Shown: positions 1-64,000 of the stretch, in pieces
How the letters are laid out: every line of letters begins with the position of its first letter
Numbering within the stretch: position 1 is the first letter of the stretch
Source: Bacillota bacterium
Lineage (GTDB): Bacteria > Bacillota > Clostridia > Peptostreptococcales > Anaerovoracaceae
Direction of reading: 5' to 3'
DNA: 64,000 bases
Assembly: GCA_017433375.1 (NCBI GenBank)
Contig: JAFRHG010000014.1
Span: 80,716-144,715, forward strand
Made by a program: the position numbers and the translations under genes
The notes under the pieces: generated by a model
Databases searched by the model: none
What the model was told of the DNA's origin: nothing
The model's input: only the letters and a program-made list of their open reading frames with translations

Positions 1-1898
1 TGCGGCAGAACGAGGCCCTGCGGGCGAAGATGAACCAGATCCTGAATTCTGCCGGGAACCAGAACCTGCTGCAGGACGCCATCGTGACCATCCGCAACGG
101 CCGGTACGTGGTGCCCGTCAAGCAGGAGCACCGGGCCAGCGTGCCCGGCATCATCCATGACCAGAGCGGCTCCGGGGCGACCCTGTTCATCGAGCCCCAG
201 GCCATCGTCAACATGAACAACGAGCTGCGCCAGCTGCAGCTGGACGAGCAGGCGGAGATCGACCGGATCCTGCGGGAGTTTTCCGAAGCGGTGGCGGAGC
301 TGCATCATGATCTGGACAACAACCAGAAGCTCCTGGTGCTTCTGGATACCATAATGGCCAAGGGAAGGCTTTCCGTGGCCATGGACGGAGAGGAGCCGGA
401 GATCGCCGAAGGCGGCGTGCTGGATCTGCAGGCGGCGGTGCACCCGCTGCTTCCCCGGGACAAGGCGGTGCCGGGGCACATCCGCATCGGCGAGGACTAC
501 CGGACCCTGGTGGTGACCGGACCCAACACGGGCGGCAAGACCGTCACCCTGAAGACGGCGGGACTGCTGACCCTGATGGCTCAGGCGGGCCTCCACATTC
601 CGGCGGCAGCCGGCAGCCGGATCCCCGTATTCCGCCAGGTGTTCGCCGATATCGGCGATGAGCAGAGCATCGAGCAGAGCCTGTCCACCTTTTCCTCCCA
701 CATGTCCAACATCGTGGAGATCGTCCGGGAAGCGGACGGGGAGAGCCTGGTCCTGCTGGATGAGCTGGGGGCGGGAACGGATCCCGCCGAGGGCGCGGCT
801 TTGGCCATCGCCATTCTGGAGGAACTGGAGCGGCGGGGGGCGTGTACCCTAGCCACCACCCACTATACGGAACTGAAGAAATACGCCATCGCCACGGAGG
901 GCGTGGAAAACGCCTCCATGGAATTTGACGTGAAGACCCTGCGGCCCACCTACCGGCTCACCATCGGCCTGCCGGGAAAATCCAACGCCTTTGAGATCGC
1001 CTCCCGTCTGGGGATCCCTGATGGGCTGACCCGGCGGGCGGGACAGCTTCTGGATGCCGGCGACGTTGCCTTTGATGACGTGATCGGCTCCCTGGAAGAG
1101 GAAAAGAAGCAGGCAGAGCGGCAGCGGGCGGAAGCCATGGCCATGGCCGACGAGATCCGCCGGGAGAAGGAAAAGCTGCAGGCGGACGCCCGCCGGCAGA
1201 AGGAGCGGCAGGAAAAGGAACTGGCTGAGGCCAGGGAAGAGGCACGGGAGATCGTCCGGGAGGCCAAGGAGGTTTCCGACGAGATCCGCCGGGAACTGAA
1301 GGAACTGTCCCGGCTGGACAGTCCCGCCGAGGCGAACCGCCGCCACGACGCCAACCGCAGGCGGCTGCGCCAGCTGGAGAAGAAGAACCGGCCGACGATA
1401 AAGAAAGAAGAAAACACGGCACCGGTGGACCCCGGCAAACTGAAGGTAGGGGACCGGGTCAAGGTGCTGACCATCGGACAGAACGGGGAGATCCTGGAGC
1501 TGCCCGACGAGCGGGGCGAGCTGATGGTGCAGGTGGGCATGATGAAAGTCAACGCCCATGTGGACGACATCATGCTCATCGACCAGCACAGGCCCGTATC
1601 CCGGCCTAAAGGGAGCGGCCACGGCAGTCTGTACCGCAAAAAAGCCCAGATGGTGTCCACTTCTGTGGATGTCCGGGGAAAAAACCTTGACGATGCCGTC
1701 ATGGATGTGGAAAAATATATAGATGACGCCTTTTTATCCGGCCTGCCGGAGGTGACCATCATTCACGGGCGCGGCGAGGGGATCCTCAGCAAGGGGATCC
1801 GGGCAAGGCTGCGGTCCCTGAAAAATGTGAAAGATTACCGCAGAGGCGGCTTTGACGAGGGCGGAGACGGGGTGACCGTCGTCCGGCTGAAGGTTTGA
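1..1898 (+). CDS. mutS2: MutS2 endonuclease/ATPase, 5'-truncated by window edge
   Basis: MutS2 is a MutS-family ATPase that acts on recombination intermediates and collided ribosomes; it is not the mismatch-repair MutS. The reading frame is open from base 3, so the true start lies upstream; about 631 of the usual roughly 790 residues are present. The ATPase Walker A GPNTGGKT lies near bases 518-541 and the Walker B region LLDELGAGTDP near 755-790. A Lys/Glu/Arg-rich coiled coil follows (about 1090-1330). The C-terminal Smr nuclease domain begins near base 1655, with VDVRGKNLDDA and the IIHGRGEG motif. It ends 16 bases before argS and may be cotranscribed with it. The family call is secure; only the N-terminus is unseen. 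Confidence 0.97.
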   Translation, partial: RQNEALRAKMNQILNSAGNQNLLQDAIVTIRNGRYVVPVKQEHRASVPGIIHDQSGSGATLFIEPQAIVNMNNELRQLQLDEQAEIDRILREFSEAVAELHHDLDNNQKLLVLLDTIMAKGRLSVAMDGEEPEIAEGGVLDLQAAVHPLLPRDKAVPGHIRIGEDYRTLVVTGPNTGGKTVTLKTAGLLTLMAQAGLHIPAAAGSRIPVFRQVFADIGDEQSIEQSLSTFSSHMSNIVEIVREADGESLVLLDELGAGTDPAEGAALAIAILEELERRGACTLATTHYTELKKYAIATEGVENASMEFDVKTLRPTYRLTIGLPGKSNAFEIASRLGIPDGLTRRAGQLLDAGDVAFDDVIGSLEEEKKQAERQRAEAMAMADEIRREKEKLQADARRQKERQEKELAEAREEAREIVREAKEVSDEIRRELKELSRLDSPAEANRRHDANRRRLRQLEKKNRPTIKKEENTAPVDPGKLKVGDRVKVLTIGQNGEILELPDERGELMVQVGMMKVNAHVDDIMLIDQHRPVSRPKGSGHGSLYRKKAQMVSTSVDVRGKNLDDAVMDVEKYIDDAFLSGLPEVTIIHGRGEGILSKGIRARLRSLKNVKDYRRGGFDEGGDGVTVVRLKV

Positions 1899-1914
1899 GC
1901 AAAGGAGTGACACG

Positions 1915-3627
1915 ATGATCAACTACAGAGAGAAAATTGCGGATGTCCTTACCCACCACATGGAGGGTATATCCTTTGAAGAGGTCCTGGACATGATCGA
2001 AAAACCGGCTGACCCGAAGATGGGCGACTACGCGCTGCCCTGCTTCAAGCTGGCCAGAGTCCTGCGCAAGGCGCCGCCTATGATCGCCAAAGGCATCGCC
2101 GAGAGCATCGAGGACGAGCACCTCTTCGAGAAGGTGGAGGCGGTAAATGCCTACGTCAACATGTTCGTCGACCGCAACGACTTCGCCCATGAGGTGGTCG
2201 CGGAGGCCATCGAGAAGGGCGACGACTTCGGCAGAAGCGATGTGGGCGCCCACCGCAAAGTCATCGTGGAGTACTCCTCCCCGAACATCGCCAAGCCTTT
2301 CCACATCGGCCACATCCGGAGCACGGTCATCGGCAGCTCCATCGCCAACATCTACGATTTCCTGGGCTATGACATCGTCCGGATCAACCATCTGGGCGAC
2401 TACGGCACCCAGTTCGGCAAGATGATCGTGGCCTACCGCCGGTGGGGCAACCGGGAGGATGTGGTGAGAGAGCCCATCAAGACCCTGCTGGAGTACTACA
2501 CCAGATTCCACAAAGAGGCGGAGAACGATCCGACCCTGGAGGATGAGGCCAGAGCGACCTTCACCAAGCTGGAGCACGGCGAGAAGGAAGAGATGGAACT
2601 GTGGCAGTGGTTCCGGGAGGAGTCCCTGAAGGAGTTCACCAGGGTGTATGACATGCTGGGGATTGCCTTTGATTCCTATAAGGGCGAGAGTTTCTACTCC
2701 GACAAGATGCCCCGGTTCGTGAAGGAACTGGAGGAGAAGGGCCTGCTGGAGGAGGACCAGGGCGCCAAGATCGTGCGATTGGACGAATACGACCTGCCGG
2801 TGGCGCTGATCACCAAGTCCGACGGATCCACCCTGTACATCACCCGGGATATCGCCGCCGCGGTCTACCGCAAGGAGACCTACGATTTTTACAAGAACAT
2901 CTACGTGGTGGCCTCCCAGCAGAACCTGCACTTCCAGCAGTGGATCCAGATTCTGGAAATGATGGGCTATCCCTGGGCCAGAGACTGCGTCCACGTGCCC
3001 TTCGGCCTGGTGAGCATGGAGGAAGGCGCCATGTCCACCCGTGAGGGAAGGGTCATCTTCCTGGAGGATGTGCTGAACCGGGCGGTGGAAAAGACCCGGG
3101 AAATCATCCGGGAAAAGAACGTCAACACGGAAAACATCGAAGAAACGGCCGCTGCGGTAGGAATCGGCGCCGTGATCTTCAATGAACTGTCGAATTACAG
3201 AATAAAGGATTATGTATTCTCCTGGGATCACGTGCTGAATTTCGAGGGCGAGACCGGTCCCTACGTCCAGTACACCCACGCCAGGGCCTGCAGCATCCTG
3301 CGCAACGCGGGAGAAGAGGTCGTTGCAAAGGCAATGAAGGGCTTTGACTCCACCTACATCACCGGAGACAGCGCCCATGAGCTGGAGAGCCTCCTTTACG
3401 AGTTCCCCGACGTGGTTCACGAGGCCGGCGACAAGTACGAGCCCTCTATCGTGACCCGCCACATCGTGGATATCGCCCAGGCCTACAACCGGTTCTACCA
3501 CGACGAGCACATCCTGACCGACAACGAGGATGAGAAGGTGGCCAAGGTGGCCCTGGTCATGGCGGCGAAGAACGCCATCAAGAACGGCCTGGCTCTCCTG
3601 GGCATGGAGGCGCCGGAGAGGATGTAG
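1915..3627 (+). CDS. argS: Arginyl-tRNA synthetase
   Basis: Charges tRNA-Arg with arginine in the cytoplasm. The 570-residue length is normal for a class I ArgRS. The N-terminal Add1-type domain precedes the HIGH signature, seen as PFHIGHIRS near residue 130. The KMSKS-equivalent loop appears as AMSTREGRV near residue 370, the degenerate form usual in this enzyme. The C-terminal third, with YVQYTHARACSILR and a helical tail, is the DALR anticodon-binding domain. The ATG is preceded by AAAGGAGTGA, a strong ribosome-binding site. No T-box leader is visible; the gene follows mutS2 directly and probably shares its transcript. Confidence 0.97.
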   Translation: MINYREKIADVLTHHMEGISFEEVLDMIEKPADPKMGDYALPCFKLARVLRKAPPMIAKGIAESIEDEHLFEKVEAVNAYVNMFVDRNDFAHEVVAEAIEKGDDFGRSDVGAHRKVIVEYSSPNIAKPFHIGHIRSTVIGSSIANIYDFLGYDIVRINHLGDYGTQFGKMIVAYRRWGNREDVVREPIKTLLEYYTRFHKEAENDPTLEDEARATFTKLEHGEKEEMELWQWFREESLKEFTRVYDMLGIAFDSYKGESFYSDKMPRFVKELEEKGLLEEDQGAKIVRLDEYDLPVALITKSDGSTLYITRDIAAAVYRKETYDFYKNIYVVASQQNLHFQQWIQILEMMGYPWARDCVHVPFGLVSMEEGAMSTREGRVIFLEDVLNRAVEKTREIIREKNVNTENIEETAAAVGIGAVIFNELSNYRIKDYVFSWDHVLNFEGETGPYVQYTHARACSILRNAGEEVVAKAMKGFDSTYITGDSAHELESLLYEFPDVVHEAGDKYEPSIVTRHIVDIAQAYNRFYHDEHILTDNEDEKVAKVALVMAAKNAIKNGLALLGMEAPERM

Positions 3628-3682
3628 CGCCGGCGGGTGAGCCCGGCGCGGGCCGCCGATCAAGGCGATTAAGGAGCGAGAC

Positions 3683-4555
3683 TTGAGATACGAAGGCAGC
3701 ATATTCCGTCCCCCCAGCGAGGCCTACAGCCTGCTGGTCCAGGTGACGGTGGGATGCACCCACAATAAATGCACATTCTGCAGCATGTACAAGGACAAGA
3801 AGTTCCATCTGCGGGATCCGAAGGAGGTTCTGGAGGATCTGCAGTGGGCCCGTGCCCATTACCGCCGGGTGGAGCGGATATTCCTGTGCGACGGCGATGC
3901 CCTGGCGCTGAAGAACGACAAGCTGATGCCCATTCTGGAGCACATCCGGGACAACTTCCCCGAATGCGAGCGGGTCACCGCCTACGCCCGGGCATCGGAT
4001 GTCCTGCGCAAAAGCAACGAAGAACTGCGCCAGCTCCGGGAGACCGGCCTGACCATGGTCTACATCGGCGCCGAATCGGGCAGCGATGAGGTGCTGAAGG
4101 CCATCAACAAGGGGGAGACCCGGGCCCAGCTCATCGAGGGCGTGCGCAAGGCGGAGGACTGCGGCATCAAGGCTTCGGTCACCTTTATCTCCGGCCTGGC
4201 CGGAAAGGCCGGCTGGAAGGACCACGCCGTGCAGACGGGCACCATGATCAGCGAGATGGAGCCTTCCTACGTAGGGCTTCTGACCCTGCTGGTGGACCCG
4301 TCGGTACCCATCGCCGAAGAGATCCGGCAGGGGAGGCTGCAGCTGCTCAGCCCGGAGGAAGTGGTGGCGGAGACGCTGCTCATGCTGGAAAACACCTCCG
4401 TGAGCCGCCCCTGTGTATTTCGAAGCAATCACGCGTCCAACTATCTTTCGCTGGCAGGCACGCTCCCCCAGGACAGGGAGCGCCTGATCGCCATCCTCCG
4501 GGAAGCCATGGAGGACAGCGGCATGCTGAAGGATGAGCGTTTCCGGGCGCTGTAA
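3683..4555 (+). CDS. Radical SAM protein with a C-x4-C-x2-C cluster motif
   Basis: A 290-residue radical SAM enzyme, expected to bind a 4Fe-4S cluster and cleave S-adenosylmethionine to make a radical. The cluster cysteines are C25, C30 and C33 in the stretch GCTHNKCTFCSMY. This is C-x4-C-x2-C rather than the textbook C-x3-C-x2-C, a spacing I associate with a subset of COG1032-type proteins. YIGAESGSDEVL near residue 132 is a typical radical-SAM barrel strand. The start is TTG, chosen because AAGGAG lies 6 bases upstream and RYEGSIFRPPSEA begins the conserved part. The substrate is unknown and the neighbours argS and a TPR gene give no clue. Confidence 0.85.
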   Translation: MRYEGSIFRPPSEAYSLLVQVTVGCTHNKCTFCSMYKDKKFHLRDPKEVLEDLQWARAHYRRVERIFLCDGDALALKNDKLMPILEHIRDNFPECERVTAYARASDVLRKSNEELRQLRETGLTMVYIGAESGSDEVLKAINKGETRAQLIEGVRKAEDCGIKASVTFISGLAGKAGWKDHAVQTGTMISEMEPSYVGLLTLLVDPSVPIAEEIRQGRLQLLSPEEVVAETLLMLENTSVSRPCVFRSNHASNYLSLAGTLPQDRERLIAILREAMEDSGMLKDERFRAL

Positions 4556-4615
4556 ATACGTGAGGCGGCGGCATCAGCCGGAAGGTTCGGCGCCGCGGCC
4601 GGGAAAGGAAATAAC

Positions 4616-6094
4616 ATGGCAAGGAAAAAGCAGAAACAGACGCTGATGCAGTCCATGGGCGTAACCCGTACGGTGGTCAGGCCCAGGGAGGAATCGGATA
4701 TCCAGCTCCGGGAGGACCGGATCGGCAGGTATTTCCGCAAGTATCTGAACAAGTTTGTTTTCGTGGAATTCTCCGATGACTTTATCAAGCGCTCCAAGGC
4801 CGGGGATCTGATGAAAGGCGTCCCCGTACCCCTGCGGCGCAAGGAAGTCAAGAGCTTTGCCGGGGGAGACGGCGTGTCCATGCTGGTCATCGCCGAGAAT
4901 ATGGCCTGGGTCATGGGCTGTGATCCCCACTTCAAATACACGAAGAACTATGTGGCTATCCTGAACAAGCTCTATCAGCACAAACTCTTTGAGGGGCTGA
5001 TGAAGGAGGGAAGAGACGCGGCCGAGCGGGGCGACATGGACAACGCCTGCATCCACTTCCGCGCATCCCTCTGCATCCAGTACGACTATCTGCACTCCAT
5101 GTACAGTTATGCCCGGGCCTGCCGGGTCATGTACGAGAACAGCCGCAACGAAGAGTACATCGGCCGGTTCAAGGCAGAGGCCCTGGACTGGTTCGAGCTG
5201 CTGACGGAGACCCATCCCCGGTTCGCCATGGGATACTATTATCTGGGCTACTCCTACCTGAACATGGGCCTGTACAACAAGGCGGTCCTGGCCTGGGAGG
5301 GCTTCCTGAAGTTCACCCACAATTCCAAAGACCGCAAGGAGATCCGCAAGCGCATCGAGCAGCTCCAGGATCCGGTCACCATCGAAAAGGGATGCCTCAG
5401 CATCACTTCCGGCCGGCTGGATGAGGGTATCAAGACCCTGGAACCCTACCTGAAAACCAAGTTCAAGGACTGGTGGCCCCTCCACTATTATCTGGGCATG
5501 GGCTACAAAGGCATGGGAAGGACTGCCGACGCGGTGGCGGAATTCCGCAAGGCCCTGATGATCAACGGCAGCCACCTGGAAAGCATGAAGGAGCTGGTCG
5601 AGATCTATGAGGATTCCGACGACAAGGCCAACGTCCGCAAGTACACGGAGAAGATCAAGCTGATCGAAGCCGCCCAGGAAGAAGACCAGAAAGCTTACGA
5701 GAAGCAGGCCGAAAAGGAAAACAAGCGCCTGGAGACCGAGGAACCCAAGCCCCTCCCGCCGGAACAGATCGAACACGTCGACCTGTCCGAGGCGGACGCC
5801 CTCGTCGGCGCCCCGGAGGACCCGGCTGCGGCTGCGCAAGGTGCGGCGGCTCCGGCAGGGGAACCCGGCGCGGAGGCTGCGGATGCGGCGGCAGGTGAAT
5901 CTGACGCAGAGGCCCCGGCCGACGAAGCCGACGCGGAAACCATGGCAGGGGAGCCCGACGCGGAGATCGCGGCCGATTCCGGTGAGGCTGACGACCTGCC
6001 CGATGTCCCGACTGATGAATCCGAGCCGGAGGCCGCTGAAGTCCCCGATGAGAAGCCGAAGAAGAAGAGCCTCGTCCGGCGGCTGAAGAAATAG
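4616..6094 (+). CDS. TPR-repeat protein with acidic C-terminal tail
   Basis: A 492-residue protein of unknown function. The first 130 residues are a charged globular domain. From about residue 120 to 345 there are tetratricopeptide-like helical pairs, for example FAMGYYYLGYSYLNMGLYNKAVLAWEGFL and a later ALMINGSHLESMKELVEIYED segment, which normally mediate protein-protein contacts. From about residue 355 the sequence becomes low-complexity Ala/Glu/Asp (GEPDAE-like units) and ends in a basic cluster KKKSLVRRLKK. No signal peptide or membrane segment is seen, so it is probably cytoplasmic. The ribosome-binding site GGAAAGGA precedes the ATG. A terminator follows at 6170-6210. The acidic tail resembles low-complexity insertions in other genes here. 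Confidence 0.75.
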   Translation: MARKKQKQTLMQSMGVTRTVVRPREESDIQLREDRIGRYFRKYLNKFVFVEFSDDFIKRSKAGDLMKGVPVPLRRKEVKSFAGGDGVSMLVIAENMAWVMGCDPHFKYTKNYVAILNKLYQHKLFEGLMKEGRDAAERGDMDNACIHFRASLCIQYDYLHSMYSYARACRVMYENSRNEEYIGRFKAEALDWFELLTETHPRFAMGYYYLGYSYLNMGLYNKAVLAWEGFLKFTHNSKDRKEIRKRIEQLQDPVTIEKGCLSITSGRLDEGIKTLEPYLKTKFKDWWPLHYYLGMGYKGMGRTADAVAEFRKALMINGSHLESMKELVEIYEDSDDKANVRKYTEKIKLIEAAQEEDQKAYEKQAEKENKRLETEEPKPLPPEQIEHVDLSEADALVGAPEDPAAAAQGAAAPAGEPGAEAADAAAGESDAEAPADEADAETMAGEPDAEIAADSGEADDLPDVPTDESEPEAAEVPDEKPKKKSLVRRLKK

Positions 6095-6440
6095 CAGTCG
6101 ACCGCTGCGAATAAACCGGCAAATCATCTCCGGCAGGCGCAATGATCCCCGATGAATACACACCGATACAAAGGGAGTATCGCATCAGAGCTGATGTGCC
6201 ACTCCTTTTTCATGCTCATTTACCGGTTGCGCCTGATGCTGATGCTTCTGTCGATCTCATTTATATGCCTTTTGGCGAAAATCCATATGTCTTTGGAATA
6301 CGAAGAATCCACATAAGGCATATAGACGATTACATGCCGTCTCTCAGACAGCATTATGTGGGTGGCTGAGGGGGGAGACCTTGCGCATATCGTCCCGTTG
6401 CCTTTGCCGGTTCAAGCCCCTCCTCATGCGAATGAACGAG
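6095..6440. other. Non-coding stretch after TPR gene, with terminator and inverted repeat
   Basis: No gene is supported between the TPR gene and repeat copy A. It contains a terminator (6170-6210), a 10-bp inverted repeat TATATGCCTT/AAGGCATATA with arms near 6261-6270 and 6312-6321, and one TTGCCTTT octamer at 6398. A 75-codon open frame (6142-6369) crosses the terminator hairpin, has no ribosome-binding site and resembles nothing I know, so I do not call it a gene. Confidence 0.5.
6170..6210 (+). terminator. Intrinsic terminator after TPR gene
   Basis: A hairpin pairs AAAGGGAGT and CGCATCAG with CTGATGTG and ACTCCTTTTT, with small internal loops and a terminal loop of only AG, and ends in a run of T. 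It ends the TPR gene transcript. Confidence 0.7.
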
Positions 6441-6695
6441 TGGTGAATGAAAGAGTTGATTTATCGTCCACATTCACCAGATTGTCGATTTCCCCCTCTG
6501 AAAAGGCCCATTCAAGCCTCTCTCGTGAATAAAAAGGCAATCCCTCAGCATCCATACACCACTTTCGCCGAAACTGGTGTATAGATTCCATTTCACGAGG
6601 GAAAGATTCACGAAATGGAAATAAATGTAATTATTTGAGCGTTCAAAAGAGGTTTTGGTGAATGAAACCCATATTCAAAGCGGATCTATACACCA
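6441..6695 (+). repeat. Dispersed intergenic element, copy A
   Basis: First of three copies of an unnamed element of about 255 bp. Arms seen: TGGTGAATG (6441) with CATTCACCA (6471); CGTGAAT (6524) with ATTCACG (6606); ATACACCA (6554) with TGGTGTAT (6575), nested inside the previous pair; and TTTTGGTGAAT (6653) with TACACCA (6689). Copy A also has TTCCATTTC/GAAATGGAA (6586 and 6612), not clearly kept in B or C. The first and last bases are themselves inverted (TGGTG and CACCA). An AAAGGCAA octamer lies at 6533. It sits between the TPR terminator and the LexA-box promoter of the polymerase gene. It could be a structured RNA, a nucleoprotein site array or a MITE-like element. Confidence 0.8.
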
Positions 6696-6725
6696 GCACA
6701 CTCTGGCAGGACGACTTGATGGTGA

Positions 6726-6766
6726 GAACAAATGTTCTTGAACATGCGGTGCCACTGTGATATACT
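6726..6766 (+). promoter_or_regulatory. LexA-type box and promoter of the Y-family polymerase
   Basis: GAAC-AAAT-GTTC at 6726-6737 is a perfect match to the GAAC-N4-GTTC operator of Gram-positive LexA. It lies directly before a -35 TTGAAC (6738-6743), a 17-bp spacer and a -10 TATACT (6761-6766). LexA bound here would block RNA polymerase, so the downstream polymerase is predicted to be SOS-induced. The sequence match is direct; the regulation is inferred from known Bacillus LexA boxes. Confidence 0.8.
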
Positions 6767-6796
6767 CACAGTAGAGCGAACCGGAGTGACAATCAG

Positions 6797-8386
6797 ATGA
6801 ACCGAACAGAGGAGAAACAGAGAACCTATATCGCCATCGACCTGAAGTCCTTCTACGCCTCGGTGGAATGCCGGGAGCGGGAGCTGGACCCCATGACGAC
6901 CAATCTGGTGGTCGCCGATCTTTCGCGTACGGAAAAAACCATCTGCCTGGCGGTGACGCCCAGCCTGAAGAGTTACGGCATCAGCGGCCGGGCCAGGCTG
7001 TTCGAGGTGGTGCAGCGGGTGAAGGAGATCAACGCCCGGCGGCAGAGCGCCAACGGGGGAAGACCTTTTACGGGCGAGTCATGGGACGCGGAGGAGCTGG
7101 CTGCGGATCCGGGCCTGAAGCTTTCCTATGTGGTCGCGCCGCCCAGGATGCGCCTTTACATGGAGTACAGCACCCGGATCTATCAGATTTATCTGCAGTA
7201 TGTCGCTGCGGAGGACATCCACGTCTATTCCATCGATGAGGTGTTCATCGACGTGACCAACTACCTGAAGACCTACGGCATGACGGCGCGGCAGCTGGTG
7301 ATGACCATGATCAAGGATGTCCTGGAGCAGACGGGAATCACGGCGACGGCGGGCATCGGAACGAATCTGTACCTGGCCAAGATCGCCATGGATATCGATG
7401 CCAAGCACAATCCGCCCGACGAGAACGGCGACCGGATGTCGGAGCTGGATGAGATGTCCTACCGGAAACGGCTCTGGACCCACGAACCCATCACCGACTT
7501 CTGGCGGATCGGCAGAGGATACGCCCGGAAACTGGCCGCCCACGGCATGTACACCATGGGGGATGTGGCTCGGTGCTCCCTGGGCGGACCGGCGGACTTC
7601 TATAACGAGGAGCTGCTCTACCGGCTGTTCGGCGTCAACGCGGAACTGCTCATCGACCACGCCTGGGGCATCGAGCCATGCACCATGCAGGACATCCGCG
7701 CCTACCGGCCCCAGACCAACAGCCTCAGTTCCGGGCAGGTACTGAAGGAGCCGTACTCCAGTGCAAAGGCAAGGCTGGTCGTGCGGGAAATGACGGAGCT
7801 GATGGTTTTGGATCTGGTCAGCAAGGGAGTGACCACGGATCAGATGGTGCTGACCGTGAACTACGATATCGAGAATCTGACGGACCCCGAGCGGCGCAAA
7901 AGATACCGGGGCCCGGTGACCACGGACTACTACGGACGGAAGGTTCCCAAACACGCCCACGGAACCGCCAATCTTCCCCGGCGTACTTCCTCCACAAAGA
8001 TAATCTGCGACGAAGTCATGGCGCTCTATGACCGGATCATCGATCCGGATCTCCTCGTCCGCCGCCTCACCATCGCCGCCTGCCGGTTGGAATCGGGGGT
8101 CAGACCCGCGGAGGAAACAGCAGCGGCAGCCGGCGCGTCCGGGGCAGCCGCCGGCCCAGCAGCCGACGCCCAGGGGGAACAGCTGGATATGTTCACCGAT
8201 TACGAGGAGAGAGACCGGGAAGAGCAGCAGGAACAGGAGGCGCTGCAGAAAGAAAACCAGATGCAGAAGGCCATGATCGCCATCAAGGAAAAGTACGGCA
8301 AGAACGCCATCCTCACCGGAACCAATCTGGAGGAGGGGGCCACGGCCATGGAGCGGAACCGGCAGATCGGAGGGCACAGGGAGTGA
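6797..8386 (+). CDS. Y-family translesion DNA polymerase (ImpB/UmuC family)
   Basis: A 529-residue error-prone polymerase that copies past damaged bases. The N-terminal palm begins AIDLKSFYASVECRER, giving the first metal-binding Asp, the YAS steric gate area and a Glu. The SIDE motif carrying further catalytic acids appears as YSIDEVFIDV near residue 150. The thumb with helix-hairpin-helix follows (FWRIGRGYARKLAAHGMYTMGDVA), then the little-finger domain. After about residue 440 there is an Ala/Gly-rich linker and a charged tail. It resembles the UvrX/YqjW group of Gram-positive bacteria. The LexA box upstream and a YolD-like gene downstream fit an SOS operon. The ATG is preceded by GGAG; the stop TGA lies in a 27-bp tandem repeat. 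Confidence 0.93.
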   Translation: MNRTEEKQRTYIAIDLKSFYASVECRERELDPMTTNLVVADLSRTEKTICLAVTPSLKSYGISGRARLFEVVQRVKEINARRQSANGGRPFTGESWDAEELAADPGLKLSYVVAPPRMRLYMEYSTRIYQIYLQYVAAEDIHVYSIDEVFIDVTNYLKTYGMTARQLVMTMIKDVLEQTGITATAGIGTNLYLAKIAMDIDAKHNPPDENGDRMSELDEMSYRKRLWTHEPITDFWRIGRGYARKLAAHGMYTMGDVARCSLGGPADFYNEELLYRLFGVNAELLIDHAWGIEPCTMQDIRAYRPQTNSLSSGQVLKEPYSSAKARLVVREMTELMVLDLVSKGVTTDQMVLTVNYDIENLTDPERRKRYRGPVTTDYYGRKVPKHAHGTANLPRRTSSTKIICDEVMALYDRIIDPDLLVRRLTIAACRLESGVRPAEETAAAAGASGAAAGPAADAQGEQLDMFTDYEERDREEQQEQEALQKENQMQKAMIAIKEKYGKNAILTGTNLEEGATAMERNRQIGGHRE

Positions 8387-8443
8387 GCGCAGATCGGAGG
8401 GCACAGGGAGTGAGCACAGATCGGAGGACACAGGCATGAGCAC
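8364..8443 (+). repeat. 27-bp tandem repeat carrying a ribosome-binding site and start codon
   Basis: About three copies of a 27-bp unit (third copy 26 bp) begin CAGATCGGAGGGCACAGGGA and end GTGAGC. Each copy holds GGAGG about 8 bases before a GTG or ATG. The first GTG (8383) overlaps the polymerase stop codon; from it an 18-codon frame runs to a TGA at 8437-8439 that overlaps the ATG of the YolD-like gene (8436). The junction could therefore chain translation from the polymerase through a mini-ORF into the small gene. Confidence 0.75.
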
Positions 8444-8657
8444 CAATAAGGATCCCCATCGCTATGACGACATCCTGTACGAGCAGCGGCCCGTCAGCAG
8501 GAAGCACGTTCCCATGAAGCGGGAGGACAGGGCGGCCCAGTTCGCGCCCTTTGCCGCGCTGACCGGATACGGGGAAGCCGTCTCCGAGATGGCGGAATAC
8601 AACGCGGAATGGGTGAAGGAGAGCAATCAAAACGACCCCTTCGAAGAGGGGCCGTAG
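8436..8657 (+). CDS. YolD-like small protein, partner of the Y-family polymerase
   Basis: A 73-residue soluble protein. The core KREDRAAQFAPFAALTGYGE matches the conserved region of the YolD-like family, which regularly follows Y-family polymerases in Gram-positive bacteria. Its exact biochemical role is not established. The acidic C-terminus ends NDPFEEGP. The start ATG has GGAGG 7 bases upstream, supplied by the third copy of a tandem repeat, and overlaps the stop of an 18-codon mini-ORF. A terminator follows at 8705-8732. It is probably expressed with the polymerase under LexA control. Confidence 0.8.
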   Translation: MSTNKDPHRYDDILYEQRPVSRKHVPMKREDRAAQFAPFAALTGYGEAVSEMAEYNAEWVKESNQNDPFEEGP

Positions 8658-8704
8658 AGTTTCGTTTGTTGTTTTGCATACGGGCCTGCGCGGGTCCCGC
8701 AGAC

Positions 8705-8732
8705 GATCCGGCCTTTGCCGGATTATTTCTTT
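8705..8732 (+). terminator. Terminator of the SOS polymerase operon
   Basis: ATCCGGC-CTTT-GCCGGAT followed by ATTTCTTTT forms an intrinsic terminator on the + strand. It overlaps the stop codon of the convergent acyltransferase gene. Confidence 0.75.
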
Positions 8733-10000
8733 TCGGCGCCGGCTTCCGTTGCCTTTGCGTCGGCATCTTCCGCCTCCGCCTTCTTCGGCTTGCCGAAGTC
8801 CTCGAGCCACTTCACCATGAAGGGGATCCGCAGGGGACCTTCCGTGAGGATGTCGTAGAGTTTGACCCAGAAGGGCGCGCACAGGGACACGCCGGTCAGC
8901 AGGGCGCTGCCGTAGACCATGGGGAAGAAGATCCAGAGGTTCTTCGGGCACTTGCCCACCAGCGGATCCAGTACCCCGCAGTTCCACAGCCAGATGGCGC
9001 CGGCGATGGAGAGCACGGTCACGACGATGGAAACCGTCCAGTTGTTGTGCTTCCGGTGGGCCAGGGAGATCAGGGAGAACCAGGCGACGATCAGCGCGGA
9101 GATGGCGCCCAGGTAGAGACCCTTGATCTTGATGATGTGCCGCAGGCCGAGATGGAAGATGTAGATGGGCATGGTGTTGGTTCCCACATAGCAGAGAAAA
9201 TTCCGTGTCGAGGGAAGGATGTTGACCATCAGGGTGATCCATCCGCAGGCCAGACAGAAGACCAGACCCCGGTACCAGAAGTCATCCCAGAGGGAGACGC
9301 CGAGGGCCGAGGCGCTGTCTTTGAGCAGGAACCAGGAGAGCCGCGGTCCGGTAAAGACCAGCCAGATGGAGCAGCCTACCAGGGCAGCCGCCAGCAGGAC
9401 GATGATCACCGGATGGCGCTTCAGGGTACGCACCTTGTCCAGGGTTTCCTTGGAGCAGTAGTAGCCGATCAGGAAAAACGGGAAGTAGGAAAAGACCCTT
9501 CCCAGAGCCAGATAATCGTTAAAAGGCAACGCTCCCGCGGCGAACATCATGATGATGCTCATGGGCAGGGCCCACTGGAACTTGATGATGTCCCGCAGGA
9601 AGAAGCGGTAGAGGAACAGGGCGAACAGGAACCACAGGGCGAAAGGCGGCGTCAGGTAAGAGAACCAGTGGCCGATGCCCGTGTCGAAGCCGTAGCCCGC
9701 GATCATGGTAATCGTGGTGAAGACCAGATAGGGCCAGAGGATGCTGCGGAACGCGGTATCGTGAGCCCGGTCAGGTTTTTTGGAAAAGTATCCGGACAGG
9801 AACATGAAGGCCTGCATGACGAATACGTTGATGGTGATGTACATGAAGCCGCAGAAGGATTCGTGCGCGAATCCGGGTGCGTACAGGGCCTGGTACCAGT
9901 TGGCCGAGGCCTTGGTGAAATGGGACACGGGAATCGACAGCATCAGAATACCGCGAAAAGTGTCGAACATGTAATCACGCTCTTTGATGATTTCTCCCAT
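8723..10000 (-). CDS. Acyltransferase 3 family membrane protein
   Basis: A 425-residue polytopic membrane protein. The N-terminus RDYMFDTFRGILMLSIPVSHF is the characteristic first helix of acyltransferase-3 proteins (fucose 4-O-acetylase or OafA-like), with the catalytic-type His in SHF. About ten hydrophobic segments follow, including VFVMQAFMFLSGYFSKKP, where SGYF is a typical family feature, and FALWFLFALFLYRFFL. These enzymes move acyl groups from cytoplasmic CoA donors to sugars or other envelope molecules; the substrate here is unknown. The C-terminal 35 residues are charged and Ala/Glu-rich. The ATG has GGAGGG upstream. It is transcribed divergently from the YjbR-like gene. Confidence 0.88.
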   Translation of the reverse strand: MGEIIKERDYMFDTFRGILMLSIPVSHFTKASANWYQALYAPGFAHESFCGFMYITINVFVMQAFMFLSGYFSKKPDRAHDTAFRSILWPYLVFTTITMIAGYGFDTGIGHWFSYLTPPFALWFLFALFLYRFFLRDIIKFQWALPMSIIMMFAAGALPFNDYLALGRVFSYFPFFLIGYYCSKETLDKVRTLKRHPVIIVLLAAALVGCSIWLVFTGPRLSWFLLKDSASALGVSLWDDFWYRGLVFCLACGWITLMVNILPSTRNFLCYVGTNTMPIYIFHLGLRHIIKIKGLYLGAISALIVAWFSLISLAHRKHNNWTVSIVVTVLSIAGAIWLWNCGVLDPLVGKCPKNLWIFFPMVYGSALLTGVSLCAPFWVKLYDILTEGPLRIPFMVKWLEDFGKPKKAEAEDADAKATEAGAEKK

Positions 10001-10038
10001 GATTCATCCCTCCAACATTGATGAATGCTACGTTGTAT

Positions 10039-10067
10039 ATGATAACAGAACTCGGGTGAAGTGACAA
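10039..10067 (-). promoter_or_regulatory. Promoter of the acyltransferase gene
   Basis: On the minus strand a -35 TTGTCA (10067-10062) is followed by a 17-bp spacer and a -10 TATCAT (10044-10039), about 38 bases before the ATG. It argues against the GTG at 10061 as start of the divergent gene, since that codon lies in this promoter. Confidence 0.65.
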
Positions 10068-10104
10068 GAAAAGGATTGCTTCTTCCCGAGGGGGATTTAG
10101 GGTA

Positions 10105-10113
10105 TGGTATAAT
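10105..10113 (+). promoter_or_regulatory. Extended -10 promoter overlapping the YjbR-like gene start
   Basis: TGGTATAAT is a perfect extended -10 element. No good -35 is present. Transcription would start about 10120, directly at the ATG at 10121, giving a leaderless or nearly leaderless message. Confidence 0.6.
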
Positions 10114-10120
10114 GATGGAC

Positions 10121-11293
10121 ATGAGTCAGGAGAGTGAATTCTACAATCGAATGCGGCCGGCGGCTGACCGGCTCCGGGCAGCGGCGGAGAGTTCGGCGCA
10201 CCCGGAGACAGAGGCGGCGCCGAGCGAAGCTACAGAGGCAGCGCCCGGGGAGGGCGGAATCCGGGTCTCCCAATCGGAGGGCGGATTTGTCTGCGAAAAG
10301 ACCTTTCTGGACGGCCAGTTCCTGGCCCGGATCTGGATCCCCGAAGAGGGGCCGGTCCGGGGAGAAGTCATCGACCTGGATACAGGGGAGGAGTATCTGC
10401 CCATCCGCTCCCGCAATCAGATCGGCGGATTCGTGGGGACGGTGCGGGAAGCCTACCGGGAAGTCCTGAAAGAAATCGGGGACGCCTTTTTCCTGCCGGT
10501 CCATTTTATCTGGGACCAGTCCAACCGGATCGCCGAAGGGATCCGGAAGGAGTGGGGCGTGGAACCCTCGTTTCCCTGGGAAAGGGACCCGGGAAGCGGG
10601 ACCTTTTCCTGCCGGGAGAACGGCCGGTGGTTCGGCGTGCTGCTGCCCGTTGCCTTTGGGAAACTGAGGGCGCCGGAAGAAAGCGCAGGGCCGGCCCGCG
10701 ACAGGGAGGAACTGGTGGAGGTCATCAACCTGAAGGGGGACCCGGACCGCATACCTGAGCTGACGAAGACCCGGGGGATCTATCCCGCCTGGCACATGAA
10801 CAAGACCCACTGGATCAGCGTGATCCTGGACGACACCCTGACCGACGATCAGGTGATGGAGCTGATCCGGGAAAGCCATCGCCTGGTAACGGAGAAGCAC
10901 AGGGGATCCGGCATCCGCAGCGGCGCCTGGATGATTCCCTCCAATCCGAAGATCTACGATGTGGATGCAGGATTCGCCGGGGGCGCGACCATAGACTGGC
11001 ATCAGCACAACGACATCCGGGAGGGGGACGAGGTGTTCATCTACAGCGCCGCACCCAACTCCGCCATCATGTACCGGTGCCGGGTGGAAGCGGCGAACCT
11101 GCCCTATGACGGGATGTTCCGGGAGAGCCGGGGATACGAGCGGTCAATGCGGATCAGCCTGGTCGAAAAATATCCGCCGGACAGATTTCCCCTGTCCTTT
11201 CTCAAAGCCAACGGCGGCTCGGTGGTGCGCAGCGCCAGAAGCATGCCGCCTCAGCTGTATGAAGCGATCCTGCGGGATCTGAGGGAGGATTGA
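10121..11293 (+). CDS. MmcQ/YjbR-family protein fused to an EVE-like domain
   Basis: About 390 residues. The middle part matches the MmcQ/YjbR (DUF419) family in its longer clostridial form: GEVIDLDTGEEYLP, FVGTVREAYREVL, and the hallmark YPAWHMNKTHWISVIL near residue 220, followed by VMELIRESHRLV. From about residue 265 a second domain starts WMIPSNPKIYDVDAGF and contains GDEVFIYSAAPNSAIMYRC, which looks like an EVE/PUA-like domain that may bind modified bases. Function is unknown. The first 50 residues are low-complexity Ala/Glu. I chose the ATG at 10121 because the -10 hexamer covers 10108-10113; ATGs at 10112 and 10115 and a GTG at 10061 are alternatives. It ends 3 bases before the next gene. 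Confidence 0.7.
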   Translation: MSQESEFYNRMRPAADRLRAAAESSAHPETEAAPSEATEAAPGEGGIRVSQSEGGFVCEKTFLDGQFLARIWIPEEGPVRGEVIDLDTGEEYLPIRSRNQIGGFVGTVREAYREVLKEIGDAFFLPVHFIWDQSNRIAEGIRKEWGVEPSFPWERDPGSGTFSCRENGRWFGVLLPVAFGKLRAPEESAGPARDREELVEVINLKGDPDRIPELTKTRGIYPAWHMNKTHWISVILDDTLTDDQVMELIRESHRLVTEKHRGSGIRSGAWMIPSNPKIYDVDAGFAGGATIDWHQHNDIREGDEVFIYSAAPNSAIMYRCRVEAANLPYDGMFRESRGYERSMRISLVEKYPPDRFPLSFLKANGGSVVRSARSMPPQLYEAILRDLRED

Positions 11294-11296
11294 TCC

Positions 11297-11671
11297 ATGT
11301 CCATGGCCTGGATTGCCTTTACCTGTGCCATATTTGCCCTTGCCGGGCTGCTGCTGGTAGCCTACATATCCGAGGACGATTTTGAGGGAGACTGGGTCTG
11401 CGCGGGAACCATGGTCGGCGACCGGTTCGCGCCCTATCCCGGCGGGTTCATCCACAGCGAGATCGTCATCGAAGATGACCGGGTTCAGTATTTTATCGCC
11501 GGGGAGCAGGTGAGCGCCACCTACCGGCGGCGGAAGATCCAGGTTGAGCTGGCGGCGCAGATCGTTATGGAGTATCGGCTTTCCATTGAGGAGGGCAGAC
11601 TGATCATGCAGGATCAGAACGGGACCCGGCTGGTCTATGAGCGGCTTCCCGAGGAGGCGGTTCCCCGGTAG
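11297..11671 (+). CDS. Small membrane-anchored protein of unknown function
   Basis: 124 residues. One hydrophobic segment (WIAFTCAIFALAGLLLVAYI, about residues 5-24) anchors the N-terminus; the rest is soluble and beta-rich in appearance, with EIVIEDDRVQYFIAGEQVSA. I recognise no family. It starts 3 bases after the YjbR-like stop, with GGAGG in the end of that gene, and is followed closely by a MerR regulator, so the three are probably one operon. Confidence 0.6.
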   Translation: MSMAWIAFTCAIFALAGLLLVAYISEDDFEGDWVCAGTMVGDRFAPYPGGFIHSEIVIEDDRVQYFIAGEQVSATYRRRKIQVELAAQIVMEYRLSIEEGRLIMQDQNGTRLVYERLPEEAVPR

Positions 11672-11689
11672 GGGACGGAAGGTATGCCT

Positions 11690-12613
11690 ATGCAGAACAA
11701 ACGGTATTTCAAAATCGGTGAGATCGGGGAGCTGTTCGGCCTCAATATCCGAACTCTCCGTTACTACGACGAGATCGGGCTGCTGAAGCCGGACCATACG
11801 GACCCGGACAGCGGGTACCGCTATTACAGCACGTCCCAGTTCGAGCCCCTGAATACGATCCGCTATCTGCGGGAGCTGGACGTTCCCCTGGAGGATATCC
11901 GGAGGTTCCTGGGCAGCCGGGATGTGGACGCCATGAAGGAGATGCTCGGGGAGCAGATCAGGGACATCGAGGAAAGGCAACGGAGCCTGGAGGGAATCCG
12001 CCGGAAACTGAACGGCCGCCTGGAGCAGATTCGGGCAGCGCAGGAGGAACCTCTGGGGAAGGTGGAGATCCACCGGCTGCCTGCCCGGGAGGCGCTGCTT
12101 CTTCGCTACGCCCTGAAGCCGGACAGCGATCTGGAATACCCGATCCGCCTGCTGGCAAGCAGCCACGGGACCCGGGGAATATTCCTGGGAATGGTGGGGC
12201 TGTCCATCGACCAGAGCCGGCTTGAGGAGAACCGGTTCGAGCATTACGATTATATCTTCCTGCTGCCGGAACCGGAGGTGGGCAGGGCTGCCGCCGCCGA
12301 AGAAGCCGCCGGCGCGGCCGGAGAAACCGGCGACGGAGAAGCTGCCGGCTCGGCCGAAGAAGCCGCCGGCGCTGTCGGGGAAACCGGCGACACAGGCTGC
12401 GGAATCTTTCCGGCAGGGGATTATGCGGTTCTGCGCTTTGGCGGCACCCACCAGGGGGCGGCGGACCATTACCGGAAACTAGTCAGGGGGATCGCCCGCC
12501 GGGGCTATGAGATCTGCGGCAATTCTCTCGAGATCACCCTCATCGACTACGGCATGACCAGCGATCCGGGAAACTTCGTGACAGAGATCCAGATTCCGGT
12601 CCGAAAGAAGTGA
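11690..12613 (+). CDS. MerR-family transcriptional regulator with effector-binding domain
   Basis: About 307 residues. The N-terminal winged helix reads FKIGEIGELFGLNIRTLRYYDEIGLLKP, diagnostic of MerR regulators, then RYYSTSQFEPLNTIRYLRELDVPLEDI and a dimerization coiled coil. The C-terminal half resembles a GyrI/BltR-type small-molecule-binding domain (DYAVLRFGGTHQGAADHYRKL). Inserted in it at about bases 12289-12400 is an Ala/Glu/Gly stretch made of two similar units ending GETGD. The ATG at 11690 has GGAAGG at proper distance; an ATG two codons upstream is too close to it. A MerR-type promoter with 19-bp spacing lies 440 bp downstream, before the DUF554 gene, and is a candidate target. 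Confidence 0.88.
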   Translation: MQNKRYFKIGEIGELFGLNIRTLRYYDEIGLLKPDHTDPDSGYRYYSTSQFEPLNTIRYLRELDVPLEDIRRFLGSRDVDAMKEMLGEQIRDIEERQRSLEGIRRKLNGRLEQIRAAQEEPLGKVEIHRLPAREALLLRYALKPDSDLEYPIRLLASSHGTRGIFLGMVGLSIDQSRLEENRFEHYDYIFLLPEPEVGRAAAAEEAAGAAGETGDGEAAGSAEEAAGAVGETGDTGCGIFPAGDYAVLRFGGTHQGAADHYRKLVRGIARRGYEICGNSLEITLIDYGMTSDPGNFVTEIQIPVRKK

Positions 12614-13055
12614 AGGCATCCCCAGATGGCCAGGTAATGGCAAGCAGCCCGGGGCGGACAGTCCTGAACAGGTGGCCCGGGATGCAGCTCGGTGCTTTTG
12701 GAAAATACTGGACGTCGCATTTCCCTTAATCATGTATTATTCTGATGATAAACGGTGATCCGTATAGTTGGGACATGGCTGGATATGGTGGAGAAGTGAC
12801 CGACAGGGATTCTGACTGACTTTCTCAACAAAACTGGTGATTCATCAGAGCAAGTCGGAAATGTCACATAGCCAGGGCCCGCGGCTTCCGTTGACTATTG
12901 AATTGAGACGGATTGGCTGCCGGAAATTATACGGATCAGCGGGTTACTGCTGAAAAATACAAGGTTTTGGATGACGGTCTTCTCCGGCAGCGATCCTGAG
13001 TAAGGAATCAGAGCGGGAGCCTGCGCCCCGGCCGCCGCCTTTTTCAAAAAAAGCA
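12614..13055. other. Non-coding gap between MerR gene and DUF554 gene
   Basis: About 440 bp with no supported gene on either strand, less GC-rich than its neighbours. I see no tRNA, clear terminator or known riboswitch. CTGGTGATTCATCAG near 12835 recalls arms of the dispersed element, but the other arms are missing. It may be a decayed gene or an unrecognised RNA. Confidence 0.4.
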
Positions 13056-13086
13056 TTGACTCTCCAGTTGCTGGAGAGTTTATTCT
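13056..13086 (+). promoter_or_regulatory. MerR-type promoter with 19-bp spacer and perfect palindrome
   Basis: -35 TTGACT (13056-13061) and -10 TATTCT (13081-13086) are separated by 19 bp, the overlong spacing typical of MerR-activated promoters. Between them lies a perfect inverted repeat, ACTCTCCAG-TTG-CTGGAGAGT (13059-13079), placed where MerR-family dimers bind. It drives the DUF554 gene; the MerR gene just upstream may be its regulator. Confidence 0.8.
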
Positions 13087-13107
13087 ATTTACAGGAGGTA
13101 CGAGCCG

Positions 13108-13788
13108 ATGATCGGAACACTGGTAAACGTCGGAACGATTATTGCGGGAAGCCTGATGGGCGGCCTGGTCAAAAAACTGATCAGCGAGCGCATCAACGCC
13201 TGCCTGTTCAACGCCATGGGCCTGGCGGCCTTCGGCCTGGGAATCAACGCCGTGGTGAAAAACATGTCGGACAGCACCTATCCCGTGCTCTTTATCGCCA
13301 GCCTGGCCATCGGCGGCGTCATCGGAACCCTGCTTGATCTGGACGGGAGGGTGGGACGGCTGACCTCCCGCAAAGGCGACGGCAAGCTGGGGCAGGGGCT
13401 GGTGACCGGATCCCTGCTGTTCTGCGTGGGCACCCTGTCCATTCTTGGTCCGGTGCAGAGCGCCCTATATCAGGATCACACCTTCCTCTACACCAACGCT
13501 ACCCTGGACCTGGTGACGGCCATGGTGCTGGCTGCCACCTACGGGATCGGGATGTGCCTTGCGGCGGGAATCCTCTTTCTCTGGCAGGGCGGCATCTACG
13601 GTCTGACCCTCCTCTGCGGCAACGTGATCACGGACACCATGATGACGGAACTGTCCATCGTCGGCGGCTTCCTCATCGCCATGTCCGGCCTGTCCATTCT
13701 GGAGATCAAGGACTGCAAGACCCTGAACTTCCTGCCGGCCCTGTTCATTCCGGTGATCTGGTGCCTGCTGGCACCGAAGCTTTTCTGA
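13108..13788 (+). CDS. DUF554 family membrane protein
   Basis: A 226-residue integral membrane protein of the DUF554 (YdfK/YqgA-like) family, function unknown. The start MIGTLVNVGTIIAGSLMGGL is the family signature, followed by LINALGLAAFGLGINAV-like helices, a conserved small loop with LDGRVGRL, and GSLLFCVGTLSILGPVQSAL. About seven hydrophobic segments are visible. AGGAGG lies 9 bases before the ATG. Its promoter has MerR-type architecture, so expression probably responds to a small-molecule or stress signal. It appears to be a single-gene unit. Confidence 0.88.
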   Translation: MIGTLVNVGTIIAGSLMGGLVKKLISERINACLFNAMGLAAFGLGINAVVKNMSDSTYPVLFIASLAIGGVIGTLLDLDGRVGRLTSRKGDGKLGQGLVTGSLLFCVGTLSILGPVQSALYQDHTFLYTNATLDLVTAMVLAATYGIGMCLAAGILFLWQGGIYGLTLLCGNVITDTMMTELSIVGGFLIAMSGLSILEIKDCKTLNFLPALFIPVIWCLLAPKLF

Positions 13789-13856
13789 GGACAAAGGCAA
13801 TTCCGCGGGACGGATCGGAAATACAATTTTAATACAATAGAAAGGGTGCTGAGCGT

Positions 13857-13897
13857 TTGACTAACCCCACATTTTTGTATATTGTTAATGTATACAT
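13857..13897 (+). promoter_or_regulatory. Promoter region of the APC permease
   Basis: -35 TTGACT (13857-13862) with -10 TATTGT (13880-13885, 17-bp spacer) or TATATT two bases earlier. An inverted repeat TGTATA-N9-TATACA, ending in the palindrome ATGTATACAT (13888-13897), covers the start region and could be an operator. The regulator is unknown. Confidence 0.55.
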
Positions 13898-13935
13898 GAC
13901 GCCACCACTGTAGAGTGTTAAAAAGGAGAAGAAGT

Positions 13936-15384
13936 ATGGGAAACAATGGAGGAAGACAAGAACTGCAGCGGTCCCTGAACATGAAGGACGTACTCGCGCT
14001 TGCCTTTGGCACCATGATCGGGTGGGGCTGGATCATGCTGGCCGGATCGTGGGTCGGCAACGGAGGCTCCATCGGAGCCATGATTGCCTTTGGCTTCGGC
14101 GGCGTCATGGCCATCTTTGTGGGACTGACCTATGCAGAGCTGACACCGGCACTGCCCCTTTCCGGCGGTGAGCTGGTGTTCTCGTACCGGGCCATGGGCT
14201 ACAACGCCTCATGGTTCACCGGGTGGATGATCACATTGGCCTATCTGGGCGTGGCGGCGTGGGAAGGACCGGCGCTGGCCCGCGCGCTGGAATTCCTGTT
14301 CGTCGGAGTACTTCCCCAGGGAGGTACGCTCTGGACGATTCAGGGTTCGGACGTTACCACTACATTTTTGCTCATCGCGATCGTTGGCGCCGTCATCATG
14401 ACCTTCGTCAACTACAAAGGCGCCAAAGCGTCGGCGGTATTCCAGACCGTAGCGACGGTGGCCATGGCCATCGGCGGAATCTCTTTCGCCATCTGCGGCA
14501 CGGCAACCGGTTCTCTGGACAACTTCCTGCCTCTGTTCACTGACGGCAAGGGCTTCGTCGCCGTCATGCTGGCAGTGCCGGCTATGTTCGTCGGATTCGA
14601 CGTTATCCCCCAGGCGGCGGAGGAAATGAACATTCCCCTGAACAAGATCGCCAAGGTGCTGATCATCTCCATCTGCATGGCAGCCTTCTGGTACTGCCTG
14701 ATGATCTTTGCCGTGGCCATCTCCACACCGGGGGATGTGCTGAACGGATTCGTCAGTGATGACAGTGCGGTACCCGTGGCGAACTGCTTCGCCTTCTGCA
14801 TGAACGCGCCCATCTTCGGCAAGTTCATGATCATCGCGGCCATGTGCGGCATCCTGACCTCCTGGAACGGATTTGTCGTGGGCGCCTCCCGGGTCATCTT
14901 CTCCATGGCGAGAGCCAAAATGCTGCCGGAGGTCTTTGCGAAAGTGCATCCCAAGTACGGCTCCCCGGTGGGCGCTGTCCTGCTGGTCGGCGTGCTGACC
15001 TGCCTCTCCCCGCTGTTGGGAAGAAGCGCTCTTGTCTGGCTGGTGGACGCCGCTGCCTTCGGCACCGTCGTCGCTTACTTCATGGTATCCCTTTCCTTCT
15101 TCGTGCTGAGAAGGAAAGAGCCGGATCTGAAGAGGCCCTTCCAGGCCAAGGCGGGCACTTTCGTCGGCGCCATGGCCATGCTGGTCGCTCTCTTCTTCCT
15201 CTGGCTCTATCTGCCCAAGCTGGGAAGCCCGGCGCCGCTCACCGGCATCGAGTGGGGCCTCTGCGGCGGATGGATCGTTCTGGGCATCATCCTGTTCTTC
15301 ATCAACAAGGCAGGAAGGAACGGCAAGACCCCGGCGGGAGAGATCGAGTATCTCATGTTCGGCGACAAGTACAAGAGGTTCTAG
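13936..15384 (+). CDS. APC superfamily amino acid permease
   Basis: About 482 residues with around twelve hydrophobic segments. The first helix region MKDVLALAFGTMIGWGWIMLAGSWV matches the substrate-binding GxG-type unwound helix of amino acid/polyamine/organocation transporters. Later segments include MITLAYLGVAAWEGPALARAL, MLAVPAMFVGFDVIPQAAEEMN and LTSWNGFVVGASRVIFSMAR, the last being a conserved APC loop. It should import or exchange an amino acid across the cytoplasmic membrane; the substrate cannot be named. The ATG at 13936 has AGGAGA upstream; an in-frame GTG at 13915 would place that site inside the gene. A long hairpin terminator follows. Confidence 0.9.
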   Translation: MGNNGGRQELQRSLNMKDVLALAFGTMIGWGWIMLAGSWVGNGGSIGAMIAFGFGGVMAIFVGLTYAELTPALPLSGGELVFSYRAMGYNASWFTGWMITLAYLGVAAWEGPALARALEFLFVGVLPQGGTLWTIQGSDVTTTFLLIAIVGAVIMTFVNYKGAKASAVFQTVATVAMAIGGISFAICGTATGSLDNFLPLFTDGKGFVAVMLAVPAMFVGFDVIPQAAEEMNIPLNKIAKVLIISICMAAFWYCLMIFAVAISTPGDVLNGFVSDDSAVPVANCFAFCMNAPIFGKFMIIAAMCGILTSWNGFVVGASRVIFSMARAKMLPEVFAKVHPKYGSPVGAVLLVGVLTCLSPLLGRSALVWLVDAAAFGTVVAYFMVSLSFFVLRRKEPDLKRPFQAKAGTFVGAMAMLVALFFLWLYLPKLGSPAPLTGIEWGLCGGWIVLGIILFFINKAGRNGKTPAGEIEYLMFGDKYKRF

Positions 15385-15506
15385 CGGCCGTCCGCGTACC
15401 GGGACTGTTTGGCTGCTGCGGTTGCCTGGGGCAGTCCGGCCCCGCGGCTGGCGTGTGAACCGCGCTCTGCAGCCTGCGGGCGCGAAAGCCGCAAAAGTAT
15501 GACAAA

Positions 15507-15563
15507 AGGGGCTGTTGCACGCGAACATTTCAAATGTCTATGGCAACAACCCCTCCTGTTTTC
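15507..15563. terminator. Bidirectional terminator between permease and LRR gene
   Basis: AGGGGCTGTTGC (15507-15518) pairs with GCAACAACCCCT (15543-15554), one mismatch, with an inner ACATTT-C-AAATGT hairpin. T-rich sequence follows on the + strand (CCTGTTTTC) and on the minus strand (TTTTGTCAT), so it can serve both convergent genes. Confidence 0.65.
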
Positions 15564-15619
15564 GCTGTCGCTGCTGCATCAGAACAAGACGCAGGAAGTG
15601 ATTGCGGATTACCCCGCTG

Positions 15620-16963
15620 CTATTTGATCTTGATCTTTACGACGGTCGTTCTGGTCAGCGGATAATAGTTGGCGTTTCCGGCCGCGCTGACGTTGACTTT
15701 CACTTTGTAGGTCCCCTTCTTCAGACCTTTTTTGACGGTGATCTTGCCCGTGCTGCTGTTGATCTTGATCTTCTTGCCGTACTTCTTGTTGACCTTCTTG
15801 GATCCCACGCTGACCTTCTGGTAGGTCACCATTCCCTGGGCGTTGTTCACCGTGAAGGCCCGGTCGGCGCTGATGGTCTGGGCCTTTTTCTTCAGCTTCT
15901 TGCGCTTCACCTTGACGGTCTTGCCCGTGACGGTCATGGGATTGGCCTGGATCGCCGGCGTGTCGGGATCGCCGTTGATGTGGATGTTCGTATCGTAGTC
16001 GTATACCACCTTGATCTTAGAATCCTTCAGGATCTCTCCCAGCGGACTGGTGGGATCGATGCCGGCCGTCAGCTGTTTCCACTGGGCTTCCGTGCCGCGG
16101 TAACAGATCTCCTGCAGGTTCTCACACCCCCCAAACTCGCGATCCGAAATGAATGTCAGCGTAGAGGGAAGGACGACTTTCTTCAGTTCAGAGCATTGAT
16201 TGAAGGCCGACATGGATTCGCCCCCATACTGCTCGCCGATCCGCGTCACGCCTTCGGGAATGATCACTTCGGTCAGGGACGTTCCTGCAAAGGCCTCGGA
16301 GCCGATCGCCTTCAGCGTCTTAGGCAGGTTGACCTGTTTCAGTCCGTCGCAGTAATAGAATGTATACCCGCCGATATTCTCCACTTCACCCAGATCTACG
16401 GTTTCTATGTTTGATCTGTCGAATGCTCTTTCCAGATTCTTTACCCCTTTGGGTATGGCGATCTGTTTTATCCCGCTGTAAGCAAATGCACTCTCGCCTA
16501 TATGCTCAAGCCCGGATGGAAGATTTACCGTAAGGCTCCCCCACGGCCCATTAGGCTGAGTGTATCCACCGCATGCATCGAATGCACTCGCTCCAATGCT
16601 CTTCAGGCTCTCCGGAAGAACCGCCTCCTCCAGTTGCTTGTGCCACTGGAAGGCGCTGTTACCGAGAGAGGTCACACCCTCATTGACAACGACCTTGGTG
16701 AAGTCCTCTTCCCACCAGGGCTGATTATAGCTCCACGAACTGGAATTGAATTCATAATCAGCCATCTCTCCCTCTCCCGAGATGGTGAGCACTCCGTCTC
16801 TCAGTTCCCAGGTCAGGTTATCCCCATACTTGCCGCATGTGCCGCCCTTGGTTGCATTCGCTTCCTGGGCCGTCGCGGCGAACAAAGCCAGCGCCGCCAG
16901 CAGGGCGATGAGCCCGACAACGATCTTCCTCCTGCTCTCAATAGCGATTCTTTCTGTAGTCAT
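15620..16963 (-). CDS. Secreted BspA-type leucine-rich repeat protein
   Basis: About 447 residues. The N-terminus MTTERIAIESRRKIVVGLIALLAALALF is a signal peptide with basic n-region and hydrophobic core, followed by ATAQEANA. From about residue 80 to 310 run LRR_5 (BspA/Treponema type) repeats such as LKSIGASAFDACGG, LEHIGESAFAYSG, LKAIGSEAFAGTS and EFGGCENL. The last 110 residues are a Lys-rich beta domain (KGLKKGTYKVKVNVSAAGNANY) common at the ends of clostridial surface proteins. No LPXTG motif is visible, so anchoring is unclear. Such proteins often bind host or bacterial surfaces. The ATG at 16963 has AAGGAGG 7 bases upstream; an ATG six codons earlier lacks one. Confidence 0.88.
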   Translation of the reverse strand: MTTERIAIESRRKIVVGLIALLAALALFAATAQEANATKGGTCGKYGDNLTWELRDGVLTISGEGEMADYEFNSSSWSYNQPWWEEDFTKVVVNEGVTSLGNSAFQWHKQLEEAVLPESLKSIGASAFDACGGYTQPNGPWGSLTVNLPSGLEHIGESAFAYSGIKQIAIPKGVKNLERAFDRSNIETVDLGEVENIGGYTFYYCDGLKQVNLPKTLKAIGSEAFAGTSLTEVIIPEGVTRIGEQYGGESMSAFNQCSELKKVVLPSTLTFISDREFGGCENLQEICYRGTEAQWKQLTAGIDPTSPLGEILKDSKIKVVYDYDTNIHINGDPDTPAIQANPMTVTGKTVKVKRKKLKKKAQTISADRAFTVNNAQGMVTYQKVSVGSKKVNKKYGKKIKINSSTGKITVKKGLKKGTYKVKVNVSAAGNANYYPLTRTTVVKIKIK

Positions 16964-17741
16964 GCTGAAACCTCCTTGCATCTGCTATTTAAATTGGTGA
17001 AGTGTAACATACCCTATGTATACCAGTAAACGCGGAGAATGAATAGTGACCCCAGGGCTACCTTTCCGGGTTATTTGAGAGCGGCATTGCGGGGGGATGA
17101 TCTAAGCGGAGCCTCCCGTGCCGTCAGGCGACAGGCCGGGAAGGCGCAGGGAATATGCGCCCGGCCCCGTCATGGGAAGCATCAGGAATGTTGTCCTGCG
17201 CTGAGAGGGAAGTGCAGGAAATACAGCTCTGCTTTCCGGCGGCCGCCAGGTACGCGCCGCAAGATCGGGCTGAGCGCGCGCCGCCCCCTGAAACCGGTGC
17301 GATCGGGGAGGCCGATACACCCCATCGGCCGCCTCGCACAACAGCAGCCTTTGTTCCCGCTTTTGCCGCCCTTAAGATCATCATCGACAACTCATCCGGA
17401 TGGGGAGGGCCATCAAATCGTTATTTTCGAATTCTTCCGCGTTTGCCCGGGATCTACTGAGCATTACGCTGAAAGGCTATTGTGCCTGACGATCCATCCC
17501 CCGCACAGGGAGGGGCTTCTTCGATTATCCAAGGGAAATGGTGCAACAAAGGCAATCCCATTACTCAGGATTACAAGGTTTCACTCTCTGCGTCAGTCAC
17601 CTTAGACCCTCGCCAACAGTCCCTGAAAAGTATTTCAGCGTCAAGGGTGCTATTTCAATGCCCGCGAAATGAGCTGCGCTGAAAAAATCAAAATTGACAT
17701 AATCTGGAAGGGGGAAAGGCAACCCCGTCAGGGAAAAGGGC
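16964..17741. other. Long GC-rich non-coding stretch upstream of ylxM
   Basis: About 780 bp between the divergent LRR gene and the ylxM promoter. Open frames here lack ribosome-binding sites and resemble nothing, as expected of GC-rich DNA. There are strong inverted repeats, for instance GGCCGAT-ACACCCC-ATCGGCC near 17310-17330, and two AAAGGCAA octamers (17548, 17715). I looked for tRNA, tmRNA, RNase P and SRP RNA signatures and found none. An unrecognised structured RNA is possible. Confidence 0.4.
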
Positions 17742-17770
17742 TTGACAGGCGGCGGGGCGGTGGATATAAT
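17742..17770 (+). promoter_or_regulatory. Consensus promoter of the ylxM-ffh operon
   Basis: TTGACA, a 17-bp spacer and TATAAT match the housekeeping sigma consensus at all twelve positions. The predicted transcript starts about 30 bases before the ylxM ATG. Confidence 0.9.
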
Positions 17771-17809
17771 GGGCAGGTGTCAAGCCTCAGGGCTTGTCGG
17801 AGAAACGCG

Positions 17810-18181
17810 ATGAAGATCGAGGACATCACCAGAACAAGTCTGCTGTGCGACTTTTACGGGGAGCTCCTGACGGAGCGCCAGCGGCAGATCACAGAGCTCT
17901 ATGTACAGGAAAACTTCACCCTCGGGGAGATCGCCGGGGAGCTGGGGATCAGCCGGCAGGCCGTCCATGACGCCCTGCGCAGCGGGCAGCGGTCCCTGGA
18001 GGGTTACGAGGAGAAGCTTGGGCTGGTACAGCGGTTTCTGCAGACGCAGCAGGCCATCGAGGTCATCGATCGGAAGATTCAGCGCCTGATCGAACGGGCC
18101 GGCGCGGACGGCATTGATGCCGGCGAGCTGACCGCCGAGCTGAAGGAGATCAGGGCGATTATCGATCGATTGGAGGAGTAG
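17810..18181 (+). CDS. ylxM: YlxM, SRP-associated helix-turn-helix protein
   Basis: A 123-residue protein of the YlxM/p13 family, encoded before ffh in most Bacillota. The sigma-70-region-4-like helix-turn-helix is clear in LLTERQRQITELYVQENFTLGEIAGELGISRQAVHDALRSG. YlxM is reported in streptococci to modulate the signal recognition particle GTPase rather than to act as a classical regulator. The C-terminus is a coiled coil. The ATG at 17810 has GGAG 7 bases upstream and lies after a consensus promoter; an open frame extending 47 codons upstream would place the promoter inside the gene. ffh starts 5 bases later. Confidence 0.93.
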   Translation: MKIEDITRTSLLCDFYGELLTERQRQITELYVQENFTLGEIAGELGISRQAVHDALRSGQRSLEGYEEKLGLVQRFLQTQQAIEVIDRKIQRLIERAGADGIDAGELTAELKEIRAIIDRLEE

Positions 18182-18186
18182 AGCCG

Positions 18187-19521
18187 ATGGCTTTTGAAGG
18201 ATTATCGGATAAACTGCAGGGCGTATTCAAGGGACTCAAAGGCAAGGGAAGCCTGACGGAGGCCGACATCAACGCCGCCATGAGAGAAGTCAAGCTGGCG
18301 CTGCTGGAAGCGGACGTCAACTTCAAGGTGGTCAGGGAGTTCGTGGCATCCGTCAAGGAAAAATCCCTCGGCGAGGAGGTCATGGCCAGCCTGACCCCGG
18401 CGCAGCAGGTCATCAAGATCGTCAACGAAGAGCTGACGGATCTGATGGGCGGCACCGACAGCAAGCTGACCTATTCCCCCCGGGGCTTTACCATCTACAT
18501 GATGGTCGGCCTGCAGGGTACCGGTAAAACCACCACCTGCGGCAAGCTGGCCCTCTGGCTGAAGAAGAACGGCAAGAAGCCCATGCTCTGCGCCTGCGAC
18601 ATCTACCGGCCGGCGGCTATCGACCAGCTGGAGATCGTCGGACAGTCGGTGGACGTCCCCGTATTCACCATGCGGGAATCCCGCGACCCTTCCGTCATCG
18701 CCAAGGCGGCCATCGCCGAGGCGGAGAAGAAGGGCATGAACGTGCTGATCATCGATACGGCCGGACGGCTGCAGATCGATGAGGAACTGATGGAGGAGCT
18801 GGTCCAGCTGAAGAAGACCGTCAAGCCCCACGAGATTCTCCTGGTGGTCGACGCCCTGACCGGTCAGGACGCGGTCAACGCGGCGGAAGGCTTCAACGAC
18901 CGTCTGGGCATCGACGGCATCATCATGACGAAGATGGACGGCGACTCCCGGGGCGGCGCGGCCCTCTCCACCAAGAAGGTCACCGGACGTCCCATCAAGT
19001 TCGTCGGTATGGGCGAGAAGATGGACGAGCTGGAACCCTTCCATCCGGACCGTATGGCCAGCCGAATCCTGGGCATGGGCGACGTCATGTCCCTCATCGA
19101 AAAGGCCCAGGAGGACTACGACGAGCAGAAGGCCGAGGAACTGGAGCGGAAGATCCGCAAGAACCGGTTCACCCTGGAGGACTTCCTTGACCAGATGGGG
19201 CAGATCCGGAACATGGGCGGCATCGCCAAGATACTGGACATGATGCCCGGCATCGGCAAGCAGAAGACCGAGGACATCGAGCGGGGCGAGAAGGAGTTTG
19301 CCCAGTTCGAGGCCATCATCCAGTCCATGACGAAGCAGGAGAGGGAGGATCCCTCCATCCTGAACGCCAGCCGCCGCAAGCGCATCGCTGCCGGATCCGG
19401 CCAGCCGGTGCAGAAGATCAATCAGCTGATCAAGCGCTACGAAGAGGCGCGCAAGATGATGCGGCAGATGATGAAGCCGGGCGCGGAGAAACGCATGAAT
19501 CGAATGTTCAGAGGCTTTTAG
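18187..19521 (+). CDS. ffh: Signal recognition particle protein Ffh
   Basis: The SRP54 GTPase, which with SRP RNA targets membrane and secreted proteins cotranslationally to FtsY. 444 residues, normal length. The N-terminal helical bundle opens AFEGLSDKLQGVFKGLKGKG. GTPase motifs: G1 GLQGTGKTTTCGKLA near residue 105, the DTAGR box in LIIDTAGRLQ, and TKMDGD. The C-terminal methionine-rich M domain contains QIRNMGGIAKILDMMPG and ends RMNRMFRGF. It is the second gene of the ylxM operon. The SRP RNA gene is not in this window. Confidence 0.98.
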   Translation: MAFEGLSDKLQGVFKGLKGKGSLTEADINAAMREVKLALLEADVNFKVVREFVASVKEKSLGEEVMASLTPAQQVIKIVNEELTDLMGGTDSKLTYSPRGFTIYMMVGLQGTGKTTTCGKLALWLKKNGKKPMLCACDIYRPAAIDQLEIVGQSVDVPVFTMRESRDPSVIAKAAIAEAEKKGMNVLIIDTAGRLQIDEELMEELVQLKKTVKPHEILLVVDALTGQDAVNAAEGFNDRLGIDGIIMTKMDGDSRGGAALSTKKVTGRPIKFVGMGEKMDELEPFHPDRMASRILGMGDVMSLIEKAQEDYDEQKAEELERKIRKNRFTLEDFLDQMGQIRNMGGIAKILDMMPGIGKQKTEDIERGEKEFAQFEAIIQSMTKQEREDPSILNASRRKRIAAGSGQPVQKINQLIKRYEEARKMMRQMMKPGAEKRMNRMFRGF

Positions 19522-19569
19522 CCTTTGCGGCAGATAAACAGAATCATATTGTACAGGAGGAAATAAAAC

Positions 19570-19809
19570 ATGGTTAAGATCAGACTGAGAAGAATGGGTG
19601 CGCACAAGAAACCGTTCTACCGCATCGTGGTCGCGGATTCCCGTGCACCGAGAGACGGCAGATTCATCGAGGAGCTGGGTTACTACGATCCCATGAAGAA
19701 GCCGGCGGACATCAAGATCGATGAGGAGAAGGCGAAGAAGTGGCTCGAAACCGGAGCACAGCCGACGGAAACGGTCAGAGCCCTGTTCAAAAAGAACGGC
19801 ATTGTATAG
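19570..19809 (+). CDS. rpsP: 30S ribosomal protein S16
   Basis: 79 residues. The sequence [30 protein letters not shown] is the unmistakable S16 N-terminus; the protein binds 16S rRNA and helps 30S assembly. AGGAGG lies upstream of the ATG. Position after ffh and before khpA-rimM-trmD is the standard Bacillota order. Confidence 0.98.
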
Positions 19810-19824
19810 AAAGCGGTGAGTTCA

Positions 19825-20055
19825 ATGGTAGAATTAGTCAGTGCAATTGCAAAGTCACTGGTAGAGCATCCGGAACTGGTTGAGGTTACCGAGACCGTGT
19901 CCGGAGACACCACGGTGATCCAGCTTAAAGTAGCGGAAGACGATATGGGAATGGTCATCGGGAAACAGGGCAGAATTGCCAAGGCAATCCGTACCGTAGT
20001 CAAAGCGGCAGCGACCAGAACCAACCAGAAAGTACTGGTGGAAATCGTTCAGTAA
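19825..20055 (+). CDS. khpA: KhpA, KH-domain RNA-binding protein
   Basis: 76 residues, a single type-II KH domain. It begins MVELVSAIAKSLVEHPE and has the RNA-binding GxxG loop in VIGKQGRIAKAIRTVV. KhpA pairs with KhpB/EloR in related bacteria and affects cell elongation and RNA binding. The ATG at 19825 gives the usual family N-terminus; a GTG three codons upstream is in frame but overlaps the probable ribosome-binding site GGTGAG. Confidence 0.94.
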   Translation: MVELVSAIAKSLVEHPELVEVTETVSGDTTVIQLKVAEDDMGMVIGKQGRIAKAIRTVVKAAATRTNQKVLVEIVQ

Positions 20056-20108
20056 CCAGACAGGGGCGCATATGAAGATATGGGCTCCTGTACTGTATCA
20101 GGAGAGAA

Positions 20109-20633
20109 ATGGAAAAGGTATTGATCGGAAAAATCACCAGCCCCTCCGGGCTGAAGGGCGAGGTCAGGGTCTGGAACTATTCGGACCGGACCCAGATCTG
20201 GGAGGAGACGGAATCCTTCTATGTGGGGGATGAGCTCCGCCGCCTGGAAAGCCTGCGGCAGCACAAGAGCGTGCTGGTGATCAAGTTTGAAGGCATGGAC
20301 AGCCGGGAAGACGCGGAGGCGGCCCGGGGCACGGAGATCTTCGTCACGGAGGCGGATCTGCCGCCCCTGGAGGAAGGGGAGTTTTACATCCGCGACCTCA
20401 TCGGCATGGAGGTGATCGAGGCGGATGACGCCGGAGAGGGGTCCGAACCGGCCGGGGCAGTCATCGGCCGGGTGACGGACGTGATCCAGAACACCGCCCA
20501 GGATCTGCTGGAGGTGGAGACGCCCGAGGGCAAAAAGGTGCTGATTCCCCGTGTGGTTGCCTTTGTACGGGATATCGACCCGGAAGAGCGCCGGATCACC
20601 GTCGTGCTGCAGGAAGGACTGATGGACTTATGA
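20109..20633 (+). CDS. rimM: Ribosome maturation factor RimM
   Basis: 174 residues. The N-terminal RimM barrel begins LIGKITSPSGLKGEVRVWNYSD and the C-terminal PRC barrel contains FYIRDLIGMEVIEADDAG and VLIPRVVAFVRDIDPEERRI. RimM assists maturation of the 30S head together with S19. A short Gly/Glu insertion (DAGEGSEPAGA) lies in the PRC domain. AGGAGAG precedes the ATG. The 3' end overlaps trmD by four bases (ATGA). Confidence 0.96.
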   Translation: MEKVLIGKITSPSGLKGEVRVWNYSDRTQIWEETESFYVGDELRRLESLRQHKSVLVIKFEGMDSREDAEAARGTEIFVTEADLPPLEEGEFYIRDLIGMEVIEADDAGEGSEPAGAVIGRVTDVIQNTAQDLLEVETPEGKKVLIPRVVAFVRDIDPEERRITVVLQEGLMDL

Positions 20634-21451
20634 GCGAGCAAAAGCAACGGAGCCTGCAGATCGACGTCCTGACCCTCTTTCCCGACATGTTCCGGCCGGT
20701 GACGGAGGAGAGCATGCTGGGCAGGGCCGGGGAGCGGGGCATTCTGGACATCCGTCTCCACGACATCCGGGACTATACGCTGGACAGGCACAACCGGACC
20801 GACGATTATCCCTTCGGCGGAGGGGGCGGCATGGTCATGATGCCGGAGCCGGTTTTCCGGTGCCTGGAAGACATCAGCGCGGAGGGGAAGCGGCTGCTGT
20901 ATATGTCTCCCCGGGGACGGGTCCTGGACGAGGAGATGATCCGGGATTACGCCGGCGAGGAGCAGCTGGTGATTCTCTGCGGCCACTATGAGGGCGTGGA
21001 CCAGCGGATCCTGGATCACTGGGGCGCCGAGGAGGTCTCCATTGGCGACTACATCCTGACCGGGGGAGAACTGCCGGCCATGGTGCTCATCGACGCGGTG
21101 GCCCGGATGATCCCCGGCGTGCTGGGCAACGCCGATTCGGCGGAGAACGAGTCGGTCTACTCGGGCCTTCTGGAGCATCCCCAGTACACCCAGCCCAGGC
21201 TCTACCGGGATCTGCCCGTGCCTGAGGTCCTGCTCAGCGGCAATCACCGGCAGATCGACCTGTGGCGCTTCCGTCAGTCCCTGGAGCTGACGGCCGGCCG
21301 GCGTCCCGATCTGCTCGCGGCCTACGCCGCGGGAGCGGAGGACCTGCCGAAGGAGGAAAAGGCGATCCTCCGGGAGATCCTGGACAGGCAGAAACACCTT
21401 TCGGGGGACGGAGAGGAAGACCTTTCAGAAGACGGGGAAGAAGACCGGTAA
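20630..21451 (+). CDS. trmD: tRNA (guanine-N1)-methyltransferase TrmD
   Basis: Methylates G37 of tRNAs to prevent frameshifting, using S-adenosylmethionine bound in a trefoil knot. 273 residues. Landmarks: DVLTLFPDMFRPVTEESMLG, the flexible loop region TDDYPFGGGGGMVMMPEP, and the knot motifs LCGHYEGVDQRI and SIGDYILTGGELPAM. Beyond the usual end the protein carries an acidic repeated tail (GDGEEDLSEDGEEDR). It overlaps rimM by 4 bases. The L19 gene rplS, which often follows trmD, is not here. Confidence 0.97.
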   Translation: MSEQKQRSLQIDVLTLFPDMFRPVTEESMLGRAGERGILDIRLHDIRDYTLDRHNRTDDYPFGGGGGMVMMPEPVFRCLEDISAEGKRLLYMSPRGRVLDEEMIRDYAGEEQLVILCGHYEGVDQRILDHWGAEEVSIGDYILTGGELPAMVLIDAVARMIPGVLGNADSAENESVYSGLLEHPQYTQPRLYRDLPVPEVLLSGNHRQIDLWRFRQSLELTAGRRPDLLAAYAAGAEDLPKEEKAILREILDRQKHLSGDGEEDLSEDGEEDR

Positions 21452-21516
21452 GCCGGGGCGTTTCTGACAATTAACAACTGAATTTGAAAATATTAGAAAA
21501 AACAAGATATAGTACA

Positions 21517-21545
21517 TTGCACGGGAATGCTCTTTGGTGTACAAT
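21517..21545 (+). promoter_or_regulatory. Promoter of the HlyD-like gene, leaderless geometry
   Basis: -35 TTGCAC (21517-21522), 17-bp spacer, -10 TACAAT (21540-21545). The ATG at 21552 lies 7 bases after the -10 hexamer, where transcription itself should begin, and no ribosome-binding site precedes it. Confidence 0.65.
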
Positions 21546-21551
21546 AAGACG

Positions 21552-22625
21552 ATGAAGATCAGTATTCCAAAGAAGACACGAAAGTATATCCTGATATACC
21601 TGGTCATCCTGCTGGCACTATATCTTGTTATTATTCTCGTCCCGAAAGTGACGGATATTTTCGAGACGACGGAAACACTGGAGCCGGGGAACCTGACCCT
21701 GTCCTGCGAGGGAACGGGGTATCTGGTGAAGCGGGAAGCCATCGCCACGGCGGACCGGGCCGGGGACATCGACTACCGGCTGGACGACGGAACGGTGGTG
21801 GGCAAGGACTGGAAGATACTGACCATCAACAGCGGAGAAGCGATTCAGGAAACCGGATCGGGAAACGTCTCTTCCGCCTTCGCGAGTCAGATGAACGAGC
21901 TGAAGGGTTTCGACCGGCTGGTGGAGACGAACAAGTCACCCATCAGCGGAATACTCTGCCTGTCCTTTGACGGAAACGAGAAGTATTTCTCCCCGGAGAA
22001 TCTGGACAGCATCACACGGGAAGAGGCGGAGAAGCGTTCCCTGAAGAAGAAGTCCCTTAGCCGGAGCAATACCACGGCGGGAGATCCCCTGTTCAAGATC
22101 ACCAGCGACGGCACATGGTATATGGTCTGCTGGCTGAAGGAGAAGGAACGGGAGAACTTCGACGAGGGACAGGAAATCAGCCTGAGCCTGCCCGAAGGCG
22201 ACGTGCAGGGCAAGATCATCGGCATAAAGAAAGAGGACAAGAAATATTACCGCCTGATCATCTCCTCCAACTGGGGATATAAGGATCTGGCGGAAGCCCG
22301 GAAGGTGGACTTCACCATGTCGGGCAAGGACGTGTCGGGCCTTCTCATCGACAACGGATGCATCGTCCGCAAGCACGGTACCCAGGGCGTCTACGTCCGG
22401 GATAAGAACGGGGATTACCAGTTCACGCCGATCCAGGTCATCAGCACCGACGGCAGCCATTCCATCGTCACCGGTACCCGGTTCTACGATGACAAGGGCA
22501 AAACGGTGATCACCGTCAGCGTGTACGACGAGATCCTGAAGAATCCCAAGGGCCAGCTGAAGCGGGAATTGAAGGAAGAACAGAAGAAGAAGGAAGAGAA
22601 GCAGACCGAAACCAAGGAACTGTAA
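21552..22625 (+). CDS. Membrane-anchored HlyD-like protein upstream of yggS-sepF
   Basis: About 357 residues. The N-terminus MKISIPKKTRKYILIYLVILLALYLVIIL is one membrane anchor; the rest should be outside the cell. The body looks like a lipoyl/HlyD-type adaptor: an early GTGYLVKREAIATADRAGDIDY segment, a SPISGILCLSFDG barrel strand and SLSLPEGDVQGKIIGIKKE. Similar proteins precede yggS and sepF in many Clostridia, suggesting an envelope or division role, but function is unknown. The C-terminus is a charged helix (KREL, EEQKKKEEKQ). No ribosome-binding site is present; the promoter -10 ends 6 bases before the ATG, so the mRNA may be leaderless. Confidence 0.75.
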   Translation: MKISIPKKTRKYILIYLVILLALYLVIILVPKVTDIFETTETLEPGNLTLSCEGTGYLVKREAIATADRAGDIDYRLDDGTVVGKDWKILTINSGEAIQETGSGNVSSAFASQMNELKGFDRLVETNKSPISGILCLSFDGNEKYFSPENLDSITREEAEKRSLKKKSLSRSNTTAGDPLFKITSDGTWYMVCWLKEKERENFDEGQEISLSLPEGDVQGKIIGIKKEDKKYYRLIISSNWGYKDLAEARKVDFTMSGKDVSGLLIDNGCIVRKHGTQGVYVRDKNGDYQFTPIQVISTDGSHSIVTGTRFYDDKGKTVITVSVYDEILKNPKGQLKRELKEEQKKKEEKQTETKEL

Positions 22626-22647
22626 TACAGAGAGGAGAACAGCGGGA

Positions 22648-23361
22648 ATGGAGGACATCAAAGGCAATCTGAGTGTTGTTTACCAGCGGATGGACAGGGC
22701 TGCCCAGCAGTGCGGCAAGACGGGAGAGGACGTTCTCCTGGTCGCCGTCAGCAAGACCAGGACGCCCGAGGAGATCAATGTGGCCATCGATGCCGGCGTG
22801 ACGGACATCGGGGAAAACAAAGTGCAGGAGATCATGGACAAGTACGAGGCGGTGAAGCCGGTGAAGTGGCACATGATCGGCCACCTGCAGACCAACAAGG
22901 TGAAGTACATCATCGACAAGGTCGCCCTGATCCACTCGGTGGATTCCCTGAAGCTGGCGAAGGAAATCAACAAGAGGGCAGGAGCCCACGGGATCACCAT
23001 GGACATTCTGGTGCAGATCAATCCGGCGGACGAGGAGAGCAAGTTCGGCGTCAGCCTGGGCGAGACGAAGCAGCTGATCGGGGATATCCTGGAGCAGTGT
23101 GAAAACGTCAGGATCCGGGGGCTCATGAGTGTGGCGCCCATCGCCGAAGATCCCCGGGATGTGAAGGTATACTTCGATAAAGTTAAGGAACAGTACGATG
23201 AATTCAGTCGGATCGATCATCCGAATCTGGATTTTCAATATCTGTCGATGGGCATGTCCCACGACTTTGAGGTGGCCATCGAGGCCGGATCCAATCTGGT
23301 CCGGGTGGGCAGCGCGATCTTTGGAGAGCGGGATTACAGCAAAGCACAAATAGGAGGATAA
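22648..23361 (+). CDS. YggS/YlmE-family PLP homeostasis protein
   Basis: 237 residues. This family binds pyridoxal phosphate in a TIM-barrel fold like alanine racemase and helps keep free PLP and amino acid pools in balance. Landmarks: the PLP lysine in VLLVAVSKTRTPEEIN, IGENKVQEIMDKYE, WHMIGHLQTNKVKYI and LSMGMSHDFEVAIEAGSNLVRVGSAIFG. The gene lies six bases before sepF, as ylmE does in Bacillus. An AAAGGCAA octamer sits at codons 5-7. Confidence 0.95.
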   Translation: MEDIKGNLSVVYQRMDRAAQQCGKTGEDVLLVAVSKTRTPEEINVAIDAGVTDIGENKVQEIMDKYEAVKPVKWHMIGHLQTNKVKYIIDKVALIHSVDSLKLAKEINKRAGAHGITMDILVQINPADEESKFGVSLGETKQLIGDILEQCENVRIRGLMSVAPIAEDPRDVKVYFDKVKEQYDEFSRIDHPNLDFQYLSMGMSHDFEVAIEAGSNLVRVGSAIFGERDYSKAQIGG

Positions 23362-23366
23362 TCGAA

Positions 23367-23855
23367 ATGGGTGTATTTAATAAGTTCAAGGACATCATCG
23401 GTCTGGACGACTATGAGGATGAGGGATTCGAAGAGGAAGAATACGGACCGGCCTATTATGAGCCGCCGAAGGATGCGGATTCCGGAGCTTCGGAGCCGGT
23501 CAGCCGCCGCACGGGAACGGTGATTCCCATGCAGGAGAAAAAGGTCAAGGCCATCACCAGCGCCTTCCAGCTGGTGGTCATCGAGCCGGAAGGCTTCGAG
23601 GACTGCGCCAGGCTGGTGGACGACCTGAAGTCCAGGAAGCCGGTCATTCTGAATCTGGAGAAGCTGGACATCGAGCTGGCCAGAAAGATCTTCGACTTCC
23701 TCGGCGGAGCGACCTACGCGCTGAACGGCAGCGTGCAGAAGGTGGCCAACAACATCTTCATCTTTGCGCCGGAGAACGTAGCCATCGACGCGGAGAGCGA
23801 GCACAAGCCCTACAACTTCAGCGACAAAAACGAGGATTACAATCCGTGGAAATAA
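23367..23855 (+). CDS. sepF: Cell division protein SepF
   Basis: 162 residues. SepF polymerizes into rings, binds the FtsZ C-terminus and anchors it to the membrane. The N-terminus MGVFNKFKDIIGLDD is the amphipathic membrane-targeting helix; an acidic linker follows. The C-terminal core contains VIEPEGFEDCARLVDDLKSRKPVILNLEKLD and the glycine-rich FDFLGGATYALNGSVQKVANNIFIFAPENV, both family hallmarks. GGAGG precedes the ATG. It is flanked by yggS and divIVA as in Bacillus. Confidence 0.97.
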   Translation: MGVFNKFKDIIGLDDYEDEGFEEEEYGPAYYEPPKDADSGASEPVSRRTGTVIPMQEKKVKAITSAFQLVVIEPEGFEDCARLVDDLKSRKPVILNLEKLDIELARKIFDFLGGATYALNGSVQKVANNIFIFAPENVAIDAESEHKPYNFSDKNEDYNPWK

Positions 23856-23870
23856 GCGGGAGGCCAGGAT

Positions 23871-24428
23871 ATGATCAGACCCATTGACATTCAGGAAAAG
23901 GAGTTTTCCCGGGCGGTGCGCGGGTACAAAGAGGATGAGGTCAACGCCTTCCTTGATGAGATCACCCTGGATCTGGAGCGTCTGCTCAACGAGCTGAGGG
24001 AAACCAAGGAGGAGAACAGCCGGCTGGTGGAAGAACTGGAACGGCACAGAGGCTCCGAGGGAACGGTGGTGGAAACACTGGAAGCCGCCAAGTCCCTCAT
24101 GGCCGACATTTCCTCCAGCGCCGAAAAGCGGGCGGATATTCTGCTGAAGAACGCGGAACTGGACGCGGAGCTGATGCGGAAAGAAGCCCGGGAAGAGGCG
24201 GAGAGCCTGAACCGGGAGAGCGAGAGCCTCAGGGCCCGTTTCCTCAGCTTCCGGACCAAGTACAAGCAGCTTCTGGAGGCTGAGCTGAGCCGGTTTGATT
24301 CCCTGACCACGGAGCTGTTCCCGGAATATGAGCTGAAGGATTTTGACGATCTGTCCGAGGATCCCGGCCCGGCGGTCCGGCCGGTCGTCGGCGTTTCCAC
24401 GGACACTCTGCGCACGAGCCGAAGCTAA
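23871..24428 (+). CDS. divIVA: DivIVA-domain cell division protein
   Basis: 185 residues. The N-terminal lipid-binding domain MIRPIDIQEKEFSRAVRGYKEDEVNAFLDEI is diagnostic of DivIVA/GpsB, which senses curved membrane at poles and septa. A long coiled coil follows, about residues 30-145, rich in Glu, Leu and Arg. The tail DDLSEDPGPAVRPVVGV is unstructured. I cannot separate DivIVA from a specialised paralogue on sequence alone. A terminator immediately follows, ending at the lspA start. Confidence 0.9.
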   Translation: MIRPIDIQEKEFSRAVRGYKEDEVNAFLDEITLDLERLLNELRETKEENSRLVEELERHRGSEGTVVETLEAAKSLMADISSSAEKRADILLKNAELDAELMRKEAREEAESLNRESESLRARFLSFRTKYKQLLEAELSRFDSLTTELFPEYELKDFDDLSEDPGPAVRPVVGVSTDTLRTSRS

Positions 24429-24435
24429 GGGAGGA

Positions 24436-24459
24436 GGGGCGCCTGCGCCCCCTTTTTTT
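24436..24459 (+). terminator. Terminator after divIVA, abutting the lspA start
   Basis: GGGGCG-CCTG-CGCCCC followed by seven T residues is an intrinsic terminator. The ATG of lspA begins at 24461, one base after the following C, so either readthrough or another promoter must supply lspA. Confidence 0.8.
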
Positions 24460-24460
24460 C

Positions 24461-24922
24461 ATGATATATATTCTGTTGATCGTTGCGGTGATGGTCCTTG
24501 ACCGGGTGGTCAAGATCGCCGTCACCACCAATCTGAAGCCGGGAGAAACGATCCCGGTTCTCGATCCCCTGTTTCACATCACCTATGTTCAGAACCAAGG
24601 GGCGGCTTTCAGTATGCTGCAGGGCCACCCTGTCCTTCTGATCGTTCTGCCTGCCGTAGTCATCGGCATCGGCATCATTTTCATCTGTGTGAACCAGAAG
24701 GCCTATAACAAAACCTTTCTGATCTCCCTGTCCCTGATTTGCGGAGGGGGACTGGGGAATCTGACCGACCGCCTGTCCCAGGGATACGTGATCGACATGT
24801 TCGACTTCCGCGTGTTCCCGGTCTTCAATGTGGCGGATATCTGCGTCTGCGTGGGCTGCGGCCTGCTGATCCTTTATATGATGATGCATACCGACGGGAG
24901 TGGGAAACGTGGCCGGCGGTAA
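24461..24922 (+). CDS. lspA: Lipoprotein signal peptidase (signal peptidase II)
   Basis: 153 residues, four membrane helices; cleaves the signal peptides of prolipoproteins after lipid attachment. The start MIYILLIVAVMVLDRVVKIAV carries the conserved Asp of helix one (normally LDQ; here LDR). Catalytic aspartates lie in GGGLGNLTDRLSQGYVIDMFDF and FNVADICVCVG. FHITYVQNQGAAFSML is the conserved NxGxAFS region. There is no normal ribosome-binding site: the bases before the ATG are a terminator T-run. It overlaps the rluD-like gene by 23 bases. Confidence 0.95.
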   Translation: MIYILLIVAVMVLDRVVKIAVTTNLKPGETIPVLDPLFHITYVQNQGAAFSMLQGHPVLLIVLPAVVIGIGIIFICVNQKAYNKTFLISLSLICGGGLGNLTDRLSQGYVIDMFDFRVFPVFNVADICVCVGCGLLILYMMMHTDGSGKRGRR

Positions 24923-25862
24923 GCAGGAGGAGATGACGGGGCAGAGGATTGCCTTTGACATTCCCCCGGAAATGGACGGGATCCGCCTGGACAGGGCCAT
25001 GGCCGAAACCATGAGCGGCGTGTCCAGAAGTTATCTGCAGAAGCTCATCAAAGGGGGAGCCGTTACGGTGAACGGCGAGGTATGCACGGAGAAGAAGGCG
25101 GCCGCCGCCGGAGGCGACCGGGTGGAGGTGCTCATGCCCGAGCCCCAGCGGCTGAACGTGGAGGGACAGGACATTCCCCTGGATATCGTCTACGAGGATG
25201 AGGACCTTCTGGTGGTGGACAAGCCGGCGGGGATGGTGGTCCATCCGGCGCCGGGAAGCCCGGAGGGAACCCTGGTCAACGCCCTGCTCTATGCCCGGCG
25301 GGATCAGCTGTCCTCTATCAACGGCGTCCTGCGGCCGGGGATCGTTCACCGGATCGACAAGGATACCAGCGGACTCCTGGTGGTGGCCAAAAGCAACGCC
25401 GCCCACGAGTCCCTCAGCCGGCAGCTGGCGGAGCATTCCATCACCAGAGTCTATCATGCCATCGTGCTGGATAACCTGAAGGAAGATGAAGGAACCATCG
25501 ACCGGCCCATCGGCCGGGACCCGAAAAACCGCCTGCGCAACGCGGTGGTGGAGCGGGGCGGCCGACCGGCCGTCACCCATTTCCGGGTGCTGGAACGGTT
25601 CGGGAGATACACCTATATCGAGGCGAAGCTGGAGACGGGGCGGACCCATCAGATCCGGGTGCACATGAGCTGGATCAGGCACCCCCTTTTGGGGGACACC
25701 CTGTACGGACCTCAGAAGAATTCCGCGGGAGCCCATCGGCAGATGCTCCACGCCCGGACCCTGGGATTCGTTCACCCGGCGACGGGGGAATACATGGAGT
25801 GGGAGAGCCCGCTGCCCGAGGACTTCCGGAAGGTGCTGGAGGGCCTGCGGCGGAAGGCGTGA
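24900..25862 (+). CDS. RluD-family 23S rRNA pseudouridine synthase
   Basis: About 320 residues. An N-terminal S4 domain (DGIRLDRAMAETMSGVSRSYLQKLIKGGAVTVNG) leads to the RluA/RluD catalytic domain with the active-site aspartate in HRIDKDTSGLLVVAK and the later GRTHQIRVHMSWIRHPLLGD. It isomerises specific uridines in large-subunit rRNA; the exact sites are not predictable. Its place after lspA matches ylyB of Bacillus. The start is uncertain: GTG at 24900 or 24909, or ATG at 24933; conserved sequence begins after 24945. Confidence 0.93.
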   Translation: MGNVAGGKQEEMTGQRIAFDIPPEMDGIRLDRAMAETMSGVSRSYLQKLIKGGAVTVNGEVCTEKKAAAAGGDRVEVLMPEPQRLNVEGQDIPLDIVYEDEDLLVVDKPAGMVVHPAPGSPEGTLVNALLYARRDQLSSINGVLRPGIVHRIDKDTSGLLVVAKSNAAHESLSRQLAEHSITRVYHAIVLDNLKEDEGTIDRPIGRDPKNRLRNAVVERGGRPAVTHFRVLERFGRYTYIEAKLETGRTHQIRVHMSWIRHPLLGDTLYGPQKNSAGAHRQMLHARTLGFVHPATGEYMEWESPLPEDFRKVLEGLRRKA

Positions 25863-25884
25863 CCGAAAGCGGAAGGCCTGACCA

Positions 25885-25924
25885 AAAAAGGAAACCGGAC
25901 GGCTCCTTCGCAGGAAGCCGCCCG
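25885..25924 (-). terminator. Terminator of the small zinc-ribbon gene
   Basis: Read on the minus strand, CCGGGCGGCTT and AAGCCGTCCGG-like arms (25923-25892, one bulge) form a hairpin followed by TTTCCTTTTTT. It lies 40 bases past the stop of the 41-residue gene. Confidence 0.6.
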
Positions 25925-25962
25925 GCATCGATGCCCGCGCAAAGCCGCGGGATGGCGGTGGG

Positions 25963-26088
25963 TCAGATTTTTCGTTCGGATGGACTCTTTCCCTTCAGGT
26001 ACTCCAGACAGTTGTCGCATACGTAGCCGCTTTTGAAGGCGATGGTCTGCCGGTAGTGGCAGCCGCAGATACTGCATTTCTTTTTCAT
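25963..26088 (-). CDS. 41-residue zinc-ribbon protein
   Basis: A small gene on the minus strand. It starts MKKKCSICGCHYRQ and has cysteine pairs C5-x2-C8 (with C10 and H11 beside them) and C24-x2-C27 in YVCDNCLEYLKG, the pattern of a single zinc ribbon. It ends SPSERKI. AAAGGAGA lies about 8 bases before the ATG and a terminator follows the stop, which together make it a convincing gene despite its size. Function is unknown; it sits alone between rluD-like and hydrolase genes on the other strand. Confidence 0.75.
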   Translation of the reverse strand: MKKKCSICGCHYRQTIAFKSGYVCDNCLEYLKGKSPSERKI

Positions 26089-26317
26089 TTACATCGTCTC
26101 CTTTCTTTCGTTCTCTGGACGGATGGACAGGTGATCGGCTGACAGTCGGGCAGATGATAGTAATGATTGACCGATCGTTCTGACAGGTTAATTTGTTGTA
26201 GACCCATAGTACCCGACAGGGGACACCCGGGCAAGAAGAAAAACCCGGAGTGTAACAGACAGGAAGAAAGATGTCATCAAACGGATTTTTCTGGTAATTA
26301 TGACGAAAGGGGAAACC

Positions 26318-27175
26318 ATGTACGAAACATTCACCTTGCGCACCCTGCCAAAGGGGATCATTCAGGGATACAGCTGGACGGTGGAGGACCCGGAGCGGGT
26401 GGTCTGCGTCGTCCACGGCATCGGCGAATACGGCGGACGCTATGAGCGGGTGGCCGGGAAGCTGAACGAGGCCGGCTGCAGTGTGCTGACCATGGATCTG
26501 CGTGGCCACGGGGATTCCGTGGAGAGGAAGGGCCACTGCGCCTTCCGGGATGATGTACTGGAGGATGTCAGCGCGCTCCTGTCCTACGCGGCCAGGCACA
26601 ATGAAGGCAAGCCCGTCATTCTCTACGGTCACAGCATGGGCGGCAACATCGCCCTGGACTACCGCAGCCGGGGAACCTTCAACGATCTTCCGGCGGCCTA
26701 TCTGATATCCGCCCCCTGGATCCGGCTGGTCCGGCCCATTCCTTTCCCTCTGTATGTAACGGTAAAAACCATGGCCAGGCTGTTTCCCTCCATGACCATC
26801 GGTGCCAGCGTCAATGAGGACCATCTAGGCAACCTGGAACTGGTGCGGCCATACCATGACGATCCCATGGTGCATAACCGGATTTCCCTGCAGTGCGCCG
26901 TGGACGGTTTCGAAACGGGCCGAAAGCTGGAAGAGGGGACACTGGAAGATAATGGAAATGCAAAGGCGATCCCCACCCTGATCATGCACGGGGGCGAAGA
27001 CAGGATCTGCGACATCCGGGGCACGAAGGCCGTGGTTGAGCGCATGATCGCCAGAGGCGATGCGGTGGAATTCAAAGAGTGGCCGGGACTGTATCACGAG
27101 ATCCATAACGGGGGAGCCGAGTCCAACGGGGATGAGGTGATCGAAGAGATGATCCGCTTCTTTAAGCAGTTCTGA
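26318..27175 (+). CDS. Alpha/beta hydrolase (monoacylglycerol lipase-like)
   Basis: About 285 residues. The nucleophile elbow GHSMGGNIAL (Ser near residue 106), the acid in HGGEDRICD and the His in GLYHEIHN form the catalytic triad. CVVHGIGEYGGRYERVAGKL near the N-terminus and VLTMDLRGHGDSVERKGH are typical of lysophospholipase/monoacylglycerol lipase (Hydrolase_4) proteins. No signal peptide is seen, so it is probably cytoplasmic and acts on lipid esters. The ATG at 26318 has AAAGGGG at good distance; an ATG six codons upstream does not. Confidence 0.9.
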   Translation: MYETFTLRTLPKGIIQGYSWTVEDPERVVCVVHGIGEYGGRYERVAGKLNEAGCSVLTMDLRGHGDSVERKGHCAFRDDVLEDVSALLSYAARHNEGKPVILYGHSMGGNIALDYRSRGTFNDLPAAYLISAPWIRLVRPIPFPLYVTVKTMARLFPSMTIGASVNEDHLGNLELVRPYHDDPMVHNRISLQCAVDGFETGRKLEEGTLEDNGNAKAIPTLIMHGGEDRICDIRGTKAVVERMIARGDAVEFKEWPGLYHEIHNGGAESNGDEVIEEMIRFFKQF

Positions 27176-27186
27176 TCAGGGCCTGC

Positions 27187-27204
27187 GACCCCAGGACAGG
27201 GGTC
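27187..27204. terminator. Hairpin in the convergent gap before rqcH
   Basis: GACCCC-AGGACA-GGGGTC lies between the convergent hydrolase and rqcH genes, flanked by GGCC arms that could extend the stem. T-runs are weak on both sides, so terminator function is only likely. Confidence 0.35.
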
Positions 27205-27216
27205 TTCGGCCTTCCG

Positions 27217-28971
27217 TCAGCGGACTTCTTCCGCCCCGGGGGGAAGGGCAGGCTCCACGTAGAGTGTTTTATTGTGTGTGAAGATGACCATGCCGGGCCT
27301 TGCCCCGGCTGGTTTTTTTACGTGGCGGACGAGGGTATAGTCCACGGGCACGTTGGAAGAAGACTTGCCTTTGCTGTGAAAGGCGGCGATCCCCGCGGCC
27401 TCGAAGAGCTCTTCCTCTGTGGGCTGGCCGCCCTCCAGCAGGAGGATCACGTGGGAGCCGGGGATATCCTTGGTATGCAGCCACATATCGTTTCCGGCGG
27501 CCCGGCGGCAGGTCAGCCAGTCGTTTTCCCGGTTGTTGCGTCCCACCAGGACTTCCCGTCCCGAGGACAGGGCGTAGCGGCGGGGCTGGGGCCGGGGATT
27601 CTTTTTGGTCTGCCGGCGGGCATCCTTCGCCCGGCGGCGGAGGAAACCGTTCTCCGTCAGCTCCTGGCGGAGAAGATCCGTCTCCTCGATGGTGGCGGCG
27701 TTTTCGGCAAAGGTGAGGACCGACTCCAGATAGTCGATCTCCCGCTGGGTTTCCTCGATCTGGATCGCCTTTTCCTTGATGGCCGTCCTGGCCTTGCCGT
27801 ACTTCTTGTAGTAGCGCTGGGCGTTGCGGGCGGGGGAGAAGCGGGGATCCAGAGGGATGCTCACCTGGCTGCCGTCGTAGTAGCTGGTCACCGTGACCTT
27901 GTCGGCGCCGGGCTCCACCAGGTGGAGATTGGCCGTCAGCAGCTCGCCGTAGAGCCGGTATCGGTCCGCATTCTCCGCCTTCTGCCGGTCTTCCTCCAGG
28001 CGCTGCAGTTTCAGCTTCAGCTTGTCCAGGGTAGCCTTGATCACCCGCTGCAGGTCCGCGGAGCGCTGCCGCACCACATTGGTGGAATCCCGGTGGGCGA
28101 AAAACCACTCCGCCGCCTGGCTCAGGCTGGGGAAGGGAAGAACCCTGTAGGTCGGATCGTTTTCGTAGACGGACAGGGGCGTGATGTGAAAATCCGCCGG
28201 CCGGCCGTCCTCCTTCAGGTAGACGGCGGGGCGCAGGCTGCCATCCTCAAGGGAATCGACGATCCCCCGAAGATGGGCAAAGGCAAGGGAGGCGTCGAAG
28301 GATCCGCCCTGCTGCTGATCGCCGCCGAACCCGGCGCTGGCGATGGTCTGGGCGAGGGGCGGGCTGATGCCCTGGATCCCGTCCAGAAGATCCCGTTCGG
28401 GCTGGAAATCATTGGAAATCATACCTTCGATCTGTTCTGCCGTGACCTGGGAGAAGGGGATCTTCTGCTGCACCGGAGGATAGGTGTAAGCCTTTCCCGG
28501 AAGGATCTGGCGAACCCGGTTCACATCGATGGAGATGTGCTTGATGCTGTCGATGATCCGGTCCTTCCCGGTGTCCACCAGGAGGATGTTGCTGTGCTTG
28601 CCCATGATTTCCACGATCAGTTTGCGGTTAACAGAAAACCCTAATTCGTCTACTGTCTCCAGGGAGAACTCCAGGATGCGTTCCGTGTCGTGCTGGGCGA
28701 TTTCAACGATCCGGGCGGCGCCCAGGTGCTTGCGCAGGACCATGCAGAAAACGGGCGGAGTCAGGGGATTCTCGGTCATCTTCTCCACCAGATAGGCGGC
28801 GGAATGGTTGCCGGCGGCGGACAGCAGAAGAAGGCGCCGTCCGCGCTTCGTGTGGATGCTCAGCAGGATCTGCTCCGGCTGAGGCTGGTAGATTTTCTCG
28901 ATTTTGCCCATGAGAAGCTCCTGGCGAAGCTCCCGGGCAGCGGCCATGGTGACCACACCGTCGTAGGACAT
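27217..28971 (-). CDS. rqcH: RqcH (Rqc2/NFACT family) ribosome quality control factor
   Basis: 584 residues. RqcH binds stalled 50S-nascent-chain complexes and directs addition of C-terminal alanine tails for degradation; older annotation calls it fibronectin-binding protein. The NFACT-N domain begins MSYDGVVTMAAARELRQELL and contains NPLTPPVFCMVLRKHLGAARI. A central coiled coil (KLKLQRLEEDRQKAENADRYRLYGELL) follows near residues 310-350. The NFACT-R domain near the C-terminus has LVGRNNRENDWLTCRRAA and WLHTKDIPGSHVIL. It is one of five minus-strand genes here. The ATG has AGGAAC upstream. Confidence 0.96.
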   Translation of the reverse strand: MSYDGVVTMAAARELRQELLMGKIEKIYQPQPEQILLSIHTKRGRRLLLLSAAGNHSAAYLVEKMTENPLTPPVFCMVLRKHLGAARIVEIAQHDTERILEFSLETVDELGFSVNRKLIVEIMGKHSNILLVDTGKDRIIDSIKHISIDVNRVRQILPGKAYTYPPVQQKIPFSQVTAEQIEGMISNDFQPERDLLDGIQGISPPLAQTIASAGFGGDQQQGGSFDASLAFAHLRGIVDSLEDGSLRPAVYLKEDGRPADFHITPLSVYENDPTYRVLPFPSLSQAAEWFFAHRDSTNVVRQRSADLQRVIKATLDKLKLKLQRLEEDRQKAENADRYRLYGELLTANLHLVEPGADKVTVTSYYDGSQVSIPLDPRFSPARNAQRYYKKYGKARTAIKEKAIQIEETQREIDYLESVLTFAENAATIEETDLLRQELTENGFLRRRAKDARRQTKKNPRPQPRRYALSSGREVLVGRNNRENDWLTCRRAAGNDMWLHTKDIPGSHVILLLEGGQPTEEELFEAAGIAAFHSKGKSSSNVPVDYTLVRHVKKPAGARPGMVIFTHNKTLYVEPALPPGAEEVR

Positions 28972-28996
28972 CCCTGCGGTTCCTCCGTTTTACCCG

Positions 28997-29025
28997 TTGA
29001 TATTTTGCGAATTCCAACTTACAAT
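28997..29025 (+). promoter_or_regulatory. Promoter of the yicC gene
   Basis: -35 TTGATA (28997-29002), 17-bp spacer, -10 TACAAT (29020-29025), 38 bases before the yicC ATG. It is divergent from rqcH. Confidence 0.6.
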
Positions 29026-29063
29026 GAGTATAGTATCACAAAGAAGGCAGGAGTGAAAAGGAT

Positions 29064-29948
29064 ATGATCAAAAGCATGACCGGATTCGGCCGCGGAGAAT
29101 ACAGCGACGGCCACAGGAACGTAACGGTGGAGATCCGCAGCGTGAACCACCGCTATGGGGATATTACCGTGAAGACGTCCAGGCGCTATTCCTTTGCCGA
29201 AGACGCAGCGAAAGTTGCGGTGAAGGACATCATCAAGCGGGGCAAGGCGGATGTATCCGTCATGGTGGAGACGCTGACGGAGGGTGATCTGACCGTAAAG
29301 CTCAACGAACCGGCAGCGGCCCAGTACATGGAGAACCTCCGGGCACTGCAGAAGAAGCACCGGCTGGCTGGCGAGATCGATATCGCCCTGCTGTCATCCA
29401 TGCCCGACGTGCTGAAAGCCGTCCCCGATGTGGAGGACGAAGAGGGCGTGAAGGAAGCCGTCTCCCAGGCGGCGGAGAAGGCGGCGGAGGCCATCGATGC
29501 CATGCGGATCACCGAAGGGGAGAAACTGGCGGCCGACCTGCTGATGCGGGGAGACCTGGTTCGGGACATCGTCCGCCGGATCGATGTGCGGGCGCCTCAG
29601 ATCGCCGGGGAATACGTAGCGAAGATGAAGGAGCGCATCGCCGAGCTTCTGGGCGGTGATGTGGAGATCCCCGAGGACCGGATCCTGACGGAGGCAGCCA
29701 TCTTCGCGGACAAAAGCAACATCACCGAGGAACTGGTCCGGCTGGACAGCCATATGCAGCAGCTGAAGCAGATCCTGACGGAGGCGGAGGGACCCGTGGG
29801 CAAGAAACTGGACTTCCTGGTGCAGGAGATGAACCGGGAAATCAACACCATCGGATCCAAGGCCAACGACCTGGAGATCACCTCTCTGGTGCTGGAGGCC
29901 AAGAGCGAGATCGAGAAGATCCGGGAGCAGGTACAGAACATCGAGTAG
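29064..29948 (+). CDS. YicC-family endoribonuclease
   Basis: 294 residues. The start MIKSMTGFGRGEYSDG is the YicC N-terminal signature, followed by EIRSVNHRYGDITVK. The C-terminal DUF1732 part contains SDSHMQQLKQIL-type helices and DFLVQEMNREINTIGSKANDLEI, which is nearly invariant in the family. YicC proteins have been shown to be RNA endonucleases (YloC in Bacillus). It precedes gmk and rpoZ, the standard Bacillota order. AAAAGGAT precedes the ATG. Confidence 0.95.
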   Translation: MIKSMTGFGRGEYSDGHRNVTVEIRSVNHRYGDITVKTSRRYSFAEDAAKVAVKDIIKRGKADVSVMVETLTEGDLTVKLNEPAAAQYMENLRALQKKHRLAGEIDIALLSSMPDVLKAVPDVEDEEGVKEAVSQAAEKAAEAIDAMRITEGEKLAADLLMRGDLVRDIVRRIDVRAPQIAGEYVAKMKERIAELLGGDVEIPEDRILTEAAIFADKSNITEELVRLDSHMQQLKQILTEAEGPVGKKLDFLVQEMNREINTIGSKANDLEITSLVLEAKSEIEKIREQVQNIE

Positions 29949-29993
29949 AAAAGTGCCGGAAATAAAGGTGCCGAATATTAAGAAAAAAGAATC

Positions 29994-30022
29994 TTGAAGC
30001 CGGCGCCCGCTGGTGATATACT
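29994..30022 (+). promoter_or_regulatory. Promoter of gmk-rpoZ
   Basis: -35 TTGAAG (29994-29999), 17-bp spacer, -10 TATACT (30017-30022), about 40 bases before the gmk start. It shows that gmk is not solely dependent on the yicC transcript. Confidence 0.6.
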
Positions 30023-30062
30023 TGATACACTGCAATCGTCGATCGACACCTGGGGAAAGAAC

Positions 30063-30632
30063 ATGAGAGAAGGAAAGCTGTTCATCATCTCCGGGCCTTC
30101 GGGAACGGGGAAAGGAACCATATGCAAACGGCTTGTGGCGATGGACCCGGACATTACCCTGTCGGTTTCCGTGACAACGCGGAGCCCGCGGGAAGGTGAG
30201 GCCCACGGCAGGGAATACTTTTTCATCAGCCGGGAGGAATACCTGCAGCTGCTCTCCGACGGGGGATTGCTGGAACACGCCAGCGTGTACGGCAAGACCT
30301 TGTACGGAACGCCCAGGGAGCCGGTGGTGAAGTGGCTGGCCCGGGGCAGGGACGTGATCCTGGAGATCGATGTGCAGGGCGCCTTTCAGGTCAGGCAGAA
30401 CTATCCGGAATGCATTCTGATCTTCATCCTTCCCCCCTCTATGGAGGAACTGGAGGCGAGGATCATCGGCAGGGGCTCGGAGACGGAGGAATCCCTGACG
30501 GCCCGGCTGGCCGAAGCCGAGAAGGAGATCGAGCTGGCGGACCAGTACGATTACCAGGTAGTCAACGGGGATCTCGAAGAGGCCGTGAGACAGGTCTACG
30601 GGATCATCACCGAAGAGAGAAATAAAGAGTAA
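30063..30632 (+). CDS. gmk: Guanylate kinase
   Basis: Phosphorylates GMP to GDP with ATP. 189 residues, normal size. The P-loop is GPSGTGKGTI near residue 10; the GMP-binding part includes VSVTTRSPREGEAHGREYFF and FLEHASVYG-like GLLEHASVYGKTLYGTP; the lid has SETEESLTARL. The ATG at 30063 has GGGGAAAG upstream and follows a promoter; an in-frame codon 23 codons earlier lies inside that promoter. Confidence 0.97.
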   Translation: MREGKLFIISGPSGTGKGTICKRLVAMDPDITLSVSVTTRSPREGEAHGREYFFISREEYLQLLSDGGLLEHASVYGKTLYGTPREPVVKWLARGRDVILEIDVQGAFQVRQNYPECILIFILPPSMEELEARIIGRGSETEESLTARLAEAEKEIELADQYDYQVVNGDLEEAVRQVYGIITEERNKE

Positions 30633-30680
30633 AGAAAACCGAATCGAAGAGATCGAAGAGAGAGAAAGAGAGGAATAACG

Positions 30681-30878
30681 ATGTTATATCCGTCCATCAA
30701 TACCATCAGAGAAAAAGCGGACAGCCGGTACACCCTGGTGATCCTGGCTGCAAAGAGAGCGCGGGACATTATCGACGGCTATCCCAGCCTGATCGATGAG
30801 GATATCACCAAGCCGGTGTCCATCGCCGCCAACGAGATCGCGGATGATCTGATCACCTACAAGGAGGCGGAGGAGTAA
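30681..30878 (+). CDS. rpoZ: RNA polymerase omega subunit
   Basis: 65 residues. MLYPSINTIREKADSRYTLVILAAKRARDI is the conserved omega fold, with the RYxLVxxxAKRAR motif that wraps the beta-prime C-terminus, and SIAANEIADD follows. It stabilises core RNA polymerase. The gene follows gmk and has AGAGAGGAA before the ATG. A terminator follows. Confidence 0.95.
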   Translation: MLYPSINTIREKADSRYTLVILAAKRARDIIDGYPSLIDEDITKPVSIAANEIADDLITYKEAEE

Positions 30879-30918
30879 TACCGTTTCGCGTCCGCGCGAT
30901 AATCTGACCCGGATCATA

Positions 30919-30965
30919 AAGACTTCCCTGTTAACGTCGTAACCTGAGAAGAGGGAGGTCTTTTT
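30919..30965 (+). terminator. Terminator after rpoZ that contains the LytTR gene's ribosome-binding site
   Basis: AAGACTTCCCT (30919-30929) pairs with AGGGAGGTCTT (30952-30962, one wobble), with an inner GTTA/TAAC helix and a T-run ending at the next ATG (30966). The 3' arm includes GGGAGG, the only ribosome-binding site of the LytTR gene, so the folded hairpin would also block its translation. Confidence 0.75.
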
Positions 30966-31334
30966 ATGTTGAAGAAGACACTGTCGATCAAGATCCGGCG
31001 GCGGATCGTTGTCCTCCAGATGGGTGACATTCTGTTCATGGAAAAGAAAAAGCGGCAAGTGGTCCTGCACGCGTCGGATGGGGAGTATCTGTTTTATGGA
31101 CGGTTTTATGAGCTCATGGATGATCTGGATGCCCGCTTTGCCTGGTGCCACCGAAGCTATATCCTGAATATGGACCGGATCGTCTCCATGGGAGACTGCG
31201 TCATCCGGCTGGACGATGATACGGAGCTGGTCTTCGGCAAGGAGCCCTACGGCCGTCTGCGGGAGACCTATGACCGGTATCTGGACTGGAAGCGGTCCCT
31301 CCGTAAAGCCCAACGGCACCGGCGGGGGCAGTAG
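30966..31334 (+). CDS. Stand-alone LytTR DNA-binding protein
   Basis: 122 residues consisting almost only of a LytTR domain: VVLQMGDILFMEKKKRQVVLHASDGEYLFYGRFYELMDDL, then FAWCHRSYILNMDRIVSM with the typical HRSYIxN motif. It has no response-regulator receiver domain. Proteins of this kind bind direct repeats upstream of target genes, often for bacteriocin, adhesin or membrane-protein control; the target here is unknown. The ribosome-binding site GGGAGG lies in the 3' arm of a terminator hairpin, so expression may need readthrough or an internal start. Confidence 0.85.
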   Translation: MLKKTLSIKIRRRIVVLQMGDILFMEKKKRQVVLHASDGEYLFYGRFYELMDDLDARFAWCHRSYILNMDRIVSMGDCVIRLDDDTELVFGKEPYGRLRETYDRYLDWKRSLRKAQRHRRGQ

Positions 31335-31375
31335 AGCCCGGCCGGTCACGGGCCGGGACCGGATCAGCCGCGCAG

Positions 31376-31460
31376 AGAGGACAGCCCGCATCGCCGCGGG
31401 GCAAAGAAGACAGCCCGCATCGGCGCGGGGCAAAGAAGACAGCCCGCATCGCCGCGGGGC
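31376..31460. repeat. 29-bp tandem repeat, 2.9 copies
   Basis: Three near-identical units begin at 31376, 31405 and 31434. Each contains a small hairpin with arms CCCGC and GCGGG. They lie between the LytTR stop and the stop of a convergent small membrane gene. They might act as stacked terminators or RNA-stability hairpins, or be simple slippage products. Confidence 0.8.
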
Positions 31461-31464
31461 GGCT

Positions 31465-31644
31465 TCAGCTGCGCAGTTTGCCCAGGTAGAAAATGGTGAC
31501 GAACAGTCCGAGCCCGATGAGGACATAGCCCAAAGCCGGATGGGACGTCTCGAAGTATCCGGTCTTGAAACAGAGACCGGTGATGGCGATCACCATACCC
31601 ATAGCCGCGGCGAGTATGTTAAAGAGGGTTTTTCCGTAGTTCAT
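31465..31644 (-). CDS. Small two-helix membrane protein
   Basis: About 59 residues from the ATG at 31644: MNYGKTLFNILAAAMGMVIAITGLCF, then a short loop, then YVLIGLGLFVTIFYLGKLRS. Two membrane helices are evident. I recognise no family. An open frame extends 43 codons further upstream but is rich in Arg, Pro and Gln and has no better start; AGGA lies about 9 bases before the chosen ATG. It converges on the LytTR gene across a 29-bp tandem repeat. Confidence 0.55.
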   Translation of the reverse strand: MNYGKTLFNILAAAMGMVIAITGLCFKTGYFETSHPALGYVLIGLGLFVTIFYLGKLRS

Positions 31645-31816
31645 CCGATGATCCTGACGCGGCTTCCCTTGCCTTTGTATGGGGCGGGGAAACACCCCTG
31701 CCGGGTCCGCGTCTTTTCCTTTCCTGATCTGACGAACCCATTCTACCATTCCCGGCCGGAATTGAAAAGGCATCCTGAGGAGTAAGGCATTGTCACTGCC
31801 AAATACATGGAAAGAA

Positions 31817-31844
31817 TTGACTTTTCATGCAAACACTGTATAAT
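31817..31844 (+). promoter_or_regulatory. Promoter of the lysozyme-like gene, leaderless geometry
   Basis: -35 TTGACT (31817-31822), 16-bp spacer, -10 TATAAT (31839-31844). The ATG at 31854 is only 10 bases past the -10 hexamer, so the untranslated leader would be about 3 bases, with no ribosome-binding site. Confidence 0.7.
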
Positions 31845-31853
31845 TAGATTATT

Positions 31854-33206
31854 ATGCTGAAAAGAAAACACGCAAAACGATTCATTGCCTTTGCCCTTGC
31901 CGCGTGCATGGCGGTGACGGTGCCGGTGATTTCCCTGGCGGCGTCCTCCAACGAGCCGGCGGTTTATGGTTATCTGACGAGGAACATGCACCTGAACCGG
32001 GCGGCTTCCTGCGGGGTCATGACCAACCTCCAGGCGGAGAGCGGAATGAAGTCCGACAACCTGGAGAACCTGTACAACGTCCGCTTCGGCCTGACGGACA
32101 GGCAGTACACGGACCGGGTCAACAAGGGCATCCACCAGAACGGCAAATACAAAACGGGATACGGATCGACCAGATACTTCACCAAGGACTACTGCGGCTA
32201 CGGCATCTGCCAGTGGACCTCCCTGGGAAGACGGCAGAACCTGCTGAAGAAGGCCCTGGCCAGGAACGTGTCCATCGACAACCTTCCCATGCAGCTGGAG
32301 TTTCTCTACGATGAGCTGAAGGGGAGCTATCCCCAGGTTCTCGCCACCCTGCAGGGCGTGCCCGATACGGCCGAGGGGGCCTATCTGGCGGCGGCCCACT
32401 TCTGCGCTGCCTTTGAAGTCCCGGCGAACACGACCAGGACGGCGGGCAAGCGGGCTGAGAAGGCGCTGTCGGGATACTGGAAGACCTACAGCAACCAGTC
32501 CGTCAAGGCGAAGAACATTTCCGCCCTGGGACTTTGCGGATACGCTTATCCCGTCCAGGTGAAAAAGGGAAGCAAACTGACCTGCGGCGGCCACGTTATC
32601 GGCAACAGCCGGATCAAGAGCCTCTCGGTGAAGATCCTGGACAAAAGCGGCAAGGCTCTGTCCAGCAAGACCATGCTCCCCGGGTCCACCGTAGGACGGC
32701 TGTCTACCGCCGGGAGCTATATGCATTTTGAAAAGCTGGCTGCGGGCAGCTACATCTACATGGTGTCCGCCACGGACGTGAAGGGCAGGACCGTATCGGC
32801 CAAGCACGCCTTTACCGTTGCCGCGGGCGGATCGACCAAGACGGCCAGAGGCTTTTCCTGCCGCAACGGCGCGTCGGAATACGCGGGAGCCTCAGCTCCC
32901 TCCGCGCTGCGGATCACCGGCGTCAAGGCGCCCACATCCCTGAACCAGGGAAAGAAGTTCACCATCAAGGGAACGGTACGCTCCAATGTCCGCCTGAAGA
33001 AGGTGACCGTGGGCATCTATACCACCGACGGGACGAAGAAATACCAGGCTACGAAGAAGCTGAAGAAAAAGACCTACAGCATCAAGAACCTGCGCAAGAA
33101 GATGAAGTTCAACAAGCTGGCCAAGGGCACCTATGTCTTCAAGGTCACCGCTGTGGACAAGAAGCAGACGAAGGTTCTGGTCAACCAGCAGTTCACCGTG
33201 CGGTAG
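31854..33206 (+). CDS. Secreted phage-tail-lysozyme-like cell wall hydrolase
   Basis: 450 residues. The signal peptide MLKRKHAKRFIAFALAACMA ends near LAA (residue 30). Residues 35-205 match the phage tail lysozyme (Phage_lysozyme2) fold: GVMTNLQAESGMKSDNLEN, with probable catalytic Glu62, and YGICQWTSLGRRQNLL. It should cleave peptidoglycan glycan strands. Two similar beta domains follow (about 220-320 and 350-450), each with xLSVKILDKSG- or VTVGIYTTDG-like strands and a TYxFKVTAxD ending, which may bind the wall. The gene has no ribosome-binding site; the -10 of its promoter ends 9 bases before the ATG. A strong terminator follows. Confidence 0.88.
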   Translation: MLKRKHAKRFIAFALAACMAVTVPVISLAASSNEPAVYGYLTRNMHLNRAASCGVMTNLQAESGMKSDNLENLYNVRFGLTDRQYTDRVNKGIHQNGKYKTGYGSTRYFTKDYCGYGICQWTSLGRRQNLLKKALARNVSIDNLPMQLEFLYDELKGSYPQVLATLQGVPDTAEGAYLAAAHFCAAFEVPANTTRTAGKRAEKALSGYWKTYSNQSVKAKNISALGLCGYAYPVQVKKGSKLTCGGHVIGNSRIKSLSVKILDKSGKALSSKTMLPGSTVGRLSTAGSYMHFEKLAAGSYIYMVSATDVKGRTVSAKHAFTVAAGGSTKTARGFSCRNGASEYAGASAPSALRITGVKAPTSLNQGKKFTIKGTVRSNVRLKKVTVGIYTTDGTKKYQATKKLKKKTYSIKNLRKKMKFNKLAKGTYVFKVTAVDKKQTKVLVNQQFTVR

Positions 33207-33234
33207 GCAAAGGCAACGGAATACAGGAAAAACC

Positions 33235-33263
33235 GGCACGGGCCAGTCCCGTGCCATTTTTAT
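33235..33263 (+). terminator. Terminator after the lysozyme-like gene
   Basis: GGCACGGG-CCAGT-CCCGTGCC with an 8-bp perfect stem followed by ATTTTTAT. It separates the lysozyme-like gene from the histidine operon. Confidence 0.9.
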
Positions 33264-33278
33264 AGGCCAGTTTTTCCT

Positions 33279-33316
33279 CATTACTTCTTGACGTTAACGT
33301 AATGAAGTGTTAGCAT
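33279..33316 (+). promoter_or_regulatory. Promoter of the histidine operon with inverted repeats
   Basis: -35 TTGACG (33288-33293), 17-bp spacer, -10 TAGCAT (33311-33316). A perfect palindrome ACGTTAACGT (33291-33300) overlaps the -35, inside a wider CATTAC-N14-GTAATG repeat (33279-33304). These could be an operator. No T-box or histidine leader peptide is seen. Confidence 0.6.
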
Positions 33317-33358
33317 AGGGACAAGTGCGGAAAACCAGAGAAAGGTGGAACACCATTT

Positions 33359-34561
33359 ATGACCAATCCCGTCACCCAACTGCAGAGAAACGAGCAGATG
33401 ATCTTCGACCTGCGGGCCATGTACGCCGACTACGGCTACGCTCCCTTCCGGATCCGGAAGTTTGAGGAGTACGAGCTCTACGTGAAGAACAAGGACTTCA
33501 TCGACTCGGCCAACATCATCACCTTCACCGACACCAACGGCAAGCTGATGGCCCTGAAGCCGGACGTGACCCTGAGCGTGGTGAAGAACAGCCGGGATGT
33601 GCCCGGCCAGGTCCAGAAGGTCTACTACAACGAAAACATCTACCGGGTCTCCCGGCGCAGCCACATGTTCGAGGAACTGATGCAGGTCGGCATCGAGTGC
33701 ATCGGGGACATCGACGACTACAACATCCACGAGGTCCTCATGCTGGCGGCCATGACCCTTCAGTACGTCTCCCCCGAGGGAGTGCTGGTGGTGTCGGACC
33801 TGGACATCCTGTCCCGGATCATGGACCACTACTGGGTGCCCGCCGACGTCCAGGAAGAGCTGATCGCCTGCCTGGGGGAAAAGAATATCCACACCCTCCG
33901 CCGGATCTGCCGGGAGAGCGAGATCGACGAGATCTGCGCCGATCTTCTGGCCCGCATGGCCCGGATATACGGCCGCCCGGAAAAGGTGCTGGCCGAACTG
34001 GAGGAACTGATCCGGGAAGCGGAGGCGAAGGAGGAGGCTCCGGAGGATGGGGAAGAAGCGTCCCCGGAGGGAGGGGAGGAAGCGCCCCTGTCCCTGCAGG
34101 TGAAGGAGGTGACCGATCACCTGCGCCAGCTGCTGGACGCCTTCGTTGACGAGGAGGTGCGGGACATGATCCGCATCGATTTCTCCGTGGTCAGCGATGT
34201 GAACTATTATAACGGCATCGTCTTCAACGGCTTCGTGGAGGGCCTGCCGGACTGCGTCATTTCCGGCGGCCAGTATGACCGGCTCATGCAGAAGATGAAG
34301 CGGAAGTCCGGGGCCATCGGCTTCGGCGTATACATGGACCGGCTGGAGCGGTATCTGGCCACGGGCAGCGATTACGATATCGACATCCTGCTCCTCTACG
34401 ATGAGAAGGAGGATATGATCACGGTAAAGAGAAGGGTGGAGGAACTGGTGGTCAAAGGCAACCGGGTCCTGGCCCAGCGTGCCGTGCCGAAAAAACTGGT
34501 TTACCGGAAACTCATGCAGGTGAAAGACGGGGAGGTGACGGAAATTGGATCAGATGATTAA
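33359..34561 (+). CDS. hisZ: ATP phosphoribosyltransferase regulatory subunit HisZ
   Basis: 400 residues, a paralogue of histidyl-tRNA synthetase that lacks charging activity and is needed by the short form of HisG. Landmarks: DLRAMYADYGYAPFRIRKFEEYELY, MALKPDVTLSVVKN (class II synthetase motif 2 area) and YYNGIVFNGFVEGLPDCVISGGQYDRLM. An acidic insertion near bases 34018-34095 (EAPEDGEEASPEGGEEAP) is unusual. AAAGGTGG precedes the ATG. First gene of the his operon; its end overlaps hisG by 17 bases. Confidence 0.95.
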   Translation: MTNPVTQLQRNEQMIFDLRAMYADYGYAPFRIRKFEEYELYVKNKDFIDSANIITFTDTNGKLMALKPDVTLSVVKNSRDVPGQVQKVYYNENIYRVSRRSHMFEELMQVGIECIGDIDDYNIHEVLMLAAMTLQYVSPEGVLVVSDLDILSRIMDHYWVPADVQEELIACLGEKNIHTLRRICRESEIDEICADLLARMARIYGRPEKVLAELEELIREAEAKEEAPEDGEEASPEGGEEAPLSLQVKEVTDHLRQLLDAFVDEEVRDMIRIDFSVVSDVNYYNGIVFNGFVEGLPDCVISGGQYDRLMQKMKRKSGAIGFGVYMDRLERYLATGSDYDIDILLLYDEKEDMITVKRRVEELVVKGNRVLAQRAVPKKLVYRKLMQVKDGEVTEIGSDD

Positions 34562-35225
34562 CATCGCCCTCCCTAAGGGAAGACTGGGGGACCAGGTTTA
34601 CGACATGTTTGAGGAGGCGGGATTCGACTGCCCCGCCATCCGGGAGAAGAGCCGGAAACTGGTTTTTGAAAACCGGGAGGCCGGCGTGCGCTTCTTCTGG
34701 GTCAAGCCGGTGGACGTGGCTATCTACGTGGAGAGAGGCGCGGCGGACGTGGGCGTCGTCGGCCGGGACATCATCCTGGAGACGGAGCCGGACGTCTACG
34801 AGCTTCTGGATCTGGGCGTCGGCCTTTGCCGCATGGCCGTGGCCGCGCCGGCGGGCTTTCGGGACACCCAATCCAGGACCCTGCGGGTGGCCACCAAGTT
34901 TTCCAACATCGCCCGCAGCTATTACGCCTCCATGGACCGGGATATCGACATCATCCACCTGAACGGATCCATCGAGCTTGCGCCCATCATGGGCCTTTCC
35001 GATGTGATCGTGGATATCGTGGAGACGGGCAACACCCTCCGGGCCAACAAGCTGGAGATCGTGGAATTCTTCGCCTCCATCAGCGCCCGGCTCATTGCCA
35101 ACAAGTCCGCCTTCCGGTTCAAGTACGAGGGCATCGATGCCATCACCCAGGGCCTGTCGGAGATCGTGGGCGCCCGGGCGGAGGAGGACTGGATGAAAGA
35201 GCCGGAAGGGGAGGAACAGTCATGA
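34545..35225 (+). CDS. hisG: ATP phosphoribosyltransferase catalytic subunit, short form
   Basis: First step of histidine synthesis: joins ATP and PRPP. 226 residues, the short form lacking the C-terminal regulatory domain, matching the presence of hisZ. Landmarks: INIALPKGRLGDQVYDMFEEAG, VGVVGRDIILE and the PRPP loop DVIVDIVETGNTLRAN. The TTG start is supported by GGAGG 9 bases upstream; an ATG three codons later is possible. Stop and hisC start overlap as ATGA. Confidence 0.97.
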   Translation: MDQMINIALPKGRLGDQVYDMFEEAGFDCPAIREKSRKLVFENREAGVRFFWVKPVDVAIYVERGAADVGVVGRDIILETEPDVYELLDLGVGLCRMAVAAPAGFRDTQSRTLRVATKFSNIARSYYASMDRDIDIIHLNGSIELAPIMGLSDVIVDIVETGNTLRANKLEIVEFFASISARLIANKSAFRFKYEGIDAITQGLSEIVGARAEEDWMKEPEGEEQS

Positions 35226-36295
35226 GCCGGTTTTTCAGCGACAAATATACGGACCTTGAGGCCTATACCCCCGGGGAGCAGCCCCGGGATATGCAGTACG
35301 TGAAACTGAACACCAACGAGTCGCCCTTCCCGCCGCCCCGGCGCGCTGTGGACCGGGCAGCGGAGGCGGCGAAGAGGATGCATTTGTACTGCGACCCAGA
35401 CTGCACCGCCCTGACGAAGGCGGCGGCGGAGTATTTCGGCGTGGGCAGGGAGCAGGTCCTGATGACCAACGGGTCCGATGAGATCCTGCACTTCGCCTTC
35501 ATGGCCTTCTGCGATGACGCATGCCCGGCCATCTTTCCGGACATCACCTACGGATTTTATCCCGTCTTCGCCGATCTGGAACTGATACCCGTGCGCAGGA
35601 TCCCCCTGCGGGAGGATTTCACCGTGGACCCGGCGCTCTACATGGAGAACAAGGGCACGATATTCCTGGCCAATCCCAACGCCAACACGGGGATCGCCCT
35701 CTCCCGGAAGGAGATCGGGGAGATCCTGGACGCCAATCCCGACCACGTGGTGGTCATCGACGAGGCCTACGGGGACTTCGGCGCGGAGAGCGTCATCCCC
35801 CTGACGAAGAGCCGGGACAATCTGCTGGTGACCCGGACCTTTTCCAAGGGCTGGTCCATGGCCGGCGCCCGGCTGGGCGTGGGCATCGGCAGCCCGGGAC
35901 TGATGGCGGATCTGAATACGGTGAAGTATTCCACCGATCCATATAACGTGAACTCCATGACCCAGGCGGCGGGGATCGGCGCCCTGGAGGCAGCGGAGGA
36001 GATCCGGGAAAACTGCGCCCGTATCGTGGAGAACCGTCGCTGGACGTGGGAGCAGCTTTCCCGGCGGGGATTCACCCTGACCGATTCGGCGGCCAACTTC
36101 GTCTTCGCCCGCCACGAAAAGCGGAGAGGGCAGGAACTCTATGAGGGGCTGAAGGAACGGGGCGTTCTGGTCCGCCACTTCAGCGCCAAGCGGATCAGCG
36201 ACTACATCCGGATCACCATCGGAAGCCGGGAGCAGATGGAGCGGCTGATGAGGGAACTGGACGGCCTGCTGGCGGAAGAGCCGGCGGCGGAATAG
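35222..36295 (+). CDS. hisC: Histidinol-phosphate aminotransferase
   Basis: 357 residues, PLP enzyme converting imidazole-acetol phosphate to histidinol phosphate. Landmarks: VKLNTNESPFPPP at the N-terminus, MTNGSDEILHFAF, IFLANPNANTGIAL, VVIDEAYGDFG and the PLP-lysine motif RTFSKGWSMAGARLGVGIG. The open frame extends upstream through hisG but the ATG at 35222, overlapping the hisG stop, has GGAGGAA upstream and gives the normal N-terminus. hisD, usually between hisG and hisC, is absent. Confidence 0.97.
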   Translation: MSRFFSDKYTDLEAYTPGEQPRDMQYVKLNTNESPFPPPRRAVDRAAEAAKRMHLYCDPDCTALTKAAAEYFGVGREQVLMTNGSDEILHFAFMAFCDDACPAIFPDITYGFYPVFADLELIPVRRIPLREDFTVDPALYMENKGTIFLANPNANTGIALSRKEIGEILDANPDHVVVIDEAYGDFGAESVIPLTKSRDNLLVTRTFSKGWSMAGARLGVGIGSPGLMADLNTVKYSTDPYNVNSMTQAAGIGALEAAEEIRENCARIVENRRWTWEQLSRRGFTLTDSAANFVFARHEKRRGQELYEGLKERGVLVRHFSAKRISDYIRITIGSREQMERLMRELDGLLAEEPAAE

Positions 36296-36362
36296 GAATA
36301 AAAGAGGCGGCTGCCGCACGGGAGCGGTGAGCGGCATCAATGGATAGCACAGGAGGAGTACC

Positions 36363-36950
36363 ATGAGAACAGCGGAAATCAATCGGAAAACGGCGGAGAC
36401 GGACATCCGCCTGTCCCTGGATCTGGACGGCGCCGGCAAGAGCGCCGTGGATACGGGCGTGGGTTTTCTGGATCATATGCTGACCCTTTTCGCGGCCCAC
36501 GGCCGCTTCGATCTGACGGTCAGCGCCAAAGGCGACACCCAGGTGGACGACCACCACACGGTGGAGGATATCGGCATCGCCCTGGGTCAGGCTTTCGCCC
36601 AGGCCCTGGGGGACAAGGCGGGCATCGTCCGCTACGGGGACACTATCCTTCCCATGGACGAGTCCCTGATCCTGACGGCGGTGGATCTTTCGGGACGGTC
36701 CCATCTGTCCTTTGATCTGGCGCCCCTGTCGGAAAAGGTGGGGACCTTTGACACGGAGCTGGTGAAAGAGTTCTGGCTTGCCTTTGTACGGAACTGTCCC
36801 TGCTCCCTGCACATCCGCAAGCTGGCGGGGCTGAACACCCACCACATCATCGAGGGGGCCTTCAAGTCGGCCGCCCGGACCATGGGGCAGGCCTGCGCCA
36901 TCGATCAGGCGGCGGCGGGCCGGATCCCGTCCACGAAAGGAGTGCTGTAG
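36363..36950 (+). CDS. hisB: Imidazoleglycerol-phosphate dehydratase
   Basis: 195 residues, monofunctional form. It dehydrates imidazoleglycerol phosphate. Metal-binding motifs are clear: GVGFLDHMLTLFAAHGRFDL, the DDHHTVEDIGIALGQA helix and LNTHHIIEGAFKSAARTM. GGAGGAG lies before the ATG. There is a 67-bp gap after hisC and none before hisH. Confidence 0.98.
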   Translation: MRTAEINRKTAETDIRLSLDLDGAGKSAVDTGVGFLDHMLTLFAAHGRFDLTVSAKGDTQVDDHHTVEDIGIALGQAFAQALGDKAGIVRYGDTILPMDESLILTAVDLSGRSHLSFDLAPLSEKVGTFDTELVKEFWLAFVRNCPCSLHIRKLAGLNTHHIIEGAFKSAARTMGQACAIDQAAAGRIPSTKGVL

Positions 36951-37562
36951 ATGTTAGCCCTTATCGATTACGGCGTCGGCAATCTGTTTTCCCTGAAGAG
37001 CTCCCTGGCGTCCATCGGCGAGGAGGTCACCGTCACCTCCGACCGTGAGGAGATCGCGGCGGCGGACCGGCTGATCCTGCCCGGGGTGGGGGCTTTCGGC
37101 GACGCGGCGGCAAAGCTTTCCTCCACGGGTATGGCGGAGGTGGTGCGCAGTGAGGCGGCCCGGGGCAAGCCGGTGATGGGCATCTGCCTGGGCATGCAGC
37201 TTCTGCTGGAGAAGAGCTACGAGTACGGCGAGCACGAGGGGCTGGGATTGATCCCCGGCTCGGTGCGTCCCATCGCCGACGTGATCCCGAAGGATCTGAA
37301 GATTCCCCATATCGGCTGGAACAGGCTGGCCTTCCCCGGGGAAAAGGACCGGCTCTTCCGCTATATTGAGGAAGGGGACCACGTCTATTTCGTCCATTCC
37401 TTCTACGCCACGGAGTGCGGCGAGTCCACCATCGCGGTGACGGACTACGGCGCCCCCCTGACGGCGGCGGTTGGCAAAGGCAACGTTTACGGCTGCCAGT
37501 TCCACCCGGAAAAGAGCGGCGAGGTGGGCCTGTCCATTCTGCGGGCCTTCTGTGAACTGTAG
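36951..37562 (+). CDS. hisH: Imidazole glycerol phosphate synthase glutaminase subunit
   Basis: 203 residues. Supplies ammonia from glutamine to HisF. The class I amidotransferase triad is visible: Cys in GICLGMQLLLEKSYE, His and Glu in GCQFHPEKSGE. It starts LALIDYGVGNLFSLKSSL, the usual HisH N-terminus. The ATG directly follows the hisB stop. Confidence 0.98.
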   Translation: MLALIDYGVGNLFSLKSSLASIGEEVTVTSDREEIAAADRLILPGVGAFGDAAAKLSSTGMAEVVRSEAARGKPVMGICLGMQLLLEKSYEYGEHEGLGLIPGSVRPIADVIPKDLKIPHIGWNRLAFPGEKDRLFRYIEEGDHVYFVHSFYATECGESTIAVTDYGAPLTAAVGKGNVYGCQFHPEKSGEVGLSILRAFCEL

Positions 37563-37575
37563 GAGGGGAGACGAT

Positions 37576-38298
37576 ATGTATATATTTCCGGCCATCGATC
37601 TGTTTGACGGCAAGGCCGTGCGGCTTTATAAGGGCCGCTACGAGGACATGACCATATACAGCGAGGATCCGCCGGCCATCGGCGGGGAGTTCGCCGCCTG
37701 CGGCGCCCGCCACATCCACCTGGTGGATCTGGAGGGGGCGAAGAGCGGGCAGACGCCCAACTTCGACACCGTCTGCCGGATCAAAGAGCGCAGCGGGCTG
37801 TTCTGCGAGATCGGCGGCGGCATCCGCAGCATGGAGGTGGTGAACCGCTACCTGGACGCCGGGCTGGACCGGGTGATCCTGGGCACGGCGGCGGTTACGG
37901 ACCCGGAGTTTCTCCAGGAAGCCGTGGCGGCCTGGGGAGAGAAGATCGCCGTGGGCGTGGATATCCGGGACGGTTTCGTGGCCATCCGGGGATGGACCCA
38001 GAAGTCGGAGCTGGAGGCCATGGCCTTCTGCCGGCGCATGGAGGAGATCGGGGTGAAGACACTGATCGTCACCGACATCTCCCGGGACGGCGCCATGAAG
38101 GGCACCAACCGGTCCCTGTACGAGGAGCTGGCCAGGTCCTTTGACCTGCAGATCACCGCCTCGGGCGGAGTGTCCGATCTGGAGGATGTGCGGGCCCTGG
38201 CAGCGATGGATCTTTACGGAGCCATCATCGGCAAGGCGTATTACATCGGTGCCATCGACCTTAAGGAGGCCGTGGCGATCGGCGGAAGACAGGAGTAA
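37576..38298 (+). CDS. hisA: ProFAR isomerase HisA
   Basis: 240 residues, a TIM barrel that opens the ribose of ProFAR. Landmarks: YIFPAIDLFDGKAVRLYKGRYED with catalytic Asp, IGGGIRSMEVVNRYLDAG with a phosphate loop, and VTDISRDGAMKGTNRSL. The ATG at 37576 has AGGAGGGG upstream; the open frame extends earlier without a start signal. Confidence 0.97.
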   Translation: MYIFPAIDLFDGKAVRLYKGRYEDMTIYSEDPPAIGGEFAACGARHIHLVDLEGAKSGQTPNFDTVCRIKERSGLFCEIGGGIRSMEVVNRYLDAGLDRVILGTAAVTDPEFLQEAVAAWGEKIAVGVDIRDGFVAIRGWTQKSELEAMAFCRRMEEIGVKTLIVTDISRDGAMKGTNRSLYEELARSFDLQITASGGVSDLEDVRALAAMDLYGAIIGKAYYIGAIDLKEAVAIGGRQE

Positions 38299-38324
38299 CA
38301 ACAGGAGCGACAGGAGCAATACCC

Positions 38325-39101
38325 ATGATTACCAAACGCATCATTCCCTGCCTGGACGTAAAGGACGGCCGGGTGGTCAAGGGAGTCAACTTCAAGGATC
38401 TGAACGACGTTTCCTCGCCGGTGGAGCTGGCCCGGTTCTATTCCGGCTGCGGCGCCGACGAGTTGGTCTTTTACGACATCACCGCTTCGGTGGAGGGGCG
38501 GAAGCTGTTCACGGACATCCTCTGTGAGACGGCGGCTTCCGTATTCATCCCCCTGACCGTGGGCGGCGGCATCAACACCGTAGAGGATTTCGACCGGGTG
38601 CTCAAGTGCGGCGCGGACAAGGTCAGCGTCAACTCCGGCGCCATCCGCAACCCCGGGCTCATCGATGAGGCGGCGAAACTCTACGGCGACCAGTGCGTCG
38701 TCCTGTCGGCGGACATCGCCCGGGTGGACGGGCAGTTCCAGGTCTTCGCCCGGGGCGGCCGGGAGAACACGGGGATGGAAGCCATCTCCTGGATCAAAGA
38801 GTGCGTGGAACGGGGCGCGGGAGAGATCGTGGTCAACTCCATCGACACCGACGGGGTGAAGAAGGGCTTTGACATCGAGATGCTCCGGGCGGTCTGCGAC
38901 GCGGTCCGGGTGCCGGTCATCGCCTCCGGCGGCGCCGGCTGCCTGGAGGATTTCCTGGATCTTTTCGATCAGGTGCCGGACATCGACGCGGGGCTGGCGG
39001 CCTCCGTATTCCACTTCGGAGAGGTCAGCATCGCCGAACTGAAGGAGAGGATGATCGAACACGGCATTCCCGCCCGGCCGGGAAGAGAAGCGGAGGAATA
39101 A
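38325..39101 (+). CDS. hisF: Imidazole glycerol phosphate synthase cyclase subunit
   Basis: 258 residues. With HisH it forms imidazoleglycerol phosphate and AICAR. The start [23 protein letters not shown] carries the catalytic Asp; the second is in [41 protein letters not shown] and [13 protein letters not shown] are the phosphate loops. It ends one base before the hisIE start. Confidence 0.98.
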
Positions 39102-39102
39102 C

Positions 39103-39762
39103 ATGATCAACATAGACGAACTGAAATTTGATGAGAAGGGACTGATCCCCGCCATCGTCGTGGACGCCGTGACGAAGCGTGTGCTGACCCTTGCCTATAT
39201 GAACCGGGAGAGCCTGGAGATCTCCATGGAGAAGGAGCTGACCTGCTTCTGGAGCCGGTCCCGGCAGGAACTGTGGCTCAAAGGGGAGACCAGCGGCAAC
39301 TACCAGCACATCGTTTCCATCACCGCAGACTGCGACCGGGATGCGCTGGTGGTCATGGTGGAGCCCGACGGGCCCGCCTGCCATCTGGGCACGGACTCCT
39401 GCTTCGAATACCCTCTCTATCAGAGCGAAGAGCGCCATGAGTTTTCCCTTCAGGGTCTGGTGGACCTCATCGAGGACCGCCGGGACCATCCCAAGGAGGG
39501 GTCATATACCAACTATCTTTTTGACAAGGGCATGGACAAGATCCTCAAGAAGGTGGGGGAGGAATCCACAGAGGTCATCATCGCGGCCAAGGATGAGGAT
39601 AAGGCGGAGACCATCTATGAGGTGGCGGACCTGGCCTACCACGTTCTGGTCATGATGATCCAGGCGGGCATTTCCCTGGAGGACATCCATCGGGAACTGG
39701 CCTCCCGCCACGTGATCGACCACAAGGTGAAGCAGGAAAAGATGACCGCCGGGACGGAGTGA
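39103..39762 (+). CDS. hisIE: Bifunctional phosphoribosyl-AMP cyclohydrolase/PR-ATP pyrophosphatase
   Basis: 219 residues, a HisI-HisE fusion for the second and third steps. The HisI part (1-115) has [21 protein letters not shown] and [16 protein letters not shown] with metal-binding residues. The HisE part (about 125-210) has [20 protein letters not shown] and [20 protein letters not shown] precedes the ATG. Confidence 0.97.
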
Positions 39763-39765
39763 GCC

Positions 39766-40599
39766 ATGATCAGCTGCGATTATCATATGCATACGACCTG
39801 GTGCGACGGCAGCGCTTCCGCCGAGGACATGGTGAGGGCGGCCATCGCCCGCGGCATGACCGAGATCGGTTTTTCCGGTCACAGCCATACGGCCTTTGAC
39901 GAAAGCTACTGCATGAGTCCGGCCGAAACGGAAAACTACCGGCAGGAGCTTCTCGCCCTGCGGAAAAAGTACGACGGACAGATCTCCATCCGCATCGGCC
40001 TGGAGATGGATTATTATTCCGACGCCGATCCGGCGGGCTTCGATTACCTGATTGGATCGGTGCACTACGTCCGTGCCCTGGCCGGAACCTGTTCGGCCCG
40101 GCCCGATCCGGCGGGCGTTTTGCGGGACGGGAACCGGGTCTATGTTCCCGTGGATGAAACGCCGCAGCTGCAGAGGGAAGCGGTGGAACGCTACTTCGGC
40201 AGGGACTGGATCGCCTTTGCGGAATGTTACTTCGACACCGTCGGCGGCGCGGCGGAAAAGACGGGCTGCGACATCATCGGCCACTTCGACCTCATCACCA
40301 AATTCAACGAGGGGGGCGTCCTCTTCGATGAGGAGGATCCCCGTTACCGGGCGGCCTGGATGAAAGCGGCCGACCGGGCCCTCGCCTCGGGCGCCCTGTT
40401 TGAGATCAACACGGGCGCCATGGCCAAAGGCTACCGGAGCGCGCCCTATCCGGCGGCACCTATACGGGAGTACATCCGAAGCCGGGGCGGCCGGTTCATC
40501 CTGTCCAGCGACAGCCACCGCACCGACAGCCTCTGCCACGCCTTCGACCAGTTTGAAGAGGAGGCGGCGGTAACCAGGCTGCCCCTTAAGCAGTGGTAA
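39766..40599 (+). CDS. hisK: Histidinol-phosphatase, PHP family
   Basis: 277 residues. The PHP metal site begins ISCDYHMHTTWCDGSASAEDMV, continues at GFSGHSHTAFDE and ends FILSSDSHRTDSLC. It removes phosphate from histidinol phosphate, as HisJ/HisK of Bacillus does, so the pathway here does not need the bifunctional HisB. It starts 3 bases after hisIE and is probably the last gene of the operon. Confidence 0.92.
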   Translation: MISCDYHMHTTWCDGSASAEDMVRAAIARGMTEIGFSGHSHTAFDESYCMSPAETENYRQELLALRKKYDGQISIRIGLEMDYYSDADPAGFDYLIGSVHYVRALAGTCSARPDPAGVLRDGNRVYVPVDETPQLQREAVERYFGRDWIAFAECYFDTVGGAAEKTGCDIIGHFDLITKFNEGGVLFDEEDPRYRAAWMKAADRALASGALFEINTGAMAKGYRSAPYPAAPIREYIRSRGGRFILSSDSHRTDSLCHAFDQFEEEAAVTRLPLKQW

Positions 40600-40654
40600 G
40601 CCCCGGCGGCACCCCGCCGCCAGAGAGGGCAGACCCCCGATCCGGAGAGTGACC

Positions 40655-42109
40655 ATGCAACTGACCATCGACCGATCATCCCCCAATCCCATTTACGCGC
40701 AGATCTGCGATCAGCTGCGCCGGCTCATCCTGTCCGGCGAGCTGACCGACGGGTATCTTCTGCCCTCGGAGCGGAAGCTGGCGGCGGAGCTGGGCGTGCA
40801 CCGGAACACGGTCACCCGCTCCTACATGGAACTGAAGAGCGAGGGGCTGATCGATGCCCGGCAGGGCATGGGCTACCGGGTGCAGAGCGAAGGCCCCCTG
40901 AGCAGCATGAAGAAAAAGCCGGTCCACTGGGAAGCCCTGATCGAGGACCGGTACATGGATATCCGCAGTCCCTTCGACGAGCTCTACCACATGTCTTATG
41001 AGGAGGGCCTGATCCCCTTCGGCGGCGGCGTGGCCGCCCGGGAACCCTATCCGGCGGAGGAGATCGCCGACTGCTTTGAGCGGATCCTGAAGAGCTCCGC
41101 GGACCGTCCGTATTTCCACACGCCCTATCAGGGGGACCTTGCCCTGCGGGAGCAGATCGCCGCCTACCTGGAGGAGCGGGGCATCCGGGTGCGGCCGGCC
41201 AACCTGCAGATCTTTGCCGAGAGCAACCAGACCATGGACTTCCTGAACAGCCTGCTCCTTTCACCGGGGGATGTGGTCATCGCGCCGGAAGCCATGTCGG
41301 CGGACGTGTTCCGCTCCATTCAGCTTTCCGGCGGGAAGCTTTGCACCGTCCCCATGGATAAGGAGGGGATGATCTGCGATCATCTGGAAGGGATCATCGA
41401 AAAAAGCAGGCCCCGGTACATCTATGTGGATTCCAGTTTCAATAATCCCACAGGGGCGATCCTGTCCGTGAAGCGGCGGCAGAAACTTCTGGAACTGTCC
41501 TACCGTTACCGGGTCCCCATTCTGGAGGAGGACGAGGGATCCGAGCTTTACTACGGCGAACGTCCCATGCCCTCCATCCGTTCCATGGACCCGGGCAGCA
41601 ACGTGCTCTATCTGAATTCCTTTTCCCTTCTCCTGCGGCCGGGGCTGGGCATCAGTTTCGTGGCGGCGGAGCGGGAGATCATCGAGCGGCTGCACAACAT
41701 GGTTTCCGTCCGGCTGGCGGCCCTGGACTGGGCGCCCCAGATGATCACCCTGGATTATATGCAGACCGGCAAGTTCACCGCACGCCTGGAGGAGTTCCGC
41801 CAGGTCTGCCGCAAGAAGAGGGACCGGATGTATGTCCACCTGCAGCGGCTCACGGAACGCTTCGGCATCCGTGCGGACCTGCCGGAGGGCGGGGTTTACT
41901 TCTGGGTCCGGCTGCCCGCGGGGATGGACGCCGGACGGCTCCTCATCGAGGCGCAGAAGGAGGGGGTTACTTTCATCCCCGGCAATCTCTTCTATCCCGA
42001 CAGGAAGGGCGGCGCCGACCACATCCGCCTCAACTTTTCCTATCCGTCCATCGCCCAGATCAATGAGGGCATGTCCATGCTGGAAAAGGCAATGGAGCGC
42101 CTGGCCTGA
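40655..42109 (+). CDS. MocR-type regulator: GntR helix-turn-helix fused to aminotransferase
   Basis: 484 residues. The N-terminal GntR domain reads PIYAQICDQLRRLILSGELTDGYLLPSERKLAAELGVHRNTVTRSYMELKSEGLI. From about residue 90 a class I aminotransferase fold follows, with DSSFNNPTGAILS and NSFSLLLRPGLGISFV, where the PLP lysine expected in SFSK-type motifs is replaced (SFSLLLRPG), so PLP binding may be altered. MocR proteins regulate vitamin B6 or amino-acid metabolism genes. It lies after hisK and before the arc genes, so either could be a target. The ATG at 40655 has GGAGAG upstream. Confidence 0.88.
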   Translation: MQLTIDRSSPNPIYAQICDQLRRLILSGELTDGYLLPSERKLAAELGVHRNTVTRSYMELKSEGLIDARQGMGYRVQSEGPLSSMKKKPVHWEALIEDRYMDIRSPFDELYHMSYEEGLIPFGGGVAAREPYPAEEIADCFERILKSSADRPYFHTPYQGDLALREQIAAYLEERGIRVRPANLQIFAESNQTMDFLNSLLLSPGDVVIAPEAMSADVFRSIQLSGGKLCTVPMDKEGMICDHLEGIIEKSRPRYIYVDSSFNNPTGAILSVKRRQKLLELSYRYRVPILEEDEGSELYYGERPMPSIRSMDPGSNVLYLNSFSLLLRPGLGISFVAAEREIIERLHNMVSVRLAALDWAPQMITLDYMQTGKFTARLEEFRQVCRKKRDRMYVHLQRLTERFGIRADLPEGGVYFWVRLPAGMDAGRLLIEAQKEGVTFIPGNLFYPDRKGGADHIRLNFSYPSIAQINEGMSMLEKAMERLA

Positions 42110-42292
42110 CCGTCCGGGCGGCGTTGCTTTTGCCCCTGGGACGGCGTTGCTTTTGCGTCCGCGGCGAAATTGCAATTTTTTTCCAAAGGCAACTGGCACA
42201 TTAAAAAAGAAAACGACTGGCACTTTCGGTTGGGGATATGGTATAGTATCCTTTAGCCAAGGTGTTTTTCATTGTACGAAAGGAGCAAAATT
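42110..42292 (+). promoter_or_regulatory. Upstream region of the arc operon
   Basis: Holds a likely -10 TATAGT (42242-42247) with poor -35 TGGCAC 18 bp upstream. Two direct repeats are present: GGCGTTGCTTTTGC at about 42119 and 42143, and ACTGGCAC at 42192 and 42216. An AAAGGCAA octamer lies at 42185. No ArgR-type box was recognised. Regulation of the arc genes may act through these repeats. Confidence 0.45.
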
Positions 42293-43288
42293 ATGGCTGT
42301 CAATCTGAAAGGAAGAAGTTTTCTCACACTGATGGATTTCACACCGGAGGAAATCCGGTACATGCTGGATCTGGCCCACGATCTGAAGGCGAAGAAGAGA
42401 GCAGGCATCAAGGGCGACCTGCTGGCGGGCAAGAACGTGGTTCTGCTTTTTGAAAAGACCTCCACGAGAACCCGGTGCGCTTTTGAAGTCGGCGCCATGG
42501 ACGAGGGCGCCGGCGTCACGTTCCTGGACAGCAAGTCCTCCCAGATGGGCAAGAAGGAATCCCTGGAGGATACGGCGAAAGTCCTGGGCAGATTCTATGA
42601 CGGCATTGAATACAGAGGATATGATCAGAAGGTCGTGGAAGACCTGGCCAAGTACGCGGGCGTTCCGGTATGGAACGGCCTGACCGATGTGGACCACCCG
42701 ACCCAGATCCTGGCTGACCTGCTGACCATCGAAGAGCACGTGGCCAAGCCGCTGCGTCAGGTCAAGGTCGTTTTCGTCGGCGACATCCGCAACAACATGG
42801 CCTATGCCTGGATGTACGGCTGCGCCAAGATGGGCATGAGCTTCGTCGCCTACGGCCCGGCGGAACTGGCGGATCAGGTCGACGCTGACGTCGTTGCCAG
42901 AGCCAGAGCCGTTGCCGAGGAGACGGGCGCTTCCATCGAGATCAGCTCCGATATCGAGAGCATCAAGGGTGCCGATGTGCTGTACACGGACATCTGGGCA
43001 TCCATGGGCGAGGAAGAGCAGATCCCGGAGAGAGTCCGGATGCTGACTCCCTTCAGAGTGACCAAGGAAATGCTGGATGCCACCGGCAACTCCGATGTCA
43101 TCTTCCTGCACTGCCTGCCGTCCTTCCACGATTTCGAGACCACCATGGCCAAGAGCCAGCAGGAACTGGGCTACGATATCCGCGAGGTCACCGACGATGT
43201 CTTCAAGAGCAGACATTCCAAGGTCTTCGACGAGGCGGAAAACAGAATGCACACCATTAAGGCGGTCATGGTCGCCACGATGGCGTAG
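42293..43288 (+). CDS. arcB: Ornithine carbamoyltransferase (probably catabolic, arcB)
   Basis: 331 residues. In the arginine deiminase pathway it splits citrulline with phosphate into ornithine and carbamoyl phosphate. The carbamoyl phosphate site is [15 protein letters not shown] near residue 56; [14 protein letters not shown] and the ornithine loop [13 protein letters not shown] near residue 272 confirm the family. Sequence alone does not separate the catabolic from the biosynthetic enzyme; being directly before arcA and arcC favours arcB. The ATG at 42293 has AAAGGAG 7 bases upstream. Confidence 0.93.
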
Positions 43289-43374
43289 CGGACCGTACGA
43301 AAGGAGTTCCATCAGCCCGCAGTACCCGCTGCGGCAACTCCGCTAGGTATTGCCTTTGCAGAAAGGAACATATT

Positions 43375-44592
43375 ATGAAACCTGGAATCAACAATTATTC
43401 CGAGATCGGAAAACTGAACAAGGTGCTGCTCCACCGGCTGGGCGGCGAAGTCGAAGGTCTGGTGCCGGACAACTTTGAACGGCTCCTCTTCGATGACATC
43501 CCTTACATTAAGGTAGCCCAGAAGGAGCACGACATTTTTGCCGATGTGCTTCGGGAGAACGGCGTCGAGGTCATCTACTATGTGGATGAGACCGTCAAGG
43601 CGCTGGCGGATAAGGAAGTCCGCCGTCAGTTCGTCAAAGAGTTCGTCGGAGAGAGCAACATCTACTCCGAAGCGGTCAGAGAGGCCCTGGAGGAGTATCT
43701 CATGGAGATGACCGTCCGGGAGATGGTCGAAAAGTGCATCGCCGGCGTCAAGAAGAACGAGATCGCGGTCAAGACCAACTCCCTGGCCGAGTACATCGCG
43801 TCGGGCTATCCCTACTACATGGATCCTATGCCCAACCTGTACTTCACCCGTGACCCGGGCGCCTGCGTGGGCGGCGGATTGAACATCCACCACATGAGCA
43901 CCACGGCCAGACGCAGAGAGCCGCTGCTGCTCAAGTATATGTTCAACCATAACAAGGACTTCGCGCCGGAAGGTTCTTCCCAGTGGTATGACTACTATGA
44001 CGAAGAGTCCGTGGAAGGCGGAGACGTTCTGGTCCTGTCCAAGGAGATCGTGGCCATCGGCCTGTCCCAGAGAACGACGGTTGCCGGCATCGAGCGCTTT
44101 GCCAAGAACATTCTGGGCAATTCCGAGTTCAAGAAGATCCTGGTCTTCGACATTCCCAAGTCCAGAGCCTTCATGCACCTGGATACGGTCTTCACCATGG
44201 TCGACTTTGACAAGTTCACCATCCATCCGGAGATCGAGGGACCGCTGCAGCTGTTCGAGATCACCCTGGACAAGGACGGCGAGGCCCATTTCGCCAGCAT
44301 GACCGACAGCCTGGAGAACATCCTGAAGGCTGAGCTGGGTCTGCCGGCGGTGGATCTGATTCGCTGCGGAGGCAACGACCTGCAGGCGGCGCAGCGTGAG
44401 CAGTGGAACGACGGCTCCAACACCCTGTGCATCGCGCCGGGCACCGTCGTCACCTACGAGCGCAACTACGTGACCAACGACATCCTGGACCACAAGGGCA
44501 TCAAGGTCCTGTCCATCCCCAGCTCGGAGCTTTCCCGGGGAAGAGGGGGCCCGCGCTGCATGAGCTGCCCGGTCAACCGGGACGACCTGTAG
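43375..44592 (+). CDS. arcA: Arginine deiminase
   Basis: 405 residues. Hydrolyses arginine to citrulline and ammonia, the first step of fermentative arginine use. Motifs: NKVLLHRLGGEVEGLVPDNF, PNLYFTRDPGACVGGGLN with catalytic Asp, the RCGGNDLQAAQREQWNDGSN loop, and the C-terminal SRGRGGPRCMSCP carrying the nucleophile Cys395. AGAAAGGAA precedes the ATG. The 86-bp gap after arcB contains a TTGCCTTT octamer. The pathway yields ATP and ammonia, which also protects against acid. Confidence 0.97.
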   Translation: MKPGINNYSEIGKLNKVLLHRLGGEVEGLVPDNFERLLFDDIPYIKVAQKEHDIFADVLRENGVEVIYYVDETVKALADKEVRRQFVKEFVGESNIYSEAVREALEEYLMEMTVREMVEKCIAGVKKNEIAVKTNSLAEYIASGYPYYMDPMPNLYFTRDPGACVGGGLNIHHMSTTARRREPLLLKYMFNHNKDFAPEGSSQWYDYYDEESVEGGDVLVLSKEIVAIGLSQRTTVAGIERFAKNILGNSEFKKILVFDIPKSRAFMHLDTVFTMVDFDKFTIHPEIEGPLQLFEITLDKDGEAHFASMTDSLENILKAELGLPAVDLIRCGGNDLQAAQREQWNDGSNTLCIAPGTVVTYERNYVTNDILDHKGIKVLSIPSSELSRGRGGPRCMSCPVNRDDL

Positions 44593-44635
44593 GAAGATAC
44601 GTACACTAGGAGTTTCATCAGGAGGAGTATAAAAA

Positions 44636-45580
44636 ATGTCAGAGAGAATTGTAATCGCCCTGGGCGGAAACGCCCTGCAGTCGGGCAAGGGCCAGGCAAC
44701 GGCGGAAGCCCAGCATGAGGTGGTCAAAAAGACCTGTGAAAGAGTCGCCGACATCAGCGGCAGGGGTTACGAGATCGCCGTAGTGCACGGCAACGGTCCC
44801 CAGGTCGGACGGATCGTCATGGCCAGCGAAGCGGCCAGAGAGGTCACCCCGTCCATGCCCTTCGACGTCTGCGGCGCCATGTCCCAGGGATATATCGGCT
44901 ATCACATTCAGCAGTGCCTGAAGTACGCCCTGAACAAAGCCAACCGCAATGTCCCCGTGGTCACCGTGGCCACCCAGATGATCGTGGACCGCAATGACCC
45001 GGCTTTCCAGAAGCCCACCAAGCCCATCGGTCCCTTCTACACGGAAGAGGAAGCAAAGGCAATGGAGCAGGAGAAGGGCTGGACCATGAAGGAAGACGCC
45101 GGACGCGGCTGGCGGCGTGTCGTAGCTTCCCCGATCCCCAAGCGGATCGTGGAGATCGATGCGGTCAAGCAGCTGTGGGACGATGCCATCGTCATCACCT
45201 GCGGAGGCGGCGGCATTCCCGTCGTCGAGCGTCCTGACGGCATGCTGGAAGGCGTTGCCGCCGTCATCGACAAGGACTTCGCCGCGGAACTGCTGGCGGA
45301 AGATGTGGAAGCGGACATCCTCATGATCCTCACCGAGGTCGAAAGGGTTTCCATCCACTACAAGACTCCCGAGCAGGAGGACCTGGCCGGCATGACCCTG
45401 GCCGAGGCCGCCCAGTATGTTCAGGACGGCGAGTTCGCCCCGGGCAGCATGCTGCCCAAGGTGGAAGCGGCCATGAAGTTCGTCCGCCGCTACCCCAACA
45501 AGAAGGCCATCATCACCTCCCTGGACAAGGCAGTGGAGGCCCTGGAAGGCAAGACCGGCACGGTCATCACCTTCAACTGA
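44636..45580 (+). CDS. arcC: Carbamate kinase
   Basis: 314 residues. Transfers phosphate from carbamoyl phosphate to ADP, yielding ATP, CO2 and ammonia. Landmarks: IVIALGGNALQSGKGQATAE, VVHGNGPQVGRI, RRVVASPIPKRIVE and VITCGGGGIPVVE, all typical. AGGAGGAG precedes the ATG. Last gene of the arc cluster; a terminator lies about 100 bases downstream. No arginine/ornithine antiporter (arcD) gene is in the cluster. Confidence 0.97.
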   Translation: MSERIVIALGGNALQSGKGQATAEAQHEVVKKTCERVADISGRGYEIAVVHGNGPQVGRIVMASEAAREVTPSMPFDVCGAMSQGYIGYHIQQCLKYALNKANRNVPVVTVATQMIVDRNDPAFQKPTKPIGPFYTEEEAKAMEQEKGWTMKEDAGRGWRRVVASPIPKRIVEIDAVKQLWDDAIVITCGGGGIPVVERPDGMLEGVAAVIDKDFAAELLAEDVEADILMILTEVERVSIHYKTPEQEDLAGMTLAEAAQYVQDGEFAPGSMLPKVEAAMKFVRRYPNKKAIITSLDKAVEALEGKTGTVITFN

Positions 45581-45679
45581 TCCTTCGGCCTTGCGGCTGC
45601 TGGACCCGATCGACCATCGGTCACGATCGATCACTGAACCCGATCGGCCGGCCGCAGCCACAATGAAAAACCGAAACGC

Positions 45680-45722
45680 AGGAGCTGCAGCCCCGAACAC
45701 CTCCGGGCAGCAGCTCCTTTTC
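45680..45722 (+). terminator. Terminator of the arc operon
   Basis: AGGAGCTGC (45680-45688) pairs perfectly with GCAGCTCCT (45710-45718), with an inner CCCG/CGGG helix and a short T-run. The gap upstream holds several GATCG repeats of unknown meaning. Confidence 0.75.
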
Positions 45723-45760
45723 GTTGCCGCGGCCGGCAAAATCTCGCCAATTCGTTAGAC

Positions 45761-46016
45761 TGGTGAATGAGGAGACCAGACTGTCTCATCCAATTCACCA
45801 GTCAGCCGGATTTCATCCCTGGAAAGGCCCATTCAAGCTCATCATGTGAATAAAAAGCAATCCCATGGGAAGACATACACCACTTTTGTGGAATCTGGTG
45901 TATTAGTTTTCATCGTATCCAAATAGATTCACAGAATGGAAATAAATGGAATTATATAGGACTGAAAAAAGGATTTTGGTGAATCTTTCTGTTCATAAAG
46001 GCGGTCTCATACACCA
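45761..46016 (+). repeat. Dispersed intergenic element, copy B
   Basis: Second copy of the unnamed element, closest to copy A. Arms: CTGGTGAAT (45760) with ATTCACCAG (45793); TGTGAAT (45845) with ATTCACA (45927); ATACACCA (45875) with TGGTGTAT (45896); GGTGAAT (45978) with TACACCA (46010). Compared with copy A the second pair changes C-G to T-A on both arms, which keeps pairing. Arm spacing equals copy A except one base in the first loop. It lies after the arc terminator and 117 bp before the promoter of the CYTH gene. Confidence 0.8.
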
Positions 46017-46132
46017 CACACCTGCCAGGCCGGTCTCTGCTTCATAAGATTATATCCAGTAAACCGTTTACCATCCCACCGGCTCCGCCCCGCGCCGGCC
46101 GGCGGCTCCGCCCCCGGCTGCCGGGAAATAAC

Positions 46133-46161
46133 TTGATATTCCGCAAGAAGGGTGTTATGAT
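46133..46161 (+). promoter_or_regulatory. Promoter of the CYTH gene
   Basis: -35 TTGATA (46133-46138), 17-bp spacer, -10 TATGAT (46156-46161), about 40 bases before the ATG. Confidence 0.6.
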
Positions 46162-46202
46162 TAACGGGTACGTTTTGCGAAGAGGAATCAACGGAAAGCA
46201 TT

Positions 46203-46820
46203 ATGGAAATAGAATTGAAGTACAGGATCCCCGACGGGGAAACCGCCGAGAGGATCTGGGAGGACCGCCTCTTTAACGATATGGAAGAGGAGGGTTCCCG
46301 GGAAGATCTCGATCTTCTTGCAAAGTACTACGATACGGCCGAACGCGATCTGGCGGAAAACGGAATCGCTTATCGTATACGCAAGGAAGGGGATCATTAC
46401 ATCGCCACGCTGAAATGGCAGGGCAAGAGCGAAGACGGTCTGCACAGCCAGGAGGAACTGGCCTGTCCGGTTCCTGACGACCAGCCGAATATCGGAATCT
46501 TTGCGGAGAGCGATATCGGTGAGGAACTGGCGGAGATAGTCAGTGACAAGCCGCTGGAGACGCTGCTGGAGACCGAGATCCACCGGCGCCGTCTGCGGAT
46601 CGACACGGGCATGGCCATCCTGGAGCTGTCCGTGGATCAGGGCCAGGTGAATACTTCCTGCGGTTCGGAGGAAATCTCCGAGGCGGAGATTGAGCTGTTC
46701 ACCGGCGAGACGGAGGAGCTTCTTCGCATCGGCAGGAAGCTGCAGAAGCAGTACGGCCTGGAAACAGAAGACACCACCAAATACGTCAGAGGGCTCCGGC
46801 TGCTCGGCGCCGCGGAGTAG
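46203..46820 (+). CDS. CYTH-domain (triphosphate tunnel) protein
   Basis: 205 residues. The N-terminal EIELKY is the ExExK signature of CYTH proteins, followed by KYYDTAERDLAENGIAYRIRKEGDHYIATLKW. The alternating charged strands (TEIHRRRLRIDTGMAILELSVDQG, AEIELFTGE) line the tunnel that binds a triphosphate and metal ions. Members hydrolyse tripolyphosphate or thiamine triphosphate; the substrate is unknown. Its position between element copy B and tig gives no hint. Confidence 0.88.
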   Translation: MEIELKYRIPDGETAERIWEDRLFNDMEEEGSREDLDLLAKYYDTAERDLAENGIAYRIRKEGDHYIATLKWQGKSEDGLHSQEELACPVPDDQPNIGIFAESDIGEELAEIVSDKPLETLLETEIHRRRLRIDTGMAILELSVDQGQVNTSCGSEEISEAEIELFTGETEELLRIGRKLQKQYGLETEDTTKYVRGLRLLGAAE

Positions 46821-46901
46821 GCCGCGAAAACACCGCGAAAACAGAGTATGGTATCGCGCAGGGCGCGTGCAATAACAAGGTATATTAGGAGGAATTAATA
46901 C

Positions 46902-48185
46902 ATGAAGGCAACATTACTGTCCAAGGAAAACAACGAAGCGAAGTTCAGGATTGAGATCACGCCGGAGGAGTTTGAAAACGCCGTCGTCGCCGTCTACAAG
47001 AAGGAAAAGGATAAGTTCCAGATCGACGGCTTCCGCAAAGGCAAGGCTCCCAGAAGCATCATCGAAGCTCATTACGGCGAAGGCGTATTCTACGAAGACG
47101 CCGTCAACAATTTGTTCTCCCTGCAGTATCCCCTGGCCATCGACGAGCTGGACCTGCAGGTCATCGACTATCCGAGAACCGAGTTCGGACAGATCAAGAA
47201 GGGTGAGCCCCTGGAGGTCACCGTTACCGTTGCCGTTTATCCGGAATTTGAGGTCACCGGCTACACCGGCGTAGAGATCGAGAAGGTCAGCGCCGAGGTA
47301 ACCGACGAGGACGTGGACCAGGAGATCGCGGACATGGCCAAGAGAAACTCCCGGATGGTGGAGGTCGACCGGCCGGCGAAGGAAGGCGACACCGTCCTGA
47401 TCGATTACGAAGGATGGGTCGGCGACGAGCAGTTCGAGGGCGGCACCGCGGAGAGACAGCCCCTGAAGCTGGGCTCCGATACCTTCATCCCCGGATTCGA
47501 AGATCAGCTGATCGGCGCGGTCAAGGACGAGGAGAGGGACGTGAAGGTCACCTTCCCGGAAGAGTACCACGCGGAGAACCTGGCCGGCAAGGAAGCCGTC
47601 TTCAAGTGCAAGGTCCACGAGATCAAAGAGCAGGAAATGCCGGAGATCAACGACGAGTTCGTCAAGGACATCAGCGAGTTCGATACGCTGGATGAGCTGA
47701 AGGCCGACACCAGGGAAAAGCTGGAGAAGTCCAGACAGGAAAAGGCCGAGACTTCCATGAAGAACAGCGTCATCGAGGCGGTCTTCAACGCCAACGAGAT
47801 CGACGTACCCGATCCCATGGTCGATCAGGAGCTGGACAGCATGCTCAACGAGTTTGACCAGCAGCTGAGAGCCCAGGGCATGGATCTGAATACCTACTTC
47901 AAGTACATCGGCAAGGAGCCGGCGGACTTCCGTACCGAGATGAGGGACGAGGCCTTCAAGAAGACCAAGACCAGGATGCTGGTTACCTGGATCGCCGACC
48001 ACGAGGACTTCGACGTGAGCGACGAAGAGGTTTCCCAGGAACTGGAGAACATGGCGCAGCAGTACGGCCTGGAAAAGGACAAGCTGGTGGAGATCATCGG
48101 CGCGGAGAACATCAACATGATCCGCGGCGACATCAAAGTCAGAAAGGCCGTCGACTACATGTACGACAACGCGGTCATCAAATAA
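46902..48185 (+). CDS. tig: Trigger factor
   Basis: 427 residues. Ribosome-bound chaperone and prolyl isomerase. The N-terminal ribosome-binding loop is [17 protein letters not shown]; the FKBP-type isomerase domain is around [20 protein letters not shown] and [11 protein letters not shown] (about residues 165-245); the helical C-terminal chaperone arms follow. AGGAGGAA precedes the ATG. An AAAGGCAA octamer falls exactly on the codons of the ribosome-binding loop (47037). It heads the tig-clpP-clpX-lon set. Confidence 0.98.
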
Positions 48186-48213
48186 GAGACCGCCAAAGGG
48201 GGAGGACAGGATT

Positions 48214-48795
48214 ATGGCAATGGTTCCCTACGTCGTCGAACAGACGGGCGGCGGCGAGAGAATGTACGATATCTATTCACGGCTGCTCAAGGACAGGATC
48301 ATCTTTATCGGCGAAGAGATCGATGACCACCTGGCCAGTATTGTAGTGGCCCAGCTGCTGTTTTTGGAAGCGGAGGATCCGGATAAGGACATCAGCGTCT
48401 ACATCAACAGCCCCGGCGGCCAGGTGACCGCGGGGATGGCTATCTACGACACCATGCAGTACATCAAGCCGCAGGTGTCCACTATCTGCGTGGGGATCGC
48501 GGCCAGCATGGGCGCGTTCCTGCTTTCCGCCGGCGCCAAAGGCAAGCGTTACGCCCTGCCTAACGCCGAGATCATGATCCACCAGCCCATGGGCGGAGCC
48601 CGCGGCCAGGCCGAGGACGTGAAGATCCAGGCCGAGTGGCTGCTGAAGACCCGGGAAAAACTCAACCGCATCCTCAGTGAAACCACGGGCAAGCCCCTGG
48701 AGACCATCGCCATGGATACGGACCGGGACAACTTCATGTCGGCGGAAGAGGCGGCGGAATACGGCATCATCGATCAGGTGATCAGCCAGCGGTAA
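48214..48795 (+). CDS. clpP: ATP-dependent Clp protease proteolytic subunit
   Basis: 193 residues. Serine peptidase that forms tetradecamers capped by ClpX or ClpC. Catalytic Ser lies in [14 protein letters not shown], His in [19 protein letters not shown] and Asp in [33 protein letters not shown] is the oxyanion-hole glycine region. GGGGGAGG precedes the ATG. clpX follows 22 bases later. Confidence 0.98.
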
Positions 48796-48817
48796 GCGGC
48801 AGGAGGAAGAATACCCT

Positions 48818-50158
48818 ATGGCAAAATACAACCGGAAAAACGAACTCTGCTGTTCCTTCTGCGGCACACCTCAGAGCCAGGTGGAGCGGCTGATCAGCGG
48901 ACCCGAGGTATATATCTGCGACGACTGCGTGGAACTTTTCGCGCAGCTGCTGAAGGAAGAAGCCGAGCAGGAATTGCCTTTGCAGACGGTGCAGGGAGAA
49001 CCGGCCCATCTGCCCAAGCCCAAAGAGATCGACCAGATCCTTTCGGAATACGTCATCGGGCAGGAGAGGGCCAAGAAGGTTCTGGCCGTCGCCGTCTATA
49101 ACCACTATAAGCGTATCCAGCTGGAGAAGAGCGGCGACGATGTGGAGATCCAGAAAAGCAACATCGTCATGATCGGACCCACGGGATCGGGCAAGACGCT
49201 TCTGGCCCAGACCCTGGCGAAGATCCTGGACGTCCCCTTTGCCATCGCCGACGCCACCACCCTGACCGAAGCCGGCTATGTAGGCGAGGACGTGGAGAAC
49301 ATTCTGCTGAAGCTGATCCAGGCGGCGGACTGGGATGTGGAGAAGGCCCAGCGGGGCATCATCTACGTGGATGAGATCGACAAGATCGCCCGCAAGTCCG
49401 AGAACCCCTCCATCACCAGGGACGTCAGCGGAGAGGGCGTGCAGCAGGCACTGCTGAAGATCATCGAGGGAACCGTGGCCAACGTGCCGCCTCAGGGCGG
49501 GCGCAAGCACCCCCACCAGGAGTTCATTCCCTTCGATACCACGGGCGTGCTGTTCATCTGCGGCGGCGCCTTCAGCGGCATCGAGAAGGTCATTCAGAAG
49601 CGGATCGGCGAGAAGGTCATCGGCTTCAACGCCAGCGTGGAGGCCAACAAGGTCGACCGGGAAAAGCTCCTGGAACACGTTCAGCCTGAGGACCTGCTCA
49701 AGTACGGACTGATCCCCGAGATCATCGGACGTCTGCCCGTGCTGGTCAGCCTGGAGGAACTGTCGAAGGAAGCGCTGATGGAGATCCTGACCGAGCCGAA
49801 GAACGCCCTGGTCAGACAGTACAGCAAGCTTCTGGATATGGACCGGGTGGAGCTTACCATCGAACCGGAAGCCCTGGAAGCCATCGCCGATATGGCCATG
49901 GAGAGAAAGACCGGCGCCAGAGGCCTCAGAGGAATAATGGAAAAACTGATGACGGACATCATGTACGACATCCCGTCCCGGGGTGACGTTACCGGATGCG
50001 TCATCACCGCTGCCGCGGTGCGCGGCGAGGAGGAGCCGAAGCTGATTCTCCGGGAGGAAAAACCCAAGCCCACCCGGCGCAGGGAAAAGAGCGGGACCGG
50101 AGGCAGCGGGAAGCCTGCCGCAGACGACGGAGAAGAGAAGACATCGGAGACGGCATAG
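48818..50158 (+). CDS. clpX: Clp protease ATP-binding subunit ClpX
   Basis: 446 residues. Unfolds substrates for ClpP. The N-terminal zinc-binding domain has [18 protein letters not shown] and ICDDCVELF. Walker A is [15 protein letters not shown], Walker [15 protein letters not shown], and the ClpP-binding loop area follows RIGEKVIGF. The C-terminal 30 residues after [11 protein letters not shown] are a charged, low-complexity tail not usual in ClpX. It is followed by lon. Confidence 0.98.
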
Positions 50159-50240
50159 AGATGCCGCCATGGGAAAGCGGCTGTCGGAATATGGCCGCTT
50201 TTGCGACTAAGGAGAAGAGATTAACAAAGGACTGACGAAT

Positions 50241-52583
50241 ATGGAAGATAAGAAAGACAGAGTGTTTTTTGACAGTGAAACCGTGGACCTGCCCATGATC
50301 CCCCTGCGGGGTCTGGCGGTGTTCCCCAGCATGGTTCTGCATTTTGATATCGGCAGGGAGAAGTCCATCAATGCCCTGGAAAAGGCCATGGTGAACAACC
50401 AGTACATTTTCCTGACCTCCCAGCTGGACGAGAATACGGACCTGCCCACGCCGGAGGATTTCTATCATCTGGGCACCATCGGCAGGATCAAGCAGATGCT
50501 CAAGCTGCCCGGCGACAACATCCGGGTGCTGGTGGAAGGCATCTGCCGGGGACGGATCGAGGAGATCCTCTTCGAGGTTCCCTATTTCAAGTGCCGCATC
50601 CGGCCCATCCGGGTGGAGGAGTGCGACTCCTCGGATCCGGCGGTGGAGGCCATGATGCGGACGGTGCTGGCCAGCTTTGACGAGTACATCAATCTGGACC
50701 AGAACCTGGCGCCGGAGGTTTTCGCCTCCGTGGTGTCCATCGAAGAAGCGGGCAGGATGGCGGACGTCATCGCCTCCCACCTGGACATCCGGCTGGAGGA
50801 CAAGCAGGAACTTCTGGAGACTTTGGACCCGGCCGAGCGGCTGGAGAATCTGAACGGCATTCTCCTGAAGGAGATCGAGATCATGAAGATCGAGCAGGAC
50901 ATCTCCACCAAGGTCAAGTCCCAGATCAACCAGAACCAGAGGGAGTATTACCTGCGGGAGCAGATGCGGGCCATCCAGGAGGAACTGGGCGGCACCGAGG
51001 ATGTGGAAGACGAGGTCGCCGGCTTCCGGGAGAAGCTGGAGAAGCTGGAGCTGGCCGACAAGACCAGGGAAAAGGTCTCCAAGGAGATCGACCGGTTCTC
51101 CCGCATGCAGGCCTCTTCGGCGGAGGCCACCGTCAGCCGCAGCTACATCGAGACCATTCTGGAGCTGCCCTGGAACACATACAGCGACGACAACATCGAC
51201 CTGCACAAGGCAGAAGATATCCTGGAAGAGGATCACTACGGACTCAAGAAGGTGAAGGAGAGGGTGCTGGAATACCTGGCGGTCATGCAGCTTTCGGAAG
51301 GGCTGAAGGGCCCCATCCTGTGCCTGGTCGGCCCGCCGGGAACGGGCAAGACCTCCATCGCCAGGAGCGTGGCCCGCTCCATCGGCCGCGAGTTCGTGCG
51401 CATGTCCCTGGGCGGCGTGCGGGATGAAGCGGAGATCCGCGGACACCGGCGCACCTACATCGGCGCCATCCCCGGACGGATCATCAGCGCCATCCGCGAC
51501 TGCGGAACGGCCAACCCGGTCTTCCTCTTCGATGAGGTGGACAAGATCGGCGCGGATTACAAAGGCGACCCCGCCTCGGCCCTCCTGGAGGTGCTGGATC
51601 CGGAGCAGAACAAGGACTTCACCGACCACTACCTGGAGGTGCCCTTTGATCTGTCCAAGGTGATGTTCATCACCACGGCCAACACCACGGAGACCATTCC
51701 CCGGCCCCTGCTGGACCGGATGGAGGTCATCGAGGTGGACAGCTACACCGAAGAGGACAAGCTGCAGATCGCCAAGGGCTATCTGGTGCCCAAGCAGATC
51801 AAGGAAAACGGACTGCAGAAGAAGAACATCCGCTTCACCGAGACGGGGATCCGGACCATCATCAACTACTATACCCGGGAGTCCGGCGTGCGGAACCTGG
51901 AGCGGGAGATCGGCAACATCTGCCGCAAGGTGGCCCGCAAGGTGGTGGCCGGCGACGCGGAAAAGGCAAGCATCACGGGGAAGAACGTCGAGGATTACCT
52001 GGGCAAGAAGAAGTTCCACTTTGACGTCATCCGCGGCAAAAAGGAAGTGGGCGTGACCACCGGCCTGGCCTGGACCATCGTCGGCGGAGACACCCTGTTC
52101 ATCGAGACCGTGGCGGTCCCCGGCACCGGCAAGCTGGTGCTCACGGGGCAGATGGGCGACGTCATGCAGGAGTCGGCCAAGGCCGGACTCAGCTATATCC
52201 GCTCCATCGCCGATGAGCTGAAGATCGAAGAAGAATTCTACAAGAAATATGACCTGCACATTCACATCCCCGAAGGCGCCATCCCCAAGGACGGCCCCTC
52301 CGCCGGCGTGACCATGTGCACGGCCCTGGTGTCCACACTGACCGGCCGTCCGGCCAGAAAGGACATCGCCATGACCGGCGAGATCACCCTGCGGGGCAAC
52401 GTGCTTCCCGTGGGCGGCATCCGGGAAAAGGTCATGGCGGCCCACCGGGCGGGCATCCGCAAGGTGCTCCTGCCCGAGGAAAACGAGGCTGACATCCAGG
52501 ACATCCCGGAAGTAGTCAGAAATGACATGGAGTTCGTCCTGCTGAAGACGGCGAAGGATGCCATGAAGCAGGTGCTGCAGTAA
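50241..52583 (+). CDS. lon: ATP-dependent Lon protease
   Basis: 780 residues. Hexameric AAA+ serine protease for misfolded and regulatory proteins. N-terminal substrate domain starts [24 protein letters not shown]. Walker [16 protein letters not shown] is near residue 365; Walker B is [11 protein letters not shown]. The protease domain has the catalytic Ser in [17 protein letters not shown] and Lys in [20 protein letters not shown]. It starts about 80 bases after clpX and ends 16 bases before ysxC, the usual Bacillota arrangement. Confidence 0.98.
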
Positions 52584-52599
52584 GCGGACAGGTGAGAAG

Positions 52600-53187
52600 A
52601 TGAGAATCGTAACATCCGAACTGGAGCAGATCGCGGTCAAGCCGTCCCAGTACCCGCCGGGAGACCTGGCGGAGATTGCCTTTGCAGGAAGGTCCAACGT
52701 GGGGAAATCCTCCCTGCTGAATCTGCTGACCGGCCGCAAAAAGCTGGCCCATGTCAGCGGCAATCCGGGCAAGACCCGGACCATCAACTTCTACCGGATC
52801 AACGACGCTTTCCGGATCGTGGACCTGCCCGGCTACGGCTACGCCAAAGTGTCCAAGTCCCTTTCGGAGAGCTGGGGCGAGATGATGGAGACCTACCTGG
52901 AAGGGAGAGAGAACCTGCTGACCGTGGTGCAGCTGGTGGACATCCGCCACGCGCCCTCGGCCCAGGACGCGGCCATGCATGAGTACCTGCGCCACTACGG
53001 CCTTTCGGGCATCATCGCGGCCACCAAGGCGGACAAGGTGTCGCGGAACCAGCTGCCGAAGCAGATGAAGATGATCCGGCAGACCCTGAAGCTTTCGCCG
53101 GAGGAACAGATCTATCCCGTGTCGGCCCTGAAGAAGACCGGACACGGTGCGCTGCTGGACGCCATCGGCGCCCTGCTGGAGGAATAG
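52600..53187 (+). CDS. ysxC: Ribosome biogenesis GTPase YsxC/EngB
   Basis: 195 residues. GTPase needed for late 50S assembly. G1 is [19 protein letters not shown]2 TRTINFY, G3 [12 protein letters not shown] and G4 ATKADKVS; all are present. A TTGCCTTT octamer lies on the codons for IAF just before G1 (52676), using ATT and TTT where the gene otherwise prefers ATC and TTC. It follows lon closely. Confidence 0.97.
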
Positions 53188-53190
53188 GAA

Positions 53191-53556
53191 ATGCAGTTTC
53201 TTGGATTTCGTGTGCTGTTCAAACGAATCAAAGCCATCCGTTTCATGATGGCGGACAAGAGCGTGCGCTGGACGAAGAAGGCGATCATCGTCGCCGGAAT
53301 CGCCTATCTTTTCCTGCCTATCGACCTGATCCCGCCGGTGCTGTTCCCCTTCGGGATCCTGGATGACATCGTGGTCTGGGCCCTGATCCTCTGGTATCTG
53401 CGCAGCGAGCTGGACAAGTACTGGATCGGGGAAAAACCCAAGGACTATTCCCGCAAATTCCGTGGCAAAAACGTCGTCGATGATGTAGAATATGACGTGG
53501 ACGACGGTGAACAGGAGACAGAGACAGAGAAGGAGAAGGCAGAAGAGAATGCATGA
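53191..53556 (+). CDS. DUF1232 (YkvA-like) membrane protein
   Basis: 121 residues. Residues 25-75 match DUF1232: VRWTKKAIIVAGIAYLFLPIDLIPPVLFPFGILDDIVVWALILW, with the family motif PxDLIPxxxxxxGxxDD. One or two membrane segments are seen, and the C-terminus is acidic (DDVEYDVDDGEQETETEKEK). Function is unknown. It starts 3 bases after ysxC and overlaps hpt by 8 bases. Confidence 0.85.
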   Translation: MQFLGFRVLFKRIKAIRFMMADKSVRWTKKAIIVAGIAYLFLPIDLIPPVLFPFGILDDIVVWALILWYLRSELDKYWIGEKPKDYSRKFRGKNVVDDVEYDVDDGEQETETEKEKAEENA

Positions 53557-54076
53557 GGAAACCATCGGGACGGTGATGATCACCCAGGATGAGATCGCCG
53601 ACAAAGCAAGGGAGATCGGCAGACAGATCACGGAGGACTACAAGGGCGAGGAGATCGTCATGGTCGGCATACTGCGGGGCGCGGTCCTGTGGATGGCCGA
53701 TATCATGAAGAGCGTGGAACTGGACATGACCATCGACTTCATGGCCTGCTCCAGTTACGGCGCGGCGACCCGAAGCTCCGGCGTGGTCCGGATCAACAAG
53801 GACCTGGATACGGACATCGACGGCAAGAACGTGATCATCGTCGAGGATATCGTGGACAGCGGCGTGACCCTGAACTACCTGAAGGGATACTTTGAAAGCC
53901 GCGGGGCCAAGACCATCCGCATCTGTTCCCTTCTGGACAAGCCGACCGGCCGCCGGGTAGACATCGGTGTGGACTACGTCGGCTTCACCGTGGACGACCG
54001 GTTCATCGTGGGCTACGGCCTGGACTTCGACCAGCGCTACCGGAATCTGCCCTACATCACCTATCTGAAGGATTAA
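53549..54076 (+). CDS. hpt: Hypoxanthine phosphoribosyltransferase
   Basis: 175 residues. Salvages hypoxanthine and guanine with PRPP. The PRPP loop is VIIVEDIVDSGVTLNYLKGYF; VGILRGAVLWMADIM and YVGFTVDDRFIVGYGLDFDQRYRNLPYI are diagnostic. The ATG at 53549 overlaps the DUF1232 gene (ATGCATGA) and has AAGGAGAAGG upstream within that gene; an in-frame ATG 19 codons earlier is inside the DUF1232 tail. A strong terminator follows. Confidence 0.97.
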   Translation: MHEETIGTVMITQDEIADKAREIGRQITEDYKGEEIVMVGILRGAVLWMADIMKSVELDMTIDFMACSSYGAATRSSGVVRINKDLDTDIDGKNVIIVEDIVDSGVTLNYLKGYFESRGAKTIRICSLLDKPTGRRVDIGVDYVGFTVDDRFIVGYGLDFDQRYRNLPYITYLKD

Positions 54077-54119
54077 CCACCGCCCGGAGTGGTGTGAATG
54101 CCCGTAATAATAAGACTTG

Positions 54120-54161
54120 TAAGCACCTTTTTGATGTGAGATAATAAAGGTGCTTATTTTT
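54120..54161 (+). terminator. Terminator after hpt
   Basis: TAAGCACCTTT pairs perfectly with AAAGGTGCTTA and is followed by TTTTT. It ends 66 bases before the start of the giant repeat protein gene. Confidence 0.92.
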
Positions 54162-54226
54162 GTATGTTTTTCCGGATCGGAAACGGTACCGGCGGTTTTT
54201 GTATGAGAGAACGGGGAGGAACTGAC

Positions 54227-57200
54227 GTGAGTGTCAATGGAAACTGGGGAGCCTGTCAATGGATGATCGCTGAAGACGGCCTGCTGACCATCAGCGGAGG
54301 AAAGGCGGAGAGCATCCCTTCGACCGGCATAGCGCCATGGTTTGATAACCGGGAGGATATCCGCGCCGTCCGTATCGACGGACAGGTGGCCTTTGACGAG
54401 GGGGAATCCCTGGGCTGCATGTTCAAGGACTGCGTCAACCTGGAGGAAGTGGATCTGGAGGATCTGGATACGGCGGGCATTATTTCCATGCATTCCTTCT
54501 TCGAAGGCTGCAGCAGCCTGACCGATGTGGCCGTCGGCGGACTGGACTTTTCCCGGGTGACGTCTCTGTCCGGCATGTTCAACAGCTGTGAGAACCTGAA
54601 GCAGGTCGACTTTTCCGGAGCAGACACCTCCAATCTGGTCAACATTCTGGGTATGTTCATGAACTGCCGGTCCCTGGAGGAGATCGACCTCTCACCCCTG
54701 AATACATCCAACACCGTGGATATGAGCTGGCTCTTCTGCGGCTGCGAGAACCTGAAGCAGGCGGACCTGTCCATGCTGGATACGAGCCGCGCCGTGGATA
54801 TGAGCTGCATGTTCCTGAACTGCACCTCCCTGGAGGAGGTCATCTTCGGGGGCGCCGACCTGTCCCAGGTCATGGATGCCTCCCGGATGTTCATGTACTG
54901 CGGCAAGCTGAAAAGCATTGACTTTTCCGAAACGGACAACAGCTCCATGGAGCATACGGATGATATGTTCTACGGCTGCGCCGGACTGCGGTCCCTGGCC
55001 ATGGGCGAGAAGTTCAGCCTGCTCGGCGGAGGCCGGGCGGCCATCCTTCTGCCCGAGGACAAAGCCGCGGAGAGCGGCCTGGACAGGGCCGCTGCGGATG
55101 CCGCGGACAGCTTCGGAGAAACCATTCAGGAAGACGGCGGCGAAGCCATGTCCGCCGATGAGATGAAGGAGTCCGAGTGGAGACGCTCCCGGGATGACGT
55201 GTACTACATCCCCGGTACCCGGTTTGTCCTGCACTACGACGGATCCGGCGCCGAGGGCGAGATGGAAGAGGTATGGCGGGTGGCCGGAGAGTCGGTGACC
55301 CTGGGCCTGCCGGCTTTTGACACGCCGAAGGGAAGGGTGTTCCGGGAGTGGAACACGAGAGCTTCCGGCATGGGCCGGACCTTCCAGCCGGGGGATGAGA
55401 TCACCCTCTACGGAGACAAAACCCTGTACGCCATCTGGGCGGGACGCCCGCAGATCCTGCAGGAGTACGAGATCCCGCAAATGGCCCACGATGAAGCCTT
55501 CCAGCTGCAGGCTCCCGACGTGGATCCCTGCTTCGGGGAGATCACCGCGTTGACCGCGCAGATCCAGCGGCCCGGACAGAAGCGCTGGGAGGACATCGCC
55601 GAAGGGCAGAGCGCGGAGAAAGCCGATGACGGCTCCCTGATCCGCTACAAGATCACCAACTACGTGGGCACGACCTGCACCGAGCCGGCGCCCCTTCACG
55701 TGGATAAGGCACATTACGACATGAGCGCCATGCATTGGGAACTGCCCGAGGACCTCACCTACAACGGAGAGGAAAAGAGCGTTCACCTGGAGGGACTGCC
55801 CGAGGGCATGGAGGTGAGCTACACCGGACAGAGCGCCGTGAATGTGGGCAGCTATGTCACCACGGCGAAGCTGACCGGCGATGAGGAGAACTACTATCCC
55901 CCCGAACAGCCCCAGCCCCTTACCTGGTCCATCGGACGGGGACGCTACGACATGAAGGACATCGGATGGTCCTACATGGAGGCCTTCACCTATGACGGCC
56001 AGTCCAAGAGCATCCGCCTCGACGGGCTTCCGGAGGGAACGACCGCTTACTACGACGGCGCCGACGCTGTAGATGTGGGAACCTACATCGCCACCGCCGG
56101 GCTGGATTATGATATCGACAACTACGAACGGCCGGAGGGGATCCGTCCCTGCACCTGGGAGATCCGTCAGACGACCCACGACATGAGCAACGTGTCCTGG
56201 GGCGACCAGTCGGTCTTCGTCTATGACGGCGGGGAGAAGAAGGTGGAACTGATCGGGCTTCCCGAAGGCGTCTCGGCGCGCTACACGGGCAATCAGGCAA
56301 CGGCCGCGGGACAGTATACGGCCCGGGCGGCTTTCGTGGTGGATGATCCGAAGAACTACATGATCCCCGAGCCCATCTCCTTCGACTGGGAGATCCGCAA
56401 GGCGGACCATGACATGTCCCGGATCGCCTGGTCCGAGGCCCACTTCGTCTACGACGGGCAGGAGAAGGAAATGACCCTGGACGGCGTTCCCGAGGGCGTG
56501 ACCGTCGCCTACGAGGGTACAAAGGCAACGGCAGCCGGCAATTACACGGCCAGGGCGGAATTCCTCGTGGATGATCTCCACAACTATAATCCCCTGTCGC
56601 CGGTGACCTGCAGCTGGTGCATCGACAAGGCGGTGGTCGATCTTTCCGCCACCCGCTGGAACTACAGCAGCCCCTACATCTATAACGGCAGCGTGAAGGA
56701 GGTGGGGCTGAAGAATGTGCCCGAGACCATCAGCGTCCGCCTGGAGGACAACCAGGCGGTGGAAGCCGGAACCTACGAGGCGAAGGCCTTCATTACATAC
56801 GACGCGGAAAACTATGAGGAACCCGTCATCGAGCCCTGCCGCTGGGAGATCCAGAGAGCGGTTCCCAAACTGGACGGCATCCAGTGGAACTACGGCGAGG
56901 CCTTCGTCTACGACGGACAGGAGCACGGCATCGAACTGGTGAACGTGCCGGAGACCTTCACCGTGCGCTATGAGGACAACCGGGCGACGACCGCCGGCAG
57001 TTACACCGCGAAGGCGTTCCTCCATCCCGTGGATGAACAGAACTACCGGGATCCTCTGCCCCTGGAGTGCCGCTGGGAGATCCAGAAGGCCCTCTTCGAT
57101 ATCTCCGGCATTCACTGGAACGCGGAGAAGAAGCGCACCTATGACGGCAGCGGACAGTCGGTGGCCATCACCGACCTTCCCGAAGGCATCACCGCGTCCT

Positions 57201-59236
57201 ACACGGGCAACGCGGCGACCGCCGCCGGCAGCTACACGGCCAAAGCCGTCTTCGAGGTGGCGGACAAGACCAACTTCCGGGCGCCGGATCCCATGGAAGT
57301 CGAATGGTCCATCGGCACCAGCGATCTGGACCTGTCCGGACTCAGCTGGGACTATGAAGAACCCTTCGTCTACAATGGCCAGGTGCAGGGCATCAGCCTG
57401 AAGGGCGTGCCTGAGGACATCGTGGTGCGCTACGAGGACGCCTCCGCCATGGAGGCGGGCGAGTACGTTGCCCGGGCCGAACTGATCGTGCCGGAGGGCA
57501 GCAACTACCATAATACGAAGACCCTGGGCCAGCTGTGGAAGATCGAGAAGGCGGACATCGACGTGAGCGGCGTCTTCTGGGAGGATCCCGGCAGGCTGGT
57601 TTACGACGGCACCATGAAGGAAGTCCGCCTCAGCGGACTGCCCGCATCGGTGAACGCCGAATACGAAGGAAACCGGCAGACGGACGCCGGCGAGTACGAG
57701 GCCTCCGTCAGGCTGCATCCCGTTGATCCGAAGAACCACAGGGAACCCAGCGTGGAGGGTACCGCCTGGTCGATCGAAAAAGCCCAGATCGAACTGGACG
57801 AGGTGGAGTGGACGGACAGCACCGACTACGTCTATGACGGCACGGTGCACCGGGTGATCATCCGGGATCTGCCCGAGACCCTGGAAGCTTTCTACGACAG
57901 CAACGAGGCGATAGATGCCGGCCAGTATGTGGCCACCGCGTCCTTCATGCCCATCGATGAGAAAAACTACGTGACTCCCTCGCCCCGGCAGCACGCCTGG
58001 GCCATCGCCAGAGCCGACATCGATATGTCCGACGTCCGGTGGGGCCTGCAGAAGGTCTTCACCTACAACGGACAGCCCCACCGCATCGAGCTGGAGAACC
58101 TGCCCATCAACCTGGATGTTTCCTACCAGGGCAACGAGGCGGTGGACGCCGGCCAGTACATCGCCGCGGCGGAGCTGACGCCGACGGATCCGGACAACTA
58201 CAACGTACCGGCAGTGGATCCCCAGACCTGGGAGATCAGCAAGGTGGACATCGACATGTCCGGCGTATCCTGGGTCTCCGCCGAGCGTCTGGTCTATGAC
58301 GGAAACCTGAAGGTCATCGGCCTGACCGGGCTGCCCGAAGATGTGGACGTGGAATACGAAAACAACGTGGCGACAGACGCGGGAACCTATCACGCTTCCG
58401 CGGTGCTTTCCCTGGACAGCGCCAACTACCGGGCACCGGAGATCAAGGGCTGCACCTGGACCATTGAAAAGGCAACCCCGTCCATTGAGGGCGTCGCCTG
58501 GAACTACCTGATCGATTTCGTCTACGACGGTTACGAGAAGAGGGTGGAACTGACCGAACTGCCCCCGGGCATGACGGCGGTCTACCAGGGGAACGCGGCC
58601 ATCGAGGCCGGAACCTACCGGGCCGAAGTGAAACTCATCATGGACGATCAGATGAACTACGAGGCGCCGGTGATCGAACCCCTGGAGTGGACGATCCAGA
58701 AGAGGGACTACGATATGAGCACGGCGGCCTGGACAGGAGAGGAAGGTCTGGTCTACGACGGCACGAAGAAGGAAGTGGTCATGACAGGCCTGGAAGAGGG
58801 ACTGGATCCCATCTACGAGGGCAATACGGGAGTGGATGCCGGCGAATACACGGCGACCGTGCGCTTCCTCTATGACGAGGACAACTACAATCCGCCGCCG
58901 CAGATCGAGCATATCTGGCGGATCGAGAAGGCGCCCCTGGATATTTCCGGCGCCCGCTGGGATTATGACGGACCGCTGCGCGCGGGACGCAAACCCAGAA
59001 CCGTCACCCTCGCCCTGAAGGATGGAAGCCACAAGGGCGGCGGACTCTTCCGCCGGTCCAGAGAGGAAAACTACGCGGGACTGCCGGAGGGAACGACAGT
59101 CCGTTACGAAGGCAACTCGGCCAAGGACCCGGGAATCTATGAAGCGGTAGCTTATCTGACCATTCCCGAGCAGCCGAATCACGAGGTGAAGGAACCCCTT
59201 CGCCTGACCTGGGAGATTACTGATGGAAAGGGATAA
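54227..59236 (+). CDS. Giant repeat protein: 26-residue surface repeats, InlB-like domain, 15 YDG/MBG-like repeats
   Basis: About 1669 residues from a GTG with GGGGAGGA 6 bases upstream; an in-frame ATG at 54164 has no such site and sits at the terminator. Residues about 50-265 are BspA/DUF285-type repeats (MFKDCVNLEEVDLEDLDT, MFNSCENLKQVDFSGADTS). About 345-405 is an InlB/Listeria-Bacteroides-type repeat (FREWNTRASGMG, LYAIWAG). From about 494 to the end run fifteen units of about 76 residues with the frame W..., YDG or YNG, LPEG, Y.GN.A..AG.Y.A, NY..P, W.I.KA. Neither start gives a signal peptide, and no sorting motif or membrane helix is visible, odd for such domains. The stop overlaps cls by 14 bases. 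Confidence 0.85.
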   Translation: MSVNGNWGACQWMIAEDGLLTISGGKAESIPSTGIAPWFDNREDIRAVRIDGQVAFDEGESLGCMFKDCVNLEEVDLEDLDTAGIISMHSFFEGCSSLTDVAVGGLDFSRVTSLSGMFNSCENLKQVDFSGADTSNLVNILGMFMNCRSLEEIDLSPLNTSNTVDMSWLFCGCENLKQADLSMLDTSRAVDMSCMFLNCTSLEEVIFGGADLSQVMDASRMFMYCGKLKSIDFSETDNSSMEHTDDMFYGCAGLRSLAMGEKFSLLGGGRAAILLPEDKAAESGLDRAAADAADSFGETIQEDGGEAMSADEMKESEWRRSRDDVYYIPGTRFVLHYDGSGAEGEMEEVWRVAGESVTLGLPAFDTPKGRVFREWNTRASGMGRTFQPGDEITLYGDKTLYAIWAGRPQILQEYEIPQMAHDEAFQLQAPDVDPCFGEITALTAQIQRPGQKRWEDIAEGQSAEKADDGSLIRYKITNYVGTTCTEPAPLHVDKAHYDMSAMHWELPEDLTYNGEEKSVHLEGLPEGMEVSYTGQSAVNVGSYVTTAKLTGDEENYYPPEQPQPLTWSIGRGRYDMKDIGWSYMEAFTYDGQSKSIRLDGLPEGTTAYYDGADAVDVGTYIATAGLDYDIDNYERPEGIRPCTWEIRQTTHDMSNVSWGDQSVFVYDGGEKKVELIGLPEGVSARYTGNQATAAGQYTARAAFVVDDPKNYMIPEPISFDWEIRKADHDMSRIAWSEAHFVYDGQEKEMTLDGVPEGVTVAYEGTKATAAGNYTARAEFLVDDLHNYNPLSPVTCSWCIDKAVVDLSATRWNYSSPYIYNGSVKEVGLKNVPETISVRLEDNQAVEAGTYEAKAFITYDAENYEEPVIEPCRWEIQRAVPKLDGIQWNYGEAFVYDGQEHGIELVNVPETFTVRYEDNRATTAGSYTAKAFLHPVDEQNYRDPLPLECRWEIQKALFDISGIHWNAEKKRTYDGSGQSVAITDLPEGITASYTGNAATAAGSYTAKAVFEVADKTNFRAPDPMEVEWSIGTSDLDLSGLSWDYEEPFVYNGQVQGISLKGVPEDIVVRYEDASAMEAGEYVARAELIVPEGSNYHNTKTLGQLWKIEKADIDVSGVFWEDPGRLVYDGTMKEVRLSGLPASVNAEYEGNRQTDAGEYEASVRLHPVDPKNHREPSVEGTAWSIEKAQIELDEVEWTDSTDYVYDGTVHRVIIRDLPETLEAFYDSNEAIDAGQYVATASFMPIDEKNYVTPSPRQHAWAIARADIDMSDVRWGLQKVFTYNGQPHRIELENLPINLDVSYQGNEAVDAGQYIAAAELTPTDPDNYNVPAVDPQTWEISKVDIDMSGVSWVSAERLVYDGNLKVIGLTGLPEDVDVEYENNVATDAGTYHASAVLSLDSANYRAPEIKGCTWTIEKATPSIEGVAWNYLIDFVYDGYEKRVELTELPPGMTAVYQGNAAIEAGTYRAEVKLIMDDQMNYEAPVIEPLEWTIQKRDYDMSTAAWTGEEGLVYDGTKKEVVMTGLEEGLDPIYEGNTGVDAGEYTATVRFLYDEDNYNPPPQIEHIWRIEKAPLDISGARWDYDGPLRAGRKPRTVTLALKDGSHKGGGLFRRSREENYAGLPEGTTVRYEGNSAKDPGIYEAVAYLTIPEQPNHEVKEPLRLTWEITDGKG

Positions 59237-60797
59237 GCAATCCTTTTTCTCCCGCATCAGCGGCATCACCCGTCTGGTTTTCGGACGGACAGGGTTGTTT
59301 TTGCTGCTCCTGGTCGTGCAGGTGGTCGTCCTCTTCGGCGGGTTCTTCCTGCTGGGTGAGAAGATCATCGTCTTCAACTACGTGGCCGGTTTCGTGGCCA
59401 TGATGATCCTCATCTACGTGGTCGGCTCCCGCAGGGACGCCAATATGAAGATGACCTGGATCATCCTGGTCCTGTCGGTGCCCATCTTCGGCGTGGTGCT
59501 CTTCATCTATACCCGCATCCAGCCGGGAACACAGGCCCGCGCGGAGCGGCTGGCCCAGCTCATCGAGGAGCAGCGTCCCTATCTGGCGCCTCAGCGGGAG
59601 ACCATCGAGAAGGAACTGGTGGACGCCCGTCAGGAGTACGGCATCTTCAAATACATCTACGAGGGAGGGGATTATCCCTCCTACCGGGACGCGGCGGTGA
59701 AGTATTACCCCCTGGGTGAGGATAAATTCGAAGACATGCTTCTGCAGCTGCGCCGGGCGAGGAAGTTCATCTTCCTCGAGTACTTCATCATCGAAGAAGG
59801 GGAGATGTGGAACGCCATCCTTTCCATCCTGAAGGAAAAGGCCGCGGAGGGCGTGGAGGTCCGGCTCATGTACGACGGGACCTGCAACCTGTCCCTGCTG
59901 CCCAGGGACTTCCCCCGCAGGATGGAGGAACTGGGCATACAGTGCAAAGTGTTTTCCCCCATGATTCCCTTCCTGTCCACGCACCAGAACAACCGGGATC
60001 ACCGGAAAATCTGTGTGATCGACGGAAGGGTTGCCTTTACGGGAGGCGTCAACCTGGCCGATGAGTACATCAACCGCAAGGAGCGCTTCGGCCACTGGAA
60101 GGATACGGCCATCATGGTGCAGGGCGCGGCGGTGGACAGCTTCACCCTCATGTTCCTGCAGATGTGGCACCTGGAGGACAACGGGCGGGAGGACTACCTG
60201 AAGTATATCGTCGCCAGCGACGAGCAGATCGATGAGGATATGAAGCGGGGCGGATTCATTGCGCCCTACGGCGACAGCCCCCTGGATCAGGAAGAAGTCG
60301 GGGAGAAGATCTACACGGACATCGTCAGCAAGGCGGAAAGCCACGTCCACATCATGACACCCTACCTGATCCTCAGCGAGACCATGGTCCACACCCTGAT
60401 CTTCGCTGCGCAGCGGGGCATCGATGTGAAGATCATCCTGCCCCATATCCCGGACAAGGCCTACGCCTACTGGCTGGCCAGGACCCACTACATGGAACTG
60501 ATCACCGGCGGCGTGAAGATCTACGAGTACACCCCGGGATTCGTCCACGCCAAGGTGTTCTGCAGCGACAATATCCGCGGCGTGGTGGGGACGATCAACC
60601 TGGATTACCGCAGCCTGTACCTGCACTTCGAGTGCGCGGCGTACATTTACGATAACCCGGTGATCCAGGATATCGAAGAGGACTTCAACCAGACCCTGAA
60701 AAAGTGCGAACGGATCACGGTGGAAAACTGCCGCCGGTTCAGCTGGCCGAGCAGGATCGCCGGACGTGCGCTGAAGATAGTGGCCCCGCTGATGTAG
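59223..60797 (+). CDS. cls: Cardiolipin synthase
   Basis: 524 residues. Joins two phosphatidylglycerol molecules into cardiolipin at the membrane. Two N-terminal helices are LFLLLLVVQVVVLFGGFFL and a second ending LVLSVPIFGVVLFIY. Two phospholipase D HKD motifs are visible: NNRDHRKICVIDGRVAFTGG and FVHAKVFCSDNIRGVVGTINLDYRS. The gene begins inside the 3' end of the giant repeat gene in another frame, so translation is probably coupled. A TTGCCTTT octamer lies within the first HKD motif. Confidence 0.95.
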   Translation: MERDKQSFFSRISGITRLVFGRTGLFLLLLVVQVVVLFGGFFLLGEKIIVFNYVAGFVAMMILIYVVGSRRDANMKMTWIILVLSVPIFGVVLFIYTRIQPGTQARAERLAQLIEEQRPYLAPQRETIEKELVDARQEYGIFKYIYEGGDYPSYRDAAVKYYPLGEDKFEDMLLQLRRARKFIFLEYFIIEEGEMWNAILSILKEKAAEGVEVRLMYDGTCNLSLLPRDFPRRMEELGIQCKVFSPMIPFLSTHQNNRDHRKICVIDGRVAFTGGVNLADEYINRKERFGHWKDTAIMVQGAAVDSFTLMFLQMWHLEDNGREDYLKYIVASDEQIDEDMKRGGFIAPYGDSPLDQEEVGEKIYTDIVSKAESHVHIMTPYLILSETMVHTLIFAAQRGIDVKIILPHIPDKAYAYWLARTHYMELITGGVKIYEYTPGFVHAKVFCSDNIRGVVGTINLDYRSLYLHFECAAYIYDNPVIQDIEEDFNQTLKKCERITVENCRRFSWPSRIAGRALKIVAPLM

Positions 60798-60818
60798 GGG
60801 GCGGACAGAAAGAAGAAT

Positions 60819-62447
60819 ATGACTCAGAAATCACTTGTGAAGGGGGCTGCCGTACTGGCGGCCGCCGGAATCATTGTCAAAGTAATCGGAGCGGCCTTCC
60901 GGATCCTGCTGGCCAGTTTCATCACGGACCAGGGCATGGCCTACTACACGCCGGCCTATGCCATCTACGCCGTGCTGCTGGTCATCTCCACCTCGGGCAT
61001 TCCCATCGCCATCTCCCGGATGGTGTCGGAGCGCTACGCCATCGGACGGTTTGACGAAGCGGACCGGGTGTTTCACATCTCCCGCTATCTGATGATCTCC
61101 CTGGGCGCGGCCGGATTCATCGCTCTGTTTTTCTTTGCCCGTCCCATCGCGGACGCGCTGCACCTGTCGGGTTCGGCCCTGGCCATGCAGGCAACGGCGC
61201 CGGCGCTTCTGATCGTGCCCATCATGTCCTCCTACCGGGGATATTTCCAGGGCCAGCAGCTCATGGCGCCCACGGCGATCTCCCAGACGGTGGAGCAGGT
61301 GTTCCGGGTGGGCTTCGGCCTGCTTCTGGCGGTGGTCCTCATGAGAGGGACCCTCTTTGCGGAGGACTACACGGATCTGCAGCGGGGCGCTGCCGGCGGA
61401 TGCTTCGGCGCTTCGGCTGGCGCCATCGGCGGACTGGCGGTGATGGTATTCATCTACGCCCTCGCCCGCAAAGGCCTCAAGGCCCGGGTCAAAAAGAGCC
61501 GGGGAGGGGAGAGGGAGACCGCCGGGTCTATCCTGAAGAGCATTCTGATCATCGCCGTACCCATCACCGTCGGCGCCATGCTCATGCCCCTGGTCAATCT
61601 GGTCGACGCCTCCGTGGTCAACATCCGTCTGGAGGACGCGGGCTTTGACGATTCCACGGCCAAGGCTCTCTACGGTCAGCTGACCGGATTCTGCGAGCCC
61701 ATCGTGGCCCTGCCTCAGGTCCTCATGTCCGCCATCGTCATGAGCATCGTGCCCATGGTGGCGGCGGCCAACAAGGTGGGCGACACGGAGCGTCTGCACG
61801 AGACCATTTCCCTCGGCCTTCGCATGGCATCCATCGTTGCCTTTCCCTGTGCCATCGGCCTGGTGATCCTGGCCAAGCCGTCCCTGACCATGCTCTTCTA
61901 CACCCAGAAGGAGGCGGCGGCCAACGCGACGCCCTGTCTGCAGGTGCTCGCCGTGGGATTCATCATCCTGGCCCAGATCACCATCATGACCGGCATCCTG
62001 CAGGGTGTGGGCCGGCAGGTGTTCCCGGTGATCAACCTGTTCATCGGCCTGGTGGTCAAAGTGGCGGTGACCTGGATCCTGGTGGGTACCCAGGCAGTCA
62101 ACGTGGTGGGCGCGCCCCTGGGCACCCTGGCGGCTTACCTCATCGCCGGCGGCCTGGACATGTATTGCCTTTGCCGCTTTACGGGCGCGAGGCTGCCCGT
62201 CCGGCTCCTGCTGACCAAGCCCCTGGCTTCCGCCCTGGTTATGGGCGTTGTCGTGTGGGGCGTATATAAAGGAATCTTTGCCCTGGCCGGCAGCAACACC
62301 CTGGCCACGCTCATCGCCATCGCCGTCGGCGCCCTCGTCTACGGAGTGATGATCGTCAAGACCCGGACCATCCTCCGGGACGAGATGATGGAGATTTCCT
62401 TCGGCCGCCGGATCGCGGTGATCTGTGACCGGCTGCGGCTGTGGTAG
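60819..62447 (+). CDS. MOP-superfamily flippase (SpoVB/MurJ/YtgP-like)
   Basis: 542 residues with about fourteen hydrophobic segments. The N-terminus LVKGAAVLAAAGIIVKVIGAAFRILLASFI and YAIYAVLLVISTSGIPIAISRMVSE are typical of the SpoVB/YtgP branch of polysaccharide flippases. It may flip lipid II or another undecaprenyl-linked sugar. Whether it is the cell's main lipid II flippase cannot be told. It follows cls by 21 bases and may share a transcript with cls and the giant gene. Confidence 0.87.
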   Translation: MTQKSLVKGAAVLAAAGIIVKVIGAAFRILLASFITDQGMAYYTPAYAIYAVLLVISTSGIPIAISRMVSERYAIGRFDEADRVFHISRYLMISLGAAGFIALFFFARPIADALHLSGSALAMQATAPALLIVPIMSSYRGYFQGQQLMAPTAISQTVEQVFRVGFGLLLAVVLMRGTLFAEDYTDLQRGAAGGCFGASAGAIGGLAVMVFIYALARKGLKARVKKSRGGERETAGSILKSILIIAVPITVGAMLMPLVNLVDASVVNIRLEDAGFDDSTAKALYGQLTGFCEPIVALPQVLMSAIVMSIVPMVAAANKVGDTERLHETISLGLRMASIVAFPCAIGLVILAKPSLTMLFYTQKEAAANATPCLQVLAVGFIILAQITIMTGILQGVGRQVFPVINLFIGLVVKVAVTWILVGTQAVNVVGAPLGTLAAYLIAGGLDMYCLCRFTGARLPVRLLLTKPLASALVMGVVVWGVYKGIFALAGSNTLATLIAIAVGALVYGVMIVKTRTILRDEMMEISFGRRIAVICDRLRLW

Positions 62448-62546
62448 GGGAGCTGCCCGGTGGCCGCTTTCGGTTTTGGTAGGTAAAACGACGGGGCCGA
62501 AACACCCAAAAAGGTTGAAAAGTCAACAAAAGGTTTAAGAAAACCA

Positions 62547-62575
62547 TTGACAAGAGAAACTAAAAATGGGACAAT
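62547..62575 (+). promoter_or_regulatory. Promoter of hup
   Basis: -35 TTGACA (62547-62552), 17-bp spacer, -10 GACAAT (62570-62575). The hup ATG follows after about 83 bases. Confidence 0.55.
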
Positions 62576-62658
62576 AAGTATGCGATATTTGACCGCTCAA
62601 TCAGGTCAAAAAAGAATAGTCTTGTGGCTGTTATTTCACGTATAAGGAGGATTTTTAG

Positions 62659-62937
62659 ATGAACAAGGCGGAATTAATTGCAGCAGTAGCTGAGAAAACT
62701 GGCGCGACAAAGAAAGAGTCAGAATTGGCAGTCAATGCGTTCGTAGGAACCATTGAGGAAGCGCTGAAGAAGGGTGAGAAGGTTCAGCTGATCGGATTCG
62801 GAACTTTCGAAGTTCGTCAGAGAAAAGCCAGACAGGGCAGAAACCCCAGAAAGCCTGGCGAAGTGATCAAGATTGCCGCATCCAAGGCGCCGGTATTCAA
62901 GGCTGGCAAAGCTCTGAAGGACGCCGTCAACAAATAA
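62659..62937 (+). CDS. hup: HU-family DNA-binding protein
   Basis: 92 residues. Small basic nucleoid protein that bends DNA. The start [28 protein letters not shown] and the arm [23 protein letters not shown] are the HU signature. TAAGGAGGA precedes the ATG. Codons are less GC-biased than neighbours, as often in highly expressed genes. A terminator follows. Confidence 0.98.
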
Positions 62938-62956
62938 TCGGCACGAACACGGAATG

Positions 62957-62985
62957 GACGGACAGCTTCGGCTGTCCGTTTTTCT
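62957..62985 (+). terminator. Terminator after hup
   Basis: ACGGACAGC-TTCG-GCTGTCCGT with a stable TTCG loop, followed by TTTTTC. Confidence 0.92.
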
Positions 62986-63071
62986 GTCTGCCAGCCGAGT
63001 GCGTCAGCATCCGGCCCGCCCGGCGCCAGCGATCCGCGCGGCCGGCGCGTCAATGGAGGAATAATAATAGT

Positions 63072-63314
63072 ATGAGAATCGACAAATATCTGAAGAACTC
63101 CCGCATCATCAAGCGGCGGACCGTCGCCAAGGAAGCCTGCGAGCAGGGGAGGATCAGCATCAATGACAAAGTCGCCAAGCCCGGCACCGAAGTCCGGCCC
63201 GGCGATGAGATCTTCATCCAGTTCGGCAACGGCAGCCTCCGGGCCCGCGTCCTCGCTACTCCGGACTCCTGCCGGAAGGAGGACGCCGCCAGCCTGTACG
63301 AGGTTCTGGAGTAG
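63072..63314 (+). CDS. S4-domain RNA-binding protein (RlbA/Hsp15-like)
   Basis: 80 residues, a lone S4 domain: MRIDKYLKNSRIIKRRTVAKEACEQGRISINDKVAKPGTEVRPGDEI. Related proteins (YabO/RlbA/Hsp15) bind stalled 50S subunits and take part in ribosome quality control with RqcH, whose gene is also in this window. Gene order hup then S4-domain gene matches hbs/yabO-type clusters of Clostridia. GGAGGAA precedes the ATG by about 12 bases. Confidence 0.92.
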   Translation: MRIDKYLKNSRIIKRRTVAKEACEQGRISINDKVAKPGTEVRPGDEIFIQFGNGSLRARVLATPDSCRKEDAASLYEVLE

Positions 63315-63376
63315 TACCCCTTCATACCATCTTCGGGTCCCAGCTCTGGATCCCGACTCCGGATCCTCCCTCCACC

Positions 63377-63630
63377 TGGTGAACGAAAGCATAGTTTCGT
63401 TCTGCAGATTCACCAGGACCGCGGATTCTCGCGTGAAATCAGCCCGATCCGGCGTTTTCGTGAATCAAAAGCAATTCTGCTTGATGAGATACACCACTTT
63501 TGGAGAAACTGGTGTATCTTTTTTCGATACGGCTCCGCTTGTTCACAAAACAGAAATAACTATCATTTATTCATGCCGAATAATCGATCTTGGTGTATCC
63601 GTCTGTTCCAAATGCCTTCCTCGTTCACCA
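63377..63630 (+). repeat. Dispersed intergenic element, copy C
   Basis: Third and most diverged copy. Arms: CCTGGTGAA (63375) with TTCACCAGG (63409), enclosing an extra GAACGAAA/TTTCGTTC helix; CGTGAAT (63459) with GTTCACA (63541); GATACACCA (63488) with TGGTGTATC (63510), followed by TTTTTT so it can act as a terminator; TTGGTGTAT (63590) with TTCACCAG (63624). In the last pair the two arm types are swapped relative to copies A and B. Distances between matching arms equal those in A. It lies between the S4-domain gene and the strong promoter at 63753. Confidence 0.75.
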
Positions 63631-63752
63631 GTCCCTCCGAAACAGTGCAGAAAGCAGGGGTAGAACAGGGCGGAGATCAGGGGGAAAGGAGGGCAAAAAA
63701 CGGGGGCGGAAAAAAGAACAAAAATAAACAGGAAAAAGAGTAAAAAAAGTGT

Positions 63753-63781
63753 TGACAAGGGGAAGGCGGTGCCATATAATG
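63753..63781 (+). promoter_or_regulatory. Consensus promoter, probably of an rRNA operon
   Basis: TTGACA, a 17-bp spacer and TATAAT match the consensus fully. Upstream A-rich tracts (63693-63750) resemble an UP element. The transcript runs to the window end through a gene-free leader containing ACATTGAAAACTTCATAG, a stretch of the kind found around clostridial rRNA genes. No rRNA is inside the window, so the rRNA assignment is inference. Confidence 0.7.
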
Positions 63782-64000
63782 AAAAAGCTCGCCGGCGAGA
63801 AGGTTTTCTTTCGGCGCGCACATTGAAAACTTCATAGTGTAGAAATTTGAGTCAAAATTTCTTGAAACCAAGCAAACCTGAAATGGGTAAGCAAGGTTTC
63901 CGACAATTCTAAACTCAAAACAATAATATCGGAAGATAGCAAGCGTTTTGAGCACGGATCAGGTATTAACGGCCAAGCCGTTGATATACCATTTCATTAA
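63782..64000 (+). other. Leader of a probable rRNA operon
   Basis: No coding sequence. The region is AT-richer than the rest, with short inverted repeats such as AACGGCCAAGCCGTT near 63969-63983. Its start at a perfect promoter, its length and its composition fit the pre-16S leader, but the 16S start (AGAGTTTGAT) is not reached. Confidence 0.5.

What the first reader, a model, noticed from the sequence alone, without database searches (positions are those of the whole stretch)
1066..62172. Octamer TTGCCTTT/AAAGGCAA is enriched about 20-30 fold across the whole window
By hand I count 20 TTGCCTTT on the + strand (1066, 2663, 6398, 8749, 10650, 11313, 14000, 14084, 20557, 24949, 27365, 31669, 31885, 36778, 43350, 48974, 52676, 60031, 61837, 62165) and 21 AAAGGCAA (3327, 6533, 7765, 9522, 11973, 13793, 17548, 17715, 22660, 28279, 33209, 34454, 37476, 42085, 42185, 45055, 47037, 48538, 51962, 56521, 58468). 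For this base composition about 1-2 are expected. The next base is G in 31 of 41, and the base before is never T, so the word extends to VTTGCCTTTG. Internal control: of the TGCCTTT or AAAGGCA 7-mers I found, only about five are not part of the octamer. Orientation is balanced although nearly all genes are on one strand, which argues against a polar Chi or KOPS-type signal and favours an uptake-sequence-like word, a HIP1-like motif or a modification-linked site. I know of no such word in Clostridia.
Basis: seen in the sequence. Interest (0 to 1): 0.93.

Follow-up and report, generated by a model that had tools for sequence, protein, structure and literature searches.

The report
Clade-wide DNA uptake-type word in Clostridia
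A group of uncultured Clostridia carries one short DNA word up to about a thousand times per genome, in both directions and with species-level spelling variants, which looks like a 'self' label for DNA uptake of a kind so far known only in two families of Gram-negative bacteria; uptake itself has not been tested.

Summary
TTGCCTTT occurs 42 times in the window (20 +, 22 -; shuffles give 1.6) and 1132 times (564/568) in the 1.95-Mb genome. In a 423-kb sample it is the most over-represented octamer (253 vs 12.4). Codon-preserving shuffles give 14-16 genic copies against 207 observed, and intergenic DNA carries it too. It shows no leading-strand excess.

The word is a clade trait: of 49 genomes in the genus, 26 are strong, 5 weak, 18 without. 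ComEC and AddB trees put every bearer they contain on one side. No genome outside the genus reached the strong level among 349 family and 393 order genomes. The base before TGCCTTTG differs by lineage: T here, C/T, or C only.

Best reading: an uptake-sequence-like word spread by biased uptake and recombination; ComEC and DprA are widespread. A non-polar Chi-like or modification-linked word is not excluded, and no receptor was found. A 2025 paper calls Neisseriaceae and Pasteurellaceae the only families known to do this, so this would be a first in Bacillota.

The parts
1066..1073 (+). TTGCCTTT copy
2663..2670 (+). TTGCCTTT copy
3327..3334 (-). TTGCCTTT copy
6398..6405 (+). TTGCCTTT copy
6533..6540 (-). 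TTGCCTTT copy
7765..7772 (-). TTGCCTTT copy
8749..8756 (+). TTGCCTTT copy
9522..9529 (-). TTGCCTTT copy
10650..10657 (+). TTGCCTTT copy
11313..11320 (+). TTGCCTTT copy
11973..11980 (-). TTGCCTTT copy
13793..13800 (-). TTGCCTTT copy
14000..14007 (+). TTGCCTTT copy
14084..14091 (+). TTGCCTTT copy
17548..17555 (-). TTGCCTTT copy
17715..17722 (-). TTGCCTTT copy
18238..18245 (-).
20557..20564 (+). TTGCCTTT copy
22660..22667 (-). TTGCCTTT copy
24949..24956 (+). TTGCCTTT copy
27365..27372 (+). TTGCCTTT copy
28279..28286 (-). TTGCCTTT copy
31669..31676 (+). TTGCCTTT copy
31885..31892 (+). TTGCCTTT copy
33209..33216 (-). TTGCCTTT copy
34454..34461 (-). TTGCCTTT copy
36778..36785 (+). TTGCCTTT copy
37476..37483 (-). 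TTGCCTTT copy
42085..42092 (-). TTGCCTTT copy
42185..42192 (-). TTGCCTTT copy
43350..43357 (+). TTGCCTTT copy
45055..45062 (-). TTGCCTTT copy; changed in the nearest relative G177
47037..47044 (-). TTGCCTTT copy; changed in G177
48538..48545 (-). TTGCCTTT copy; identical in G177
48974..48981 (+). TTGCCTTT copy; identical in G177
51962..51969 (-). TTGCCTTT copy; identical in G177
52676..52683 (+). TTGCCTTT copy; changed in G177
56521..56528 (-). TTGCCTTT copy
58468..58475 (-). TTGCCTTT copy
60031..60038 (+). TTGCCTTT copy
61837..61844 (+). TTGCCTTT copy
62165..62172 (+). TTGCCTTT copy

Best explanation
RTTGCCTTTGCA (core TGCCTTTG) is an uptake-sequence-like word. A surface DNA receptor of these naturally competent Clostridia prefers fragments that carry the word in either orientation; the fragments are pulled in, pass ComEC as single strand, are handed on by DprA/RecA and recombine. 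Because donor alleles with the word are taken up more often than alleles without it, the word accumulates wherever the sequence tolerates it and marks the DNA of the same lineage. Shown: the word, its density, its independence of codons and strand, its restriction to one clade, its dialects, and the presence of competence genes. Inferred: competence, the receptor, biased uptake and the molecular drive.
For: Genome-wide and balanced: 564/568 copies. Top octamer, 20.5-fold over order-2 Markov; 9-mer TTGCCTTTG 61-fold (170 vs 2.8); flanks uninformative beyond about 12 bp, so not a transposon remnant. Genic copies 207 vs 13.6 (synonymous) or 15.6 (junction-dinucleotide-preserving), 30 shuffles each, in all six frame/orientation classes; 0.70/kb intergenic vs 0.57/kb coding. 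Spacing as random (CV 0.95 vs 0.994, sd 0.060). Clade trait: 26 strong, 5 weak, 18 without of 49; ComEC tree: 11 genomes, all without, split from 29 (24 strong, 3 weak, 2 without; 100/99); AddB tree: 12 without split from 28 (22 strong, 5 weak, 1 without; SH-aLRT 100). Dialects before TGCCTTTG: T 0.92/0.84/0.78 (this genome/G177/G186), C 0.40 with T 0.34-0.42 (two pools, n=85 and 57), C 18 of 18 (G179, G185, G187/G191); G179 has 29 TTGCCTTTG but 441 TGCCTTTGC. One tolerated variant (TTGCTTTT, 7.2-fold; also enriched in G150 and G178). Sites turn over: 7 of 17 shared with G177 at 82% identity (background octamer identity 27.5%). ComEC in 40 of 49 (24 of 26 strong), DprA in 45 of 49 (23 of 26 strong).
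Against: No uptake or transformation data; the organisms are uncultured as far as the calls show. No receptor: the compact GspF/pilin-like/PilT-type locus (C7:4150-7913) occurs in bearers and non-bearers, and its version in G163/G165/G176 (bearers) is nearer the non-bearers' than this genome's (GspF 24% vs 67-70% identity), so it does not track the word. A PilT-type ATPase of 350-401 aa was found in 16 of 26 strong, 2 of 5 weak and 10 of 18 without (my reading). ComEA above cut-off is absent from this genome and G177, two of the strongest bearers (22 of 26 strong have it). No AT-rich flanks as in the Haemophilus USS (recalled). The family named for this kind of word is known only in Gram-negatives.
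Confidence: 0.67

Rival explanations
1. A Chi-like word: it is recognised by the AddAB helicase-nuclease and protects or directs repair of broken chromosomes.
For: AddB matches in 47 of 49 genomes, bearers included, though none above the curated cut-off; Chi words are over-represented octamers and can differ between lineages (PMC8022716, passages).
Against: No leading-strand excess: 112/141 here, 196/241 pooled, p=0.035 towards lagging, 7e-41 against a 75% leading share (75% is recalled; PMC8022716 says E. [quoted passage not shown] Non-bearers have AddB too. Adjacent sites are not preferentially on one strand (94 same, 139 opposite here; 77/59 in relatives).
Confidence: 0.14
2. A modification- or defence-linked word (orphan methyltransferase site or self-marker), HIP1-like in role.
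For: HIP1 shows that a hyper-abundant octamer can be tied to methyltransferases (PMC4390886, passages). Not tested further here.
Against: HIP1 is palindromic, this word is not; restriction sites are usually avoided, not enriched (established knowledge). No methyltransferase survey was made.
Confidence: 0.08
3. A binding site of an abundant chromosome-organising or DNA-binding protein unrelated to uptake.
For: Genome-wide spread and a sharp core could fit any sequence-specific protein.
Against: Copies sit in all reading frames, turn over between close relatives and show no regional or strand pattern, which suits a word whose individual copies do not matter.
Confidence: 0.07
4. By-product of codon, codon-pair or amino-acid usage.
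For: Commonest frames encode ordinary strings (V/I-A-F-A; A-K-A-T).
Against: 13- to 15-fold above codon-preserving shuffles, all six classes, and as dense between genes.
Confidence: 0.01

Closest known systems
DNA uptake sequence (DUS) of Neisseriaceae
   Same: Short non-palindromic word, about a thousand or more copies, both strands, dialects that follow the family tree, and relatives in the family without any word (PMC3630211, passages).
   Different: Unrelated sequence and phylum. The ComP receptor was not looked for by name and no receptor was found. Only 3 inverted pairs under 60 bp among 6 close pairs, so no sign of the paired-terminator habit recalled for Neisseria.
Uptake signal sequence (USS) of Pasteurellaceae
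   Same: Copy number and density of the same order (one per 1.7 kb here; the USS figure is recalled), mostly inside genes, near-random spacing, explained by molecular drive (PMC7811141, passages).
   Different: Unrelated sequence; no AT-rich flanking segments seen.
Chi sites
   Same: Over-represented octamer with a possible reader (AddAB) in the genome.
   Different: Not polar; restricted to one clade although AddB is present on both sides.
HIP1 of cyanobacteria
   Same: Extreme over-representation of one octamer across a lineage.
   Different: HIP1 (GCGATCGC) is palindromic and tied to methyltransferases; this word is not palindromic.

Membership tests
Uptake sequence (DUS/USS kind) | Short word strongly over-represented genome-wide beyond codon usage | tested here: met
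Uptake sequence (DUS/USS kind) | No strand polarity, near-random spacing | tested here: met
   mild lagging excess and, in this genome only, more alternation than expected
Uptake sequence (DUS/USS kind) | Clade trait with dialects around a fixed inner core | tested here: met
Uptake sequence (DUS/USS kind) | Transformation machinery present | tested here: inconclusive
   ComEC 24 of 26 and DprA 23 of 26 strong bearers, ComEA 22 of 26; this genome lacks ComEA above cut-off; non-bearers have the genes too
Uptake sequence (DUS/USS kind) | Surface receptor (such as a minor pilin) that binds the word | tested here: inconclusive
   pilin-like genes found, none tracks the word
Uptake sequence (DUS/USS kind) | DNA with the word is taken up preferentially | not testable with these tools
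   needs a cultured, competent member
Chi site | Polarised along the leading strand | tested here: not met
Chi site | Recognised by RecBCD/AddAB | not testable with these tools
   AddB present below curated cut-off in 47 of 49
HIP1 | Palindromic word | tested here: not met
   sequence itself
HIP1 | Cognate DNA methyltransferases | not tested
   no methyltransferase search was made

The most novel reading that the evidence does not exclude
The first uptake-sequence system in Bacillota: a third, independent origin of word-guided, self-preferring natural transformation, with at least three dialects in one clade of uncultured Clostridia, read by a still unknown receptor of a monoderm-type cell.
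Probability: 0.6. Interest if true: 0.93.

Novelty: new variant of a known kind. Interest (0 to 1): 0.86.

Why it matters
Why some bacteria take up only their own DNA is an old question resting on two Gram-negative families. An independent case in Clostridia, with sister species that lack the word and close relatives that spell it differently, would allow the receptor to be found by comparison and would show that self-preferring transformation also evolves in Bacillota. It would also give a practical handle (tagging donor DNA with the word) for lineages that nobody can yet manipulate.

Tried and rejected
Codon explanation: rejected by two shuffles. Repeat-family or transposon remnant: rejected, no conserved flank beyond about 12 bp. 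KOPS/Chi polarity: not seen. Free TTGC half-sites at other spacings: the word reads TTGC-CT-TTGC; TTGC-NN-TTGC is 162 of which CT 109 and TT 28, while other spacings give 1 to 29, so only the N2 spacing stands out; no further use was made of it. Different words in non-bearers: none stood out in small samples of G189, G155 and G171 (48-80 kb each); the other 15 non-bearers were not checked for other words. Receptor by presence/absence: failed. T4aP operon (C3:11756-20000) as the uptake pilus of the clade: PilB-type ATPase was found in only 4 of 49 genomes, two of them non-bearers. Tree root and 'single origin' rest on midpoint rooting of two single-gene trees.

Weak points of the counts: the strong/weak/none bands (100 and 45 copies per Mb of the commoner of the two 9-mers) are mine and use rounded genome sizes; six family genomes outside the genus fall in the weak band (G265 about 71, G147 and G018 about 63, G313 56, G044 55, G295 50 per Mb, my division). 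The reversed-word control is poor in GC-poor genomes: G170 (50 vs 2), G161 (47 vs 8) and G068 (27 vs 4) look enriched by ratio at low density. The motif-poor stretches (10 gaps over 5 kb) are about as many as random spacing predicts, and their genes (ribosomal proteins, adhesins, transposase) were named from the printed N-termini by recall.
Full report
Observation. The window lies in contig 3 of a 38-contig, 1,953,975-bp genome (89% complete), which holds 1132 copies, 564 forward and 568 reverse, against 134 of the reversed word, one per 1.7 kb.

The word. In that sample TTGCCTTT is the most over-represented octamer under order-2 and order-3 Markov models (253 vs 12.4 and 12.1); TTGCCTTTG is 170 vs 2.8; TTGCCTTTGC 109 vs 0.7. 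The base before is G or A in 79%, the next two are mostly G and C; nothing is conserved further out. Intergenic copies alone (43) give the same extended form, roughly G-N-R-TTGCCTTT-K-Y-A. Of the 24 one-base variants, TTGCTTTT stands out (59 vs 8.2), followed by TTGCCGTT (3.5-fold), TTGACTTT (3.2-fold) and TTGCCTTC (2.5-fold).

Not codons, not polar. A simple ORF-based gene caller (313 genes, 86% coding; not a curated annotation) puts 207 copies in genes, 43 between genes and 3 across borders. Synonymous shuffles give mean 13.6 (max 19 of 30 shuffles) and junction-preserving shuffles mean 15.6 (max 25). All six frame/orientation classes are filled (10 to 70 copies each), with the three protein-friendly ones commonest. 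By GC-skew sign 112 copies lie on the leading and 141 on the lagging strand; spacing is as random (CV 0.95). Pooled with relatives: 196/241.

Distribution. A family sample of 148 genomes with TTGCCTTT showed this genome far above the rest. Within the genus, 49 genomes were counted with TTGCCTTTG and TGCCTTTGC: 26 carry at least 100 per Mb of one of them, 5 carry 45-99, 18 less. In 349 family genomes of 92 genera and 393 order genomes of 158 genera (24 of them of this genus) no genome outside the genus reached 100 per Mb; six family genomes lie between 50 and 71 per Mb. Among 80 named loci fetched with ClpX, the best ClpX match, uncultured Clostridiales bacterium RUG13296 (72% identity), is also the densest in the word (7 TGCCTTTG and 5 TTGCCTTT, overlapping counts, in 12.2 kb, control 0). 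That places the window in Clostridia; no finer name was obtained.

History. A ComEC tree of 40 genomes separates 11, all without the word, from 29 (24 strong, 3 weak, 2 without: G160, G168) with support 100/99. An AddB tree of 40 genomes separates 12 without from 28 (22 strong, 5 weak, 1 without: G160), SH-aLRT 100. Both are midpoint-rooted single-gene trees. ComEC identity to this genome's protein ranges from 37 to 66%, so the word has been kept over a long time. Single copies are not kept: in 28.8 kb aligned with the nearest relative G177 (82% identity), 7 of 17 copies of this genome are identical there, and 7 of 9 of G177's are identical here, against 27.5% for all octamers.

Dialects. The base before TGCCTTTG is T in this genome, G177 and G186 (0.92, 0.84, 0.78), C or T about equally in G150/G178 and in eight other bearers pooled, and C in 18 of 18 copies seen in G179, G185 and G187/G191 (small samples for the last group). 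Whole-genome counts agree: G179 29 TTGCCTTTG and 441 TGCCTTTGC, G185 29 and 276. T and C dialects both fall in one subclade of the ComEC tree, together with G184 of the mixed type.

Machinery. ComEC: 40 of 49 genomes; DprA: 45 of 49; ComEA above cut-off: 43 of 49, but not this genome or G177. This genome has a type IV pilus operon at C3:11756-20000 (PilB and PilM confirmed by Pfam; PilT; PilC, PilD, PilN, PilO assigned by order and similarity, recalled), shared with G177 and, more distantly, G151. A compact locus at C7:3154-7913 encodes a transglutaminase-like lipoprotein, a GspF protein, four small membrane proteins (one DUF4860, one with the invariant Glu-Leu of a pilin-like N-terminus in 9 of 9 aligned sequences) and a PilT-type ATPase. 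It is found in bearers and non-bearers and does not follow the dialect. So competence is plausible, and the receptor is unknown.

Mechanism. The pattern matches what is described for uptake words: abundant, codon-independent, non-polar, scarce in constrained or newly acquired DNA (PMC7811141, passages; here only anecdotal), with dialects congruent with the tree and relatives without a word (PMC3630211, passages). The preferred explanation is biased uptake plus recombination. A Chi-like role is the main rival: AddB is present (47 of 49, all below the curated cut-off), but the polarity used to recognise Chi (PMC8022716, passages) is absent.

Novelty. [quoted passage not shown] Searches for an earlier report in Clostridia or Gram-positives listed none by title or abstract start; the listed papers were not read in full, and the library lacks most subscription papers.

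Noticed in passing
54164-59236 +: 1690-aa protein with a PARCEL-repeat surface-protein match (TIGR02167, E 1.2e-16).
   Followed up: partly
L091:11756-20000 and L092:1-16633 (contig C3): Type IV pilus operon followed by a very long open frame (over 4,500 aa across the two pieces) and two N-methyl-type pilins, one 799 aa long; PilB-type ATPase found in 4 of 49 genomes of the genus.
   Followed up: partly
L097:3154-7913 (contig C7): Compact locus: transglutaminase-like lipoprotein, GspF, four small pilin-like or membrane proteins including DUF4860, PilT-type ATPase; two divergent versions in the genus that disagree with the ComEC tree.
   Followed up: partly
G000 and G177: Both lack a ComEA match above cut-off although 43 of 49 genomes of the genus have one.
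   Followed up: no
whole 423-kb sample of this genome: Neighbouring copies of the word lie in opposite orientation more often than not (139 vs 94, p 0.004); not reproduced in relatives (59 vs 77).
   Followed up: partly
window, other words: CAGTTCCT (24), TCGATGAG (20) and ACTTCACC (15) are also over-represented in the window by order-2 Markov, about 9-fold, but are not near the top in the larger sample; mostly outside the PARCEL gene.
   Followed up: partly
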